Below are positions 1 through 51,420 of a stretch of 51,420 nucleotides of DNA, in pieces (position 1 is the first letter of the stretch; every line of letters begins with the position of its first letter). This DNA is from Acetobacteraceae bacterium. Lineage in GTDB: Bacteria > Pseudomonadota > Alphaproteobacteria > Acetobacterales > Acetobacteraceae. The position numbers and the translations under genes are program-made. The stretch is taken from contig JAIYDD010000201.1 of the NCBI GenBank assembly GCA_027487675.1, positions 1 to 51,420 of the forward strand, in the 5' to 3' direction. Under the pieces are notes generated by a model. The model was not told the origin of the DNA and did not search any database. It saw only the letters and a list, made by a program, of their open reading frames with translations.

Positions 1-388
1 CGATATAATATTGCTCTCGGGTGGGATATTGTACCCCGAAAAGAAGTGCCGCCGGCACTCGTGCGAATCAACGGTGCGTGCCGAGCTTGCGTTCCCGAAT
101 AGCCGGACGGGCTCCTAGCCCGCCATCGTCAGAGGTGTGCAGACCGAAGGCGGGCATGACGAAGGGCGTGAATCGCCGGCCCAGGGAAGCTGGACCGGGG
201 TTGGCCTGAGCACACTCAGGCCAACCCAGGTCTGGCGCGCCGCGCGGCCTCCGCCAGGCCGCCGCGCCGTGGCCGCCGGAGCGTCGTCCGGTCCCTGCCG
301 GACGCGCAGACCCGGTCGCGGCCGCGACGGCCCGCCTTCCCCGAAGCGTGATCTTGGCGCCCCGGCGTGGGGGGACCAGATCGGCGGC
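1..388. other. non-coding stretch with hairpins, AT-rich left edge
   Basis: I see no convincing gene here. The first 45 bases are much more AT-rich than the rest of the window and contain TATAAT at 4-9 and an imperfect TCGGG/CCCGA hairpin around 18-38. A short perfect hairpin (CGGGCT/AGCCCG) lies at 108-122 and a 13-bp perfect hairpin at 199-228. Short open frames exist on both strands but show no recognisable protein and run through the hairpins. It could be the end of a transcription unit or a remnant of a mobile element outside the window; neither can be shown from the sequence. Confidence 0.5.
199..228. terminator. 13-bp perfect hairpin, possible bidirectional terminator
   Basis: The arms 199-211 (GGGTTGGCCTGAG) and 216-228 are perfectly complementary around the four-base loop CACA. 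There is no T-tract on either side, so a classical intrinsic terminator is not proven. It could equally be a repeat-element palindrome. It lies in a gene-free stretch upstream of the lipoprotein gene at 389. Confidence 0.45.
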
Positions 389-742
389 ATGAAAGCGCTT
401 CTCCTGCTGCCCCTCGTGCTGGCCGCCTGCGCCCAGGGCCCGACGCTGGACCAGCGGCTTTCGACCTTCGTCGGACGTTCGGAGGGCGACCTTGTCGCGG
501 CGCTCGGCGTGCCGGCGCGCACCTACGAGGCCGATGGCCGCCGCTTCCTGCAATTCGAGAACCGGCGCAGCATCGCCATCTCCCAGCCCGGGCTGCACCA
601 GCCCTTCTTCTACGGGCCCTATGGACCGCGCTGGGGCTATGTGCCGGCGCCGCCCGCCTATGCCGTGGTCGGATGCGACGTGACTTTCGCCCTGCGCGAG
701 GCGCGGGTGGAGAGCTTCTCCTATCGCGGCCAGGGCTGCTGA
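389..742 (+). CDS. small lipoprotein, envelope
   Basis: A 117-residue protein with an N-terminal lipoprotein signal: a hydrophobic stretch followed by a lipobox ending in Cys (LVLAAC), so it is expected to be lipidated and held in the envelope. The mature part begins with a segment of the type GxSExxLVxxLGxPxxTY-DGxRFLxF. This pattern is common in small alphaproteobacterial lipoproteins and recalls the SmpA/OmlA fold; that link is inference. A Tyr/Pro/Gly-rich middle and two late Cys residues follow. The start was chosen because it gives the complete signal peptide; the frame is open further upstream. No function is known to me. Confidence 0.75.
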   Translation: MKALLLLPLVLAACAQGPTLDQRLSTFVGRSEGDLVAALGVPARTYEADGRRFLQFENRRSIAISQPGLHQPFFYGPYGPRWGYVPAPPAYAVVGCDVTFALREARVESFSYRGQGC

Positions 743-946
743 TGTCGCCGGCGGCCCGCTTCCAGGCCGGACGGGATCGGCGAAGGCGCGATGCGTGCGG
801 CGGGCAGCAGCGGGGCGCAGGACCGCGCGACGCGACCGAAGGGGGCGCCACACGCCGGTCGGACCGAATGGGCCCGGTCGGATGGTGCTGCCGGCGCCGA
901 CCGTCGGCGCTTCTGTCCGCGCGGATCGTGGTCTAGTCTGGCCGCC

Positions 947-1612
947 ATGCGTCCCACCGCCCGGCTTGCCGCCACCGCCTGCCTGCTGATCGCCCTGCCG
1001 CTGGCCGAGGCCGCCGCCCAGGGTCAGGGGATCATCCGCCCGAACCAGCAGCCCGGGGCTGGCGCTGCCGCGCCCGCCCCGGCGCTGCCCGGCCTCGCCG
1101 GTCGGCGCACCCCGGCGCCGATCGAGGCCGAGCCGGGCGTGGCGCTGTCGCCCAACGCCGCCCTGTTCGACGCCATCACCCGCGGGGACCTGGCCGCGGC
1201 GCGCGATGCCGTGACGCGTGGCGCGAACCTGGAGGCGCGGAACGCGCTGGGGCTGACGCCGCTCGATGCCGCGGTGGACCAGGGGCGGCACGACATCGCC
1301 TTCTACCTGCTCTCGACCCGCGATCCCTCGCGCCCCGCCTCCCCGCCGCCGACGCCGGCGGATACCGAGCCCGCGCGCACCCAGGCCGGCGCGCTTCCCG
1401 CGACGCCAGCCCGCGCGCTTCCCGAAACGCCCACCCGCGCGGTTCCCGCGACGCCCACCCGCGCGGCTCCCGCGACGCCAGCCGCGGCGGAGCCCGCACC
1501 GTCGCGCAACGCGCGGCTCTGGTCGGGCGATGGCGGGACGCCGCGGCCGGAGATCGGCTTCCTGGGGTTCGATGCCGGCCGCCCGGCGGGCGCCGAGCCG
1601 GCCCGGCGCTGA
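947..1612 (+). CDS. exported ankyrin-repeat-type protein with Pro/Thr/Ala repeat tail
   Basis: A 221-residue protein. Residues 1-25 form a Sec signal peptide ending in AAAQG. Around residues 70-125 there is one to two ankyrin-type units (NAALFDAITRGDLAAARDAV, then GLTPLDAAVDQGRHDIAFYL), a fold used for protein-protein contact. It is followed by a low-complexity tail holding four 8-residue repeats of the type A-x-P-x-T-P-x-R, encoded by four 24-bp units at 1391-1486. The last 30 residues are again ordinary in composition. The start was chosen for the signal peptide; the frame is open upstream. Its stop lies 17 bases from the convergent end of mccA. The partner is unknown. Confidence 0.7.
   Translation: MRPTARLAATACLLIALPLAEAAAQGQGIIRPNQQPGAGAAAPAPALPGLAGRRTPAPIEAEPGVALSPNAALFDAITRGDLAAARDAVTRGANLEARNALGLTPLDAAVDQGRHDIAFYLLSTRDPSRPASPPPTPADTEPARTQAGALPATPARALPETPTRAVPATPTRAAPATPAAAEPAPSRNARLWSGDGGTPRPEIGFLGFDAGRPAGAEPARR
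1391..1486 (+). repeat. four 24-bp tandem repeats inside a coding region
   Basis: Four units of 24 bp at 1391-1414, 1415-1438, 1439-1462 and 1463-1486 differ by only a few bases each and keep the reading frame. They encode ALPATPAR, ALPETPTR, AVPATPTR and AAPATPAA. The core CGCGACGCCAGC also occurs in the separate 24-bp array inside mccA (2780-2923). Confidence 0.9.
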
Positions 1613-1629
1613 CCGGGGGCCGGCGGGCT

Positions 1630-3746
<2,117 letters not shown>

Positions 3747-3750
<4 letters not shown>

Positions 3751-5372
3751 GTCCGGAACACGCCGAAGCGCGCCTCCTCGCCCCGCCAGCCCGCCACAGG
3801 ATTGTTCCGCGCGGCGGAGAGGCACAGCGCAAGCGTCATGCGCGTGTCCTCCGGCGCGATGACGCCATCGTCCCACAGCCGGGCGGAGGCGTAGTAGGGA
3901 TTGCCCTGCGCCTCGTACTGCGCCTCGATCGGCGCCTTGAAGCGCGCCTCCTCCTCCGCCGGCCAGCTGCCGCCCTTCGCCTCGATCGCGTCGCGGCGGA
4001 TCTGGGACAGCACGGACGCCGCCTGCGGCCCGCCCATCACGCTGATGCGCGCATTCGGCCACATGAACAGGAAGCGCGGCGAATAGGCGCGGCCGCACAT
4101 GCCGTAATTGCCGGCGCCGAAGCTGCCGCCGACGATGACGGTGAATTTCGGCACGCGGGCGGTGGCGACCGCGGTGACCATCTTCGCGCCGTCCTTGGCG
4201 ATGCCGCCGGCCTCGTATTTGCGGCCCACCATGAAGCCCGTGATGTTCTGCAGGAACAGGAGCGGGATGCCGCGCTGGTCGCACAGCTCGATGAAATGCG
4301 CGGCCTTCTGCGCGGATTCGGAAAACAGCACGCCGTTGTTGGCGACGATGCCGACCGCGTAGCCCCAGATGCGCGCGAAGCCGGTGACGACGGTGGTGCC
4401 GTAGAGCGGCTTGAACTCGTCCAGCTCGGACCCGTCCACGATGCGGGCGATCACCTCCCGCACGTCGTAGGGCTCGCGCAGGTCGGCGGGGATGACGCCG
4501 CCGATCTCGGCCGGCGGGTGCAGCGGCTCGCGCGCCGCGGCGGGCGCGTCCCAGCCCGCGGGTTTGGCGCGGTTCAGCCCCGCCACGATGCGCCGCGCGA
4601 GGCCGAGCGCATGCGCGTCGCTCTGGGCCATGTGGTCGGTCACGCCGGAGGTGCGGCTGTGCAGCTCCGCCCCGCCAAGTTCCTCGGCGGTGACGATCTC
4701 CCCGGTCGCGGCCTTCACCAGCGGCGGGCCGCCGAGGAAGATCGTGCCCTGGTTGCGGACGATGATCGCCTCGTCGCTCATCGCGGGGACATAGGCGCCG
4801 CCGGCCGTGCAGCTGCCCATCACCACGGCGACCTGCGGGATGCCCTTGGCCGACATGTTGGCCTGGTTGAAGAAGATCCGGCCGAAATGGTCGCGGTCGG
4901 GGAAGACCTCGTCCTGGTTCGGCAAATTCGCACCGCCGCTGTCGACCAGGTAGAGGCAGGGCAGGCGGTTCTGCTCCGCGATCTCCTGCGCGCGCAGGTG
5001 CTTCTTCACGGTCATCGGATAGTAGCTGCCGCCCTTCACCGTCGCGTCGTTGGCGACGATCACGCATTCGCGGCCGCAGACGCGGCCGATGCCGGTGACG
5101 ATGCCGGCGGCGGGAATGTCCTCCCCGTACATGCCATGCGCGGCGAGCTGGCTGAATTCGAGGAAGGGCGAGGCCGGGTCGATCAGCGTGCGGATGCGCT
5201 CGCGCGGCAGCAGCTTGCCGCGGGAAAGGTGGCGGTCGCGCGCCGCCTGGCCGCCGCCCTCGCGCACCTTGTCCACCGCGGCGCGCAGCTGCGCGACGAG
5301 GTCCGCCATGCGCGCGGCATTGTCCCGGAAGGCGGCCGAGCGCGGATCGGCGGCGGTCGCTATCACGCCCAT
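3747..5372 (-). CDS. mccB: methylcrotonyl-CoA carboxylase, carboxyltransferase beta subunit
   Basis: A 541-residue carboxyltransferase that moves CO2 from biotin to 3-methylcrotonyl-CoA. Family features are the N-terminal segment [18 protein letters not shown], the crotonase-like halves with the [20 protein letters not shown] stretch typical of the MCC branch, [17 protein letters not shown], and the C-terminal [16 protein letters not shown] with [12 protein letters not shown]. Length matches the family (about 535). It is the first gene of a two-gene unit with mccA, overlapping it by four bases. Genes for isovaleryl-CoA dehydrogenase and HMG-CoA lyase, often in the same cluster, are not in the window. 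Confidence 0.95.
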
Positions 5373-5453
5373 CGGCGCGTGCCAGCGCGTGTCGTCATGC
5401 GGCGCTCAACCCTCCCGCCGCGCAGTCCGGCACGGCGGGCGGGCGGCGTCAAT

Positions 5454-5477
5454 GCGGGGGGCGCAAGCGGCCCCCGC
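5454..5477 (-). terminator. terminator-like hairpin after the iron-binding-protein gene
   Basis: GCGGGGG (5454-5460) pairs with CCCCCGC (5471-5477) across a ten-base middle that can itself pair in part. It begins seven bases beyond the stop at 5484 and lies before mccB in the direction of transcription. No T-run follows, so strength is uncertain. Confidence 0.45.
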
Positions 5478-5483
5478 CGGCGC

Positions 5484-6512
5484 TCAGCGCCAGTTGGCGC
5501 GCTGCATGATGCGCAGCGCCTCCGGGCTCAGCGCGGCCATGCGGGCGGCGTTCAGCGGGTCCTGCCGGAACTCGCCCAGGCCGCGCAGGAAGGGATGCAC
5601 GGCGGCATCGGCGACGACGGGGTATTCCATGTTGCCCTCGGCGAAGATCGCCTGCGCCGGCGCGCTGCTGAGGTATTCCAGGAAGGCCTGCGCCGCGTCC
5701 CGGTTGGGCGCGGTGCGGACCACGCCGGCACCCGAGATGTTGACATGGGTGCCGCGGTCGCCCTGGTTCGGAAACAGCACGGCCATGCGGCTTGCGATCT
5801 CGCGGTCCTCGGCGCGGGCCGAGCGGTGCAGCAGGCCGAGATAATAGGTGTTGGAGATCGCGAGCCGCCCCTGGCCGGCCGCGACGGCGCGGATCTGGTC
5901 GGTGTCGCCGCCCTGCGGGGGGCGGGAGAGGTTGGCGGCGATGCCGCGCGCCCAGCCCTCCGTCGCCTCCGGCCCGTTGGCGGCCAGCACGCTGGCGGTC
6001 CAGCCGATGGAATAGATGTTGGAGGAGGAGCGGGTGGAGACCATCCCGCGCAGCTCCGGCTTCGCCAGGTCCTCGTAGCGCGCGACGCCGGCGGGCAGGC
6101 CCTGCGCGCGGTCGTACATCACGACGCGGGCGCGCATGGAGAAGCCGCACCAGTGGCCCTCCGGGTCGCGCAGATGGGCGGGGATGCGGCTGGCGAGGGT
6201 GGCGGAGCGGATGGGGGCGAGCACGCCGCTTTCCTGCGCACGAGCCAGGCGGCCTGCATCGACGGTGACCAGCACGTCGGCGGGGCTGTTGGCGCCTTCC
6301 GCGCGGATGCGTTCCAGCAGCTGGTCGACATTCGCCTCGATCAGCCGGATGCGCACGCCGGAAAGGCGGGTGAAGCCGTCATACAATTCGCGGTCGGTGT
6401 CGTAGTGGCGGGAGGAGTAGATCGCCAGCGTCCGGTCCTGCGCGCGGGCCAGGCCCGGCAGGGCCAGCGCGGCGCCGGCGGAGGCGAGGAAAAGGCGGCG
6501 TGTGGCGTTCAT
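5484..6512 (-). CDS. iron(III)-type ABC transporter substrate-binding protein (FbpA/FutA-like)
   Basis: A 342-residue periplasmic binding protein. The signal peptide runs to about ARAQ at residue 25 (twin Arg followed by FLASAGAALALPG). The mature protein opens with LAIYSSRHYDTDRELYDGF, typical of the FbpA/FutA group that binds ferric iron. The paired tyrosines in LAISNTYYLGLL match the Fe-ligand pair of the family, and SRSSSN-type residues follow the usual hinge. The ATG at 6512 gives the complete signal peptide. No permease or ATPase gene is adjacent, so it must work with a transporter encoded elsewhere. An inverted repeat like a Fur-family operator lies 80 bases upstream, which fits iron-responsive control (inference). 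Confidence 0.9.
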   Translation of the reverse strand: MNATRRLFLASAGAALALPGLARAQDRTLAIYSSRHYDTDRELYDGFTRLSGVRIRLIEANVDQLLERIRAEGANSPADVLVTVDAGRLARAQESGVLAPIRSATLASRIPAHLRDPEGHWCGFSMRARVVMYDRAQGLPAGVARYEDLAKPELRGMVSTRSSSNIYSIGWTASVLAANGPEATEGWARGIAANLSRPPQGGDTDQIRAVAAGQGRLAISNTYYLGLLHRSARAEDREIASRMAVLFPNQGDRGTHVNISGAGVVRTAPNRDAAQAFLEYLSSAPAQAIFAEGNMEYPVVADAAVHPFLRGLGEFRQDPLNAARMAALSPEALRIMQRANWR

Positions 6513-6591
6513 CGTCGTCGGTCCCGGTGCGGCGCTCGGCGGCCCATGGGCGGGGGCCCGTCCCGGCGTGCTGGGTGCAACATGGCGCAAA

Positions 6592-6606
6592 TGCAAATCA
6601 CTCGCA
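6592..6606 (-). promoter_or_regulatory. candidate Fur-family operator (7-1-7 inverted repeat)
   Basis: TGCAAAT-C-ACTCGCA is an imperfect 7-1-7 inverted repeat; the two half-mismatches are transitions. It resembles the TGCRAAT/ATTYGCA-type sites described for alphaproteobacterial Fur-family regulators. It lies 80 bases upstream of the iron-binding-protein start and overlaps a possible minus-strand -35 (TTGCGA, 17-base spacer, CATGTT). Extra GCAAATG/CGCAA half-sites flank it. The local drop in GC makes it stand out. Confidence 0.5.
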
Positions 6607-6642
6607 ACCGCAAATGCGGTGCGGGCGCGGCGTCCGCCGGCT

Positions 6643-7464
6643 TCAGCGGCCTCCTGGTGCGTGGTCCATCATCTCCCCCGCGGTCATGCCCATGCCGGCG
6701 CCGAAGCCGGTGCCCGGCGCGGCCGGCGGCGCGGCGCCATGCCCGGCGATGGCCGCCGCGCGGCGGGCCCGGTAGGCGGTGCGGATGGTGACATAGGGGT
6801 CCGGGGTCTCGGCCATCATCATGTCCACCGGCTCGATCAGCGCCTCCCGAGTGTCCAGCACCACCAGCGCGCCGCGCACCCGCGCCGCGGCGACCCAGGC
6901 GGCGCCGCCGATCCAGGTGGTGGGGTCGGTCGCGATGTCGACGCCGAAGCCCAGCAGGTCGCGCGGGTTAGACGGGCCGAGCAGCGGCAGGAACAGGTAG
7001 GGCCCGTCGCCCGCGCCCCACAGCGCCAGGGTCTGCCCGAAATCCTCCGCCCGCCCGGGCAGGCCGAGCCGCGCCGCGACGTCGATGGTGCCCGCCAGGC
7101 CCAGCGTGCTGTTCACCACGAAGCGCCCGATGGTGACGCCGGCCTGGTCCAGGTCGCCCTGCAGCAGGTTGTTGGCCAGCAGCACCGGGCTGCGGAGATT
7201 GCCGAGCGCGTTGCGGATGCCGGCGCGGATCTCGGGCGCCACCAGCGCCTGGTAGGCTTCCGCCGCCGGCCGCAGCACCAGCGTATCGACCGCATAGGTG
7301 ACGCCGAGGGAGACGCGGTTCAGCCCTTCCAGCGGATCGTCGGGGTCGGCGGCGGCATGTTGCATGCCCGGCGCAGGCGCGCCGCGGGATGCGCAGGCGG
7401 CCGGAAGCAGCGCGAGCAGCAGCAGCGCTGCCATGGCGGCCCTGCGCGGCGCGTGTCGTGACAT
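6643..7464 (-). CDS. mlaA: MlaA (VacJ) family outer-membrane lipoprotein
   Basis: A 273-residue lipoprotein of the Mla system, which removes mislocalised phospholipid from the outer leaflet of the outer membrane. The N-terminus has a signal peptide with lipobox LLPAAC. Diagnostic segments are DPLEGLNRVSLGVTY, the RNALGNLRSPVLLANNLLQG region, NSTLGLAGTIDVA, EDFGQTLALWGAGDGPYLFLP and GPSNPRDLLGFGVD. The last 30 residues are Gly/Ala/Met-rich and look like an unstructured tail. The start at 7464 was chosen because it gives a compact signal peptide; the frame is open 63 bases further. The mlaBCDEF genes are not in the window. Confidence 0.93.
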   Translation of the reverse strand: MSRHAPRRAAMAALLLLALLPAACASRGAPAPGMQHAAADPDDPLEGLNRVSLGVTYAVDTLVLRPAAEAYQALVAPEIRAGIRNALGNLRSPVLLANNLLQGDLDQAGVTIGRFVVNSTLGLAGTIDVAARLGLPGRAEDFGQTLALWGAGDGPYLFLPLLGPSNPRDLLGFGVDIATDPTTWIGGAAWVAAARVRGALVVLDTREALIEPVDMMMAETPDPYVTIRTAYRARRAAAIAGHGAAPPAAPGTGFGAGMGMTAGEMMDHAPGGR

Positions 7465-7659
7465 GGCCCATCCCCTCCGCCCGCGCGGGTTGCGCGGCCA
7501 CGGCATGGTCGCCGCGCGCCGCGCCACCGTTACGGACGCGGCGGTTAGGCTTGGCGCAACCCTTCGCGGCTAGAACGGGTCCCAGGGCAGGAGGCCCGCA
7601 CGCTCTCGCGCCGCGCCGACGGGCAGGATCCCCGGGCGCCGCCATCGCACGGGGTCGGC

Positions 7660-8463
7660 ATGCGGATCGCCATCTGCGTCAAGAAGGACATCCACGGCCT
7701 GCTCGCAGCGCGCAACCTGGCCGAGCGGCTGGCCTTCGCCGAGCTCGGCTTCTTCTGCAGCGTCAAGACGCGCGACGCGGAGAACGAGGTGCCGGCGCTG
7801 CGGCTCATGAAGCTGCTGGAACGCGACGTCGCCATCGACACCTTCTGCACGCTGGAGGAGCCGCGCCCCGGCTTCCCGCACCCGGAGCGCTGGACGGCGC
7901 TGGCCGACATGAAGGCCGATGGCGGCGCGGCGCGGCTGCTGGCCTTTCGGCCCGACATCGTTGTCTCCGCCCGCTTCAGCCTGATCTTCCCCCAGCGCGT
8001 GATCGACGCCGTGCCGCGCGGCATCGTCAACGTCCACCCCGGCGCGCTGCCGGGCTATCGCGGCCTGTTCGCGCCCTTCTGGCAGATCCTGAAGCGCGAG
8101 AGCGAGCTGGGCTGCACGGTGCACATGGTGGACCGCGGCATCGACACCGGCCCGGTGCTGGGCGTGGCGCGCGTGCCCTTCGACCCGACGCGGTCGCTGA
8201 TGGCGCACACCGCGGCGCTCTATCGCGGCGGCGTCGCCATCGCGGCGGAGGCGGTGGCGACGCTGGCGCGCGGCGGCCAGCCGCCGACGACGCAGCAGCC
8301 GGCAGGCGGCGCCTATTACCGCTTCCCCGCGCCGGCGGACTTCGCCGCGCTGCCCGTGCCCATCGTCACCGCGCAGGATTTCGCGGAGGTGCTCGCGGCC
8401 GCCTTCCCGCCGCGCGCGGAAGCCAGCGCCGCCGGCGTCGCGTCGCGGAGGGCGGCGGCATGA
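7660..8463 (+). CDS. formyltransferase-fold protein at the head of the sensor/export block
   Basis: A 267-residue protein with the formyltransferase N-terminal fold (methionyl-tRNA formyltransferase, PurN and sugar formyltransferases). It carries NVHPGALPGYRG (Asn124, His126) and VDRGIDTGPVL (Asp162), which match the catalytic Asn-His-Asp triad. It lacks the C-terminal tRNA-binding domain of Fmt, so initiator tRNA is unlikely as substrate. Relatives formylate amino sugars or other amines using 10-formyl-tetrahydrofolate. Its stop overlaps the next start (ATGA at 8460-8463), so it is probably translated with the sensor genes. What it modifies here is unknown. Confidence 0.85.
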   Translation: MRIAICVKKDIHGLLAARNLAERLAFAELGFFCSVKTRDAENEVPALRLMKLLERDVAIDTFCTLEEPRPGFPHPERWTALADMKADGGAARLLAFRPDIVVSARFSLIFPQRVIDAVPRGIVNVHPGALPGYRGLFAPFWQILKRESELGCTVHMVDRGIDTGPVLGVARVPFDPTRSLMAHTAALYRGGVAIAAEAVATLARGGQPPTTQQPAGGAYYRFPAPADFAALPVPIVTAQDFAEVLAAAFPPRAEASAAGVASRRAAA

Positions 8464-9242
8464 GCTTCGGCGTCTCCTTCGCCTCGCGGCTCGGCGGCGT
8501 GCTGGCGGGGATGCTGCTGCTGGGCTGCGCGCTGGCGGCGGGGCTGAACCACCTGAAGTTCGAGCGCATGCTGATGGAACAGCAGGCCAAGGTGCTGGAG
8601 ATCCTGGCCGCCGACCTCGGCAACACGGTGGAGAACAGCCTCGCACTGGGCGTGCGGCTGGCCGGCGTGCCGGGGGCGCAGGCGCTGCTGGAACGCAGCC
8701 GCGCGGCGGAGACGCTGATCGGCGGCCTGGCCATCGCGGATGCGGGCGGCGTCGTGCTGTTCGACACCGACCGGCAGAACCTGGGCACCACGCTGCCGCG
8801 CGCGGTCTTCGACCCGCATGGCGCCGCCACGCCCTGGCGCTTCCGCGACCCGGCCGGCTACGGCATCGGCGCGCCCATCGTGAACGCGTTCGGCCAGCTG
8901 GAAGGCGCGGTGGTGCTGCGCTACGGCCGCGCCGCGGTGGACGAGAAGCTGGTGGCGGCGCTGCTCGCCATGGTGCAGTCGGGCCTGCTGGCGCTGGCCA
9001 TCGCCGTGCCGCTCGGCGCGGCGCTGATCCACCTGGTCACGCGCCCGACGCGGCGGTGGTTCGCCGCGGTCGAGGCCGCGATGCAGCCCGGCGCGGCGCG
9101 CGAGCCGCTGGCGGAGGGGCTGCAGCAGGCGATCGCGGAGGCCGATGCCGTGCTGGGCGATGCCGAGCGCCGGCTGGAGGCGATCGCCGCGACGGTCGCC
9201 GAGCACAGCGCGGACGCGCAGCCGGAGGCGGTCGCCCAATGA
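8460..9242 (+). CDS. membrane sensor with periplasmic Cache-like domain, no output domain
   Basis: A 260-residue protein with one transmembrane helix near residues 8-28 and a second near 168-192. Between them is a periplasmic region with the pattern ENSLALGVRLAG...IGGLAIADAGGVVLFDTDR, common in Cache/PAS-like sensors. After the second helix only a short Ala/Glu-rich helical tail (about 68 residues) remains; no kinase, cyclase or methyl-acceptor domain can be seen. It overlaps the genes before and after it by ATGA, implying translational coupling. It is probably a ligand sensor acting through the following protein (inference). Confidence 0.78.
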   Translation: MSFGVSFASRLGGVLAGMLLLGCALAAGLNHLKFERMLMEQQAKVLEILAADLGNTVENSLALGVRLAGVPGAQALLERSRAAETLIGGLAIADAGGVVLFDTDRQNLGTTLPRAVFDPHGAATPWRFRDPAGYGIGAPIVNAFGQLEGAVVLRYGRAAVDEKLVAALLAMVQSGLLALAIAVPLGAALIHLVTRPTRRWFAAVEAAMQPGAAREPLAEGLQQAIAEADAVLGDAERRLEAIAATVAEHSADAQPEAVAQ

Positions 9243-11266
9243 GCCCGGATCGCCGCCTGGTCGGCAGCGTCGTCGCCGTCGCGGTGGTGCTGCTGACGCT
9301 CGCCGTCGGCTTCGTCTCCGCCACCGCGCTCCGCAGCTTCGAGGCGGAGCTGCGGCCGGAGCTGGAGCGGGAAGCCACCATCGTCGGCAGCATCGGCGCG
9401 CGCACCTTGCAGCGGGCGCTGGATCTCGGCGTGCCCTTCGACGGGCTGACGGGGCTGGACGAGTATCTCGGCAGCCTGCTCGCGACGCGGGAAGGCGTCG
9501 CCTACCTGATGCTGACCGATGCCGCGGGCCGCGCCGTCGCCGCGGCGGGCGAGGTGCCGGCGGAATTCGCCGGGCTGTCGGCGGGCACGCCACCCCCGGG
9601 CCGGGGCGCGGTGATGCGCGCGCTGGGGGCCAGCTACGACGCGGCGCTGCCGCTCCACGAAGCCGGCGCGCTGGCCGGCTGGCTGCATGTGGGCATCGCG
9701 CGGGCGCGGCTGGACACCGCGCTGGACGACATGCGCTGGGACGTGCTGATCGTGCTGCTGGTGGTGCTGCTGGCCACCGCGGAGGGGCTGCGCTTCATCC
9801 TCTCCCGCCTGGTCGAGCAGCCGATCGGCATGGTGCGGCGCCTGCAGCAGCGGCTGGCCGCCGGCGACTGGACGGCGCGCGCACCGGGCGACCTGGGTGC
9901 CGAGGCCGGCAGCGTCGCGCGGCACTTCAACGTGCTGGTGCGCCGGATGAACGACCGCTGGGACCGGCTGTGCTGGCTGGCCGCCGAGAGCGGCGCCGGC
10001 CGGCGCGCGGCCGCGGTGCAGGATGCGGTGCGCGACAGGCTGCGCTTCGGCGCAACCTCGGTGCAGGACGCGCTGGCCGGCGGCGGTGCCTCGGCGCGGC
10101 TGCCGCTGTTCCTCTTCGTCTTCGCCGAGCAGCTCTCCACCTCCTTCAACCCGATCTTCGCGATGGAGCTGGCCGAAGGGCGGGGCGGCGTGCTGGGCGC
10201 GGCGCTGCCGCTGGTGGCCTTCGTCGCCGCGGTCGCGCTGCTGACGCCCTGGGGCGGGGAGATGGTGGCGCGCCACGGCCCGCGGCGCGCGCTGCTGCTG
10301 GGCCTGGTGCCGGCGGCGGCGGGGCATGTGGGTGCCGCGCTGGCGCAGGACCTGGTCACGCTGTCGCTGGCGCGCGCGGTGTGCGGGGCGGGCTATGCCA
10401 TCGTCACCATCGCCTGCCAGGTGCAGCTGGCGCGGGAAGCGCCGAGCGGGCGCGTGGCGCGCAGCCTGGGCGGCTTCACCGCGGCGGTGATGACGGGCGC
10501 GGTCTGCGGCACGGCGATCGGCGCCGTGCTGGCCGATCGGCTCGGCTTCCGCCTGACCTTCGCGCTGTCGGCCCTGCTGCTGCTGGGCATCGCGCTGCTG
10601 GCCTGGCGCTGCATGCCGGCCGGCGGCGCGGGCGAGGAGAAGCGGATGGGCGTGTGGCAGGGCGCGCGGGCCGCCTTCGCCGATCCGCACTTCGTGCTGC
10701 TGGTGGTGCTGGCCGCCATTCCGGCCAAGGTGCTGCTGGGCGGCTTCGTCTTCTTCCTGGCGCCGCTGGAGCTGCGGGAGCTGGGGCTGAGCCAGGCCGC
10801 CATCGGGCGCAACGTGATGCTGTATGGGCTGTGCATGCTGCCCGCCATCGTGGTCGGCGCCTGGATCGCCGACCGGACGGGGCGGGGCGGGTCGCTGATC
10901 GTCGTCGCGGGGCTGCTCAACGGCGCCGGGCTGATGCTGCCCTTCTGGCTGCCCGCCGATGTGGCGCTGCCGGTGGCCATCGTCGCGACCGGCGTGGCGC
11001 AGGGGCTGGCGGCGGCGCCGATGCTGGCGCTGATCCCCTCGCTGGCGCTGCGCCCGGGCGCGCCGACCTCGGCGGCGATGATGAGCTTCCTGCGGCTGGC
11101 GGAGCGGCTGGGCAGCGTGGTCGGGCCGCCGGCCGCGGCGGCGCTGCTGGCGGCGGGCGGGGGGGTGCAGGCGATGCTGGTGCTGGGGCTGGTCTCCGCG
11201 GCGACGGCGCTGGGCTATGCGCTGGCGCTGGGGCTCGGGCGGATGCGCAGGGAGGCCGTGGCATGA
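9239..11266 (+). CDS. periplasmic sensor-HAMP-MFS transporter fusion
   Basis: A 675-residue protein. TM1 near 8-30 is followed by a Cache-like periplasmic region (SIGARTLQRALDLGVPF, then AYLMLTDAAGRAVAAAGEV). TM2 lies near 167-187 and a HAMP linker follows (EQPIGMVRRLQQRLAAGDWT ... DLGAEAGSVARHFNVLVRRM). From about residue 283 comes a complete major facilitator: motif A copies GGEMVARHGPRRALLLG and GAWIADRTGRGG, and about 12 hydrophobic helices to the end. HAMP normally passes signals to cytoplasmic output domains, so feeding an MFS is unusual. Genes on both sides overlap it by ATGA. It may be a transporter gated by a periplasmic signal, or the MFS fold may itself be a sensor. Confidence 0.88.
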   Translation: MSPDRRLVGSVVAVAVVLLTLAVGFVSATALRSFEAELRPELEREATIVGSIGARTLQRALDLGVPFDGLTGLDEYLGSLLATREGVAYLMLTDAAGRAVAAAGEVPAEFAGLSAGTPPPGRGAVMRALGASYDAALPLHEAGALAGWLHVGIARARLDTALDDMRWDVLIVLLVVLLATAEGLRFILSRLVEQPIGMVRRLQQRLAAGDWTARAPGDLGAEAGSVARHFNVLVRRMNDRWDRLCWLAAESGAGRRAAAVQDAVRDRLRFGATSVQDALAGGGASARLPLFLFVFAEQLSTSFNPIFAMELAEGRGGVLGAALPLVAFVAAVALLTPWGGEMVARHGPRRALLLGLVPAAAGHVGAALAQDLVTLSLARAVCGAGYAIVTIACQVQLAREAPSGRVARSLGGFTAAVMTGAVCGTAIGAVLADRLGFRLTFALSALLLLGIALLAWRCMPAGGAGEEKRMGVWQGARAAFADPHFVLLVVLAAIPAKVLLGGFVFFLAPLELRELGLSQAAIGRNVMLYGLCMLPAIVVGAWIADRTGRGGSLIVVAGLLNGAGLMLPFWLPADVALPVAIVATGVAQGLAAAPMLALIPSLALRPGAPTSAAMMSFLRLAERLGSVVGPPAAAALLAAGGGVQAMLVLGLVSAATALGYALALGLGRMRREAVA

Positions 11267-12246
11267 TCCGGCGTCGGCACGCCATCCTGGCCGCGGCGGC
11301 GGCCGCGCTGCCCCTGCCGGCCGTCGCGCAGGCACGGGTGCATCGCATCACCATGCTGCTGTTCCGCGGCTGGGAGGAAGCCTGCGACGGCTTCCGCGAC
11401 CATTTCGCGGCGCGCCGCATCCCGGTGGAGCTGACGGTGCGCGACGTGGCGCAGGACCTGCGCCGGCTGCCGGCGATGGTCGCCGAGATCCGGCAGGCCA
11501 AGCCCGACCTCGTTTATACCTGGGGCACCTCGCTGACGATCGCGGCGCTCGGGCCGTGGGACGCGCCGGACCCGGCGCGGCACATCACCGGAATACCCGT
11601 GGTGTTCAACATCGTCACCGATCCCGTCGGCAACCGCGTGATCAAGTCCAACGAGGATCCGGGGCGGGCGGTGACGGGCACGGAATACATCGCCTCGGTC
11701 GAGGTGCAGCTGCGCGCCATGGCGCGCTATCGCGGCTTTGCGCGGGTGGCCGCGATCTTCAACCCGAACGAGCGCAACTCGCTCTCCGTGGTGGCGCAGA
11801 TGCGCGCGCTGCTCGGCGAAGGGCTGGTGGAGCTGCCGGTGGCGCTGGACGCGTCGCGCCGGCCGGACCCTGCCTCCATCCCCGCTCGCGTCGCCGCGGC
11901 GCGGGAGGCCGGCGCGGACTGGCTCTACATCCCGCCCGACACCTTCCTCAACGACCATCGCGCGGTGCTGACGGGCACGGCGCTGGAGCACCGCCTGCCC
12001 TGCTTCGCGGCGACCGAGCGCTTCGTGCAGTTCGCCGAAGGGCTCGCCGGGCTGGTCAGCCGCTACTACAGCGTCGGCGCCTTCACCGCCTACAAGGCCG
12101 AGCAGATCCTGCGCGAGGGCCGCGCGCCGCAGACGATCCCGGTCGAGACGCTGACGCGCATGTCCTTCCTGGTCCGCATGGACACCGCGCGCCGCCTGCC
12201 GATGTACCCGCCCGTCGGCCTGCTGCGCGTGGCGGAGACGGTCTGA
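11263..12246 (+). CDS. orphan periplasmic binding protein, ABC_sub_bind (TrpX-like) family
   Basis: A 327-residue protein with an N-terminal signal peptide (RRHAILAAAAAALPLPAVAQA). The body matches the family of periplasmic binding proteins related to TrpX/YtxM-type aromatic-compound binders: ITMLLFRGWEEACDGF, PDLVYTWGTSLTIAAL, ITGIPVVFNIVTDPVGNRVI, RVAAIFNPNERNS and the C-terminal YYSVGAFTAYKAEQIL. No ABC permease or ATPase gene is nearby. Instead it sits between sensor membrane proteins and a phosphatase with its own periplasmic domain. That context suggests it hands a bound small molecule to a sensor rather than to a pump (inference). Confidence 0.88.
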   Translation: MIRRRHAILAAAAAALPLPAVAQARVHRITMLLFRGWEEACDGFRDHFAARRIPVELTVRDVAQDLRRLPAMVAEIRQAKPDLVYTWGTSLTIAALGPWDAPDPARHITGIPVVFNIVTDPVGNRVIKSNEDPGRAVTGTEYIASVEVQLRAMARYRGFARVAAIFNPNERNSLSVVAQMRALLGEGLVELPVALDASRRPDPASIPARVAAAREAGADWLYIPPDTFLNDHRAVLTGTALEHRLPCFAATERFVQFAEGLAGLVSRYYSVGAFTAYKAEQILREGRAPQTIPVETLTRMSFLVRMDTARRLPMYPPVGLLRVAETV

Positions 12247-12250
12247 CGCC

Positions 12251-14299
12251 ATGCTGCTGCGCTCCCGCATCCTGCTTCTCTTCGCGCTGGCGACGCTGCT
12301 GGTCGCGGCCTCGGTCGGCGTGCCGGCCTGGCTGGTGTTGCGCGACAGCCAGGACCGCGCGGCCGCGCTGCGCGCGGAGCTGCAATCGACGCGCCTGGCC
12401 GAGGCGGTGGACCGCGCCGCGGCGCCGCTGGTGGCGGCGCTGCGCGTCGCGGCCGGCGATGCCGCGCTGGCCGCGGCGCGCGCGGCCGGCGACGAATCGG
12501 CGCTGCGCCAGCGCCTGGCCGCGCTGCGCGCCGAGCTGGGCCTGCAGGGCCCTTCCGCGCGGCTCGATCTGGTGGGCCCGCAGGGGCAGCTGCTGGCCGC
12601 GGCCCCGGCCGCGGCCGAGCCGCTGGCCAGCGGCGCCGCGGCGCTGCAACGCGAGCTGCGCGCGGACGGCACCGCGGCGGGCTTCGAGGCGATGCCGGAA
12701 GGCGGCATGCTGCTGGTCGCCAGCCTGCGCAGCGGCGCGGGCGACCTGCTTTCGGCCAGCATGCCGGCCGAGGCGGCGCTGGAGGCCATCGCGGCGCAGC
12801 TCGGCGCCGGGCTGCTGATGCGCGACCGCCAGGGGTCCAAGCTGCACGCCACCGACCCCGTGCTGCGCGAGGCGCCGGCGGAGCGCAGCACGCTCGACAT
12901 CGGCGGCCGGGTGTTCCGGCTGGAGGCGACGCCGCTCGACAACTCCGCCGGCGCCCGCGTGGCGCAAGTCCTGGTGCTGGCCGATGCGACCGCGGAGACG
13001 CAGGCCTACAGGCTGCTGCTGCTGCTGGCCGGCGCGCTGCTGGTGGTGGCGGGCGCGGTCACCTGCGGGCTGCTCTATCGCACCATCCGCGGCGCGATCG
13101 ACCCGCTGAGCGAGCTGGCGCGCGCGCTGCAGGCGGTGGCGGGAGGCGACATCTTCGCCTCCGCCGCCATCCAGCCGCGGCGCGACGAGGTGGGCGCGAT
13201 CCAGGCGGCGCTGGAGGCGCTGCGCAGCAACACCCTGGCGCTCGACCGGCTGCAGACGGGCAACCGGCTGGCGGCGCTGCGCGAGCGCGCGCTGATCGGC
13301 CAGCAGATCGCGCGCCTGACCGACGTGCTGGACGGGCCGGAGCGGCAGGAGATCCTGGGGCTTCTGGAGGGCGACGGCGCTGCGCTCGGCCCGGCCTTCG
13401 CGCGACTGGCCGGGCATGTGGTGCAGCAGCACCGCGCCATGGCCGACCTGCTGGAGGAGCGCACGCGCGACCTGGCGCTGGTCCGCCAGGCGCTGGAGGA
13501 GCGCAGCCAGCTGAACCGCATGCGGGAGGAGCTGGATGTCGCACGCCGGCTGCAGCTCTCCTCCGTCCCTACCGCCTTCCCGCAGCTGCCGGCCTTCCGC
13601 CTGCACGCCGCGATGGTGCCGGCGAAGGAGGTCGGCGGGGACTTCTGCGACTTCGTCATGCTGGACGAGCATCGCCTGGCGCTGCTAATCGGCGATGCCT
13701 CCGGCAAGGGCGTGGGTGCTGCGATCTTCATCGCGATGGCGCGCAGCCTGCTGCGGGCCGCGATCGGCCGCGGCGCGACGCCGGCCGAGGCGCTGGCGCA
13801 GGCCAACGACGTGCTGGCCGCCGACAATCCCACCATGATGTTCGCGACCGTCATCGTCGCCGTGCTGGATTGCCGCACCGGCGTGCTGACCTACGCCAAT
13901 GCCGGCCACAACGCGCCGCGCCGCCGGAGCGCGAATGGCGAGGAGGCGGAGATCCCGGTGCAGCCCGGCATCGCGCTCGGCGTGATGGACGGGATGGTCT
14001 TCGACGACCAGACCATCGCGCTCGCGCCCGAGGACATGGTGCTGATGTTCACCGACGGGGTGACGGAAGCGGTCGGCCCGGGCGAGACGATGTTCGGCGA
14101 TGCGCGGCTGTCGGCGATCGTCGCCGATGCGCGGCTGGCCTCGCCGTCGCAGCTGGTCGAGGCGGTGGCGCGACAGGTGGAAGCCTTCGCCGACACCGAG
14201 CCGCAGGCCGACGATATCACCATGCTGGCGCTGCACTGGCGCGGCGCCGCGCCGGCCGCCCCGGCCGGTCAGCGAGAGGAGAAGATGGCATGGACGTGA
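12251..14299 (+). CDS. membrane-bound SpoIIE/RsbU-type PP2C phosphatase with HAMP
   Basis: A 682-residue protein. TM1 is near 7-28, a periplasmic region of about 220 residues follows, TM2 is near 254-276, then a HAMP region and coiled coil to about 430. The C-terminal PP2C-type phosphatase shows the metal-binding motifs VGGDFCDF (about 461), GDASGKGV (about 480), MFTDGVTEA (about 600) and ADDITMLAL (about 654). Family members dephosphorylate STAS-domain anti-anti-sigma factors. The next two genes are exactly such a STAS protein and an HATPase, overlapping or adjoining it, so it is the input phosphatase of a partner switch. It follows the binding-protein gene by four bases. Confidence 0.95.
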   Translation: MLLRSRILLLFALATLLVAASVGVPAWLVLRDSQDRAAALRAELQSTRLAEAVDRAAAPLVAALRVAAGDAALAAARAAGDESALRQRLAALRAELGLQGPSARLDLVGPQGQLLAAAPAAAEPLASGAAALQRELRADGTAAGFEAMPEGGMLLVASLRSGAGDLLSASMPAEAALEAIAAQLGAGLLMRDRQGSKLHATDPVLREAPAERSTLDIGGRVFRLEATPLDNSAGARVAQVLVLADATAETQAYRLLLLLAGALLVVAGAVTCGLLYRTIRGAIDPLSELARALQAVAGGDIFASAAIQPRRDEVGAIQAALEALRSNTLALDRLQTGNRLAALRERALIGQQIARLTDVLDGPERQEILGLLEGDGAALGPAFARLAGHVVQQHRAMADLLEERTRDLALVRQALEERSQLNRMREELDVARRLQLSSVPTAFPQLPAFRLHAAMVPAKEVGGDFCDFVMLDEHRLALLIGDASGKGVGAAIFIAMARSLLRAAIGRGATPAEALAQANDVLAADNPTMMFATVIVAVLDCRTGVLTYANAGHNAPRRRSANGEEAEIPVQPGIALGVMDGMVFDDQTIALAPEDMVLMFTDGVTEAVGPGETMFGDARLSAIVADARLASPSQLVEAVARQVEAFADTEPQADDITMLALHWRGAAPAAPAGQREEKMAWT

Positions 14300-14622
14300 C
14301 CACCGAAGCGCGCGGCGAAGCCGTGATCCACCGCGTCAGCGGCCGCATCGACACGGGCACCAGCACCGAGGCGGAGAAGGCGCTGACCGCGGAGCTGCGC
14401 CAGGGCGGGCGGGTTGCCATCGACATGACGGCGGTGCCCTACGTGTCCTCGGCCGGGCTGCGGGTGGTGCTGATGGCGGCGAAGCTCGCCAAGGCGAATC
14501 GCGGCGCGATGTCGCTGTTCGGCCTGCAGCCGATGGTGCGCGACGTCTTCGCCATGTCGGGCTTCGACCGGATGGTGACGATCGCGGAGGACGAGGCCGC
14601 GGCGCTGGCTGCCCTGCGCTGA
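14290..14622 (+). CDS. STAS-domain anti-sigma factor antagonist
   Basis: A 110-residue single STAS domain of the RsbV/SpoIIAA type. VPYVSSAGLRVVLMAA carries the phosphorylatable serine (Ser53 or Ser54). The unphosphorylated form binds the kinase partner and frees that partner's target. An AG-rich ribosome-binding site (GAGAGGAGAAG) precedes the start, which overlaps the end of the phosphatase gene by ten bases. It is the middle player between the phosphatase upstream and the ATPase downstream. Confidence 0.95.
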   Translation: MDVTTEARGEAVIHRVSGRIDTGTSTEAEKALTAELRQGGRVAIDMTAVPYVSSAGLRVVLMAAKLAKANRGAMSLFGLQPMVRDVFAMSGFDRMVTIAEDEAAALAALR

Positions 14623-14623
14623 G

Positions 14624-15052
14624 ATGTCGGCGCTGACCCTGGAGTGCGGGCGCGACGAGGCGGAGGTCGCGCAGGCGCTGGACGCCATCGAGGCGCATCT
14701 GCTGGCGGCCGGCGCCGGGATGGCGGAGGCGCTGCAGTGGCGCCTGGTGGCGGAGGAGATCGTCACCAACGTCGCCCGCTGCGCCTGGCCCGAAGGGCAT
14801 GCCGGCCGCTTCCGCGTGGAGCTGGACGCCGCCGCGCGCGCGGACGGGCTGCGGGTGCGGATGACGACGATCGACGACGGCACGCCCTTCGACCCGACGG
14901 CGCAGGCGATGCCGGCGCTGGATGCCGGCGTGGACGACCGGCCGATCGGCGGCCTCGGCATGTTCCTGGTGAAGGAGATGACCGACGCACAGGCATATGC
15001 GCGCGAAGGCGGGCTGAACCGATTCAGCGTGGAGCGCCTGCTGCCGCGCTAA
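14624..15052 (+). CDS. RsbW-like anti-sigma/serine kinase (HATPase)
   Basis: A 142-residue GHKL ATPase-fold protein of the RsbW/SpoIIAB class. Visible boxes are EEIVTNVARCAWP (N box), TIDDGTPFDP (G1) and IGGLGMFLVKEM (G2). Such proteins phosphorylate the STAS partner and sequester a target, classically a sigma factor. No sigma factor gene is present in this window, so the target may be encoded elsewhere or be something other than a sigma factor. It starts one base after the STAS stop (TGAGATG), so the three partner-switch genes form one unit. Confidence 0.92.
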   Translation: MSALTLECGRDEAEVAQALDAIEAHLLAAGAGMAEALQWRLVAEEIVTNVARCAWPEGHAGRFRVELDAAARADGLRVRMTTIDDGTPFDPTAQAMPALDAGVDDRPIGGLGMFLVKEMTDAQAYAREGGLNRFSVERLLPR

Positions 15053-15061
15053 CCGCTTCGC

Positions 15062-15076
15062 AACCCGCACCGGGTT
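15062..15076 (+). promoter_or_regulatory. AACCCG/CGGGTT dyad upstream of the exported-protein gene
   Basis: AACCCG (15062-15067) and CGGGTT (15071-15076) form a perfect 6-bp dyad with a three-base centre, in the 121-base gap between the HATPase gene and the exported-protein gene. The blocks CGCAACCC and GGTTAGG both also occur near 7543-7562, just ahead of the formyltransferase gene, in swapped order. It could be an operator or a weak hairpin; there is no direct evidence for either. Confidence 0.3.
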
Positions 15077-15134
15077 AGGTCATCGGCATCCGCAGGAGGC
15101 GGCGTGTTGGGGACCGGACGGCATGACGCCACGC

Positions 15135-15167
15135 GGATCCCTGTCCACCACTGCCTACCAGGGATCC
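15135..15167 (+). promoter_or_regulatory. leader hairpin just before the exported-protein start
   Basis: GGATCCCTG (15135-15143) pairs perfectly with CAGGGATCC (15159-15167) across a 15-base loop. The 3' arm contains GGGA, the only Shine-Dalgarno-like bases close to the ATG at 15174, so folding would hide the ribosome-binding site. No T-tract follows, which argues against a terminator. If translation began at 15123 instead, the hairpin would lie in the coding region. Confidence 0.55.
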
Positions 15168-15173
15168 AGCAGA

Positions 15174-16352
15174 ATGTCCGTCACCGCCAACAAGCAGCTC
15201 GTCGAACTTGACGATGCCGTCCTCGCCTCGGTCGTGGGCGGCAGCGGCACCATCCAGTCGGGCGCCTCCGGCGCCGACAAGGACGATGACGACGGGCCGG
15301 AATACAGCGTCTCGGTCAGCGGTCCGGTGGTGATGTCGGGCGGCGTCGGCGTCAGCAAGACGGAGAGCGTCAGCACCAAGATCGGCGGCGTGGAGCTGAC
15401 CGGCCAGGCCGGCGTCTTCGCCGGCGCCAACTACGAAGCGACCAAGACGGGCGTCGGCGCGGGCGCCGGCGCCGGCGCCTTCGCCTCCGTCTCCGCCACC
15501 CACACCGAAGGCAACGTCACCACCACCGTCAAGGCCGAGACCGCGGCGGGCGCGATGGTCGGCGCGCAGGCGGGCCTCACCGGCGTGTCCGTCAACGGCG
15601 CGGTCGGCATCGGCGGCACGGTGAGCGTGACTGTCGAGACCGAGCACAAGCTGGGCGGCGGCGTGAACGCCAACACCAGCACCACCGTGGAAGCCGGCCT
15701 GCGCGCGGGCGCCGAGGGCCAGGCCTCCTACGGGCTGAACGGCGTGAAGACGGAAGGCGAGGTCTTCGCGGGCGCCTATTCCTCCGTCACCGGCTCGGCC
15801 ACCGTCGGCGGCAAGGGCGGCTCGGGCACCGTCACCGGCGGCTATGTCGATCCGGGCTCGGCGGGCGTCGGCGTCAACGGCCAGATGGCGATGGACAACG
15901 GCAAGATCACCGTCGGCCTGGGCGGCGAGGCGGCGATCGGCATCGGCGGCGTGAACCTTGGCGTCAGCGCGACCGTCGACACCAAGGTGGTGGGCGACGC
16001 CGCGGAGAAGGGCGCGGAGCAGACCAAGATCGCCGCTGAGAAGGCGGCCGCCGAGGCGCAGGCCGCCGCCGAGAAGGCCGCTGCCGCGAGCAAGGCCGCC
16101 GCCGAGAAGGCCGCCGCGGAGGCCAAGGCCGCCGCGGAGAAGTTGGCCGCCGATGCAAAGGCGAAGGCCGAGGCCGAGGCCGCCGCCGCGAAGGCTGCGG
16201 CCGAGAGGGCCGCCGCGGAAGCCCGTGCTGCCGCGGAGAAGGCCGCCGCGGATGCCAAGGCTGCGGCCGAGAAGGCCGCCGCCGACGCGGCAAAGCAGGC
16301 GACCAGCACGGCGAAGAGCGTGGGCCGGCGCATCCGCCGCCTGTTCCGCTGA
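15174..16352 (+). CDS. large secreted protein with double-glycine leader (predicted exporter cargo)
   Basis: A 392-residue protein. Residues 1-23 look like a double-glycine leader (ELDDAVLASVVGG: Leu at -7, Val at -4, Gly-Gly at -2/-1), the signal cut by C39 peptidases. Residues 24 to about 270 are rich in Gly, Val, Thr and Ala with alternating beta-type patterns and no Cys. Residues about 275-378 are a run of AAAEKAAAEAKAAAEK-type heptads, like the helical domain of TolA. The end is strongly basic (GRRIRRLFR). The HlyD/C39-ABC/ABC genes follow directly. The ATG at 15174 places the leader at the N-terminus; an in-frame ATG at 15123 is possible and has an AGGAGG 24 bases upstream. Function unknown; toxin, adhesin or matrix protein are all possible. 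Confidence 0.85.
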   Translation: MSVTANKQLVELDDAVLASVVGGSGTIQSGASGADKDDDDGPEYSVSVSGPVVMSGGVGVSKTESVSTKIGGVELTGQAGVFAGANYEATKTGVGAGAGAGAFASVSATHTEGNVTTTVKAETAAGAMVGAQAGLTGVSVNGAVGIGGTVSVTVETEHKLGGGVNANTSTTVEAGLRAGAEGQASYGLNGVKTEGEVFAGAYSSVTGSATVGGKGGSGTVTGGYVDPGSAGVGVNGQMAMDNGKITVGLGGEAAIGIGGVNLGVSATVDTKVVGDAAEKGAEQTKIAAEKAAAEAQAAAEKAAAASKAAAEKAAAEAKAAAEKLAADAKAKAEAEAAAAKAAAERAAAEARAAAEKAAADAKAAAEKAAADAAKQATSTAKSVGRRIRRLFR

Positions 16353-16359
16353 CCGTGAC

Positions 16360-16385
16360 GCGGGGCGCGCCTCCGCGCGCCCCGC
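16360..16385 (+). terminator. strong hairpin between cargo gene and exporter genes
   Basis: An 11-bp perfect stem, GCGGGGCGCGC (16360-16370) with its complement at 16375-16385, and a four-base loop CTCC, followed by a pyrimidine-rich stretch (CTTCCGCTTCCC). It starts eight bases after the cargo stop. It may act as a partial terminator or RNA 3'-end stabiliser, giving more cargo than exporter mRNA (inference). Confidence 0.6.
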
Positions 16386-16420
16386 CTTCCGCTTCCCGAC
16401 ACGCAGACGGATCGAGGCGC

Positions 16421-17749
16421 ATGGAAGATCCAGGCAAGCCGAAGCTGTTCCGCGCGGAGGCCGTCGCCTCCGCCACCTCCGTCACCTCGGTCGACGACGC
16501 GCTGGAGGTCGTGCGGCCGCCGCTGCTGACGCTGTGCGGCGTGCTTGGCGTGCTCACGGTCGGGCTGGTCGGCTGGTCGGCAGTGACCGACGTACCGGTG
16601 AAGGTGCATGGCCAGGGCATCCTGCTCTCGGCCGGCGGGCTGACCGACATCGTCTCCGACACCGAAGGCCGGGTGGTGGAGCTGGCGGTCGCGCCCGGCG
16701 ACATGGTGCGCGCGGGCAGCGTCGTCGCCGTGGTGGACCAGTCGGAGCTGAACCTGCAGCTCGCCGCGGCCCAGGGCGAGCTGAACGACGCGCAGGCCGC
16801 GCGGGCCGAGTTGCAGCGCTTCCATGCGCGCGAGGCGGAGGCCGATCGCGCCTGGCGCGCCGCGCGCGACGAGGGCCTGGCGCAGAGCCTGCGCGCCGCC
16901 GAGGAGCGGCTGCGCCTGCTGAGCGAGCGCGAGCTGGTGGTGCGCGACCTGGCGGACCGTTCGCTCGCCACGCGCGACCGCGCCATCAGCGCGCGCATCG
17001 AGCTGTTCGGCGTGCGCGACCAGATCGAGGGGCTGCGCAACGAGCGCCGCGTGCTGGAGATGGACGCGATGATGCGCCAGACCCAGCGCGAGCGCGACCT
17101 GCTGGCTACCGACCAGCGCGTCGCGAACTCCGAGCGCCAGGTGGCGACGCTGACCGATCGCATCCGCCGCATGGGCGCCGTCCGCTCGCCCTTCGACGGG
17201 CGCGTGGTGGAGGCAAAGGCGAATGTCGGCCAGGTGATCAGCCGCGGCGGTGCGCTGCTGACGCTGGTGCGCGCCGATGCCGATGCCGGCGCGGGGCCGC
17301 TGGTCGGCCTCGTCTATGTCGGCGCGCAGGACGGCAAGAAGCTGCAGCCGGGCATGGCGGTGGACCTCTCGCCGGCCACCGCGCCGTCGCAGGAATACGG
17401 CTATCTGCGGGGGCGCGTGCTGCGCGTGGCCGACACGCCGGCGAGCTCGGCCGGCATGTTGCGCACGCTGCAGAACGATGCGCTGGTCGCCGAGTTCCAG
17501 CGCGGGCAGCGCACGCTGTTCGAGGTGAACATCGAACTGCCGCGCGATGCCGCCGGGCGGCTGCACTGGTCGGGCGGCACCGGCCCCGCCTTCTCGATCG
17601 AGGGCGGCACGCCGGCTTCCATGCAGGCCACCGTGCGCCAGGTGCGCATGATCGCGCTCGGCCTGCCGGCGCTGCAGCGCTGGCTGGGCGAGGATGTGCG
17701 CGTGGTGCCAGAAGCCGCGGCGGCGACGCTGGGGCAGGTGCCGCCATGA
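16421..17749 (+). CDS. HlyD-family periplasmic adaptor of the NHLM-like exporter
   Basis: A 442-residue membrane fusion protein. A cytoplasmic start of about 35 residues leads to one transmembrane helix (TLCGVLGVLTVGLVGWSAV). A biotinyl-lipoyl half follows (GRVVELAVAPGDMVRAGSVVAVVD), then an Arg/Glu-rich coiled-coil hairpin (about 110-215) and the second lipoyl half (VRSPFDGRVVEAKANVGQVI). Beta-barrel parts complete it. Such adaptors bridge the inner-membrane ABC transporter to an outer-membrane channel; no TolC-like gene is in the window. The ATG at 16421 gives a normal N-terminus. Its stop overlaps the C39-ABC start by four bases. Confidence 0.93.
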   Translation: MEDPGKPKLFRAEAVASATSVTSVDDALEVVRPPLLTLCGVLGVLTVGLVGWSAVTDVPVKVHGQGILLSAGGLTDIVSDTEGRVVELAVAPGDMVRAGSVVAVVDQSELNLQLAAAQGELNDAQAARAELQRFHAREAEADRAWRAARDEGLAQSLRAAEERLRLLSERELVVRDLADRSLATRDRAISARIELFGVRDQIEGLRNERRVLEMDAMMRQTQRERDLLATDQRVANSERQVATLTDRIRRMGAVRSPFDGRVVEAKANVGQVISRGGALLTLVRADADAGAGPLVGLVYVGAQDGKKLQPGMAVDLSPATAPSQEYGYLRGRVLRVADTPASSAGMLRTLQNDALVAEFQRGQRTLFEVNIELPRDAAGRLHWSGGTGPAFSIEGGTPASMQATVRQVRMIALGLPALQRWLGEDVRVVPEAAAATLGQVPP

Positions 17750-19899
17750 TCGGCGCGGCGCGGATGCGCACGCCGACCATCCTACAGGTCGAGGCGGCGG
17801 AATGCGGCGCCGCGGCGCTCGGCATCGTGGCCGCCCATCACGGGCTGTGGCTGACGCTCGAGGACCTGCGCGCGCGCTGCGGCGTCTCCCGCGATGGCAG
17901 CAAGGCGCAGCACGTCGTCGCCGCGGCGCGCGAGCTGGGCTTCGAGGTGCGCGCCGTGCGCTGCGAGCCGGAGGCGCTGCGCGACGTGCCGGTGCCCGCC
18001 ATCCTGCATTGGGGCATGGACCATTTCCTGGTGCTGGAAGGCCGCAGCGGCGGGCAGTGGCTGCTGAACGATCCCGCCCGCGGCCGCCGCCGCGTCGATG
18101 ACCGGGAGCTGCGACGCCAGTTCAGCGGCGTGCTGCTGATGATGTCGCCAGGGGCGGCCTTCAAGCGCGGCGGCAGCCCGCCGAGCGCGCTGCGCGGGCT
18201 GGCGGAGCGGCTGCGCGGCGGGCGAACCGCGGTGCTGGTCGCCATCGGGATCAGCCTGATGCTGGCGTTGCCGGGCGTGCTGCAGCCGTCCTTCCGGCAG
18301 GTCTTCCTGGACCGCATCATGTCGGCCGGTGTCACCGCCTGGCTCTGGCCGATCGTGCTGGCGGTGCTGGCCGCCGGCGCCTTCGCGGGGCTGCTGACCT
18401 TCCTCCAGAAGACGGTGCAGCACAATCTCGAGACGCGGGTGGCCGCGCGCGGCGGCATCGAGTTCATGGACCGCGTGCTGCGCCTGCCGCTGGCCTTCTA
18501 CGGGCAACGCGGCGCGGCGTCCGTCGCCGACCGCGTGATGCTGAACGACCGCGTGGCCGGGACGGTGGCGCGGGAGATCGGCGGCACCATGCTCGCGCTG
18601 ATCATGGCGGCGATCTACCTGGCGGTGCTGGTGCTGTTCGACCTGCGGCTCGGGCTGGTCTCGGCCGCCGCGGCGGCGCTGCTCGCGCTCGCGCTGTGGC
18701 TGCTGTCGGCGCGGCTGCAGGAAGACCAGCAGCGGCTGATCAACGAGCAGGCGCTGGAGGATGCGGAGGCGAAGCAGGGCCTGCGCATGATCGACACCTA
18801 CCGCGCGGCCGGGACGGAGGCGCTGCTGTTCGACCGGCTTGCCGCGCGCCACGCCCGCGCGCTGAACCTGCGGCAGTCGCTGATGCTGGGCCGCGCGGCG
18901 TTGAAGCACCTGCCGGGGCTCGCGGTCGCCATCGCGGCGGCGGCGTCGCTCGGCATCGGCGGGCAGCTTGTCATCGACGGGCAGATGTCGATCGGCGCGC
19001 TGGTCGCCTTCCTGTTCCTCCAGGCGGCCTTCCTGGCCCCGGTCGGGCGGCTTGTGCAGCTCGGGCCGCGGCTGCAGGAGGCGGGCGCCAATCTGCGCCT
19101 GCTGGACGACACGCTGCGGCATCCGCTGTCGGAGGAATTCACCAAGCCGCCGCCGGCGCCGCGCCTGATCCGGCGCCTGCAAGGGCGCGTCGAGCTGCGC
19201 GACGTCACCTTCGGCCATTCGCGCCGCGCGGCGCCGCTGATCACCGGCGTCTCGCTGTCGCTGGAAGCCGGTGAGCGCGTCGGCATCGTCGGCGCCTCGG
19301 GCTCCGGCAAGTCCACGCTGGCGCTGCTGGCGGCTGGACTGCACGAGCCGTGGTCGGGCGAGGTGCTGCTGGATGGGCAGCCCTTGCGCGACATTCCGCG
19401 CGCCGTGTTGCGGCAATCCGTGCAGGTCGTCGACCAGCACGGCGCGCTGTTCTCCGGCACCATCCGCGACAACATCGCGATGTGGGACCCAACCGTGTCG
19501 GAGGAACGGCTGCACGCCGCGGCGCGCGACGCGGTCATCCACGACTTCATCCTGGACCGGCGCGAGGGCTACGCCTTCCAGGTCGCCGGCGGCGGCAGCA
19601 ACCTCTCGGGCGGGCAGCGCGCGCGGATCGAGATGGCGCGCGCGCTCGTGCAGGACCCGCGCATCCTGGTGCTGGACGAGGCGACCGCCGCGCTCGACGA
19701 CGCGACGGAGGCGGAGCTGCTGTCCAACATCCGTCGCCGCGGCGCCACCATGCTGGTGATCGCGCATCGCATGGCGCCGCTGCGCGACTGCGACCGCGTG
19801 GTGGTGATGGAACGTGGCCGCATCGTGGAGATGGGCCCGCCAGCGGAGCTGGCCGCGCGGCGCGGCGCCTTCGCGCGGCTGATGCTGGCGGAGGCCTGA
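17746..19899 (+). CDS. C39 peptidase-ABC transporter, NHLM bacteriocin-system type
   Basis: A 717-residue protein that cuts a double-glycine leader and exports the product. The N-terminal C39 peptidase has all expected residues: Gln14 and Cys20 in ILQVEAAECGAAAL, His93 in MDHFLVLEG, Asp109 in LLNDPARG. A six-helix ABC membrane domain follows (about 165-440). The ATPase has Walker A GASGSGKST (about 516-524), LSGGQ (about 620) and ILVLDEATAALD (about 640-651). An intact catalytic Cys distinguishes it from HlyB-type transporters of RTX toxins, which have a degenerate C39-like domain. Pairing with an HlyD protein and a second large ABC protein is the arrangement of NHLM/NHLP export loci. Confidence 0.94.
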   Translation: MIGAARMRTPTILQVEAAECGAAALGIVAAHHGLWLTLEDLRARCGVSRDGSKAQHVVAAARELGFEVRAVRCEPEALRDVPVPAILHWGMDHFLVLEGRSGGQWLLNDPARGRRRVDDRELRRQFSGVLLMMSPGAAFKRGGSPPSALRGLAERLRGGRTAVLVAIGISLMLALPGVLQPSFRQVFLDRIMSAGVTAWLWPIVLAVLAAGAFAGLLTFLQKTVQHNLETRVAARGGIEFMDRVLRLPLAFYGQRGAASVADRVMLNDRVAGTVAREIGGTMLALIMAAIYLAVLVLFDLRLGLVSAAAAALLALALWLLSARLQEDQQRLINEQALEDAEAKQGLRMIDTYRAAGTEALLFDRLAARHARALNLRQSLMLGRAALKHLPGLAVAIAAAASLGIGGQLVIDGQMSIGALVAFLFLQAAFLAPVGRLVQLGPRLQEAGANLRLLDDTLRHPLSEEFTKPPPAPRLIRRLQGRVELRDVTFGHSRRAAPLITGVSLSLEAGERVGIVGASGSGKSTLALLAAGLHEPWSGEVLLDGQPLRDIPRAVLRQSVQVVDQHGALFSGTIRDNIAMWDPTVSEERLHAAARDAVIHDFILDRREGYAFQVAGGGSNLSGGQRARIEMARALVQDPRILVLDEATAALDDATEAELLSNIRRRGATMLVIAHRMAPLRDCDRVVVMERGRIVEMGPPAELAARRGAFARLMLAEA

Positions 19900-19900
19900 G

Positions 19901-22729
19901 ATGGACACGCTGACGCCCATCGCCGCGGAGCTGGTCGACCCGCGCTTCCAGGCCGCCGCGCGCAGCCTGGCCGAGCCCGGCGCCTTCTGGGTGCTGGATG
20001 CGGGGGAGGCCGACATCTTCTCGGCCCAGGCGGGGGTCGATGAAGACGTCGCGCCGCCCGGGCCCTATCTGTTCATCGGGCGCATCGGGCCGGGCAGCCT
20101 GGTCGTCGGCCATGCGCCGGACCTCGAATGCCTGGTGATCCGCCCCGCCGCCGGGGCGCGGCTGCGCCGGCTGCCGCAGCTGGCCGCGCTGGGTGGCGCG
20201 GAAGCGCAGCTGGAGGCGATGCAGGGCTGGGCCGGCATGCTGGCGCATGGCCTCGGCGCGCGGCTCTGGCGGCCGTCCAACATCGACCGCATCGCGCGCC
20301 CGGGGCAGGTGCTGCGGCTGGCGGAACGGCAGAGCGCCACCGCGCGCGGCGTCGGCGCCTGGCTGCGGCTGCCCGAACAGGGCGCGATGCTGCTCGGCCT
20401 GGAACGCGTCTCGGGGCTGGTGCCGCTGCCGCCGCAGGGCTGGATCGTCGCCGTCGGCGCGCTGGAGGCCGCCGTGCCGGCGGCGCTGGCGCCGGAGGAG
20501 GTCGCGGCGGCGGCGGCCGGCATCGCGGCCTTCACCGATGCCTGCGTCGCCATGCTGCCCGGCCTGCGGAGCCTCGCCGAGATCGACGAGGGCGGGCGGT
20601 TGGAACAGCGTGGCCGCCAGGATGCGGAAGCCGCGCTGCGCACCGTCTCGCTCGCCGCGAAGCTGCTGCACGCGCCGCCGCCGAAGGCCGCCGCGCCGGA
20701 TCCCGCGCAGGCCGAGCCGCTGTTCCTGGCGATGGTCGCGGTGGCCAAGGCAGCCGGGTTGCAGGCGCGCGTCACGCGCCCGACGCGGCTGCGCGAGCAG
20801 GACATCGACACGCCGCCGACGATGGAGGAGATCGCCCGCGCCTCCGGCCTGCGCCTGCGCCAGTTGGCGCTGCCGGCGGATTGGTGGCGCCGCGGCCTCG
20901 GCCCGCTGTTGGCCGAGGAAGGCGGGGAGGCGGTGGCGCTGCTGCCCGATCACCACGGCTACATGGTGCAGAAGGCGGCGACGCCGCCGCGCCGCGTGAC
21001 GCCGGAGGTCGCGCAGGGCATCTCGGCCCGCGCCTGGACGCTGGTGGAACCGCTGCCGGACCAGCCGCTCGCCTGGTCGCAGCTGCTGCACTTCGTGAAG
21101 CCGGAGCCGACGGATCGCGCGCTGGCGCTGGCGGCGGCGATCATCGGGGCGTTCCTTGGCCTCGGCATGCCGGTGGCGATGTCCTTCGCCACCGGCTCGC
21201 TGATCCCGGGCGGCAACCGCCTCGGCCTGGTCGAGCTCGGCATCGCGCTGGCCTGCGTCGGGCTCGCGGCCTTCGTGGTGCAGATGGCGGGCGACATCGC
21301 CAGGCACCGCATGACGGCGAAGCTGGAAGCGCCGCTGCACGCCGCGCTGTGGGACCGCATGCTGCGCCTGCCCATCCCGGTGCTGCGCCGGCACACGCCG
21401 TCGGAGCTCGCCTCGCGGCTCGGCATCGCGCTGGCCGTGCCGCTGGGCCACAAGAACTTCCGGATGGCGATGATCGGGTCGGGCGCGACCTTCGCCGCCG
21501 CCATCGTCGCGCTGTTCCTCTACCATCCGCTCGCCGCGGTGGTGGCGCTGCCGGTGCTGCTGGCGCAGGCGGGCATCGCCGTCGCGGCGGGCATCCTGAA
21601 GGCGCGCGCGCATGCGGCGGGGAAGATGCAGTCGGGGGCAGCCGATGCGCTGGCGATCGAGGCGGTGTCGGGCATCACCAAGCTGCGGCTGGCGGGCGTG
21701 GAGCACCGCATGCTGGCCGCCTGGTCGGAACGCTTCCTGGCGATGCGGCAGAGCAAGCTGGCCGAGGAGCACATCGACACCTGGCAATCGGCCGCTTCCG
21801 CCGCGCTGACCTTCGTGGCGCTTGGCCTGTTGTTCCTGGTCTTCGCGGCCGGCGACGCCAGCACCAAGCCTGGGGTGATCGGCTTCCTGATGGCCTTCAT
21901 GATCGCCAACGGCGCAGCCAGCGGCCTCGGCGGCGCCTTCGCGACCTTCCACCCGCTGAACGCGATGCGCGACTATGCCGCGCCGCTGATGCAGAACCTG
22001 CCCGAGGCCACCGCCGGCCGCATCGATCCGGGCCGCCTGTCCGGCCGGATCGAGCTGAGCAACATCGCCTTCCTCTACGAAGGCGCGGAACAGCCGGTCT
22101 TCGCGGGGCTGAACATGCAGGTGGAGCCGGGCGAGTTCGTGGCCATCGTCGGCCGGTCGGGCTCGGGCAAGTCCACGCTGGTGCGGTTGCTGCTCGGCAT
22201 GGAGCGTCCCGCCTTCGGCAGCGTCGCCTATGACGGGCAGGACCTCGCCTCGCTCGACCTCGGCCTGCTGCGGCGTCGCATCGGCACGGTGCTGCAGGGC
22301 GCGACGCTGCCGCCCGGCGCGCTGATCGACACCCTACGCGGCTTCAGCGACGCGAGCGAGGCGGCGATCTGGAAGGCGCTGGAAGCGGCGGCCATCGCCG
22401 AGGATGTGCGCGCGCTGCCGCTCGGCCTGCGCACGCCGATCGCGGATGCGCAGCAGGTGCTCTCGGGCGGGCAGGTGCAGCGGCTGCTGCTGGCGCGCGC
22501 GCTGGTGAACAGGCCGGACGTGCTGATCCTGGACGAGGCGACCAGCGCGCTCGATCCCGCGACCCAGGCGGTGACGACGCGCACGCTGAACGCCCTGACC
22601 TGCACGCGCATCGTCATCGCCCACCGGCTGGAGACGATCCGCGGCGCCGACAGGATCCTGGTGATCGAGGCAGGGCGCGTGGCGCATGCCGGCACGCATG
22701 ACGAGCTGGTCGACGCCGGCGTGCTGTGA
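19901..22729 (+). CDS. second ABC transporter of the NHLM-like exporter, long N-terminal domain
   Basis: A 942-residue ABC protein without a C39 peptidase. The first 395 residues are soluble; part of the segment after residue 280 (GLQARVTRPTR ... GLRLRQLALPADWWRRGLGP) has the look of a degenerate peptidase-like or regulatory region, as in the NHLM ATP-binding/permease family. Six membrane helices lie roughly at 405-660. The ATPase has Walker A GRSGSGKST (about 751-759), LSGGQ (about 854) and LILDEATSALD (about 875-885). It starts one base after the preceding stop, so both ABC proteins are made together and may form a heterodimer (inference). Specific role of the N-terminal domain is unknown. 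Confidence 0.92.
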   Translation: MDTLTPIAAELVDPRFQAAARSLAEPGAFWVLDAGEADIFSAQAGVDEDVAPPGPYLFIGRIGPGSLVVGHAPDLECLVIRPAAGARLRRLPQLAALGGAEAQLEAMQGWAGMLAHGLGARLWRPSNIDRIARPGQVLRLAERQSATARGVGAWLRLPEQGAMLLGLERVSGLVPLPPQGWIVAVGALEAAVPAALAPEEVAAAAAGIAAFTDACVAMLPGLRSLAEIDEGGRLEQRGRQDAEAALRTVSLAAKLLHAPPPKAAAPDPAQAEPLFLAMVAVAKAAGLQARVTRPTRLREQDIDTPPTMEEIARASGLRLRQLALPADWWRRGLGPLLAEEGGEAVALLPDHHGYMVQKAATPPRRVTPEVAQGISARAWTLVEPLPDQPLAWSQLLHFVKPEPTDRALALAAAIIGAFLGLGMPVAMSFATGSLIPGGNRLGLVELGIALACVGLAAFVVQMAGDIARHRMTAKLEAPLHAALWDRMLRLPIPVLRRHTPSELASRLGIALAVPLGHKNFRMAMIGSGATFAAAIVALFLYHPLAAVVALPVLLAQAGIAVAAGILKARAHAAGKMQSGAADALAIEAVSGITKLRLAGVEHRMLAAWSERFLAMRQSKLAEEHIDTWQSAASAALTFVALGLLFLVFAAGDASTKPGVIGFLMAFMIANGAASGLGGAFATFHPLNAMRDYAAPLMQNLPEATAGRIDPGRLSGRIELSNIAFLYEGAEQPVFAGLNMQVEPGEFVAIVGRSGSGKSTLVRLLLGMERPAFGSVAYDGQDLASLDLGLLRRRIGTVLQGATLPPGALIDTLRGFSDASEAAIWKALEAAAIAEDVRALPLGLRTPIADAQQVLSGGQVQRLLLARALVNRPDVLILDEATSALDPATQAVTTRTLNALTCTRIVIAHRLETIRGADRILVIEAGRVAHAGTHDELVDAGVL

Positions 22730-22842
22730 CGCGCGCAGCCCGTGCCAGGCCGTGCGCGCCGGCACGTCAAGCCTTCGTTCAGGCTGCGCGGCGATGATGG
22801 ACGCGAAGCCGCGCCCGCGGCGATGACCACCAGGTGGGACCG
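22730..22842 (+). other. gap between exporter and RTX gene
   Basis: This 113-base gap contains short dyads (CGTGC/GCACG and AGCC/GGCT) but no strong terminator and no clear promoter hexamers. A good ribosome-binding site (AGGTGGGA) precedes the RTX start at 22843. The RTX gene may be read through from the exporter unit or have its own promoter. Confidence 0.4.
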
Positions 22843-24831
22843 ATGAGCAGCACCGCGGCCGACCCTGGCCGCCCGGACAGCATCTTCGTCTGGCGCTTCC
22901 AGGCCAGCAGCGGCGACCGCTGGGGCGGCACGCTGATCGCCGACACCGATCTCCACGAACCGGGCGACACCATCGTCACCGCGCAGGGCGTCTACACCAT
23001 TCTGCTGGAGACGCCGCAGGGGATGGACCTCAGCCCGCTCGGGCTCGACGACCTGCAGGTCTTCGTCGAATGGTACTTCGATGCCGGCAGCAACCGCTTC
23101 CTCGTCACCCGCAACGGGCCCAACGTCGCCTCCGGCACCGGGCTCGGCAATGAACGCGACAGCGTCTGGAACGGGCTGGGCTGGGTGGCTGCGGGGCTGG
23201 GTGGGGCGCTGCAGGCCGACTGGGCGATCCGCCGTGCCGACACACGCTACGGCTTCGTGTTCGAGGCGACCTCCGGCGACCGCTGGCAGGGCGACCTGTT
23301 CGGCGACGCAGCTGCCTTCCAGGTGGGCGGCTCCCTCGCCACCGCCTGGGGCAGCTACCGCATCCTCAGCAAGACCGCCGTGACGGGCGCCGACGTGCCG
23401 GATGCCGGAGTCGTGCGGCTGACCGGCCTCTACTTCGATGCGCGCACCAGCCGCAGCCTTCCCGTGCAGCAGGCGGACGGCTCGGTCGATCACGGCAGCG
23501 CCGGCCTCGGCAGCGAGATGGCGCTGCTCCGCGACGGCACGCTGCTGCTCGGCTTCGGCCTGGGCGGCGCGCTGCAGGTCGATGGCAGCACCCAGGCGGT
23601 GGACAATGCCGGCGGCCATGACACCGTCATCGGCACCGCGGCGGCGGAGCTGTTCGATGGCGGCGCCGGCAACGACAGCATCGAGGGACGAGGCGGCAAC
23701 GACACGCTGATCGGCGGCGCCGGCGCCGATACCCTGGATGGCGGCGGCGACGACGACCGCCTGAGCGGCGGCGACGGCTCCGACCTGATGTTCGGCGGCG
23801 AGGGCTTCGACCTGGTCGATTTCGCGCTGGAAGGCGGGCCCCAGGGCGTCAGCGTCAACCTGCTCGGCTTCACGCCGGCCGACATCGTCTTCGCCAGCGA
23901 CAGCTTCGGGAACATCGAGCGGCTGAACGGCTTCGAAGGCGTGATCGGCACCGGCTTCGCCGACGTGCTCTACGGCACCAACGAGGCGAACCTGCTGCTT
24001 GGCGCCGGCGGCGACGACCAGGTCGTCGCCTGGGGCGGCGCCGACACGGTGGATGGCGGCGCAGGCGGCGACGTGGTGCTGGGCTGGACGGGTGCCGACA
24101 GCCTGGCCGGCGGCGACGGCGACGACTGGCTATGGTGCGGCGACGGCGCCGACACGGCCTTTGGCGACGACGGCGCCGACGTGCTGGTGGGCGACCTGCC
24201 CGGCTCGGCCGAAACGGGCAGCGACCATCTCGTCGGCGGCATGGGCAACGACATCCTGATGGGCGGCGCCGGGGCCGACACGCTGATCGGCGGCACCGAC
24301 ACCTCCCCGGGCTCGGGCGGCAGCGGGCGGAACTGGCTGATCGGCGGGGCCGGCGACGACGTGGTCTTCGGCAGCGGCGGCGACGACATCATCTGGGAAG
24401 CGCTCGACACGGCGGGATCGGGCAACGACCTTGCTCATGGCGGCGACGGCAACGACCTGATGCTCGGCGGCATCGACGCGGACACGCTGGATGGCGGTTC
24501 CGGCAACGACACGCTCTATGGCGGCGCGGGCGCCGACCGGCTGATCCTCGGGCCCGGCAGCGACCTGGCGTGGTTCACCGGTCTCGGCGACATCGGCGAC
24601 ACCATCGTGGACTTCCAGCCGGGCGAGGACCGCGTGTCGATCTCGGCGCTTCTCAGCGGGATCACCCGCGCGCAGGCCTTCACGTCGAGCGTGCTGGTGC
24701 TGGTCGCCTCGGGCTCCAGCACGCTGCTGCGCCACGATGCGGATGGCGTCGGGGCAGGGTCGCCAGTCACGGTCGCGATCTTCCTGTTCCTGTCGCCCGG
24801 CGCGTTCGACACGGCACGCGACTTCATCTGA
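22843..24831 (+). CDS. RTX-repeat secreted protein with duplicated N-terminal domain
   Basis: A 662-residue protein. Residues about 10-125 and 130-247 are two copies of one domain (shared landmarks: SSGDRWGG/TSGDRWQG, VYTILL/SYRILS, YFDAGSNR/YFDARTSR, GLGGALQAD/GLGGALQVD). From about 269 to 570 are many glycine-rich nonapeptides (GGAGNDSIEGRGGNDTLIGG type), which bind calcium and fold as a beta-roll. The C-terminal 60 residues (GDTIVDFQPGEDRVSI and after) resemble uncleaved type I secretion signals. There is no N-terminal signal peptide or GG leader. No HlyB-type transporter is in the window, so export by the preceding NHLM-like system or by a distant type I system are both open. No catalytic domain is recognised. 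The ATG at 22843 follows AGGTGGGA. Confidence 0.93.
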   Translation: MSSTAADPGRPDSIFVWRFQASSGDRWGGTLIADTDLHEPGDTIVTAQGVYTILLETPQGMDLSPLGLDDLQVFVEWYFDAGSNRFLVTRNGPNVASGTGLGNERDSVWNGLGWVAAGLGGALQADWAIRRADTRYGFVFEATSGDRWQGDLFGDAAAFQVGGSLATAWGSYRILSKTAVTGADVPDAGVVRLTGLYFDARTSRSLPVQQADGSVDHGSAGLGSEMALLRDGTLLLGFGLGGALQVDGSTQAVDNAGGHDTVIGTAAAELFDGGAGNDSIEGRGGNDTLIGGAGADTLDGGGDDDRLSGGDGSDLMFGGEGFDLVDFALEGGPQGVSVNLLGFTPADIVFASDSFGNIERLNGFEGVIGTGFADVLYGTNEANLLLGAGGDDQVVAWGGADTVDGGAGGDVVLGWTGADSLAGGDGDDWLWCGDGADTAFGDDGADVLVGDLPGSAETGSDHLVGGMGNDILMGGAGADTLIGGTDTSPGSGGSGRNWLIGGAGDDVVFGSGGDDIIWEALDTAGSGNDLAHGGDGNDLMLGGIDADTLDGGSGNDTLYGGAGADRLILGPGSDLAWFTGLGDIGDTIVDFQPGEDRVSISALLSGITRAQAFTSSVLVLVASGSSTLLRHDADGVGAGSPVTVAIFLFLSPGAFDTARDFI

Positions 24832-24843
24832 CCGGCGCTGCGA

Positions 24844-26733
24844 TCAGGCCAACACGCCGAAGCACCGGCCCCAGATGCCGAGGTTGACCACGCGCCACAG
24901 CGCCGGGTCGGCAGCACGGCGGCCCGACAGCATCCCCGCAGCGACCCGGCGCGTGGCGGCCGCGTCCAGCAGGCCGGGCCAGAGGCGCAGCGCATCCTCC
25001 ACGCCCGCGCGAAGGAAGCCCGCCGCCGGGCCGCGCATCCACTCCGCCTCGGGCGTCGAGAAGCCGAGCTTGTCGCGCCGCGCACGCACCTCGGGCGGCA
25101 ATACGTCTTCCATGGCGCGGCGCAGCACGCGCTTGCTCTCGGCGCCCGCGAATTTGTGCGCATCGCCGAGCGAGAGGCAGAATTCCGCCAGCGGGTGATC
25201 GAGGAACGGCACCCGCGCTTCCACCCCATGCGCCATGCTGCTGCGATCCTCCCAGTGCAGCAGCATCGGCAGGTTGGAGGCATGCGTCATCGCCAGGCAC
25301 CAGCTGCCGAGGCCGCGCACCGGCGGCAGGCCGAGCTGAGCCACCGCCAGTTCCTGCGGCGTCGGCGCGTCGCGCTGCGCGGCGAAGGCATCCGTGCGCA
25401 GGCACTCGCGCAGCAAGGAGCGGCGGCGCCGCAGGGGTGCCGCCAGCGCGGGCGGCAGCAGCGCCGCGGCCAGCCGCAGCCCCTGGCCGAGCAGCGGCAG
25501 GCCGGGATCCCGCCGCCGCTCGCGCAGGATGCGCAGCGCCTCCACGACATGCCCGGCGCGGAGCAGCCCGGCCAGGTGCCAGGCGAAGCCATGGGCATAG
25601 CCGCCCAGCAGCTCATCCGCGCCCTGGCCATCCAGCATCACCTTCACGCCCGCCTGGCGCGCCGCGCGGAAGACGCACCATTGCGCCAGGATGGAAGTCG
25701 ATCCGAAGGGCTCGTCCTGGTGCCAGGTGATCGCCGCGGCCTCCTCCGCCAGATCGTCGGCGCGCGGGAAGACCTCATGCGGCGCGGCGCCGCTGCGGGC
25801 GACGACGGCGCGCATGAAGCGCCGCTCGTCGATGCGCGCTTCCTCGAAGCAGGCGGAGAAGGTGGCGATGCGGCGTGTCCCGTCCAGCATCCCCGCCGCC
25901 AGCCCGACGATGGAAGAGGAATCGAGCCCGCCCGACAGGCAGGAGCCCAGCTGCACGTCGGCGCGCAGGTGCAGCCGCACCGCTTCCTCCAGCGCCGCGC
26001 GGAAGCGCGATGCCGCCTCCGCTTCCGTCGGGGGCGGGCTGGTCGCCACGCGCAGCGCATACCAGCGCCGGATGGCGATGCGCGGCCAGGCGCCGCCGGC
26101 CTCGACCACCGCCATCTCGCCGCCGCGCAGCTGGTGGATGGCGGCGAACATCGTCTCCGCCGTGTGGTCGGCGACGCCCCAGGCGAGGAAGTCGTGCACC
26201 CGCGCCAGGTTCATCCGCGGCTCGATGCCGGGCAGGCCTAGCAGCTGCTTGATTTCGGACGCGAAGGCGATGCCGCCGCCCGCGCCGCCGGCCCAGTAGA
26301 GCGGCTTGATGGCGAAGCGGTCGCGCACCGCGACCAGCCGCTGGCGATGGCGGTCCCAGAGCAGGAAGGCGAACATCCCGCGCAGCCGTGGCAGCGTCTC
26401 CTCCACGCCCCAGCGAGCCAGCGCGCGCAGAAGCACCTCGGTGTCGCTGTCTCCGGCGAAGCGCTCGCCCTGCGCGACGAGTTCGGCACGCAGTTCGACG
26501 TGGTTGTAGATCTCGCCGTTGAAGGTCAGGTGGAAGCGCCCGCAGGGGCTGCGCATCGGCTGCCGCCCGGCCGCGCCGAGTCCCACGATCGCCAGCCGGC
26601 GATGGCCGAGCGCCACGGGCCCCGAGGGCGTGTCGAATTCCGCCCAGCCGCGCCCGTCCGGGCCGCGATGCGCGACGAGGTCGATGCGCGCGGGATCGGG
26701 CGCGAAGCCGACGGAGCCGTAGATGCCGCACAT
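24844..26733 (-). CDS. glutamine-dependent asparagine synthase family protein
   Basis: A 629-residue AsnB-type protein. Cys2 (MCGIYGSVGF) is the N-terminal glutaminase nucleophile. HRGPDGRG, TFNGEIYNHVELRAEL and FAGDSDTEVLL are glutaminase landmarks, and the synthetase domain has the ATP-binding SGGLDSSSIVGL (about 264-275). In polysaccharide loci such proteins often amidate sugar acids or other carboxylates rather than make free asparagine; the uronic-acid pathway nearby fits this (inference). Its start shares one base with the stop of the preceding glycosyltransferase (TGATG), so they are coupled. Its stop faces the RTX stop 12 bases away. Confidence 0.92.
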   Translation of the reverse strand: MCGIYGSVGFAPDPARIDLVAHRGPDGRGWAEFDTPSGPVALGHRRLAIVGLGAAGRQPMRSPCGRFHLTFNGEIYNHVELRAELVAQGERFAGDSDTEVLLRALARWGVEETLPRLRGMFAFLLWDRHRQRLVAVRDRFAIKPLYWAGGAGGGIAFASEIKQLLGLPGIEPRMNLARVHDFLAWGVADHTAETMFAAIHQLRGGEMAVVEAGGAWPRIAIRRWYALRVATSPPPTEAEAASRFRAALEEAVRLHLRADVQLGSCLSGGLDSSSIVGLAAGMLDGTRRIATFSACFEEARIDERRFMRAVVARSGAAPHEVFPRADDLAEEAAAITWHQDEPFGSTSILAQWCVFRAARQAGVKVMLDGQGADELLGGYAHGFAWHLAGLLRAGHVVEALRILRERRRDPGLPLLGQGLRLAAALLPPALAAPLRRRRSLLRECLRTDAFAAQRDAPTPQELAVAQLGLPPVRGLGSWCLAMTHASNLPMLLHWEDRSSMAHGVEARVPFLDHPLAEFCLSLGDAHKFAGAESKRVLRRAMEDVLPPEVRARRDKLGFSTPEAEWMRGPAAGFLRAGVEDALRLWPGLLDAAATRRVAAGMLSGRRAADPALWRVVNLGIWGRCFGVLA

Positions 26734-27884
26734 CAGCGCGGCGCCCCGCCCGGGCCATAGGCCTGCAGCACCTGGCGGGCGACGGCATCCGGATGGTGCC
26801 AGGCCTGCACGAAGGCGCGGCCGCGCGCGCCGATCTCGTCCAGCGCCGCGCGGGGCAGCGCGACGAGGCGGCCGAGCACGGCGCCGATGTCGGCGGGATC
26901 GGCGCGCAGCACGGGCAGCGCGGCCCGGTAGGCACCGGGCAGCAGCGCCTCGTCGAGCGGGTTGAGATAGGCGACGACGGGCTTGCCCATCGCCATCGCC
27001 TCCACCGCCACGGCGCCGAACCAGCCGACCCGCAGCTGGTCGAGCAGCACGTCATGCGCGGCGATGGCGGCCAGGGCGGTGGCGTTGGGCAGCCTCTCCA
27101 GGATGGTCAATTCGACCGGCGCGCCGGCCTCGCGCAGCGCAGCGACCGCGGCGGCGAACAGCGCAGTTCCCTTCGCGGCTTGGTCGGTCGGGAGATGCAG
27201 CAGGCGCAGCGTCCCGTCCTCCGCCGGCGGGCGCGGCGCATGCGCGGACGGGTCGACATGGCCATAGGGCAGGAAGGTGGCGCCGGGCGGCAGCGCGGCG
27301 AGCAGGTCCGGGTTGGTGGCGAACAGGACCACGCCATGCTGCGCGAGGGTCGCCGCCAGCGCCGCCTTCGCCGCATCGCGCGGTTCCAGCGCGGCGCGCA
27401 GCGCGGGCTCGGCCAGGTGCGTCCAGGGATTGCGTTGCAGCGCCAGCGCCACGGGGCGGATGTCGTCGCCGTAGAAGGTCATCGCGACCCGCTTGCCGAG
27501 CCGCCGCCAGAGCCGCAGGTCGCGCAGCCACAGCAGCCGCGCATAGCCGAGCGTCAGCGCCTCCATCGGCCCCGCGCGGCCCGGCTCCCGCAGCGGGAAG
27601 GCGCGCACGGAGCCGAGCGTGCGGCCGAAATGGCAGTGGATCACATCGGCTGCGACGAGCGAGCGCCAGAACAGCCGCCACCGCCCGGCTTCCCGCGCCG
27701 GCAGCCGCCAGGGATCGCCGAAGGGCCGGCCCGAGCAGAGATCGCCGTCGAAGCCATAGGGCGAGCGCTCCAGCGAGGCGGAGACCGCGCGATGCCCGAG
27801 CCGCCGCTGCGATGCCGCCAGCGCGCGCGCATGCCCGCCGAGGTCGATGGGCAGGTGCAGGATGCGCAGCCCGCCCTCAGCCAT
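26733..27884 (-). CDS. glycosyltransferase (GT4-like)
   Basis: A 383-residue GT-B type glycosyltransferase. It opens with RILHLPIDLGGHARALAASQ (sugar-acceptor side) and has ADVIHCHFGRT and TFYGDDIRP in the first half. The donor-binding end is AVAVEAMAMGKPVVAYLNP, with the Glu of the family EX7E-like region only partly conserved. No signal peptide or membrane segment is visible; it would work on the cytoplasmic face. It overlaps the paralogous glycosyltransferase gene before it by eight bases and couples to the asparagine-synthase gene. Donor and acceptor sugars cannot be told from sequence. Confidence 0.88.
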   Translation of the reverse strand: MAEGGLRILHLPIDLGGHARALAASQRRLGHRAVSASLERSPYGFDGDLCSGRPFGDPWRLPAREAGRWRLFWRSLVAADVIHCHFGRTLGSVRAFPLREPGRAGPMEALTLGYARLLWLRDLRLWRRLGKRVAMTFYGDDIRPVALALQRNPWTHLAEPALRAALEPRDAAKAALAATLAQHGVVLFATNPDLLAALPPGATFLPYGHVDPSAHAPRPPAEDGTLRLLHLPTDQAAKGTALFAAAVAALREAGAPVELTILERLPNATALAAIAAHDVLLDQLRVGWFGAVAVEAMAMGKPVVAYLNPLDEALLPGAYRAALPVLRADPADIGAVLGRLVALPRAALDEIGARGRAFVQAWHHPDAVARQVLQAYGPGGAPR

Positions 27885-29313
27885 GCGCGGCCGGGCCGAA
27901 GCGCGCGACGAGCCTCTCGCAGGCCGCGAATTGCAGCGCGAGCTGCCGCGCCACGCCGTGCTCGGCGCGCATCCAGTCCTGGCCGCGCGCGCCGAGGCCG
28001 GCGAGGTCCTCGGGGTCGGCCAGCACCTGCGCGATGCGCGCGGCCACCTGCTCGGCCGTCGCGGCGTGCAGCACCGGCGGCTGGGTGGCGAAGAAGGGCG
28101 CGGGATCGGCGGGGTCGAGCCGGGTCACCAGCCGCCGGCCGAGCGCCAGCGTCTCGATCCCCACGCCGCCGATCGCCGGGGCGGCGAACTGGTCGAGCAC
28201 CGCCGTCGCGCGCAGTATCATCGGCCAGAGCGTCGCGCGCGGTGCGGGCGGGATCCAGCGCACGCGATCGCCGAGGCCAAGCCCTTCGATCAGCGCGCGG
28301 CTGTCGGCCACTTCCTCGCCCCACTCCACCATCGTGAGACGGAAGTGCGCACCCCGTGTCGCGGCCAGCGCGGCGCCGCGGATCAGCACGTCGTTGCCCT
28401 TCAGCCAGCTGGCATTGCCGCGCTTCCAGTGCTGGCGCGCGGGGCAGAGCAGCACGGGATCGCCCCCCGCGGCCGGCGCGTCGGCCGCGGCGCGTGCCAG
28501 GGCGCGGTCGAGGTCGAAGGGATGCGGCATGGCGGTGATGCGCGCCTGCGGAATGCCGAGTCGCTGCGTCGCGTCGATGCAGTCGAGGTTGGTGACGAAG
28601 ACCTCCGGCGCGGCGCGGTAAAGCGCGGCGCAGGTCCGGCCGGTCGCGCTGTCCTCGAAGGGCAAGCCGCGCAGCGTGCCGAGTTCCAGCGCGACGAAGC
28701 GCGGATGCCCGGCCTGGCGCGCGATCTCGGCCCCCAGAGCATAGCCGATGACGACATCGAAGCGCGCCAGCGCCGACGCCGCGCGCCCATCGCCACCGGC
28801 CGCGCCGCCGCCGCCGGCCGCGGCACCGCGCCGCGCCAGCCGCCGCAGCACGCCGCCGCCGATCCGCGCCGCGCCCGCCGCCGCCCGACGTAGCGCGCCG
28901 GCCCGCGAGGCCATGGCGCGGCGATGCAGCGCGGACAGCCCGCGCAGCAGCGCGCGCCTTGCCGGCTGCCCGCCTTCGCGCGCCAGCAGTTCCGGCATGA
29001 CCAGGGCAGAGGGTCCGTTCAGGAACCATTCGGGCCGCACGAAGCCCGCGATCCGCATGCGGTGCCAGGCGGGCGCGAAATGGTCGCCGAGCCCGCCCTC
29101 GATCGTCGCCTCGATCCATTCGGGGGCGGAGGCGAAGTGCTGGAAATCCGGGTCGAGCACCACCGCCTCCACCCCGTGGCGCCGCATCAGCATGGCGTTG
29201 ACCCAGGCGTAGTTCGCGATGTTGCCGATATGCAGGATGCGCGGCGCGCGGCCATGCGCAGCGCGGAAGCGCGCCGGCCAGTCCGGCGCATCGCCCTGCG
29301 GCGTGGCGCTCAA
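27877..29313 (-). CDS. glycosyltransferase, paralogue of the gene at 30452
   Basis: A 478-residue protein of a GT-B-like family. It begins with RILHIGNIANYAWVNAMLMR and FQHFASAPEWIEA, has a middle Ala/Arg/Gly-rich low-complexity insert (about 160-190), then LELGTLRGLPFEDSATGRTC, PARQHWKRGN and a donor-site end PAIGGVGIETLALGRRLVT. The same landmarks occur in the plus-strand gene at 30452. There is no ATG or GTG at a sensible place; the best start is TTG at 29313, overlapping the stop of the epimerase (TTGA). Longer versions would run through the epimerase gene. Sugar specificity is unknown. Confidence 0.82.
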   Translation of the reverse strand: MSATPQGDAPDWPARFRAAHGRAPRILHIGNIANYAWVNAMLMRRHGVEAVVLDPDFQHFASAPEWIEATIEGGLGDHFAPAWHRMRIAGFVRPEWFLNGPSALVMPELLAREGGQPARRALLRGLSALHRRAMASRAGALRRAAAGAARIGGGVLRRLARRGAAAGGGGAAGGDGRAASALARFDVVIGYALGAEIARQAGHPRFVALELGTLRGLPFEDSATGRTCAALYRAAPEVFVTNLDCIDATQRLGIPQARITAMPHPFDLDRALARAAADAPAAGGDPVLLCPARQHWKRGNASWLKGNDVLIRGAALAATRGAHFRLTMVEWGEEVADSRALIEGLGLGDRVRWIPPAPRATLWPMILRATAVLDQFAAPAIGGVGIETLALGRRLVTRLDPADPAPFFATQPPVLHAATAEQVAARIAQVLADPEDLAGLGARGQDWMRAEHGVARQLALQFAACERLVARFGPAAHG

Positions 29314-30281
29314 GACGCGCGCATCAGCGCCTGGTAGTACTCCGCCGTGCGCGGGATGCCCTCCTCGAGGTCGACCTTCGCCTCGAAGTCGATCTGGGTG
29401 CGCGCCCAGGTCGCGTCCGGCACGCGCAGCTCGATGTCGGCATAGTCCTTCCAGACAAAGCCGACCTTGGATTTCGACCCGAGCAGCCGGATCACCGTGT
29501 TGGCCAGGCCGTAGATCGTGGTCACCGCGCGCGGATTGCCGATGTTGAACGCCTTGCCCGGCGCGTTCGGATGCGTCAGGCAGGCCATGATGCCGGCCAC
29601 CATGTCGTCCACGTAGCACCAGGCGCGGATCTGCGTGCCGGAGCCGTGGATCTGGATCTCCTCGTCGCGCAGCGCCCGCTTGATGAAGGTGGACAGCGCG
29701 CCTTCGCCGACCTGGCCCGGGCCGTAGACGTTGAAGGGGCGCACCACCGCGGTCGGCAGCCCGTGCTGCGTCCAGTAGGCGAGGCTCAGATGCTCGGTCG
29801 CCAGCTTGGACACCGCATAGGTCCAGCGCGCTTCCCCCACCGCGCCGATGACGGCCGAGGACGTCTCGCTCGACCCATAGGCGTGGCTGCCGAAGATCTC
29901 GGAGGTGGAAAAGGTGACCACCCGCTCAATGTCGGCCTGAACGGCCAGCGCCGCGCGCAGCAGGTTGATGGTGCCGAGCGTGTTGATCTCGAGCGTCGAG
30001 ACCGGCTTGCGGCGCACCGTGTCGATCCCCGCCACCGCGGCGCAATGGACGATATGCGTCGGGCGGAATTCCTGCACCGCGCGCAGCATGGCGTCCGCGT
30101 CCATCACGTCGCCGCGGAAGGTCGTGATGCGGCCGGCGTCCTCCCCCAGGATGAAGCGCGCGGCGTCGCGGCTGTAGTTGTCGAAGGTGGCCACCGCATT
30201 GCCGCCCGCCAGCAGCCTGGCGAGGTTCGAGCCGATGAAGCCCGCGCCGCCGGTGATGAAGATCCGCTTGCCGTGGAGCAT
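29310..30281 (-). CDS. NAD-dependent nucleotide-sugar epimerase/dehydratase
   Basis: A 323-residue short-chain dehydrogenase of the extended type. The Rossmann motif is ITGGAGFIGSNLARLL. The active site shows TFSTSEIFG and TYAVSKLATEHL (Tyr-x-x-x-Lys). VRPFNVYGPGQ and RAWCYVDDMVAGI are sugar-nucleotide landmarks. It probably epimerises or dehydrates a UDP- or dTDP-sugar for the polysaccharide. It is the first gene of the minus-strand arm of the locus, diverging from the glycosyltransferase at 30452, and its stop overlaps the next start. The exact substrate cannot be assigned. Confidence 0.92.
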   Translation of the reverse strand: MLHGKRIFITGGAGFIGSNLARLLAGGNAVATFDNYSRDAARFILGEDAGRITTFRGDVMDADAMLRAVQEFRPTHIVHCAAVAGIDTVRRKPVSTLEINTLGTINLLRAALAVQADIERVVTFSTSEIFGSHAYGSSETSSAVIGAVGEARWTYAVSKLATEHLSLAYWTQHGLPTAVVRPFNVYGPGQVGEGALSTFIKRALRDEEIQIHGSGTQIRAWCYVDDMVAGIMACLTHPNAPGKAFNIGNPRAVTTIYGLANTVIRLLGSKSKVGFVWKDYADIELRVPDATWARTQIDFEAKVDLEEGIPRTAEYYQALMRAS

Positions 30282-30451
30282 CTTGCGTCCATCGCTGGAA
30301 AAGTCGTTCGCCTATAGCTAGGCTTTGGCGACGCCGTGTGCAACTTCTGCGTTCAGGATCGTGCCCTGTCCTTGATGGGATACCCGCCGATGCGTGTCGC
30401 GCCGCAGACCCAGGATGCGAGGTTGGTCGCGATCCCGCGCGGCGCCGACGC
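30282..30451. other. divergent intergenic region of the polysaccharide locus
   Basis: These 170 bases separate the two arms of the locus and are locally less GC-rich. They contain the motif CTATAGCTAG and the candidate minus-strand promoter listed separately. No clear ribosome-binding site precedes the plus-strand ATG at 30452. Control of both arms probably sits here. Confidence 0.5.
30315..30343 (-). promoter_or_regulatory. candidate promoter for the epimerase/glycosyltransferase arm
   Basis: On the minus strand TTGCAC (30338-30343) is followed after 17 bases by TAGCTA (30315-30320), 33 bases before the ATG at 30281. The -35 match is fair and the -10 match is weak (T and A at the first two positions, TATAGG just beyond). 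It is the only sigma-70-like pair I see in this divergent gap. Confidence 0.35.
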
Positions 30452-32083
30452 ATGAGCACCCGGCCTGCGCGGAAGCTCCGCATCCTGCATGTCGGGAACG
30501 TCGCGAACTACGCCTACAACATCGGCAAGGTGCTGCAGACCGATCGCATCGAAAGCCACGCGATCAACTGGGACTACTACCACTTCGCGTCCCGCCCCGA
30601 ATGGGAGGAGGCGGATTTCGATCCCGCCGGGATCGGCGACCACTACTTTCCCGCCATCCCGCCGGCCGCCGCCACCGGCTTTGCGTGGCCGCGCTGGTAC
30701 GCGCATGGGCCGCGGCGAATGGCGGCGCTGTACCTGGTCGCGCTGAACGAGGGCCTGCGCCTGCCGGCCTGGCTGCTGCGCCGGGCGATGGAGACGCATC
30801 TGCGCCGCCTGCCGGACCCCGCCTATCGCCAGCGCGCCGCGACGGCGGAAGCGACGGGGATCGAGGAAGCGCTCGCCCTCGATCTGCTCGGCGAGACGCG
30901 GGGCGCCGCCGGGCGCGCGCTGCGCCGCTGGTGGCAAGCGCGGCGCGAGGCCGCAGCCCCCGCGCCGCCCGCCGCCGGGCCGGCCCCCGCCACGCCACCG
31001 CCCGCGCGCGCCTGGCCACGGCCCACGCCGCGCCGCCCGCCCGCCGGCACCGGGCCCGCGACGACGTTCGAGGCGCGCGTCGAAAGCCTGATCGCCGAAT
31101 ATGCCGAGGCCTATCCCGATCGCGACTTCGACCCGGTGCTGCTGCGGCAATTCGAAAGCTCGCTGCCGCTGCTCGACCGGCTGTTCGCCGGCTATGACCT
31201 CGTGATCGGCTATGCGATCGACGGGATCTGGCCGCTGGCCGCGGGGCGCCGCTACCTGGCCTATGAGTTCGGCACCATCCGCAACATCCCCTTCGAGGAC
31301 AGCGCGATGGGGCGGCTCGCCTATCTCGCCTACCGGCGGGCCGCGCGCAGCATCGTCACCAATTCGGACAACGAGGCGCCGGCCAGGGCGCTCGGCCTGG
31401 ACTACGTCTTCCTGCCGCATGCGATCAACGAGGCCGGCGCGCCCGATGCGGCGGAGGCAGCTTCGTTCCGCGCCCGGCTGCTGGCCCGGATCGGCGGCGA
31501 CTTCCTGGTCTTCCACCCGCCGCGCCAGCATTGGGGCCCGTCGCGCGACACCAACTGGGACAAGGGCAACGACCACCTGTTCCGCGGCTTCGCGCGCTTC
31601 GTGCAGCAGGGCGCGCCGGGGGCGCGCTGCGTCGCGGTGGCCTGGGGCGACAGCCTGGCCGAGAGCCGCGCGCTGGTCGAGCGGCTCGGTATCGGCGCCC
31701 ATGTCCACTGGATCGAGCCCCAGCCGCATGTGCGGATGATGCGCCACGTCGCGGCGGCCGACGTGGTGGCGGACCAGTTCACCCTGCCGACCTTCGGCGG
31801 CATCCCGCCCAAGGCGTTCTTCCTCGGCAAGCCGGTGGTGACCTGCTTCGACCCGGCGCTGCATGCCTGGTGCTGGCCGGAGATGCCGCCGGTGCTGTAC
31901 GCGGCGGATGCGGAGGACGTGGCGGCGGCGCTCACCAGGTTGCACACGGACGGCGTGCATCGCGCGATGGTCGGGGCGGCGGGCGCGGCTTGGTATCATC
32001 GCCACAACTCGAATTCGTCCATCAGGACGATCCTGGAAATTAATATCGAGACGATCTTGAGCGGCGCGCTGACCTCGGCCTGA
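30452..32083 (+). CDS. glycosyltransferase with proline-rich insert
   Basis: A 543-residue protein of the same family as the gene at 27877. Shared landmarks are RILHVGNVANYAYN, YHFASRPEWEEADF, YEFGTIRNIPFEDSAMGRL, PPRQHWGPSRDTNWDKGND and the donor-site end PTFGGIPPKAFFLGKPVVT. Residues about 170-205 are a Pro/Ala/Arg-rich linker dividing the two halves. It is transcribed away from its paralogue, with the epimerase gene between. The ATG at 30452 was chosen because homology begins eight residues later. No signal peptide is visible. Substrate unknown. Confidence 0.85.
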   Translation: MSTRPARKLRILHVGNVANYAYNIGKVLQTDRIESHAINWDYYHFASRPEWEEADFDPAGIGDHYFPAIPPAAATGFAWPRWYAHGPRRMAALYLVALNEGLRLPAWLLRRAMETHLRRLPDPAYRQRAATAEATGIEEALALDLLGETRGAAGRALRRWWQARREAAAPAPPAAGPAPATPPPARAWPRPTPRRPPAGTGPATTFEARVESLIAEYAEAYPDRDFDPVLLRQFESSLPLLDRLFAGYDLVIGYAIDGIWPLAAGRRYLAYEFGTIRNIPFEDSAMGRLAYLAYRRAARSIVTNSDNEAPARALGLDYVFLPHAINEAGAPDAAEAASFRARLLARIGGDFLVFHPPRQHWGPSRDTNWDKGNDHLFRGFARFVQQGAPGARCVAVAWGDSLAESRALVERLGIGAHVHWIEPQPHVRMMRHVAAADVVADQFTLPTFGGIPPKAFFLGKPVVTCFDPALHAWCWPEMPPVLYAADAEDVAAALTRLHTDGVHRAMVGAAGAAWYHRHNSNSSIRTILEINIETILSGALTSA

Positions 32084-32329
32084 GATCCACCGCCCCGCTG
32101 TCCGGCTGGGCCGCTCGCTGCAATGCCTGTACAGACCAGTATCCGTGCGTTTCAAGTGGTTCGGCCACCATGCCGTGCACCATCTTTTTCGTCACGTCCC
32201 AACACGCGCAACTTGACTAGGTTCTGCAACCCTGGCACGAAGTCGTTCATCCCAAAAACAGGGATTTACGCCGTGTTCATAAACGCCTCACATCTCCGTC
32301 GCTCGACGGCTTCCATCGACACCGCGGCG
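32084..32329 (+). other. less GC-rich gap ahead of the nucleotide-sugar dehydrogenase
   Basis: This 246-base stretch has A- and T-runs (CTTTTTC, CCCAAAAACAGG, GGATTTACG) unlike the flanking genes and probably holds the promoter of the downstream genes. TTGACT occurs near 32212, but no good -10 follows at 17 bases. The dehydrogenase frame is open through the whole gap (ATG at 32123), but the peptide it would encode does not look like a protein. Confidence 0.4.
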
Positions 32330-33637
32330 ATGATCGCCGGGTTCCGGGAACGCTACGGAACCATCGGGGTGATCGGACTGGGCTATGTCGGCATGCCGCT
32401 CGCCCTCTCGGCGGTGCGGGCCGGCTTCCAGGTCCTCGGCCTCGACATCGACGCGAGCCGCGTCGCGAAGATCAACGCGGGCGAGAGCTTCATCCGCCAT
32501 ATCCCGGGCCAGGCGGTGGCGGAGGCGGTGTGCACCGGCCGCTTTGCCGCGACCACCGAGATCGCGCGGCTGGTGCAGGCGGATGCCATCCTGATCTGCT
32601 TGCCGACGCCGCTGACGCGCCACCGCGAGCCCGACCTGTCCTACATCGAGGGCACGGCCCGCGCGCTGGCGCGCCAGCTTCGCCCCGGCCAGCTGATCGT
32701 GCTGGAATCTACCACCTTCCCCGGCACCACCACCGGCGTTCTGCGCCCGATCCTGGAAGAAAGCGGCCTGCGCAGCGGGCGGGACTTCCTGCTCGCCTTC
32801 TCGCCGGAGCGCGAGGATCCGGGCAATCCGCATTTCGACACGGCCAGCATCCCGAAGGTGGTGGGCGGCGACGGGCCGGAGGCGCTGGAAGCCGCGCAGG
32901 CGCTCTACGACCAGCTGGTGGTGCGCACCGTCCGCGTCGCCTCGACCGAGACGGCGGAGGCGGTGAAGCTGACGGAGAACATCTTCCGCTCGGTCAACAT
33001 CGCCCTCGTCAACGAGCTGAAGCTGGTCTTCGGCGCCATGGGCATCGATGTCTGGGACGTGATCGATGCGGCGAAGACCAAGCCCTTCGGCTTCATGCCC
33101 TTCTATCCGGGCCCCGGGCTCGGCGGGCACTGCATCCCGATCGATCCCTTCTACCTGACCTGGAAGGCGCGCGAGTTCGACGTGGCGACGCGCTTCGTGG
33201 AACTGGCCGGGGAGATCAACACGCGCATGCCCTATGTGGTGGTGGACCGGGTGGCGGAAGCGCTCGACCGCCATGGCGGGCGCGGCCTGCGCGGCGCTCG
33301 CGTGCTGATGGTGGGCGTCGCCTACAAGAAGAACGTGGACGACATGCGCGAGAGCCCCTCCCTCAAGCTGATCGAACTGCTCGAGGCGCGCGGGGCGCAG
33401 GTGGACTACCACGACCCCTTCATCCCCGTGCTGCCGCCGACGCGCGAGCACGCGACGCTGACCGGCCGCTTCTCCGTGCCGATCGAGGACGCGGGCGACT
33501 ACGACGCGGCGCTGATCGCCACCGACCATGACGAGGTGGATTACGCGGGCCTGGTCGCCGCGTCGCGCATCGTGGTGGATACGCGCAACGCCTGCGGTCG
33601 CGCGGGGCTGGTCGCCGGCCACATCGTCAAGGCCTGA
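32330..33637 (+). CDS. UDP-sugar 6-dehydrogenase (WbpA/TviB-like)
   Basis: A 435-residue nucleotide-sugar dehydrogenase. [20 protein letters not shown] is the NAD-binding motif. [24 protein letters not shown] and the loop with the catalytic Cys, [16 protein letters not shown], place it among UDP-N-acetylhexosamine or UDP-glucose 6-dehydrogenases. [19 protein letters not shown] is the C-terminal nucleotide-binding part. With the downstream fused enzyme and aminotransferase it fits the first step (UDP-GlcNAc to UDP-GlcNAcA) of 2,3-diamino-uronic acid synthesis. The start at 32330 sits ten residues before the Rossmann motif; in-frame starts at 32123 (ATG) and 32273 (GTG) would add an unlike extension. 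Confidence 0.93.
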
Positions 33638-33650
33638 GGGGGACACGCGC

Positions 33651-35282
33651 ATGACCGCATGGCGCAGCCCCGTGGCGCTGGCCCCGCTGCCGCAATCCGC
33701 GCCTGCGTCGCGGCCGCCGCGCATCGCCGTGATCGGCTGCGGCGACTGGGGGCGCAACCTGGTCCGCAATTTCGCCGAGCTCGGCGCGCTAGAGGCGCTG
33801 GTCGATGCCGACGCCGCCCGCGCCGCCGCGCTGCAGTCGCGCCATGGCGGTCGCATCCTGGACGTGGATGCGGCGCTGGCGGATCCCGTCGTGCAGGCGG
33901 TGGCCATCGCGGCGCCGGCCATCCGCCACCACGCGCTGGCGAAGCGCGCGCTGCTGGCCGGCAAGCATGTCTTCGTCGAGAAGCCGCTCGCGCTCTCCGT
34001 CGCGGAAGGCGAGGAGCTCTGCGTGCTCGCCGAACGGCTCGACCGGCGGCTGATGGTCGGCCACCTGCTGCAGCACCACCCGGCCTTCCTGGCGCTGCGC
34101 GACCTGGTGCGCGCGGGGCGGCTCGGCCGGCTGCACCGCGTGACGTCCAGCCGCCGCAACCTCGGCAAGATCCGGCGGGAGGAGGACGTGCTGTGGTCCC
34201 TCGCGCCGCACGACCTCTCCATGGTGCTGGCGCTGATGGGGGCGGAGCCCGACAGCGTGACGGGCAACGCGCAGCGCGTGCTGCATGACCGCATCGCAGA
34301 TGTCGCGAGCCTGCATCTCGGCTTCCCCGATGGCGGCCAGGCGCAGGTCGATGTGTCCTGGCTGCATCCGCAGAAGGAACAGACCCTGGTCGCGGTGGGC
34401 ACCGAGGCGATGGCGGTCTTCGACGACCTGCAGCCCTGGGACCGCAAGCTGCTGCTCTTCCCGCACCGCATCGCCTGGTCCGGCGGGGCGCCGGCCGCGG
34501 TCCGGGCCGAGGCCGAGCCCGTGCCGGTCGCCGCCGCCGAGCCGCTGCGCGAGGAATGCGCGCATTTCCTCGATTGCGTGGCCACCGGCGCCACCCCGCG
34601 CACCGACGGGCGCGAAGGGCTCGGCGTGTTGCGCGTGCTGGCGCGCGCCAGCGCGGCGCTTTCCGCACCCGCCGCGGCCTCGCCGCCCCCGGCCGCGCCG
34701 CGCGTGGCGGGCGAGCATCCGGGCGCGACGATCCATGAAAGCGCCTATGTGGACGCGGGCGCGCGGATCGGCCCCGGCAGCAAGGTCTGGCACTTCAGCC
34801 ACATCCTCGGCGCCGTCAGCATCGGGCGGGATTGCAGCATCGGCCAGAACGTCGTTATCGGCCCGGACGTCTCGATCGGCGACGGGGTGAAGATCCAGAA
34901 CAACGTCTCGGTCTACCAGGGTGTCACGCTGGAGGATGGCGTCTTCTGCGGCCCCTCCTGCGTCTTCACCAACGTCAACAACCCGCGCGCCGAGATCGTG
35001 CGCAAATCCGAATACCGCCCGACGCTGGTGAAGCGTGGCGCCACCATCGGCGCCAACGCCACCATCGTCTGCGGCCATACGCTCGGCGAATACAGCTTCA
35101 TCGCCGCCGGCGCCGTCGTCACCGGCGATGTCCCCGCCTTCGCGCTGATGGCCGGCGTGCCGGCCCGCCGCATCGGCTGGATGAGCCGCGCCGGCGGCCG
35201 CCTGGGCGCCGACCTGGTCTGCCCGCTCACCGGCACGCGCCACCGCGCCGCCGGCCCCGATGCGATCGAGGAGATCACCTGA
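33651..35282 (+). CDS. fused Gfo/Idh oxidoreductase and hexapeptide N-acetyltransferase (WbpB + WbpD type)
   Basis: A 543-residue two-domain enzyme. Residues about 20-330 are a Gfo/Idh/MocA NAD oxidoreductase ([31 protein letters not shown] with the catalytic Lys). Residues about 350-525 are a left-handed beta-helix acetyltransferase ([72 protein letters not shown]). In Pseudomonas and Bordetella these are separate proteins, WbpB/WlbA and WbpD/WlbB, flanking the aminotransferase step. Fusion would channel steps 2 and 4 of UDP-GlcNAc(3NAc)A synthesis. A GAGGGGGA ribosome-binding site precedes the ATG. Its stop shares one base with the aminotransferase start. Confidence 0.93.
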
Positions 35283-36451
35283 TGCAGGACGCCGCCGCCG
35301 AGCCCATCGCCTTCATCGACCTGGCCGCCCAGCGCCGGCGGCTGGGTGCCGCGATCGACAAGGCGATCCTGCGCGTCGTCGACCATGGCGGCTACATCAT
35401 GGGGCCGGAGGTGAAGCGGCTGGAGGCCGGGCTCGGCGCCTTCTGCGGCGCGCGGCACGCCATCACCTGTTCCAACGGCACGGATGCGCTGGCGCTGGTG
35501 CTGATGGCCAAGGGCGTGCGGCCGGGCGATGCCATCCTCTGCCCCAGCTTCACCTTCGCCGCCACGGCCGAGGTGGTGGCCTTCCTCGGCGCCACGCCGG
35601 TCTTCGTGGACTGCCTGCCCGACACCTTCAACATGGACCCCGCGAGCCTGGCGCGCGGCATCGCCACCGGCCGCCGGCTCGGCCTGAATCCCGTCGGCGT
35701 CATCGCGGTCGATCTGTTCGGCCAGCCCGCCGACTACGACGCGATCGAGCCGCTCTGCGCCGATCACGGGCTGTGGCTGCTCTGCGACGCCGCTCAGGGC
35801 TTCGGGGCAACGCATCGCGGCCGGGCCGTTGGCAGCATCGGCATGGCCACCTGCACCAGCTTCTTCCCCGCAAAGCCGCTCGGCTGCTACGGCGATGGCG
35901 GCGCGATCTTCACCGATGACGACGAGCTCGCCGCCGCCATCCGCTCGCTGCGCGTGCATGGCCAGGGTGCCGACAAGTACGACAATGTCCGCGTCGGCAT
36001 GAACGGTCGGCTCGACACCGTGCAGGCCGCGGTGCTGATCGAGAAGCTGCGCATCTTCCCGGACGAGATCGCGGCGCGCGACCGCATCGCGCGGCGCTAC
36101 GCGGCGTGCCTCGCCGATGTCGCGCTGGTGCCGCGCCTGGCGCCCGGCTGCACCTCGGTCTGGGCGCAGTATACGCTGCGCCTGCCGGCCGGGCGGCGGG
36201 ATGCGGTGGCCGCGACGCTGAAGCAGGCCGGCGTGCCGACCGCCGTCTACTATGCCCGCCCGCTCCACCTCCAGACCGCCTATCGCCACCATCCCGTCGC
36301 CGAAGGTGGCCTGCCGGTGAGCGAGGCGCTGGCGGCCGAAGTGCTCAGCCTGCCCATGCACCCCTACCTGTCGGAGGCGGTGCAGGACCGCGTCGTCGCG
36401 GCGCTGCGCGCGGCGCTCGGTGCAGGCATCCGGGCCGACGCCGCCGCATGA
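35282..36451 (+). CDS. DegT/DnrJ/EryC1 aminotransferase (WbpE-like)
   Basis: A 389-residue PLP enzyme of the sugar aminotransferase family. FIDLAAQRRRLGAAIDKAI is the usual opening. TCSNGTDALALVLMA and LLCDAAQGFGATHRGR precede the PLP lysine in SFFPAKPLGCYGDGGAI. NGRLDTVQAAVLIEKL and the C-terminal YYARPLHLQTAY match WbpE/WlbC types, which aminate UDP-3-keto-GlcNAcA. The neighbouring dehydrogenase and fused enzyme support this reading. It is coupled to both neighbours by one- and four-base overlaps. Confidence 0.94.
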   Translation: MQDAAAEPIAFIDLAAQRRRLGAAIDKAILRVVDHGGYIMGPEVKRLEAGLGAFCGARHAITCSNGTDALALVLMAKGVRPGDAILCPSFTFAATAEVVAFLGATPVFVDCLPDTFNMDPASLARGIATGRRLGLNPVGVIAVDLFGQPADYDAIEPLCADHGLWLLCDAAQGFGATHRGRAVGSIGMATCTSFFPAKPLGCYGDGGAIFTDDDELAAAIRSLRVHGQGADKYDNVRVGMNGRLDTVQAAVLIEKLRIFPDEIAARDRIARRYAACLADVALVPRLAPGCTSVWAQYTLRLPAGRRDAVAATLKQAGVPTAVYYARPLHLQTAYRHHPVAEGGLPVSEALAAEVLSLPMHPYLSEAVQDRVVAALRAALGAGIRADAAA

Positions 36452-37614
36452 ACGCGGTCTCGCCCGGGCTCGGTCGCGTGCTGCCCGGTGGGCCGACGCG
36501 GCTTGCCTACCTGGCGCTCGAGACGCCGGAGCCCGGGCAGGCCGCGCACACCCATATCCACGAGATGACGGCGGCGCTGGAAGCCCGCGGCTGGCAGGTC
36601 TCGCTGTTCCTGCCGGAGCCGGCCGGGCGCGCGGGGAGATCGCTGTCGCTGCGCCTCGCCCGGCATGCCGAGGTGCAGGCGCGGCTGCTGCAGCGGCTGC
36701 CGGGCTTCGACCTGCTCTATGTCCGCGCCCATCCGCTGGCCCTGCCGGCGGTGCTCGCCGCGCGCCGCGCCGGGCTGCCGGTGGTGCAGGAGATCAACGG
36801 GCCCGTGCTCGACCTCGGCATCACCTATCCGCGGCTGCGGCCGCTGCTCGGCGCGCTCTCGGCGATGCAGCGGGCGCAGTATCGCCGGGCGGAGCTGCTT
36901 CTGCCGGTGACGCCGGGCCTGGCCGACTGGGCGGCGGGCGAGGCGCCGGGCGTGGCGGCGCGCGTGGTCGGCAATGCCGCCAACACCGGCCTCTTCGCGC
37001 CGCATGGGCCGCGGCGCGCGCATGCCAGGCCCTATGCGGCCTTCGTCGGCACGCTGGCGCGCTGGCACGGCATCGGCACCATGCTCGCCGCGCTGCACGA
37101 TCCGGCCTGGCCGCGCGGCGTGGATCTGCTGATCGCCGGCGATGGGGTGGAGGCGCCGTCGCTGCGCGCCGCCCTGGCCGCCCAGCCTGCGGGGCCCGAG
37201 GCGCCGCGCCTGCACTGGCTGCGCGACCTGCCGCATGCCGCCGTGCCCGCGCTGCTGCGCGGCGCGCTCTGCGCGCTGGTGCCGATCGGCAATCCGCAGG
37301 GCCGGTCCGCGCATGGCGTGCTGCCGCTCAAGCTGTTCGAGGCGATGGCCTGCGGCGTCCCGGTGCTGGCCAGCGACCTGCCCGGCCAGGCGGAGCTGCT
37401 GCGGCAGGAAGGCGCCGGGCTGGTGCTGCCGGTGGACGATGCCGCGGCCCTCGCCGCCGGCGTCGCCCGCCTGCATGCCGAGCCCAGGTTCGCCGAACGC
37501 CTCGGCGCCGCGGGGGCGGAGGCGGCGCGCGCGCGACATGGCTGGGCGCATCGCGCGGCGGAGGTGGACCGCCTGCTCGCGCCGCTCGCGGCGCGGCGCA
37601 GGGTGCGTGCCTGA
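36448..37614 (+). CDS. glycosyltransferase family 4-like
   Basis: A 388-residue GT-B glycosyltransferase. The first half has GQAAHTHIHEMTAALEARGW and FDLLYVRAHPLALPAVLAAR. The second has AAFVGTLARWHGIGTMLAAL and the donor-site block GVLPLKLFEAMACGVPVLAS (Glu of the EX7E type), then RARHGWAHRAAEVDRLL. It overlaps the aminotransferase gene by four bases and shares one base with the next glycosyltransferase (TGATG), so it belongs to the same unit. It likely adds one residue of the repeat unit; which one is unknown. Confidence 0.92.
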   Translation: MNAVSPGLGRVLPGGPTRLAYLALETPEPGQAAHTHIHEMTAALEARGWQVSLFLPEPAGRAGRSLSLRLARHAEVQARLLQRLPGFDLLYVRAHPLALPAVLAARRAGLPVVQEINGPVLDLGITYPRLRPLLGALSAMQRAQYRRAELLLPVTPGLADWAAGEAPGVAARVVGNAANTGLFAPHGPRRAHARPYAAFVGTLARWHGIGTMLAALHDPAWPRGVDLLIAGDGVEAPSLRAALAAQPAGPEAPRLHWLRDLPHAAVPALLRGALCALVPIGNPQGRSAHGVLPLKLFEAMACGVPVLASDLPGQAELLRQEGAGLVLPVDDAAALAAGVARLHAEPRFAERLGAAGAEAARARHGWAHRAAEVDRLLAPLAARRRVRA

Positions 37615-38816
37615 TGGACGGCGCCGTCGCCATCGGCCTCGCAACGCCGCCGCGGCGCATCGCGGTGCTCGCCTTCTCCCCGCTCGCGCGGGATTCGCGG
37701 GTGATGCGCACCGTCCAGGCGCTGGCGGCGCGCGGCCATGCGGTGACCGCGCTCGGCCATGGCGCGCCGCCCGAGGATCTGCCGGCCGGTGCCGAGTATA
37801 TCGCCCTGCCCGCGCCGGGCGGCGGGCTGGCAGGGCGGATCAAGCTCGCGCTCGGCGCCGCGCCGGCGCGGCTGCTGCCGCCGCTGGCGGTCGCGGCGCA
37901 TGACCTGCGCGCCCATCACCGCGCCGCGCGGCGCGCGCTGGTCGCGCTGCGGCCGGACATCGTGCATGCCAATGACTGGCCGGCCTTGCCCGCCGCGCTC
38001 GCGGCGCGCGCGGCCTGCGGTGCGCGCATCGTCTATGATTCGCACGAATGCGCGGTGGAGGAGCATGCCGACCGCGCGCTGTGGCGGCTGCTGCTGCGCC
38101 CGCATGTCGCGGCGGTGGAGGCGCGCGGCATCCGTGCCGCCGCGCGCGTGCTGGCGGTCAGCCCGGGCATCGCCGCCGCGCTCGCCCGCCGCCACGCGCT
38201 GGCCGCGCCGCCCGCCGTGCTGCGCAACCTGCCGCCCTACCAGGCGATGCCGCTGCGCCCGCCCGGCCCCGGGCTGAGCCTGTTGTTCCATGGCCTGCTG
38301 CTGCCGGGGCGCGGGATCGAGACGGCAATCGACGCGCTGGCGCTGCTCCCCGCCGACCATGTGCTGACCCTGCGTGGCGAGGGTGCGGCCGCCTATCTGG
38401 ATGCGCTGCGTGCGCGGGCCCGGGCCGCCGGCGTCGCCGCGCGCGTCGCGATCGAGCCCGCCGTGCCGCGCGCCGAGGTCATCCCCCGCGCCAACCGCGG
38501 CGCCGATCTCGGCCTGCTGCTGCTGCCCGATGGCGGCGCGCAGCAGCGCCATGCCCTGCCCAACAAGCTGTTCGAATACGCCATGGCCGGCCTCGGCGTG
38601 CTGGCGACGCCGGGGGAGGACCGCGCCGCGCTGATCGGCGCGCATGGCTTCGGCCGTCTGGTCCCGCCCGGCGACCCCGCCGCGCTGGCCGCCCTGCTGC
38701 GCGCTCTGACGGCGGAGGAGATCACGGCGATGAAGGCCGCCGCGCTGGCCGTCGCGCGGCGCCTGAACTGGGATGCGGAGCGCGAAATCCTGTGGGGCGC
38801 CTATGCCGGGCTCTGA
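37614..38816 (+). CDS. glycosyltransferase (GT-B fold)
   Basis: A 400-residue glycosyltransferase. RIAVLAFSPLARDSRVMRTV and DIVHANDWPALPAALAARAA open it, then RIVYDSHECAVEEHADRALW, a block common in GT4-like enzymes. The second half has LLFHGLLLPGRGIETAIDAL and LPNKLFEYAMAGLGVLATPG, the donor-binding region. It is coupled to the gene before it and overlaps the epimerase gene by 14 bases. The sugar specificity cannot be read from sequence. Confidence 0.92.
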   Translation: MDGAVAIGLATPPRRIAVLAFSPLARDSRVMRTVQALAARGHAVTALGHGAPPEDLPAGAEYIALPAPGGGLAGRIKLALGAAPARLLPPLAVAAHDLRAHHRAARRALVALRPDIVHANDWPALPAALAARAACGARIVYDSHECAVEEHADRALWRLLLRPHVAAVEARGIRAAARVLAVSPGIAAALARRHALAAPPAVLRNLPPYQAMPLRPPGPGLSLLFHGLLLPGRGIETAIDALALLPADHVLTLRGEGAAAYLDALRARARAAGVAARVAIEPAVPRAEVIPRANRGADLGLLLLPDGGAQQRHALPNKLFEYAMAGLGVLATPGEDRAALIGAHGFGRLVPPGDPAALAALLRALTAEEITAMKAAALAVARRLNWDAEREILWGAYAGL

Positions 38817-39717
38817 GCTGCGCGGCCGGCGCATCCTGCTGACCGGCGGCAGCGGCTTCCTGGGCGCGGCGCTGCTGCGGCACTGCGTGGCAGAGGGCGC
38901 GCAGGTGACGGTGCTCGGCCGCGCCGCGCCGGCGCTGCCCGGCGTGACGCTGGCCGAGGCCGATCTCGCGGCGCCCGCGGCGCTGCCCGCCGTGCTGGCG
39001 GCGCTGCGCGCCGGCCCGCGCTTCGACGCGCTGCTGCATCTCGCCGTCTCCCGCCGCCACCGCGACTTCCCCGGCGGCGCGCTCGACATGTTCCGCGTCA
39101 ACGCCGCCGCGGCGGCGGAGCTGCTGGCCTTCGCGGCGGAGGGGCATGCGGCGCGCGCCGTCTTCGGCTCCACCGGCACCGTGCACGGCGATGCCCCGCC
39201 GGGCGGCAGCCCCGATGACGGCTTCGTCCGCCCTTCCTCCTATTTCGCGGCCACCAAGCTGTTCGCCGACACGCTCTGCGCGCTGTATCGCGGGCTGCTG
39301 CCGATCGCGGTGCTGCGGCTGCACGCGCCCTACGGGCCGGGGCTCGCGGACCGGATGCTGGCGGATCTGGCGCGGCGGGTGCGGCAGGGCAGGGCGATAG
39401 ACCTGCCGGCGGAAGGCCCGGGCCTCGGCTTCGCCGCGACCTTCGTGGACGATGCGGTCGCTGTGGCGCTGCGCGCGCTTGTCGAAGGCTGGAACGAGAC
39501 GGTGAACGTCGCGGCGCCGGAAGCCTGGACGATCGAATCGGCCGGGCTGCTGCTCGGCGAGCTGCTCGGCCGCGCGCCGGTCTTCGCCCGCGGCGCGCCC
39601 GCCCGCCCGCCGGCGCTGCTGCCCGATACGGCGCGGCTCGGCGCGCTGATGCCGGGCCATGCCTTCACCGGGCTGCGCGAGGGGCTCGCCGCGATGCTGG
39701 GGGATGCCGATGCGTGA
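38803..39717 (+). CDS. NAD-dependent epimerase/dehydratase family protein
   Basis: A 304-residue extended short-chain dehydrogenase. RILLTGGSGFLGAALLRHC is the dinucleotide-binding motif. VFGSTGTVHG and SSYFAATKLFADTLC (Tyr-x-x-x-Lys) form the active site; RLHAPYGPGLAD and TFVDDAVAVALRAL follow. The middle differs from the epimerase at 29310, so it probably acts on another sugar nucleotide. The start overlaps the preceding gene by 14 bases. Its stop is 13 bases from the convergent methyltransferase stop. Confidence 0.9.
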   Translation: MPGSELRGRRILLTGGSGFLGAALLRHCVAEGAQVTVLGRAAPALPGVTLAEADLAAPAALPAVLAALRAGPRFDALLHLAVSRRHRDFPGGALDMFRVNAAAAAELLAFAAEGHAARAVFGSTGTVHGDAPPGGSPDDGFVRPSSYFAATKLFADTLCALYRGLLPIAVLRLHAPYGPGLADRMLADLARRVRQGRAIDLPAEGPGLGFAATFVDDAVAVALRALVEGWNETVNVAAPEAWTIESAGLLLGELLGRAPVFARGAPARPPALLPDTARLGALMPGHAFTGLREGLAAMLGDADA

Positions 39718-39730
39718 CGCCGGCCCGCGC

Positions 39731-40771
39731 TCAGCGCTTGGCGAAACTCATGAACAGATAGTTGAAGGGGCGGCGGAACGCGATCACCTCGGCCGTCGCG
39801 AAGCCGGCCTGCTCCATCATCGGCAGGAACCAGGCGCGGTCGATGTGGTACATGTGCTCCTCGTCGAAGGGCACGGCCGCGCCGGCATAGGGGTCGTAGG
39901 GCGGGGCGCCGGCGAATTCGGCGATCCAGGCCACGAAGTGCCCGCCCGGCCGCAGCACCCGCGCGGCTTCGGCGATGCCGCGGTCCAGCAGGAAATAGTG
40001 GTCGAGCGTGGTGCCGGAGACGAGGACGTCGAACACCCCGTCCTCGAAGGGCAGGAATTCGCCGACGCCGGGGACGAAGGCGAAGGGATGGTCCGCGGAG
40101 GACGAGATCGGGTCGATGCCGAAGATCCGCCCGACGGGAAAGCCTTCCAGGTAGCTCGGCACCGGCTGCGGCCCGCAGCCGATGTCCAGCACGTGGCCGC
40201 GCAGATAGGGGCGCAGGAAGGCCTGGAACAGCAGGGATTGCGCGTGCTGGCCGGTGGAGCAGCTGGTCGCCGGCAGGCCCTCGTAGCTGCGCGTGCCGGC
40301 ATCGAGGCAGGCACGGAAGGCGGGGAAGCTCTCGGGCGCCGCCGCTTGCAGCCGCGCGAAGGCCTCCTCGAGCGTCGGCGGATCGATGATGCGCGGCGCG
40401 GCGCGGCGCGGCGCGCGCGTCTCCATCGGCAGGAAGCGGCGCTGCATCACCAGGCGCTCGGCCAGCTCCTGCTCCACCTCCTCGAGCCGCGTGGTCAGCT
40501 TCCAGACCTCGTTCGACAGCAGGCCGAGGATGTTCTCGGAATTGTCGGACAGGATGCTCACCAGGTTCAGCATGTTCTGCGAGGTGATCGCCTGGAACTG
40601 CTCGATCAGCCCGGCCAGCGCCTCGGTGTTGCGCGCCTGGATCTCGGTCTGGTTCTCGGAATTCCGGCGGATGATCGTCAGGATGTTCGCCATGTTCTCG
40701 GCGCTGGCGCGGGCCAGCATCTGCCGCGCGTTGAGCATCCAGCGCGACTCGGCGGGTTCGTCCTTCGGCAT
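39731..40771 (-). CDS. coiled-coil SAM-dependent methyltransferase
   Basis: A 346-residue protein. Residues about 10-120 form a long helical region rich in Asn, Gln and Glu (NILTIIRRNSENQTEI, SDNSENILGLLSN, TTRLEEVEQELAERLV), likely a coiled coil. The class I methyltransferase domain follows: VLDIGCGPQPVPSYL (SAM motif I), FEDGVFDVLVSGTTLDHY and RVLRPGGHFVAWIAEFAG. A clear AAGGAG ribosome-binding site supports ATG 40771. It is the only minus-strand gene in this part of the locus, between the epimerase and the ABC exporter. It may methylate the chain end, which in ABC-dependent O-antigen systems can set chain length (inference). Confidence 0.9.
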   Translation of the reverse strand: MPKDEPAESRWMLNARQMLARASAENMANILTIIRRNSENQTEIQARNTEALAGLIEQFQAITSQNMLNLVSILSDNSENILGLLSNEVWKLTTRLEEVEQELAERLVMQRRFLPMETRAPRRAAPRIIDPPTLEEAFARLQAAAPESFPAFRACLDAGTRSYEGLPATSCSTGQHAQSLLFQAFLRPYLRGHVLDIGCGPQPVPSYLEGFPVGRIFGIDPISSSADHPFAFVPGVGEFLPFEDGVFDVLVSGTTLDHYFLLDRGIAEAARVLRPGGHFVAWIAEFAGAPPYDPYAGAAVPFDEEHMYHIDRAWFLPMMEQAGFATAEVIAFRRPFNYLFMSFAKR

Positions 40772-40875
40772 CGTGCTCCTTCCCGACCGGCGCGCGACGG
40801 CGCCTCGCGGCTGCGACCCGCCTCCATCCTGCCCGAGCCGCCGCCCGCCATGCAACCTGCGGTGGAGGATGTTGC

Positions 40876-41721
40876 ATGACAGCCAGCCTGCGTCGCATCG
40901 GCCCGTCGCGTGGCGGCGTGCTGCTGGAACCGCTGCTGGTGCTGCTTCGCCATGCCGGGCTGATCCGGCTGCTGGCGCTGCGCGAATTGCGCGACCGGCA
41001 TGCGGGATCGCTGCTCGGCCTCGGCTGGGCGGTGCTGCAGCCGGTGCTGGTGTTCGGCGTGCTGCTTGCCGCCTTCGGGCATTTGGCGCGGGGCGGCTCG
41101 GCGGCGGGGGCGGCGCCGCTGCCGACCGACTTCGCGCACCACATGCTGGCGGGCTTCGCGCCCTGGTATGCGCTGGCCGCCGCCGTCCAGGCCGCCGCGC
41201 CGGTCATCCGCGCCAATGGCGGCCTTGTGCGACAGATCCAGTTCCCCGTCGCCGTGCTGCCGGTGAAGGCGGCCGCCGCGCAGCTGCCGCTGCTGCTGCT
41301 CGGACTAGGGGCGGCGCTGCTGTACCAGGTGCTGGTGTTCGGCCATCTGCCGCCGACGTTGCCGCTGTTGCTGCCGCTGCTGGTGCTGCATGCGATGCTG
41401 GTGCTGGGGCTGGCCTGGCTGGTGGCGGGCATCGGCGCCTTCGTGGCGGATATCGACCCGGTGCTGGCCAGCCTGTCGATGGTCGCGCTCTACCTGCTGC
41501 CGCTGTTCTTCCTGCCCGGCGCGGCGCCCGATGTGCTGGCCCCCCTCATCGCCTGGAACCCCTTCACCCCGCTGGTCGCCGCCTTCCAGGACGTGCTGGT
41601 CTGGGGCGAGATCCGCAGCCCGGGCGCCTGGGCCTTCCTGGCCGGCTTCGCGGCCGCGGCCTTCGTCGCCGGCCATGCCGTCTTCGCCTGGCTGCAGCCC
41701 TCCTTCGCGGAGGCCGCATGA
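40876..41721 (+). CDS. wzm: ABC-2 type polysaccharide export permease (Wzm-like)
   Basis: A 281-residue inner-membrane protein with about six hydrophobic helices. The opening LLALRELRDRHAGSLLGLGW is the conserved cytoplasmic/first-helix region of Wzm/KpsM/TagG permeases, and LVRQIQFPVAVLPVKAAAAQ is the typical second landmark. A GGAGG ribosome-binding site precedes the ATG. It overlaps the ATPase gene by four bases. With Wzt it flips finished, lipid-linked polysaccharide across the inner membrane. Confidence 0.95.
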   Translation: MTASLRRIGPSRGGVLLEPLLVLLRHAGLIRLLALRELRDRHAGSLLGLGWAVLQPVLVFGVLLAAFGHLARGGSAAGAAPLPTDFAHHMLAGFAPWYALAAAVQAAAPVIRANGGLVRQIQFPVAVLPVKAAAAQLPLLLLGLGAALLYQVLVFGHLPPTLPLLLPLLVLHAMLVLGLAWLVAGIGAFVADIDPVLASLSMVALYLLPLFFLPGAAPDVLAPLIAWNPFTPLVAAFQDVLVWGEIRSPGAWAFLAGFAAAAFVAGHAVFAWLQPSFAEAA

Positions 41722-42986
41722 GCCCGCCCGACGCGCCGCTGGCCATCCTGGTGCGCGAGCTGGTGAAGGACTACCGCGTCTATGCGCGGCCGGTGGACCG
41801 GCTGCTGGAACGCCTCGGCGGCCGGCCGCGCCACACCAGGCTGCGCTCGCTCGACCGCGTCTCCTTCGGCATCCGCCGCGGCGAGGTGGTGGGCATCATC
41901 GGCCGCAACGGCGCGGGCAAGTCCACCCTGCTGAAGGTGCTGACCGGCCTGCTTGACCATGACGGCGGGGAGGTTGCGGTGGCCGGCAGCGTCGCCGCCA
42001 TCCTGGAACTCGGCGCCGGCATCAACCCCGACTATTCGGGCCGCGACAACGTGCTGTTCGGCGCGGTCTGCCGCGGCCTCTCGCCGCGCGCGGCGCGGGA
42101 GAGGATGGAGGAGATCATCGAATTCGCCGAACTCGGCGCCGTCATCGACCGGCCCTTCCGCACCTATTCCTCGGGCATGCAGGCGCGGCTGCTCTTCGCC
42201 ACCGCGATCCATGTGGACGCCGGGATCCTGATCATCGACGAGGCGCTGGCCGCCGGCGACGCGCTGTTCCAGGAGAAATGCTATCGGCGGCTTGGCGAGC
42301 TGGCGCGGTCCGGGCGCACGGTCGTCTTCGTCTCGCATGCCGTCGGCATCGTGCAGCAGCTGTGCAGCCGCGCGCTGCTGCTGCACGAAGGGCGGCTGGT
42401 GGTGGATGGCGATCCGGGCCTGGTGGTGGACGAATACAACCGCATCCTGGCCGAGGCGCGCCAGCTCTCCGACGGCCAGGACTTTGCGGGCACCGCCATT
42501 CTGCAAGGGGCCGTGACTGGCGTGCAGGAGGGGCTGAAGGCCTCGATCCTCGGCGTCTCGGTGCGCGACGAGCAGGACCGGCGCGTCGAGATCCTGGAGC
42601 ATGGGCGCGACTATTCCACCGTGCTGCGCGTGGCGGCCTCGGCCGACATCCCGCATTTGATCGCGGGGTTCCGCATCCACCTGGCGTCGGGGATCGTGCT
42701 CTACGCCATCCAGAACACGCCGCTCGGCATCGACATCCGCATCGCGGCGGGCGAGGTCATGGAACTGCGCTTCCGCTGGCGCTGCCGCCTGCAGGCCGGC
42801 CAATACCTGCTGAGCTGCGGGGTGGGGGAGGCGCTGGATGTCTCCCAGGGCCTGTACCCCGCGCCCTTCAAGGAGATCCACCTGCTGAACAGCGCGCTGG
42901 TGCTGAACGTCATCGCGACGCGCCCCTTCGGCGGGCTGATGGATTTCGAGGCGACGGTCGCGCATCGCGTTCTGGAAGCGGCCTGA
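41718..42986 (+). CDS. wzt: polysaccharide export ATPase with cargo-binding C-domain (Wzt-like)
   Basis: A 422-residue ABC ATPase. Walker A is GIIGRNGAGKST (about 59-70). The signature is YSSGMQ (about 151), with ILIIDEALAAGD as Walker B. ELGAGINPDYSGRDNV is the segment typical of polysaccharide ABC ATPases. From about residue 250 a beta-rich C-terminal domain (ILGVSVRDEQDRRVEILEHG to the end) resembles the Wzt domain that recognises the modified chain end. Presence of this domain implies that the polysaccharide carries a terminal mark; the methyltransferase or sulfotransferase fusion in the locus are candidates. Confidence 0.94.
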   Translation: MSPPDAPLAILVRELVKDYRVYARPVDRLLERLGGRPRHTRLRSLDRVSFGIRRGEVVGIIGRNGAGKSTLLKVLTGLLDHDGGEVAVAGSVAAILELGAGINPDYSGRDNVLFGAVCRGLSPRAARERMEEIIEFAELGAVIDRPFRTYSSGMQARLLFATAIHVDAGILIIDEALAAGDALFQEKCYRRLGELARSGRTVVFVSHAVGIVQQLCSRALLLHEGRLVVDGDPGLVVDEYNRILAEARQLSDGQDFAGTAILQGAVTGVQEGLKASILGVSVRDEQDRRVEILEHGRDYSTVLRVAASADIPHLIAGFRIHLASGIVLYAIQNTPLGIDIRIAAGEVMELRFRWRCRLQAGQYLLSCGVGEALDVSQGLYPAPFKEIHLLNSALVLNVIATRPFGGLMDFEATVAHRVLEAA

Positions 42987-42997
42987 GGGCAGGGGCG

Positions 42998-45553
42998 ATG
43001 GCGGGCAGCCTCTTCATCGTCGGCCCCGGCCGGTCGGGCACCACCGCGCTGATCCAGGCGCTGGCGCTGAGCGCCGAAGCCTGGTGCCAGTCGGAACCGG
43101 CGCCGAACCTGAACGCGGACTCGCGCCAGAAGCACGAAGGCTACCTGCCCAACCCGCATGTCGCACTCGCCCGCGATGTCGGGCCGCGGCTCGCCATGGG
43201 GCTCTCCCGCGCCGGCACCTACATCGAGAAGCAGGTCTCGCTGGTGCCCTTCATGCGGGAGCTGCACGCGATGTACGGCGCGCGCTTCATCGTGCCGTAT
43301 CGGGACGGCCGCGACGTCGTCGCCTCGCTGATGAACTGGCACCATCGCCGCTACCCGATCATCTACCGCGAGACGCCGCACGACCTGGCGCTCTCGCCCT
43401 TCGCCGCCGAGGTCGATGCGCAGGTCGCCGCGCGCGGCGGCGATCCCTTCGACTACAGCCTGCCGCGGCCGACGCCGGGCGACCCGTGGCGCGAGGCGTG
43501 GCCGCGCTTCTCCCGCTTCGAGATGTGCTGCTGGTACTGGAACGCGACCTACGACCGCATCGCCGCGGAGGCCGCCGCGCTGCCGCCCGGGGCGGTGCTG
43601 ATGTGCGATGCGCGGCGCATCACGCCCGCCACCATCGCCGCGCTCTACGCGTTCTGCGGCCTCGGCGATTTCGACGAGGGCGCGGTGGGCGCGCTGCTCG
43701 CCACGCGGGTCAATGCGCTGTCGGGCCTCGACGATGGCCCGCCCCCCTTCCCGGCAGCGGATGCCTGGCCGGAAGCGGCGACGATGCGCTACTTCGACCT
43801 CTGCTGGGCGACGCATCGCAGGCTGGGGCTGTCGCCCGAGGCGGCCCGGCCGCTGCCCGCCGGCTTCGGCCGCTTCTGGCGCGACAAGGGCCTGGACGAG
43901 GCCTGGTACGCGGAGATCGACGCCTACCGCGCCACCTCCCACGCCGCGTTCGAGGGCTGGGCGCGGCACGCCCTGCTGCGCCTCGGCCTCGGCAGCGCGA
44001 CGGAACTCGGCGTCGGCCTCTCGCCCCGCTACCGGGAGGGGCTGTTCCGCGACCTGCCCTTCATCGGCATCGACCTGCTGCCCGCCGTCGCCGCGAGGCT
44101 GCGCGACCTGGCGCGCCCCGGACATCGCTTCCTGGCCGCCGACGTGACGCGCGAGGCGCCCGTCGAGGCCGAAGCCGACCTCGTCTTCTGCCATGCCTCG
44201 ATCGACAACGTCCCCGATCCGGACGCCTTCCTGGCGGGCGCGGCGCGGCTGGCGCGGCGGGCCTTGTTCGTCTCGACCTATCGCGGCTTCTTCCCCGAGC
44301 TGCGCGCCCACCGCATCGCGGCCGATCCGGCGACCGGGGTCGCCTTCAACGACCTCTCGCCCTGGGCGCTGGCCGAGCGCGCGCGGGCCCTGGGCTTCGC
44401 GACCGTCGCGGTGGTGCCCTATCCCACCGGCCGCGCCGACATCCCGACCGAGACCGCGCTGGTCGCGTCGCGCGACGCGATGCCGGTGGAGGCGCTGCTC
44501 GGCGACTTCCCGGTGGGGCGCGTCTTCCGGCCCTATCGCGTGCAGGCGGACGACCGACCGGCCGAGGCGATCGCCGCGCAGGTCAACCGCGCCTGCGCCT
44601 ACTACTCGGACCCCGTGCACGGGCTGGCCGCCGATCCCGCCCTGTTCCGCCAGGTGCTGCGGGACCTGAAAGCGCTGCCTGGCCGCCGCCTGCTGCCGCT
44701 GCGGGACTTCGCGCAGGCCCGCCACGCCGATCCGGACGCCATCGGCCTGCGGGTGGACGTGGACGACGACCTGGTGGCGGCCACCGTCATGGCCGGCATC
44801 GCGGCGGAGGAAGGCGTGCGCCTCACCTTCTTCCTGCTGCCCACCGCGCCCTATCACGGCCATTGGCAGGAAGGCGTCTTCCACCGCCACGCCGCGATCG
44901 GCGGCATCGCGCGGGCGATGCAGGCGCAGGGGCATGAGATCGGGCTGCATGTCGATCCCTTCCTCTGCGCGCTGGACCACGGCGTGGACGGGCTGGCGGC
45001 GACGGTCGCGGAACTCGACTGGCTGCGCGGCCAGGGCCTGCGCATCGAGGGCATCAGCGGCCACAACTGCGCGTCCCACTACGGCGCCGAGGGGGTGGAG
45101 GTCTTCGACCGCTTCCGCCTGGCGCCGCGGCGCTGGCTGGAACGGCGCGGCGCCTTCGTGCCGCTCGGCACGCTGGATGCCGCCGCCCTCGGCATCGCCT
45201 ATGAAGGCTCCTTCCTCGAAGCCCCGCCCGGCGGCAGCGACCCGGCCGATCCCTTCGCGACCGGCGTCGATGCGGGCGGCTATGTCGCCTCCGCCGCCTG
45301 GATGCGGCGCTACCTGGGCGACAACCCATATGCGCGGCATGGCGTGGCGACCAGCCTCTGGGTCACCGGGCGCGACGAATGGGCGATGGGTCACCGCGAT
45401 CCGGAAGGCCGCTTCGCCTGGCGCTTCCGCCAGCCATGGCGGACCATCTCAGGCGCGTTCGCGGCGTGTCCGGGGCCGACGCTGGTGGTGCTGCACCCGA
45501 ACTATTTCGGGCGCCGCGCCGGGCCCGATGTGGCGCCGGTGGAGACGGGCTGA
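42998..45553 (+). CDS. three-domain fusion: sulfotransferase, methyltransferase-like, polysaccharide-deacetylase-like
   Basis: An 851-residue protein. Residues 1 to about 300: sulfotransferase, with the PAPS-binding loop VGPGRSGTTALIQAL and the 3'-phosphate motif YRDGRDVVASLMNWHHRRYP. Residues about 320-490: a methyltransferase-like domain (ATELGVGLSPRY, FIGIDLL, LVFCHASIDNVPDP), though the SAM loop is poorly conserved. Residues about 550-851: a NodB-like deacetylase-type domain (GLRVDVDDDLVAATVMAGIA, TFFLLPTAPY, GHEIGLHVDP, ISGHNC). It follows wzt by 11 bases. It probably decorates the exported glycan; cytoplasmic location is implied by the absence of a signal peptide. The domain calls are from motifs; activity of the second is doubtful. 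Confidence 0.85.
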   Translation: MAGSLFIVGPGRSGTTALIQALALSAEAWCQSEPAPNLNADSRQKHEGYLPNPHVALARDVGPRLAMGLSRAGTYIEKQVSLVPFMRELHAMYGARFIVPYRDGRDVVASLMNWHHRRYPIIYRETPHDLALSPFAAEVDAQVAARGGDPFDYSLPRPTPGDPWREAWPRFSRFEMCCWYWNATYDRIAAEAAALPPGAVLMCDARRITPATIAALYAFCGLGDFDEGAVGALLATRVNALSGLDDGPPPFPAADAWPEAATMRYFDLCWATHRRLGLSPEAARPLPAGFGRFWRDKGLDEAWYAEIDAYRATSHAAFEGWARHALLRLGLGSATELGVGLSPRYREGLFRDLPFIGIDLLPAVAARLRDLARPGHRFLAADVTREAPVEAEADLVFCHASIDNVPDPDAFLAGAARLARRALFVSTYRGFFPELRAHRIAADPATGVAFNDLSPWALAERARALGFATVAVVPYPTGRADIPTETALVASRDAMPVEALLGDFPVGRVFRPYRVQADDRPAEAIAAQVNRACAYYSDPVHGLAADPALFRQVLRDLKALPGRRLLPLRDFAQARHADPDAIGLRVDVDDDLVAATVMAGIAAEEGVRLTFFLLPTAPYHGHWQEGVFHRHAAIGGIARAMQAQGHEIGLHVDPFLCALDHGVDGLAATVAELDWLRGQGLRIEGISGHNCASHYGAEGVEVFDRFRLAPRRWLERRGAFVPLGTLDAAALGIAYEGSFLEAPPGGSDPADPFATGVDAGGYVASAAWMRRYLGDNPYARHGVATSLWVTGRDEWAMGHRDPEGRFAWRFRQPWRTISGAFAACPGPTLVVLHPNYFGRRAGPDVAPVETG

Positions 45554-45629
45554 TCCCGAACGGCCTCGATCCTGCTGCGATGGCGGCGGGACAGCACGAG
45601 GCGGCGGGTGCCAGGGCGTGCGCCCCCCG

Positions 45630-46235
45630 CTACCGCGCCGCGCGCCGCGCCCGCCAGGCGACCCAGCCCGCCAGCGCCACAGGCACCAGCCACAGCACGA
45701 CCAGCGCCACCGCGCCCTGTTCCGGCGACGCCGCGCGCCCCGCCGCATGGCCCGGCAGCACCAGCACCGTCACCCAGACCAGGGCGGAGGCGATGTTGGC
45801 CGCCTGGAAGCGCGCCTCCGGCATGCGCGTCACGGCGGCGACCAGTGGTGCGACGGCGCGCAGCGGGCTGACGAAGCGCGCCGCCACCACGGCCCAGAAC
45901 CCGAAGCGGCGGATGGCCAGCACCGCCCGTGCATAGACGCGCCGCTGGCTCGGCGGGATGCGCCGGCGCACCGCCGCCGGCCCCAAGGCCCGCCCCGCCC
46001 GGTAGCCCAGCGCCTGGCCCGCGACCGAGCCCGCGACGCCGGCCAGCAGCAGCGGCAGGGCAGGTTCCCCCGCCATGCCCGACAGCACGCCCAATCCGAA
46101 GAGCAGCGTCGAGCCGGGCAGCAGCAGCCCGACCAGCGGCACCGCTTCCAGGAAGGCGACCAGCAGCATCACGGCGGCGATCCAGCCGGCATGCGCCTCC
46201 GCCCAGGCGAGCAGCGCCTCCGCCGCCTCGCCCAT
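45630..46235 (-). CDS. DedA family membrane protein
   Basis: A 201-residue inner-membrane protein. The segment AFLEAVPLVGLLLPGSTLLF is the DedA hallmark (Glu and the P-G pair), and LGYRAGRALG plus VVAARFVSPLRAVAPLVAAV is the second conserved block (F/Y-x-R-F-x-P-x-R). Five to six hydrophobic stretches are visible. Family members are linked to lipid carrier or phospholipid recycling and membrane homeostasis. The ATG at 46235 was chosen because the DedA homology begins about 15 residues later. The gene is convergent with the sulfotransferase fusion. Confidence 0.92.
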   Translation of the reverse strand: MGEAAEALLAWAEAHAGWIAAVMLLVAFLEAVPLVGLLLPGSTLLFGLGVLSGMAGEPALPLLLAGVAGSVAGQALGYRAGRALGPAAVRRRIPPSQRRVYARAVLAIRRFGFWAVVAARFVSPLRAVAPLVAAVTRMPEARFQAANIASALVWVTVLVLPGHAAGRAASPEQGAVALVVLWLVPVALAGWVAWRARRAAR

Positions 46236-46290
46236 CAGGACGCAGGTCCGGGCGGGACGGGGTGCCGCATGCTCCCGCCCGGGCGCGCGG

Positions 46291-47271
46291 TCAGTCCAGC
46301 CGCGCGCCGGAGACGCGCACGACCTCCTGCCACATCGGCCTCTCCCGCGCGACGCGGGCGGTGACCTCGGCCGGGGTGCTGAACACCGGCCGCGCGCCGG
46401 CGCGCAGGAAGCGCTCGGCGAAGGCGGCATCCTGCTTGATCTCGCGGATCGCCGCCGCCGCGCGCTCGACGATCGGCGCCGGCACGCCGGCCGGGAAGGC
46501 CATGGCGCACCAGGAGGTGACGACCAGGTCGGGCACGCCGGCCTCCGCCATGGTCGGGATGTTGGGCAGGGTCGGCCAGCGTTCCGCGCTGGTGACCGCG
46601 AAGGCCTTCATGCGGCCCTCCGCCACCACCGGGATGTAGCTGGCCAGGTTGTCGATGGCGAAGTTCAGGTCGCCCGAGAGCATCGCCGGGATGATCTGCG
46701 CCGCGCCGCGGAAGGGCACATGCGTGCCATCGAGGCCGAGCCGCAGGTTGAACAGCGACCCGGTCAGGTGCGCCGTGGTGCCCACCCCGGGCGAGCCGAA
46801 GGACACGCCGTTCCGCTGCGCCTTCGCCCAGGCGATGAACTCCTGCAGGTTGTTCGCCGGGTTGTGCTGCGCCGAGACCACCAGGATGTTCGGCAGCTCC
46901 CAGTGCATCGAGATCGGCTGGAAGTCGCGCTGCGGGTCGTAGGGCAGGCGGGTGTAGAGGAACTGGTTGATGTGCCAGGCGCCCAGCGTCAGCGGCGCCA
47001 TGGTGTAGCCATCCGGCGTGGACTTGGCCAAGGCGTCGGCGCCGATGTTGCCGCCGGCGCCGGGCCGGTTCTCGATGGTGAAGGGCTGGCCGAGGCGCGT
47101 CTGCATCTGCTCGCAGAGCAGCCGGCACAGCACGTCGGTCGAGCCGCCCGGCGGCCAGGGCACGATGACGCGCACGGGCCGGTTCGGCCAGGCCGCGGTC
47201 TGGCCGATGGCCGGGGCGGCGAGCGGCGCGGCGAGCGCGGCGCCGAGCAGCGTGCGACGGCTGGTGGTCAT
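46291..47271 (-). CDS. Bug/TctC-family tripartite tricarboxylate transporter binding protein
   Basis: A 326-residue periplasmic binding protein. The signal peptide is RRTLLGAALAAPLAAPAIG. WPNRPVRVIVPWPPGGSTDV and IENRPGAGGNIGADALAKS are the classical opening of the Bug (TctC) family; DGYTMAPLTLGAWHINQFLY and GVGTTAHLTGSLFN are later landmarks. A GGGAGGA ribosome-binding site precedes the ATG. No tctA/tctB genes lie nearby; orphan Bug proteins are abundant in Acetobacteraceae and Burkholderiales. The ligand is unknown (carboxylates are common). Confidence 0.95.
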   Translation of the reverse strand: MTTSRRTLLGAALAAPLAAPAIGQTAAWPNRPVRVIVPWPPGGSTDVLCRLLCEQMQTRLGQPFTIENRPGAGGNIGADALAKSTPDGYTMAPLTLGAWHINQFLYTRLPYDPQRDFQPISMHWELPNILVVSAQHNPANNLQEFIAWAKAQRNGVSFGSPGVGTTAHLTGSLFNLRLGLDGTHVPFRGAAQIIPAMLSGDLNFAIDNLASYIPVVAEGRMKAFAVTSAERWPTLPNIPTMAEAGVPDLVVTSWCAMAFPAGVPAPIVERAAAAIREIKQDAAFAERFLRAGARPVFSTPAEVTARVARERPMWQEVVRVSGARLD

Positions 47272-47387
47272 CTGGCGTGTCCTCCCTGGATGTGTTGGGC
47301 GGCAGGATAGGCGGGCAGGGGGCGGGCGCGAAGGCCCCGGCGCGCGCGCGCAGACTGCGCGGCTGTGCGCGCGACGTCCGCGCCGGC

Positions 47388-47413
47388 CGGGTTAACGGCA
47401 TTCTCATCCGCAG
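47388..47413 (+). promoter_or_regulatory. CGGGTTA-N10-CATCCGCAGG element, similar to one at 15071
   Basis: CGGGTTA, ten bases, then CATCCGCAGG lies upstream of the unknown membrane-protein gene at 47441. Nearly the same arrangement (CGGGTTA, nine bases, CATCCGCAGG) occurs at 15071-15096 upstream of the GG-leader protein gene. It may be a shared promoter or operator element, or chance; only two copies are seen. Confidence 0.3.
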
Positions 47414-47440
47414 GCGGCAGGCTGGCCGGCGGAGGTGCCG

Positions 47441-48577
47441 ATGCGTCCGGAGCAGGACGGACTGGCCGAGCTGCAACGTCTCGTCGCCCGGCTGGAGCAG
47501 TCGGGCCTTGCCGGACAGCGCCCCGAGGTGGCGGCGCTGATCGCGCGTTCGCGGAGCCTGCTCGGCCCGGCCGGGACGTCCCCGGCCGCGCGCGACGCCT
47601 TCGGCGACCCTGCCGGCGCCCGGGCGGCCCGGCCTGTGTCCGGGGCGGCGCCGGCGGCCGGGCGCGCCTTTCCCCCGCGCCCCGGCCCCTATCCCGGCTT
47701 CGAGCCGCCGTCGCGCCCGACGCCGCGGCCGCCGCGCCGCGCCGCGATCCGCCCGGCGGCGAAGCTGCGGCTGCTGTTCCTGATGGCGATCGACATGGCG
47801 CTCGGCCTGGTCGCGGCCGCCGCGCTGGCGGGGCTGCTGGCCGGCACCGCGCCGGCGCGGCTGGCCGGGCCTGTGCTGGCGGTCGCGCTGGCCTGGGTGC
47901 TGTGGCGCTGGGGCGGCGCGCCGGCGGCGGCGGCCGAGGCGATGGCGCGGCTGCGCTACGCGCGGCGCTGGGCCTGGCTCTGGTTCGCCGAGGCCTTCAG
48001 CGAGGCTGCCTTCGAGGCGCTGCAGGACCTGCTCGACGCGCGGGAGGTGATGCGCGGCTGGCAGGCCTGGCGGCGCGAGCTCGGCCATCGCCCGCGCCTG
48101 GCGGATGTCGATGCCTTCCTGGCCGAGCGCTTCGGCGCCCAGGCGGTGCTGCGCTTCCGCTTCGCGATGGCCGTGCAGGGCGAGAGCCGGCGCGGCTGGA
48201 CGCTGCGCGGCGGCTATGCGCGCAACCCCGCCCCGGTGCGGGAGGCGGAGGCGATGCGCTGGTCGCGCCTGATCCTGGCCTTCGAGGCGGTGGCGCGCGA
48301 CGGCGCGCTGTGGCCAGCCGCCGATGCGGCCTGGTCGCCGCCCGCCGCGCCCCCGCCGGCCGAGGCGCCGCCGCCGGTCGAGGACCCGGACCACGCCGCG
48401 CGCATGCAGCGCCGGCTGGAGCTGAAGGAGGCGATCAAGCGCAAGCGCGAGGAGATCCGCCGCACCACGGAGTGGAAGATGAAGACGCCCGCCGAGATCG
48501 CCCAGCAGGACGCCCACCTGGCGCTGCTGCGCGGCGAGTTGGCGGCGCTGGAGGCGGAGCTGAAGGCGCTTGCCTGA
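47441..48577 (+). CDS. uncharacterised membrane protein with coiled-coil C-terminus
   Basis: A 378-residue protein I do not recognise. Residues 1-45 are helical and charged (LAELQRLVARLEQSGLAG). Residues about 50-105 are a Pro/Arg/Ala-rich linker. Two transmembrane helices follow (about 108-155: LFLMAIDMALGLVAAAALAG and VLAVALAWVLWRWG). The middle has RLRYARRWAWLWFAEAFSEA and LDAREVMRGWQAWRRELGHR. The C-terminal 60 residues are a charged coiled coil (RRLELKEAIKRKREEIRRTT). A GGAGG site five bases before the ATG fixes the start; a GTG six bases upstream lies within it. The stop is convergent with hemF. Confidence 0.8.
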   Translation: MRPEQDGLAELQRLVARLEQSGLAGQRPEVAALIARSRSLLGPAGTSPAARDAFGDPAGARAARPVSGAAPAAGRAFPPRPGPYPGFEPPSRPTPRPPRRAAIRPAAKLRLLFLMAIDMALGLVAAAALAGLLAGTAPARLAGPVLAVALAWVLWRWGGAPAAAAEAMARLRYARRWAWLWFAEAFSEAAFEALQDLLDAREVMRGWQAWRRELGHRPRLADVDAFLAERFGAQAVLRFRFAMAVQGESRRGWTLRGGYARNPAPVREAEAMRWSRLILAFEAVARDGALWPAADAAWSPPAAPPPAEAPPPVEDPDHAARMQRRLELKEAIKRKREEIRRTTEWKMKTPAEIAQQDAHLALLRGELAALEAELKALA

Positions 48578-48602
48578 GCCCCCGCCGCCCCGGACCGCGA
48601 CA

Positions 48603-48622
48603 GGCGCCGCCCTGCTGGCGCC
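48603..48622. terminator. weak hairpin between convergent genes
   Basis: GGCGCC at 48603-48608 and at 48617-48622 can pair across eight bases, between the stop of the unknown membrane-protein gene (48577) and the stop of hemF (48707). There is no T-run; this is only a possible bidirectional terminator. Confidence 0.3.
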
Positions 48623-48706
48623 GCGGGGATCGCCGGTCGCCGCCCAGGCGTGCCGCGCCATGCGATGGCGCAGGGCCCGGGCCGTGCCGACCCGCGGCGG
48701 CAGCTG

Positions 48707-49597
48707 TCACGGCCAGCCGGTCTCCGGCGGCAGGGACATCAGGATCGCCTCCACATTGCCGCCGGTCTTCAGCCCGAAGATGGTGCCGCGGTCGTAGAGC
48801 AGGTTGAACTCCACGTAGCGGCCGCGGCGGACCAGCTGATGGGCGCGCTCGGCCTCCGTCCAGGGCTCCTCCATCCGCCGGCGCACGATCGCCGGATAGG
48901 CATCGAGGAAGGCCAGCCCGACATCCTGGGTGAAGGCGAAGTCGGCTTCCAGTCCCTGGCCCGGCGTGCGGTCGCCGAGCCAGTCGTAGAAGATGCCGCC
49001 CAGGCCGCGCGGCTCGTTCCGGTGGGGCAGGAAGAAGTATTCGTCGCACCATTGCTTGAAGCGCGGGTAGTAGGTGGGGTCATGCTTGTCGCAGGCGCTG
49101 CGGAAGGCGGCGTGGAAGGTCTCGGCGTCCTCCTTCGAATGCGGCGCGGCGTGGTCCATCGGCGTGATGTCGCCGCCGCCGCCGAACCAGCCCTTGGTGG
49201 TCACGATGAAGCGGGTGTTCATGTGGGCCGCCGGCACGCGCGGGCTGCGCAGATGGGCGACCAGCGAGATGCCGGTGGCGAAGAAGCGCGGGTCCTGCTC
49301 GGCGCCCGGGATCTGCTTGCGGAACTCGGGCGAGAACTCGCCGAAGACGGTGGAGACGTTGACGCCCACCTTCTCGAAGACCCGGCCCTTCATCACGCCC
49401 ATCACGCCGCCGCCGCCTTCGGGTCTCTCCCAGGGGGTCCGGACGAAGCGGCCGGGCGGCATCTGGGCGTGCGGGCCGGTCTCCAGCGCGTCCTCGCACG
49501 CCTCGAAGGCGGCGCAGATGCGGTCGCGGAGCGTCTCGAACCAGGCGCGGGCCGTGGCGGCATGGGGGTGGTGCTGCGGGGCCGTGGTGGGGTCCAT
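48707..49597 (-). CDS. hemF: oxygen-dependent coproporphyrinogen III oxidase
   Basis: A 296-residue enzyme of haem synthesis, converting coproporphyrinogen III to protoporphyrinogen IX with O2. Family blocks are clear: [73 protein letters not shown] and [20 protein letters not shown]. Length matches bacterial HemF (about 300). Use of the O2-dependent enzyme implies aerobic growth. It diverges from the bc1 operon, whose cytochromes need the haem. Confidence 0.96.
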
Positions 49598-49728
49598 CGC
49601 GGGGCCTTCCTTCCTCGGGCGCTGGCGTTTCCTGTCGCGCCTCGGGCGAAGATTGACAGCAGGTTAGCCGCAAGGCGACCCCCGGCGGCGCATGGCGGAA
49701 ACCGGCGCCGAACCGGCGCGACGCCGGA

Positions 49729-49758
49729 TGGACAGGGGCCGGAACGCCCCCTTATATG
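49729..49758 (+). promoter_or_regulatory. candidate sigma-70 promoter for the bc1 operon
   Basis: TGGACA (49729-49734) and TATATG (49753-49758) are separated by 18 bases, in the 296-base gap between hemF and petA. They match five and four of six consensus positions. The TATATG stands out in very GC-rich sequence. This would leave a leader of about 130 bases before petA. A TTGACA at 49653-49658 lacks a matching -10. Apart from these I see no other features in the gap. Confidence 0.45.
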
Positions 49759-49893
49759 CGGCGCAGCGCCGTGACAGGCCGCCGAACGTCCATGCACGCC
49801 CGCGCGCCGGGCGTGCCGGCGGGCCGGGCGCCGGGGCGCTGCGGAATTCACGGTGCGCGCGCCCGCATGGCGGGACGCTGAAGGGGACGAAGG

Positions 49894-50460
49894 ATGGCCG
49901 AGACCATGGCGCCCGGGAATGCGCCGCACGGCGGCGGGGACGGCACGGGCAGCACCCGCCGCGATTTCCTGACGCTCAGCACCACCGCCTTCGCGGCCGT
50001 CGGCGTGGGCGCGATCGCCTGGCCGTTCGTCAGCTCGATGAACCCGGCGCGCGACGTGCTGGCGCTGGCCAGCACCGAGGTCGACCTGACCCCGATCGCC
50101 GCCGGCCAGGCGGTGACGGTGGTCTGGCGCGGCAAGCCGGTCTTCGTGCGCCACCGCACGGCCGACGAGGTCCGCATCGCGCGCGAGACGCCGTTGTCGG
50201 AGCTGAAGGACCCGCAGCCCGACCAGGCCCGCGTGAAGCGCGACCAGTGGCTCGTCGTGCTGGGCGTGTGCACGCATCTGGGCTGCGTGCCGCTCGGCCA
50301 GAAGCCGACCGATGCGCGCGGCAACTACAATGGCTGGTTCTGCCCCTGCCATGGCAGCCACTACGACACCTCGGGGCGCATCCGCCTCGGCCCGGCGCCG
50401 ACGAACCTTGCGGTTCCCGAGTATGCCTTCACATCCCCCACGCAGATCCGCATCGGCTGA
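49894..50460 (+). CDS. petA: ubiquinol-cytochrome c reductase, Rieske iron-sulfur subunit
   Basis: A 188-residue subunit of the bc1 complex that takes electrons from ubiquinol to cytochrome c1. STRRDFLTLSTTAFAAVGVG is a Tat-type signal that stays as the membrane anchor. The 2Fe-2S cluster motifs are CTHLGC (Cys126, His128, Cys131) and CPCHGSHY (Cys150, Cys152, His153). By family pattern Cys126, His128, Cys150 and His153 hold the cluster and Cys131-Cys152 form a disulfide. A GAAGGGGACGAAGG ribosome-binding region precedes the ATG. Cytochrome b follows 70 bases downstream, as in fbcFBC/petABC operons. Confidence 0.97.
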   Translation: MAETMAPGNAPHGGGDGTGSTRRDFLTLSTTAFAAVGVGAIAWPFVSSMNPARDVLALASTEVDLTPIAAGQAVTVVWRGKPVFVRHRTADEVRIARETPLSELKDPQPDQARVKRDQWLVVLGVCTHLGCVPLGQKPTDARGNYNGWFCPCHGSHYDTSGRIRLGPAPTNLAVPEYAFTSPTQIRIG

Positions 50461-50530
50461 CGGCGCGTCGGGGCGCGGTATGGTCCGCGCCCGCCCGCCG
50501 GCCGCAAACCCCTGAGGAGCGACGGTCCCC

Positions 50531-51420
50531 ATGGCCATCGGCCTTCACGACAGCAGCTTCCGCAACCCGGTCATCCGCTGGATCGACAGCCGGCTGCCTG
50601 TCTTCACGATGATGCAGAAGGAGTACGGGACCTTCCCGACTCCGAAGAACTTCAACTACTTCTGGAACTTCGGCGCGCTCGCCATGGTCACGCTGATGAT
50701 CATGATCGCGACCGGCATCTTCCTGTCGATGCACTACACGGCGCACACCAGCTACGCCTTCGAAAGCGTCGAGCGCATCATGCGCGACGTGAACTACGGC
50801 TGGCTGCTGCGCTACGTGCACATGAACGGCGCCTCGATGTTCTTCATCGTGGTCTACATCCATATCTGGCGCGGCCTCTGGTACGGGTCCTACAAGGCCC
50901 CGCGCGAGATCCTGTGGATCCTCGGCGTCACGATCTTCCTGCTGATGATGGCCACCGCCTTCATGGGCTACGTGCTGCCCTGGGGCCAGATGTCCTTCTG
51001 GGGCGCCACCGTCATCACCAACCTGTTCTCCGCCATCCCGGTCTTCGGCGAGAGCATCGTGGTCTGGCTGTGGGGCGGCTTCTCGGTCGACAACCCGACG
51101 CTGAACCGCTTCTTCTCGCTGCACTACCTGCTGCCCTTCGTCATCGTGGGCGTGGTCTTCCTGCACGTCGCGGCGCTGCACATTACGGGGTCCAACAACC
51201 CGCTGGGCATCGACCCGAAGGGGCCGCAGGACACCATCCCCTTCCACCCCTACTACACGATCAAGGACAGCGTCGGGCTGATCGTCTACTTCATCGTCTT
51301 CGCCTTCCTGGTGTTCTTCATGCCGAACTACCTCGGCCACCCGGACAACTACATCCCGGCGAACCCGCTGGTGACGCCCGCGCACATCGTGCCGGAATGG
51401 TACTTCCTGCCCTTCTACGC
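50531..51420 (+). CDS. petB: cytochrome b of the bc1 complex (partial, runs off the window)
   Basis: The first 296 residues of cytochrome b are present; the 3' end is cut by the window edge. The four haem ligands are visible as two pairs 14 residues apart: His97/His111 (RYVHMNG, VYIHIW) and His198/His212 (SLHYLL, FLHVAA). [19 protein letters not shown] and the Qo-site PEWY (288-291) are intact. Eight helices would be expected in total; about six are included. AGGAGCGACGG precedes the ATG. Cytochrome c1 should follow beyond the window. Confidence 0.97.

Follow-up and report, generated by a model that had tools for sequence, protein, structure and literature searches.

The window, a stretch of 51,420 nucleotides, contains a block of eleven consecutive plus-strand genes (7660-22729), in which a sensing and switch half is followed by an exporter half. 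The order of the genes is formyltransferase-fold protein (FMT), stand-alone sensor (SEN1), Cache-HAMP-MFS fusion, substrate-binding protein (SBP), SpoIIE, STAS, HATPase, cargo, HlyD, C39-ABC and ABC2. The array was found where the first-pass annotation had located it, but the count of ten genes was wrong. The tight packing claimed up to the cargo gene was seen as far as HATPase, with neighbouring genes from FMT onwards overlapping by 4-10 bases or lying 1-4 bases apart; gaps of 121 bp and 68 bp lie between HATPase and the cargo gene, and between the cargo gene and HlyD, respectively. A scan with Rfam was empty, and a sigma-70 scan of positions 7400-23000 detected no promoter-like sites. Four terminator-like sites were present in this interval, compared to a mean of 2.3 in shuffled sequences.

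The product of the FMT gene (7660-8463) matched PF00551 (72.4 bits), contains the N-x-H and D motifs and has relatives of solved structure; no NCBIfam equivalog matched it at its cut-off. The next two genes had been described as Cache-like membrane sensors. This description suits SEN1 (8460-9242), which has no match in Pfam and resembles the N-terminal sensor of the protein that follows it (profile-profile match, 98.6% probability). It does not suit the latter (9239-11266), a 675-aa protein in which a sensor is joined to a transporter: Pfam detected sCache_3_2 (25.5 bits, below the cut-off of 28.4), HAMP (21.1 bits, below the cut-off of 25) and a Major Facilitator part (PF07690, 115.8 bits). 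A structure model of the fusion was of no use (mean pLDDT 38.4), and no fold search was made from it. SBP (11263-12246) is an ABC_sub_bind protein (PF04392, 68.2 bits), for which no import permease or ATPase gene was found within the block. Adjacent genes then encode a HAMP-SpoIIE serine phosphatase (12251-14299; PF07228, 174.4 bits, with the HAMP domain at 22.9 bits, below the cut-off of 25), an anti-sigma-antagonist-like STAS protein (14290-14622; PF01740, 69.3 bits) and an RsbW-like HATPase_c_2 protein (14624-15052; PF13581, 64.9 bits), which together have the composition of a partner switch. A pattern check on the window proteins found catalytic motifs in FMT, SpoIIE, STAS, HATPase, the C39 domain and both ATPases. 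Pfam and NCBIfam scans of the block proteins revealed no sigma factor or DNA-binding regulator.

The earlier proposal of an NHLM-type exporter, with a C39 motif and a large double-glycine-leader protein as its likely cargo, was supported. HlyD (16421-17749), the membrane fusion protein, scored 228.6 bits with TIGR03794, over the cut-off of 156.2. C39-ABC (17746-19899) contains a C39 peptidase domain (PF03412, 109 bits), and its best family by far was TIGR03796, but at 809.3 bits it fell under the curated cut-off of 853.3. ABC2 (19901-22729), a second exporter that lacks C39, matched TIGR03797 best over residues 272-939, yet the score of 559.5 bits was below the curated cut-off of 709.4; an extra N-terminal region of approximately 270 aa precedes the match. 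Residues 12-712 of C39-ABC matched PDB 4ry2 (PCAT1). This peptidase-containing ABC transporter has the same C39, permease and ATPase parts, whereas the window in addition has an HlyD adaptor, a second ABC protein and a large protein cargo.

The cargo gene (15174-16352) encodes 392 aa, comprising a 23-aa leader ending in Gly-Gly next to the C39 exporter, as in double-glycine substrates, a Gly-rich beta region, an Ala-rich helix of approximately 110 residues with an 11-residue repeat, and an Arg/Lys-rich end. No family match was obtained in Pfam, NCBIfam or PHROG, and searches against PDB and PHROG returned nothing usable. NCBIfam detected neither an NHLP (TIGR03793) nor a Nif11 (TIGR03798) leader, and PF00353 detected no RTX nonapeptide repeats. 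The gene that follows ABC2 (22843-24831) does contain PF00353 repeats. For the cargo, structure modelling gave a poor result (mean pLDDT 51.5), including the beta region, with block means of 77-90 only over residues 291-380 and 78 over residues 381-390; no fold search was made from it. This model and that of the fusion were based on alignments of seven rows. The cargo looks like a whole protein with a beta-rich head, an 11-residue-repeat helix and a cationic end, and the exporter probably trims and ships this one large protein.

The same block, allowing for losses of STAS or HATPase, was present in six other genomes (L059-L064), which indicates that it is more than a chance arrangement. Sensor and phosphatase genes were linked to exporter and cargo in all seven loci of this exporter clade. 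Cargo homologues in these loci are 370-449 aa long and conserved after the Gly-Gly; the leader end VVGGS is invariant in all seven, and VVGG is also kept in an orphan paralogue of the cargo. STAS is absent from four of the seven loci, two of which also lack HATPase, so the full set of partner-switch genes need not be present at the locus. L061 (Falsiroseomonas stagni DSM 19981) is one of those without STAS, whereas L064 (Roseomonas oleicola ROY-5-3) has both genes. SpoIIE is retained in the four STAS-less loci (79-81% identity), and paralogues of STAS and HATPase occur elsewhere in all seven genomes. The loci lie in at least three flanking contexts, with the flanking genes common to L059-L062 differing from those of the window or L064. 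Protein distances on the sensor side and the exporter side were correlated (r = 0.99 over 21 locus pairs), and trees of the two sides share the same two fully supported splits; within L059-L062 they conflict at one split (support 0.972 and 0.976). The block is thus a conserved unit in Falsiroseomonas and related bacteria. Recurrence of the sensor/exporter gene order in the six related loci passes, for this lineage, the neighbourhood check proposed in the first-pass annotation, but the coupling is not supported as a general system.

The two halves also occur apart, and the block has a modular origin. A seven-gene sensor operon headed by FMT was found, exporter-free, in six other Acetobacteraceae genomes. 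A formyltransferase acting as a RiPP enzyme was therefore rejected. Other sensor loci carry a GNAT-like, ATP-grasp, alanine racemase or PanB-like enzyme in place of the formyltransferase. The Cache-HAMP-MFS architecture occurs as a fusion in other loci as well, and the module of this fusion with the binding protein and SpoIIE extends across Alphaproteobacteria and to some Pseudomonadota genomes outside the class. Among the papers searched, judged by titles and the parts of abstracts available, no description of this module was found. Known Cache-domain receptors share the periplasmic Cache-like sensor and HAMP (PMC4822843), but the output here is an MFS transporter, which is absent from the output classes given in the available part of that paper; 'MFS', 'transporter' and 'major facilitator' have 0 occurrences in its main text as available.

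A 20-bp element (TTAGGC-N5-GCAACC) lies on the plus strand upstream of FMT (7543-7562), and a second plus-strand copy (15047-15066) overlaps the end of HATPase, 127 bp before the cargo start. Inverted repeats are found downstream of both, a short GGGC-N5-GCCC at approximately 7585-7597 and CCGC-N5-GCGG at approximately 15090-15102. CsrA/RsmA control through AGGA-loop hairpins was considered and rejected, as CsrA (PF02599) was detected in none of the seven genomes (3 of 14 control genomes were positive). The element precedes FMT in all seven coupled loci. Places were scored by leave-one-out over approximately 42,000 positions, with training on the FMT-upstream sites only. The best place before the cargo gene ranked second or third in four of the seven loci and was weaker in the other three, L061 (rank 12), L064 (rank 18, at a distance of 302 bp) and L063 (rank 32, at 57 bp); these scores are not independent tests, since the loci are related. 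In five loci the distance from this place to the cargo is 127-131 bp. In our view, the sharing of the element between FMT and cargo is moderately supported.

We consider, with about even confidence, that the eleven genes form a cassette, under coupled control, that arose when a pre-existing membrane sensing module was attached to an NHLM-type C39 exporter with its cargo; the joining probably happened once, in the Falsiroseomonas group. A periplasmic ligand would then control production or secretion, as had been suggested earlier, and cells may release the cargo only on sensing some small molecule. In the periplasm, the binding protein and the Cache-type sensors would bind a small amine or amino-acid-like ligand, which the formyltransferase may produce or modify and the MFS domain may transport. 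Going by their families, SpoIIE would dephosphorylate a STAS protein, either that of the locus or one from elsewhere in the genome, and thereby set free a regulator held by the HATPase kinase. This regulator could act at the 20-bp elements, raising both FMT and cargo. The leader, catalytic motifs and linkage suggest that the C39 domain would cut the cargo after Gly-Gly and that the exporter would secrete a protein with a head, a stalk and a cationic tip.

It is possible, with lesser probability, that a sensor operon with some other target merely lies beside an independent NHLM-type export system and its cargo, and that both were co-inherited in one lineage. None of 32 other sensor loci has an NHLM-type HlyD nearby, and of the 21 Acetobacteraceae places examined that exceed the HlyD cut-off, only 2 are accompanied by sensor genes, with some stretches in both sets cut by contig ends. 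(A SpoIIE/STAS/HATPase set near the exporter of L050 was not counted, as on reading its ORFs it looks like an opposite-strand chemotaxis-type array.) The 121-bp gap before the cargo and the losses of STAS and HATPase also fit mere proximity. However, the linkage was kept in all seven loci despite differing flanks, and the element found before FMT in each is unremarkable in exporter-free FMT operons, where the pre-FMT place was among the nine best in none of seven.

A bolder reading, which we think rather doubtful, takes the seven-gene module as an undescribed autocrine small-molecule signalling system that was wired to large-protein release in Falsiroseomonas. A swappable amine or amino-acid enzyme, here the formyltransferase, would make a density-type signal that the Cache-HAMP-MFS protein both exports and senses; the returning signal would be detected by the binding protein and the paired sensor and reported by the SpoIIE switch.

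The phosphatase, STAS protein and kinase could instead act on a partner other than the cargo promoter, for example a cyclase, an unlinked sigma factor or the exporter. They would then govern secretion or general physiology, and the cargo gene would not be specially regulated. The lack of a sigma factor nearby and the paralogues elsewhere in the coupled genomes would agree with this, as would Rhodobacter capsulatus RbaV/W/Y, for which the part of PMC3999984 available to us reports that no cognate sigma was found. As far as that source goes, the RsbU/RsbV/RsbW and RbaY/RbaV/RbaW modules share the SpoIIE-type phosphatase, STAS antagonist and HATPase kinase with the window, which differs in adding the Cache-HAMP-MFS fusion, orphan binding protein, second sensor and small-molecule enzyme, and in the variable presence of STAS and HATPase across its relatives. 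Against such a partner stands the element that FMT and the cargo gene share in their upstream sequence, and we find this account improbable.

An ordinary NHLP/Nif11-type modified-peptide cluster, in which the formyltransferase would tailor a peptide that is processed and exported, would explain the three-gene exporter but is very unlikely, because the cargo looks whole, is large and conserved after the Gly-Gly and has no NHLP or Nif11 match, a GG-leader RTX protein is encoded close to four of the six sister exporters, FMT belongs to exporter-free sensor operons, and a Pfam scan of 22 window proteins found neither LanM nor cyclodehydratase. The NHLP/N11P cassette, as described in the available part of PMC2887384, comprises adjacent HlyD-like, C39-ABC and peptidase-less ABC genes with a Gly-Gly leader. 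The window has three adjacent export genes and such a leader too; it differs in its large cargo with a short leader and in being coupled to a sensor/phosphatase operon, with no modification enzymes seen.

Several Acetobacteraceae NHLM-type exporters appear to ship whole proteins and not only peptides, which would widen the known use of this cassette. The locus offers a natural, testable case of an apparent tie between a ligand-sensing switch and a C39/HlyD exporter with its large protein cargo, and brings to light a recurrent Cache-HAMP-MFS/binding-protein/SpoIIE module. Identity of the ligand would reveal what such modules respond to, and whether it is a product of the enzyme encoded alongside them.

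The 20-bp element resembles a split CtrA-like site (TTAA-N7-TTAAC). A looser pattern of the element gave 23 places in the seven genomes, six of them inside the cluster, and missed the window's own two sites. We make no claim of CtrA control, as this pattern also falls before ORFs read as PufL-, PurE- and ribosomal-protein-like. In the window's genome, the one further occurrence of the element precedes an ORF that reads as FliF-like.

The window is one entire contig of a 5.18-Mb draft genome, and eleven plus-strand genes lie between 7660 and 22729, where the first-pass annotation had counted ten. The genes for a formyltransferase-fold protein (FMT), a stand-alone sensor (SEN1), an sCache-HAMP-MFS fusion of 675 aa, a binding protein of the ABC_sub_bind type (SBP), a HAMP-SpoIIE protein, a STAS protein and an HATPase overlap or almost touch; a gap of 121 bp precedes the cargo gene and one of 68 bp separates it from HlyD, which is followed by C39-ABC (ABC1) and ABC2. 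The fusion had been described as a second Cache-like sensor, and the MFS transporter detected by Pfam in the same protein had been overlooked. Its sCache and HAMP matches were below the respective Pfam cut-offs, and no Pfam match was obtained for SEN1. The SEN1 profile aligned with the N-terminal sensor of the fusion at an hhalign probability of 98.6%, a match that makes them look like a pair of paralogous sensors. Motif checks were positive for C39, Walker A/B, the ABC signature, the formyltransferase N-x-H/D, the STAS serine, and the HATPase and PP2C boxes. Among solved structures, FMT matched the GDP-aminosugar formyltransferase 5vys best (56.8 bits); Met-tRNA formyltransferases, 10-formyltetrahydrofolate dehydrogenase and GAR transformylases came next. 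The best NCBIfam model, PurN, was far below its cut-off. Neither the solved matches nor the NCBIfam models assign the formyltransferase clearly.

A scan of genome contigs with HlyD, which detects close relatives only, yielded seven loci. Six were at 75-84% identity (L059-L064; by title three Falsiroseomonas, two Roseomonas and one Acetobacteraceae MAG), and the seventh, a distant Ancylobacter locus at 43% identity (L065), was without sensor genes. FMT, SEN1, the MFS fusion, SBP, SpoIIE, cargo, HlyD, ABC1 and ABC2 were present in all six close relatives in the order of the window. STAS was missing in L059-L062 and HATPase in L060 and L062, and whole-genome searches found only distant copies elsewhere (34-42% identity for STAS in the four genomes, 38-39% for HATPase in the two); SpoIIE was retained in L059-L062 at 79-81% identity. 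Flanking genes were common to L059-L062 and were different ones at the window and L064, the flank of L063 being too short for comparison. Over 21 pairs of loci, protein distances calculated for the sensor side (FMT to SpoIIE) correlated at r = 0.99 with those for the exporter side (HlyD to ABC2), and both trees contained, at support 1.000, the split uniting L063 with L064 and that separating these two and the window from L059-L062. Since distances and splits agree, the block behaves by and large like a single inherited unit, with one conflicting split within L059-L062 (0.972 vs 0.976).

HlyD of the window scored above the NHLM cut-off; the best matches of C39-ABC and ABC2 were also NHLM models, yet below the curated cut-offs. 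In a search of 299 genomes from the same order, every one of which is listed under the same family or genus, the HlyD model exceeded its cut-off at 22 places in 20 genomes. Of these, 21 neighbourhoods were examined (the window and 20 others, leaving out G260:C591), and sensor genes with a window-type cargo occurred at two, the window and G143:C26 (L055), which is apparently identical with locus L064, as the two contigs are equally long. In L040, L042, L045 and L053 sensor genes may have escaped notice, because less than 4.5 kb is present upstream of HlyD. SpoIIE, STAS and HATPase genes in L050 are on the opposite strand and look like part of a chemotaxis-type array. HlyD of L054 contains two in-frame TAG codons, and a search for an NHLM-type ABC gene at that locus found none.

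Protein-sized double-glycine (GG) cargo is likely to occur at several exporters of the family rather than being peculiar to the window, judging from the open reading frames near them. HlyD was 47-54% identical to that of the window in six loci (L041, L043, L045, L047, L048 and L050), four of which have GG-leader RTX-repeat proteins of about 200-350 aa near the NHLM-type exporter: L043:6909-7634 (minus strand) and L045:462-1136 (plus) on the strand of the exporter, and L041:11134-11763 and L048:10720-11793 (both minus) on the opposite strand, with PF00353 checked for L041 and L043. By a simple leader pattern, L039 has two frames with ~400 residues after GG, and L044, L046, L051 and L053 have short ones.

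The cargos of the seven coupled loci (the window and L059-L064) are 370-449 aa long and share a 23-aa leader ending in VVGG. Next come a Gly/Val/Thr-rich region in which small residues alternate with hydrophobic ones, an Ala-rich tail that varies in length, and a Lys/Arg-rich end. AlphaFold predicted a helix at residues 281-391 of the cargo, with block pLDDT of 77-90 between 291 and 380; confidence was low in the rest of the protein. At 1e-8 the cargo family was found at three places in two of 298 order genomes. An orphan paralogue of 576 aa, whose Ala-rich tail has 300 residues (G143:C27, L113:8039-9898, minus strand), had no NHLM-type HlyD match in the surrounding 19 kb. All eight proteins have a peak at 11 residues in the charge spacing of the tail, and none contains cysteine. 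We infer that the cargo is a surface or extracellular protein with a head-stalk-cationic-tip arrangement.

The sensing module also occurs without the exporter. Of 385 genomes searched in the class, 31, among them that of the window, have SEN1 relatives, some detected by a short match only. The fusion profile had matches in 12 of 398 phylum genomes at 1e-50, of which seven covered only part of the model, and in 10 of 298 order genomes at 1e-60. We mapped 32 sensor loci on stretches of up to about 20 kb: one apiece from 16 genomes among the 30 others with SEN1 relatives, eight from 10 further phylum genomes with the fusion that were not already taken, and eight from all remaining order genomes with the fusion beside G000 (the genome of the window) and G143. 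For refinement of the profiles we used the window, the exporter loci and the first 24 sensor loci. SEN1 and the fusion are expected in the 32 loci, because the loci were picked for one or the other. The MFS part was present in 30, the binding protein in 31, STAS in 13, HATPase in 14 and the SpoIIE phosphatase domain in 17, two more having only the SpoIIE N-terminal part. NHLM-type HlyD was found in none of these stretches, several of which stop at contig ends. Six loci from the family (L146-L151), one of them from the genus of the window with 63-76% identity, contain the seven-gene set from FMT to HATPase in the order of the window and without exporter. One or more small-molecule enzymes lay beside the core in 21 of the 32 loci (FMT 8, GNAT-like 8, ATP-grasp types 5, PanB-like 2, alanine racemase 2) and none of these five types in 11; some may be neighbours by chance, and the GNAT-like fold was judged by eye, the two scanned being without Pfam match. 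A xanthine/uracil-type permease adjoins FMT in L147-L149 (checked by Pfam in two, and judged from sequence similarity alone in L148), and a gene for a Ser/Thr kinase lies near the sensor operon in L147 and L151. Among L091, L092 and L096-L099, some loci contain two sensor sets; in L091 and L092 the N-terminal region is of SpoIIE type, but the phosphatase domain profile found no match.

Alignment of the region upstream of FMT in the seven coupled loci revealed a conserved CAACC dyad with a short inverted repeat 21-26 bp after it, and a similar arrangement precedes the cargo gene in several of them; this likeness was noticed before scoring. In the window, copies of the 20-bp element (TTAGGC-N5-GCAACC) are at 7543..7562 before FMT and 15047..15066 before the cargo. 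In leave-one-out scoring on both strands, with a 20-bp matrix built each time on the remaining six FMT sites, the left-out FMT site ranked first in six coupled loci and second in the window. Among 33,846-42,566 positions per locus, the top-scoring place in the 330 bp upstream of the cargo had rank 3 in the window, 2 in L059, L060 and L062, 12 in L061, 32 in L063 and 18 in L064, and was at -127 to -131 in the window and L059-L062. Owing to the relatedness of the loci, these ranks are not independent of one another. When the matrix built on all seven sites was applied to seven control FMT operons without exporter (L146-L151 and L086), the top-scoring place upstream of FMT had ranks between 10 and 325. 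The exact pattern from the two window sites occurred three times in the 5.18-Mb genome (twice by construction), and its reversed control not at all. A looser pattern, which does not fit the two window sites, gave 23 places in seven genomes, six of them in this cluster, and its control four. We take this as moderate evidence for co-regulation of FMT and cargo where the sensor operon is coupled to the exporter.

The best reading of this arrangement is an order from ligand sensing through SpoIIE/STAS and a regulator to C39 cleavage and export. SBP and the paired sensors would bind a ligand, SpoIIE would dephosphorylate a STAS protein, and the regulator thus set free would act upstream of FMT and cargo; C39 would then cleave the cargo for export. 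With STAS lost in four loci and HATPase in two, the switch of L059-L062, if working there, must use unlinked partners (in L060 and L062 also for HATPase), and further STAS and HATPase genes are kept in all seven coupled genomes. RbaV/W/Y of Rhodobacter capsulatus provides an alphaproteobacterial precedent; the results reported for it favoured RbaV as the determining regulator, and a cognate sigma factor was not found (PMC3999984). The exporter, the partner switch and the Cache sensors are of known kinds. A literature search with most subscription journals outside its scope turned up no Cache-HAMP/MFS transporter fusion, no recurrent module around this fusion, and no coupling of the module to a large-protein NHLM-type exporter.

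Downstream of ABC2, a 662-aa RTX-repeat protein is encoded at 22843-24831 (plus strand); it has no GG leader at its start and did not cluster with genes of L059-L064. An asparagine-synthase-like gene, a UDP-glucose/GDP-mannose dehydrogenase and an oxidoreductase/hexapeptide protein follow at 24844-35279, which suggests a polysaccharide-type cluster.
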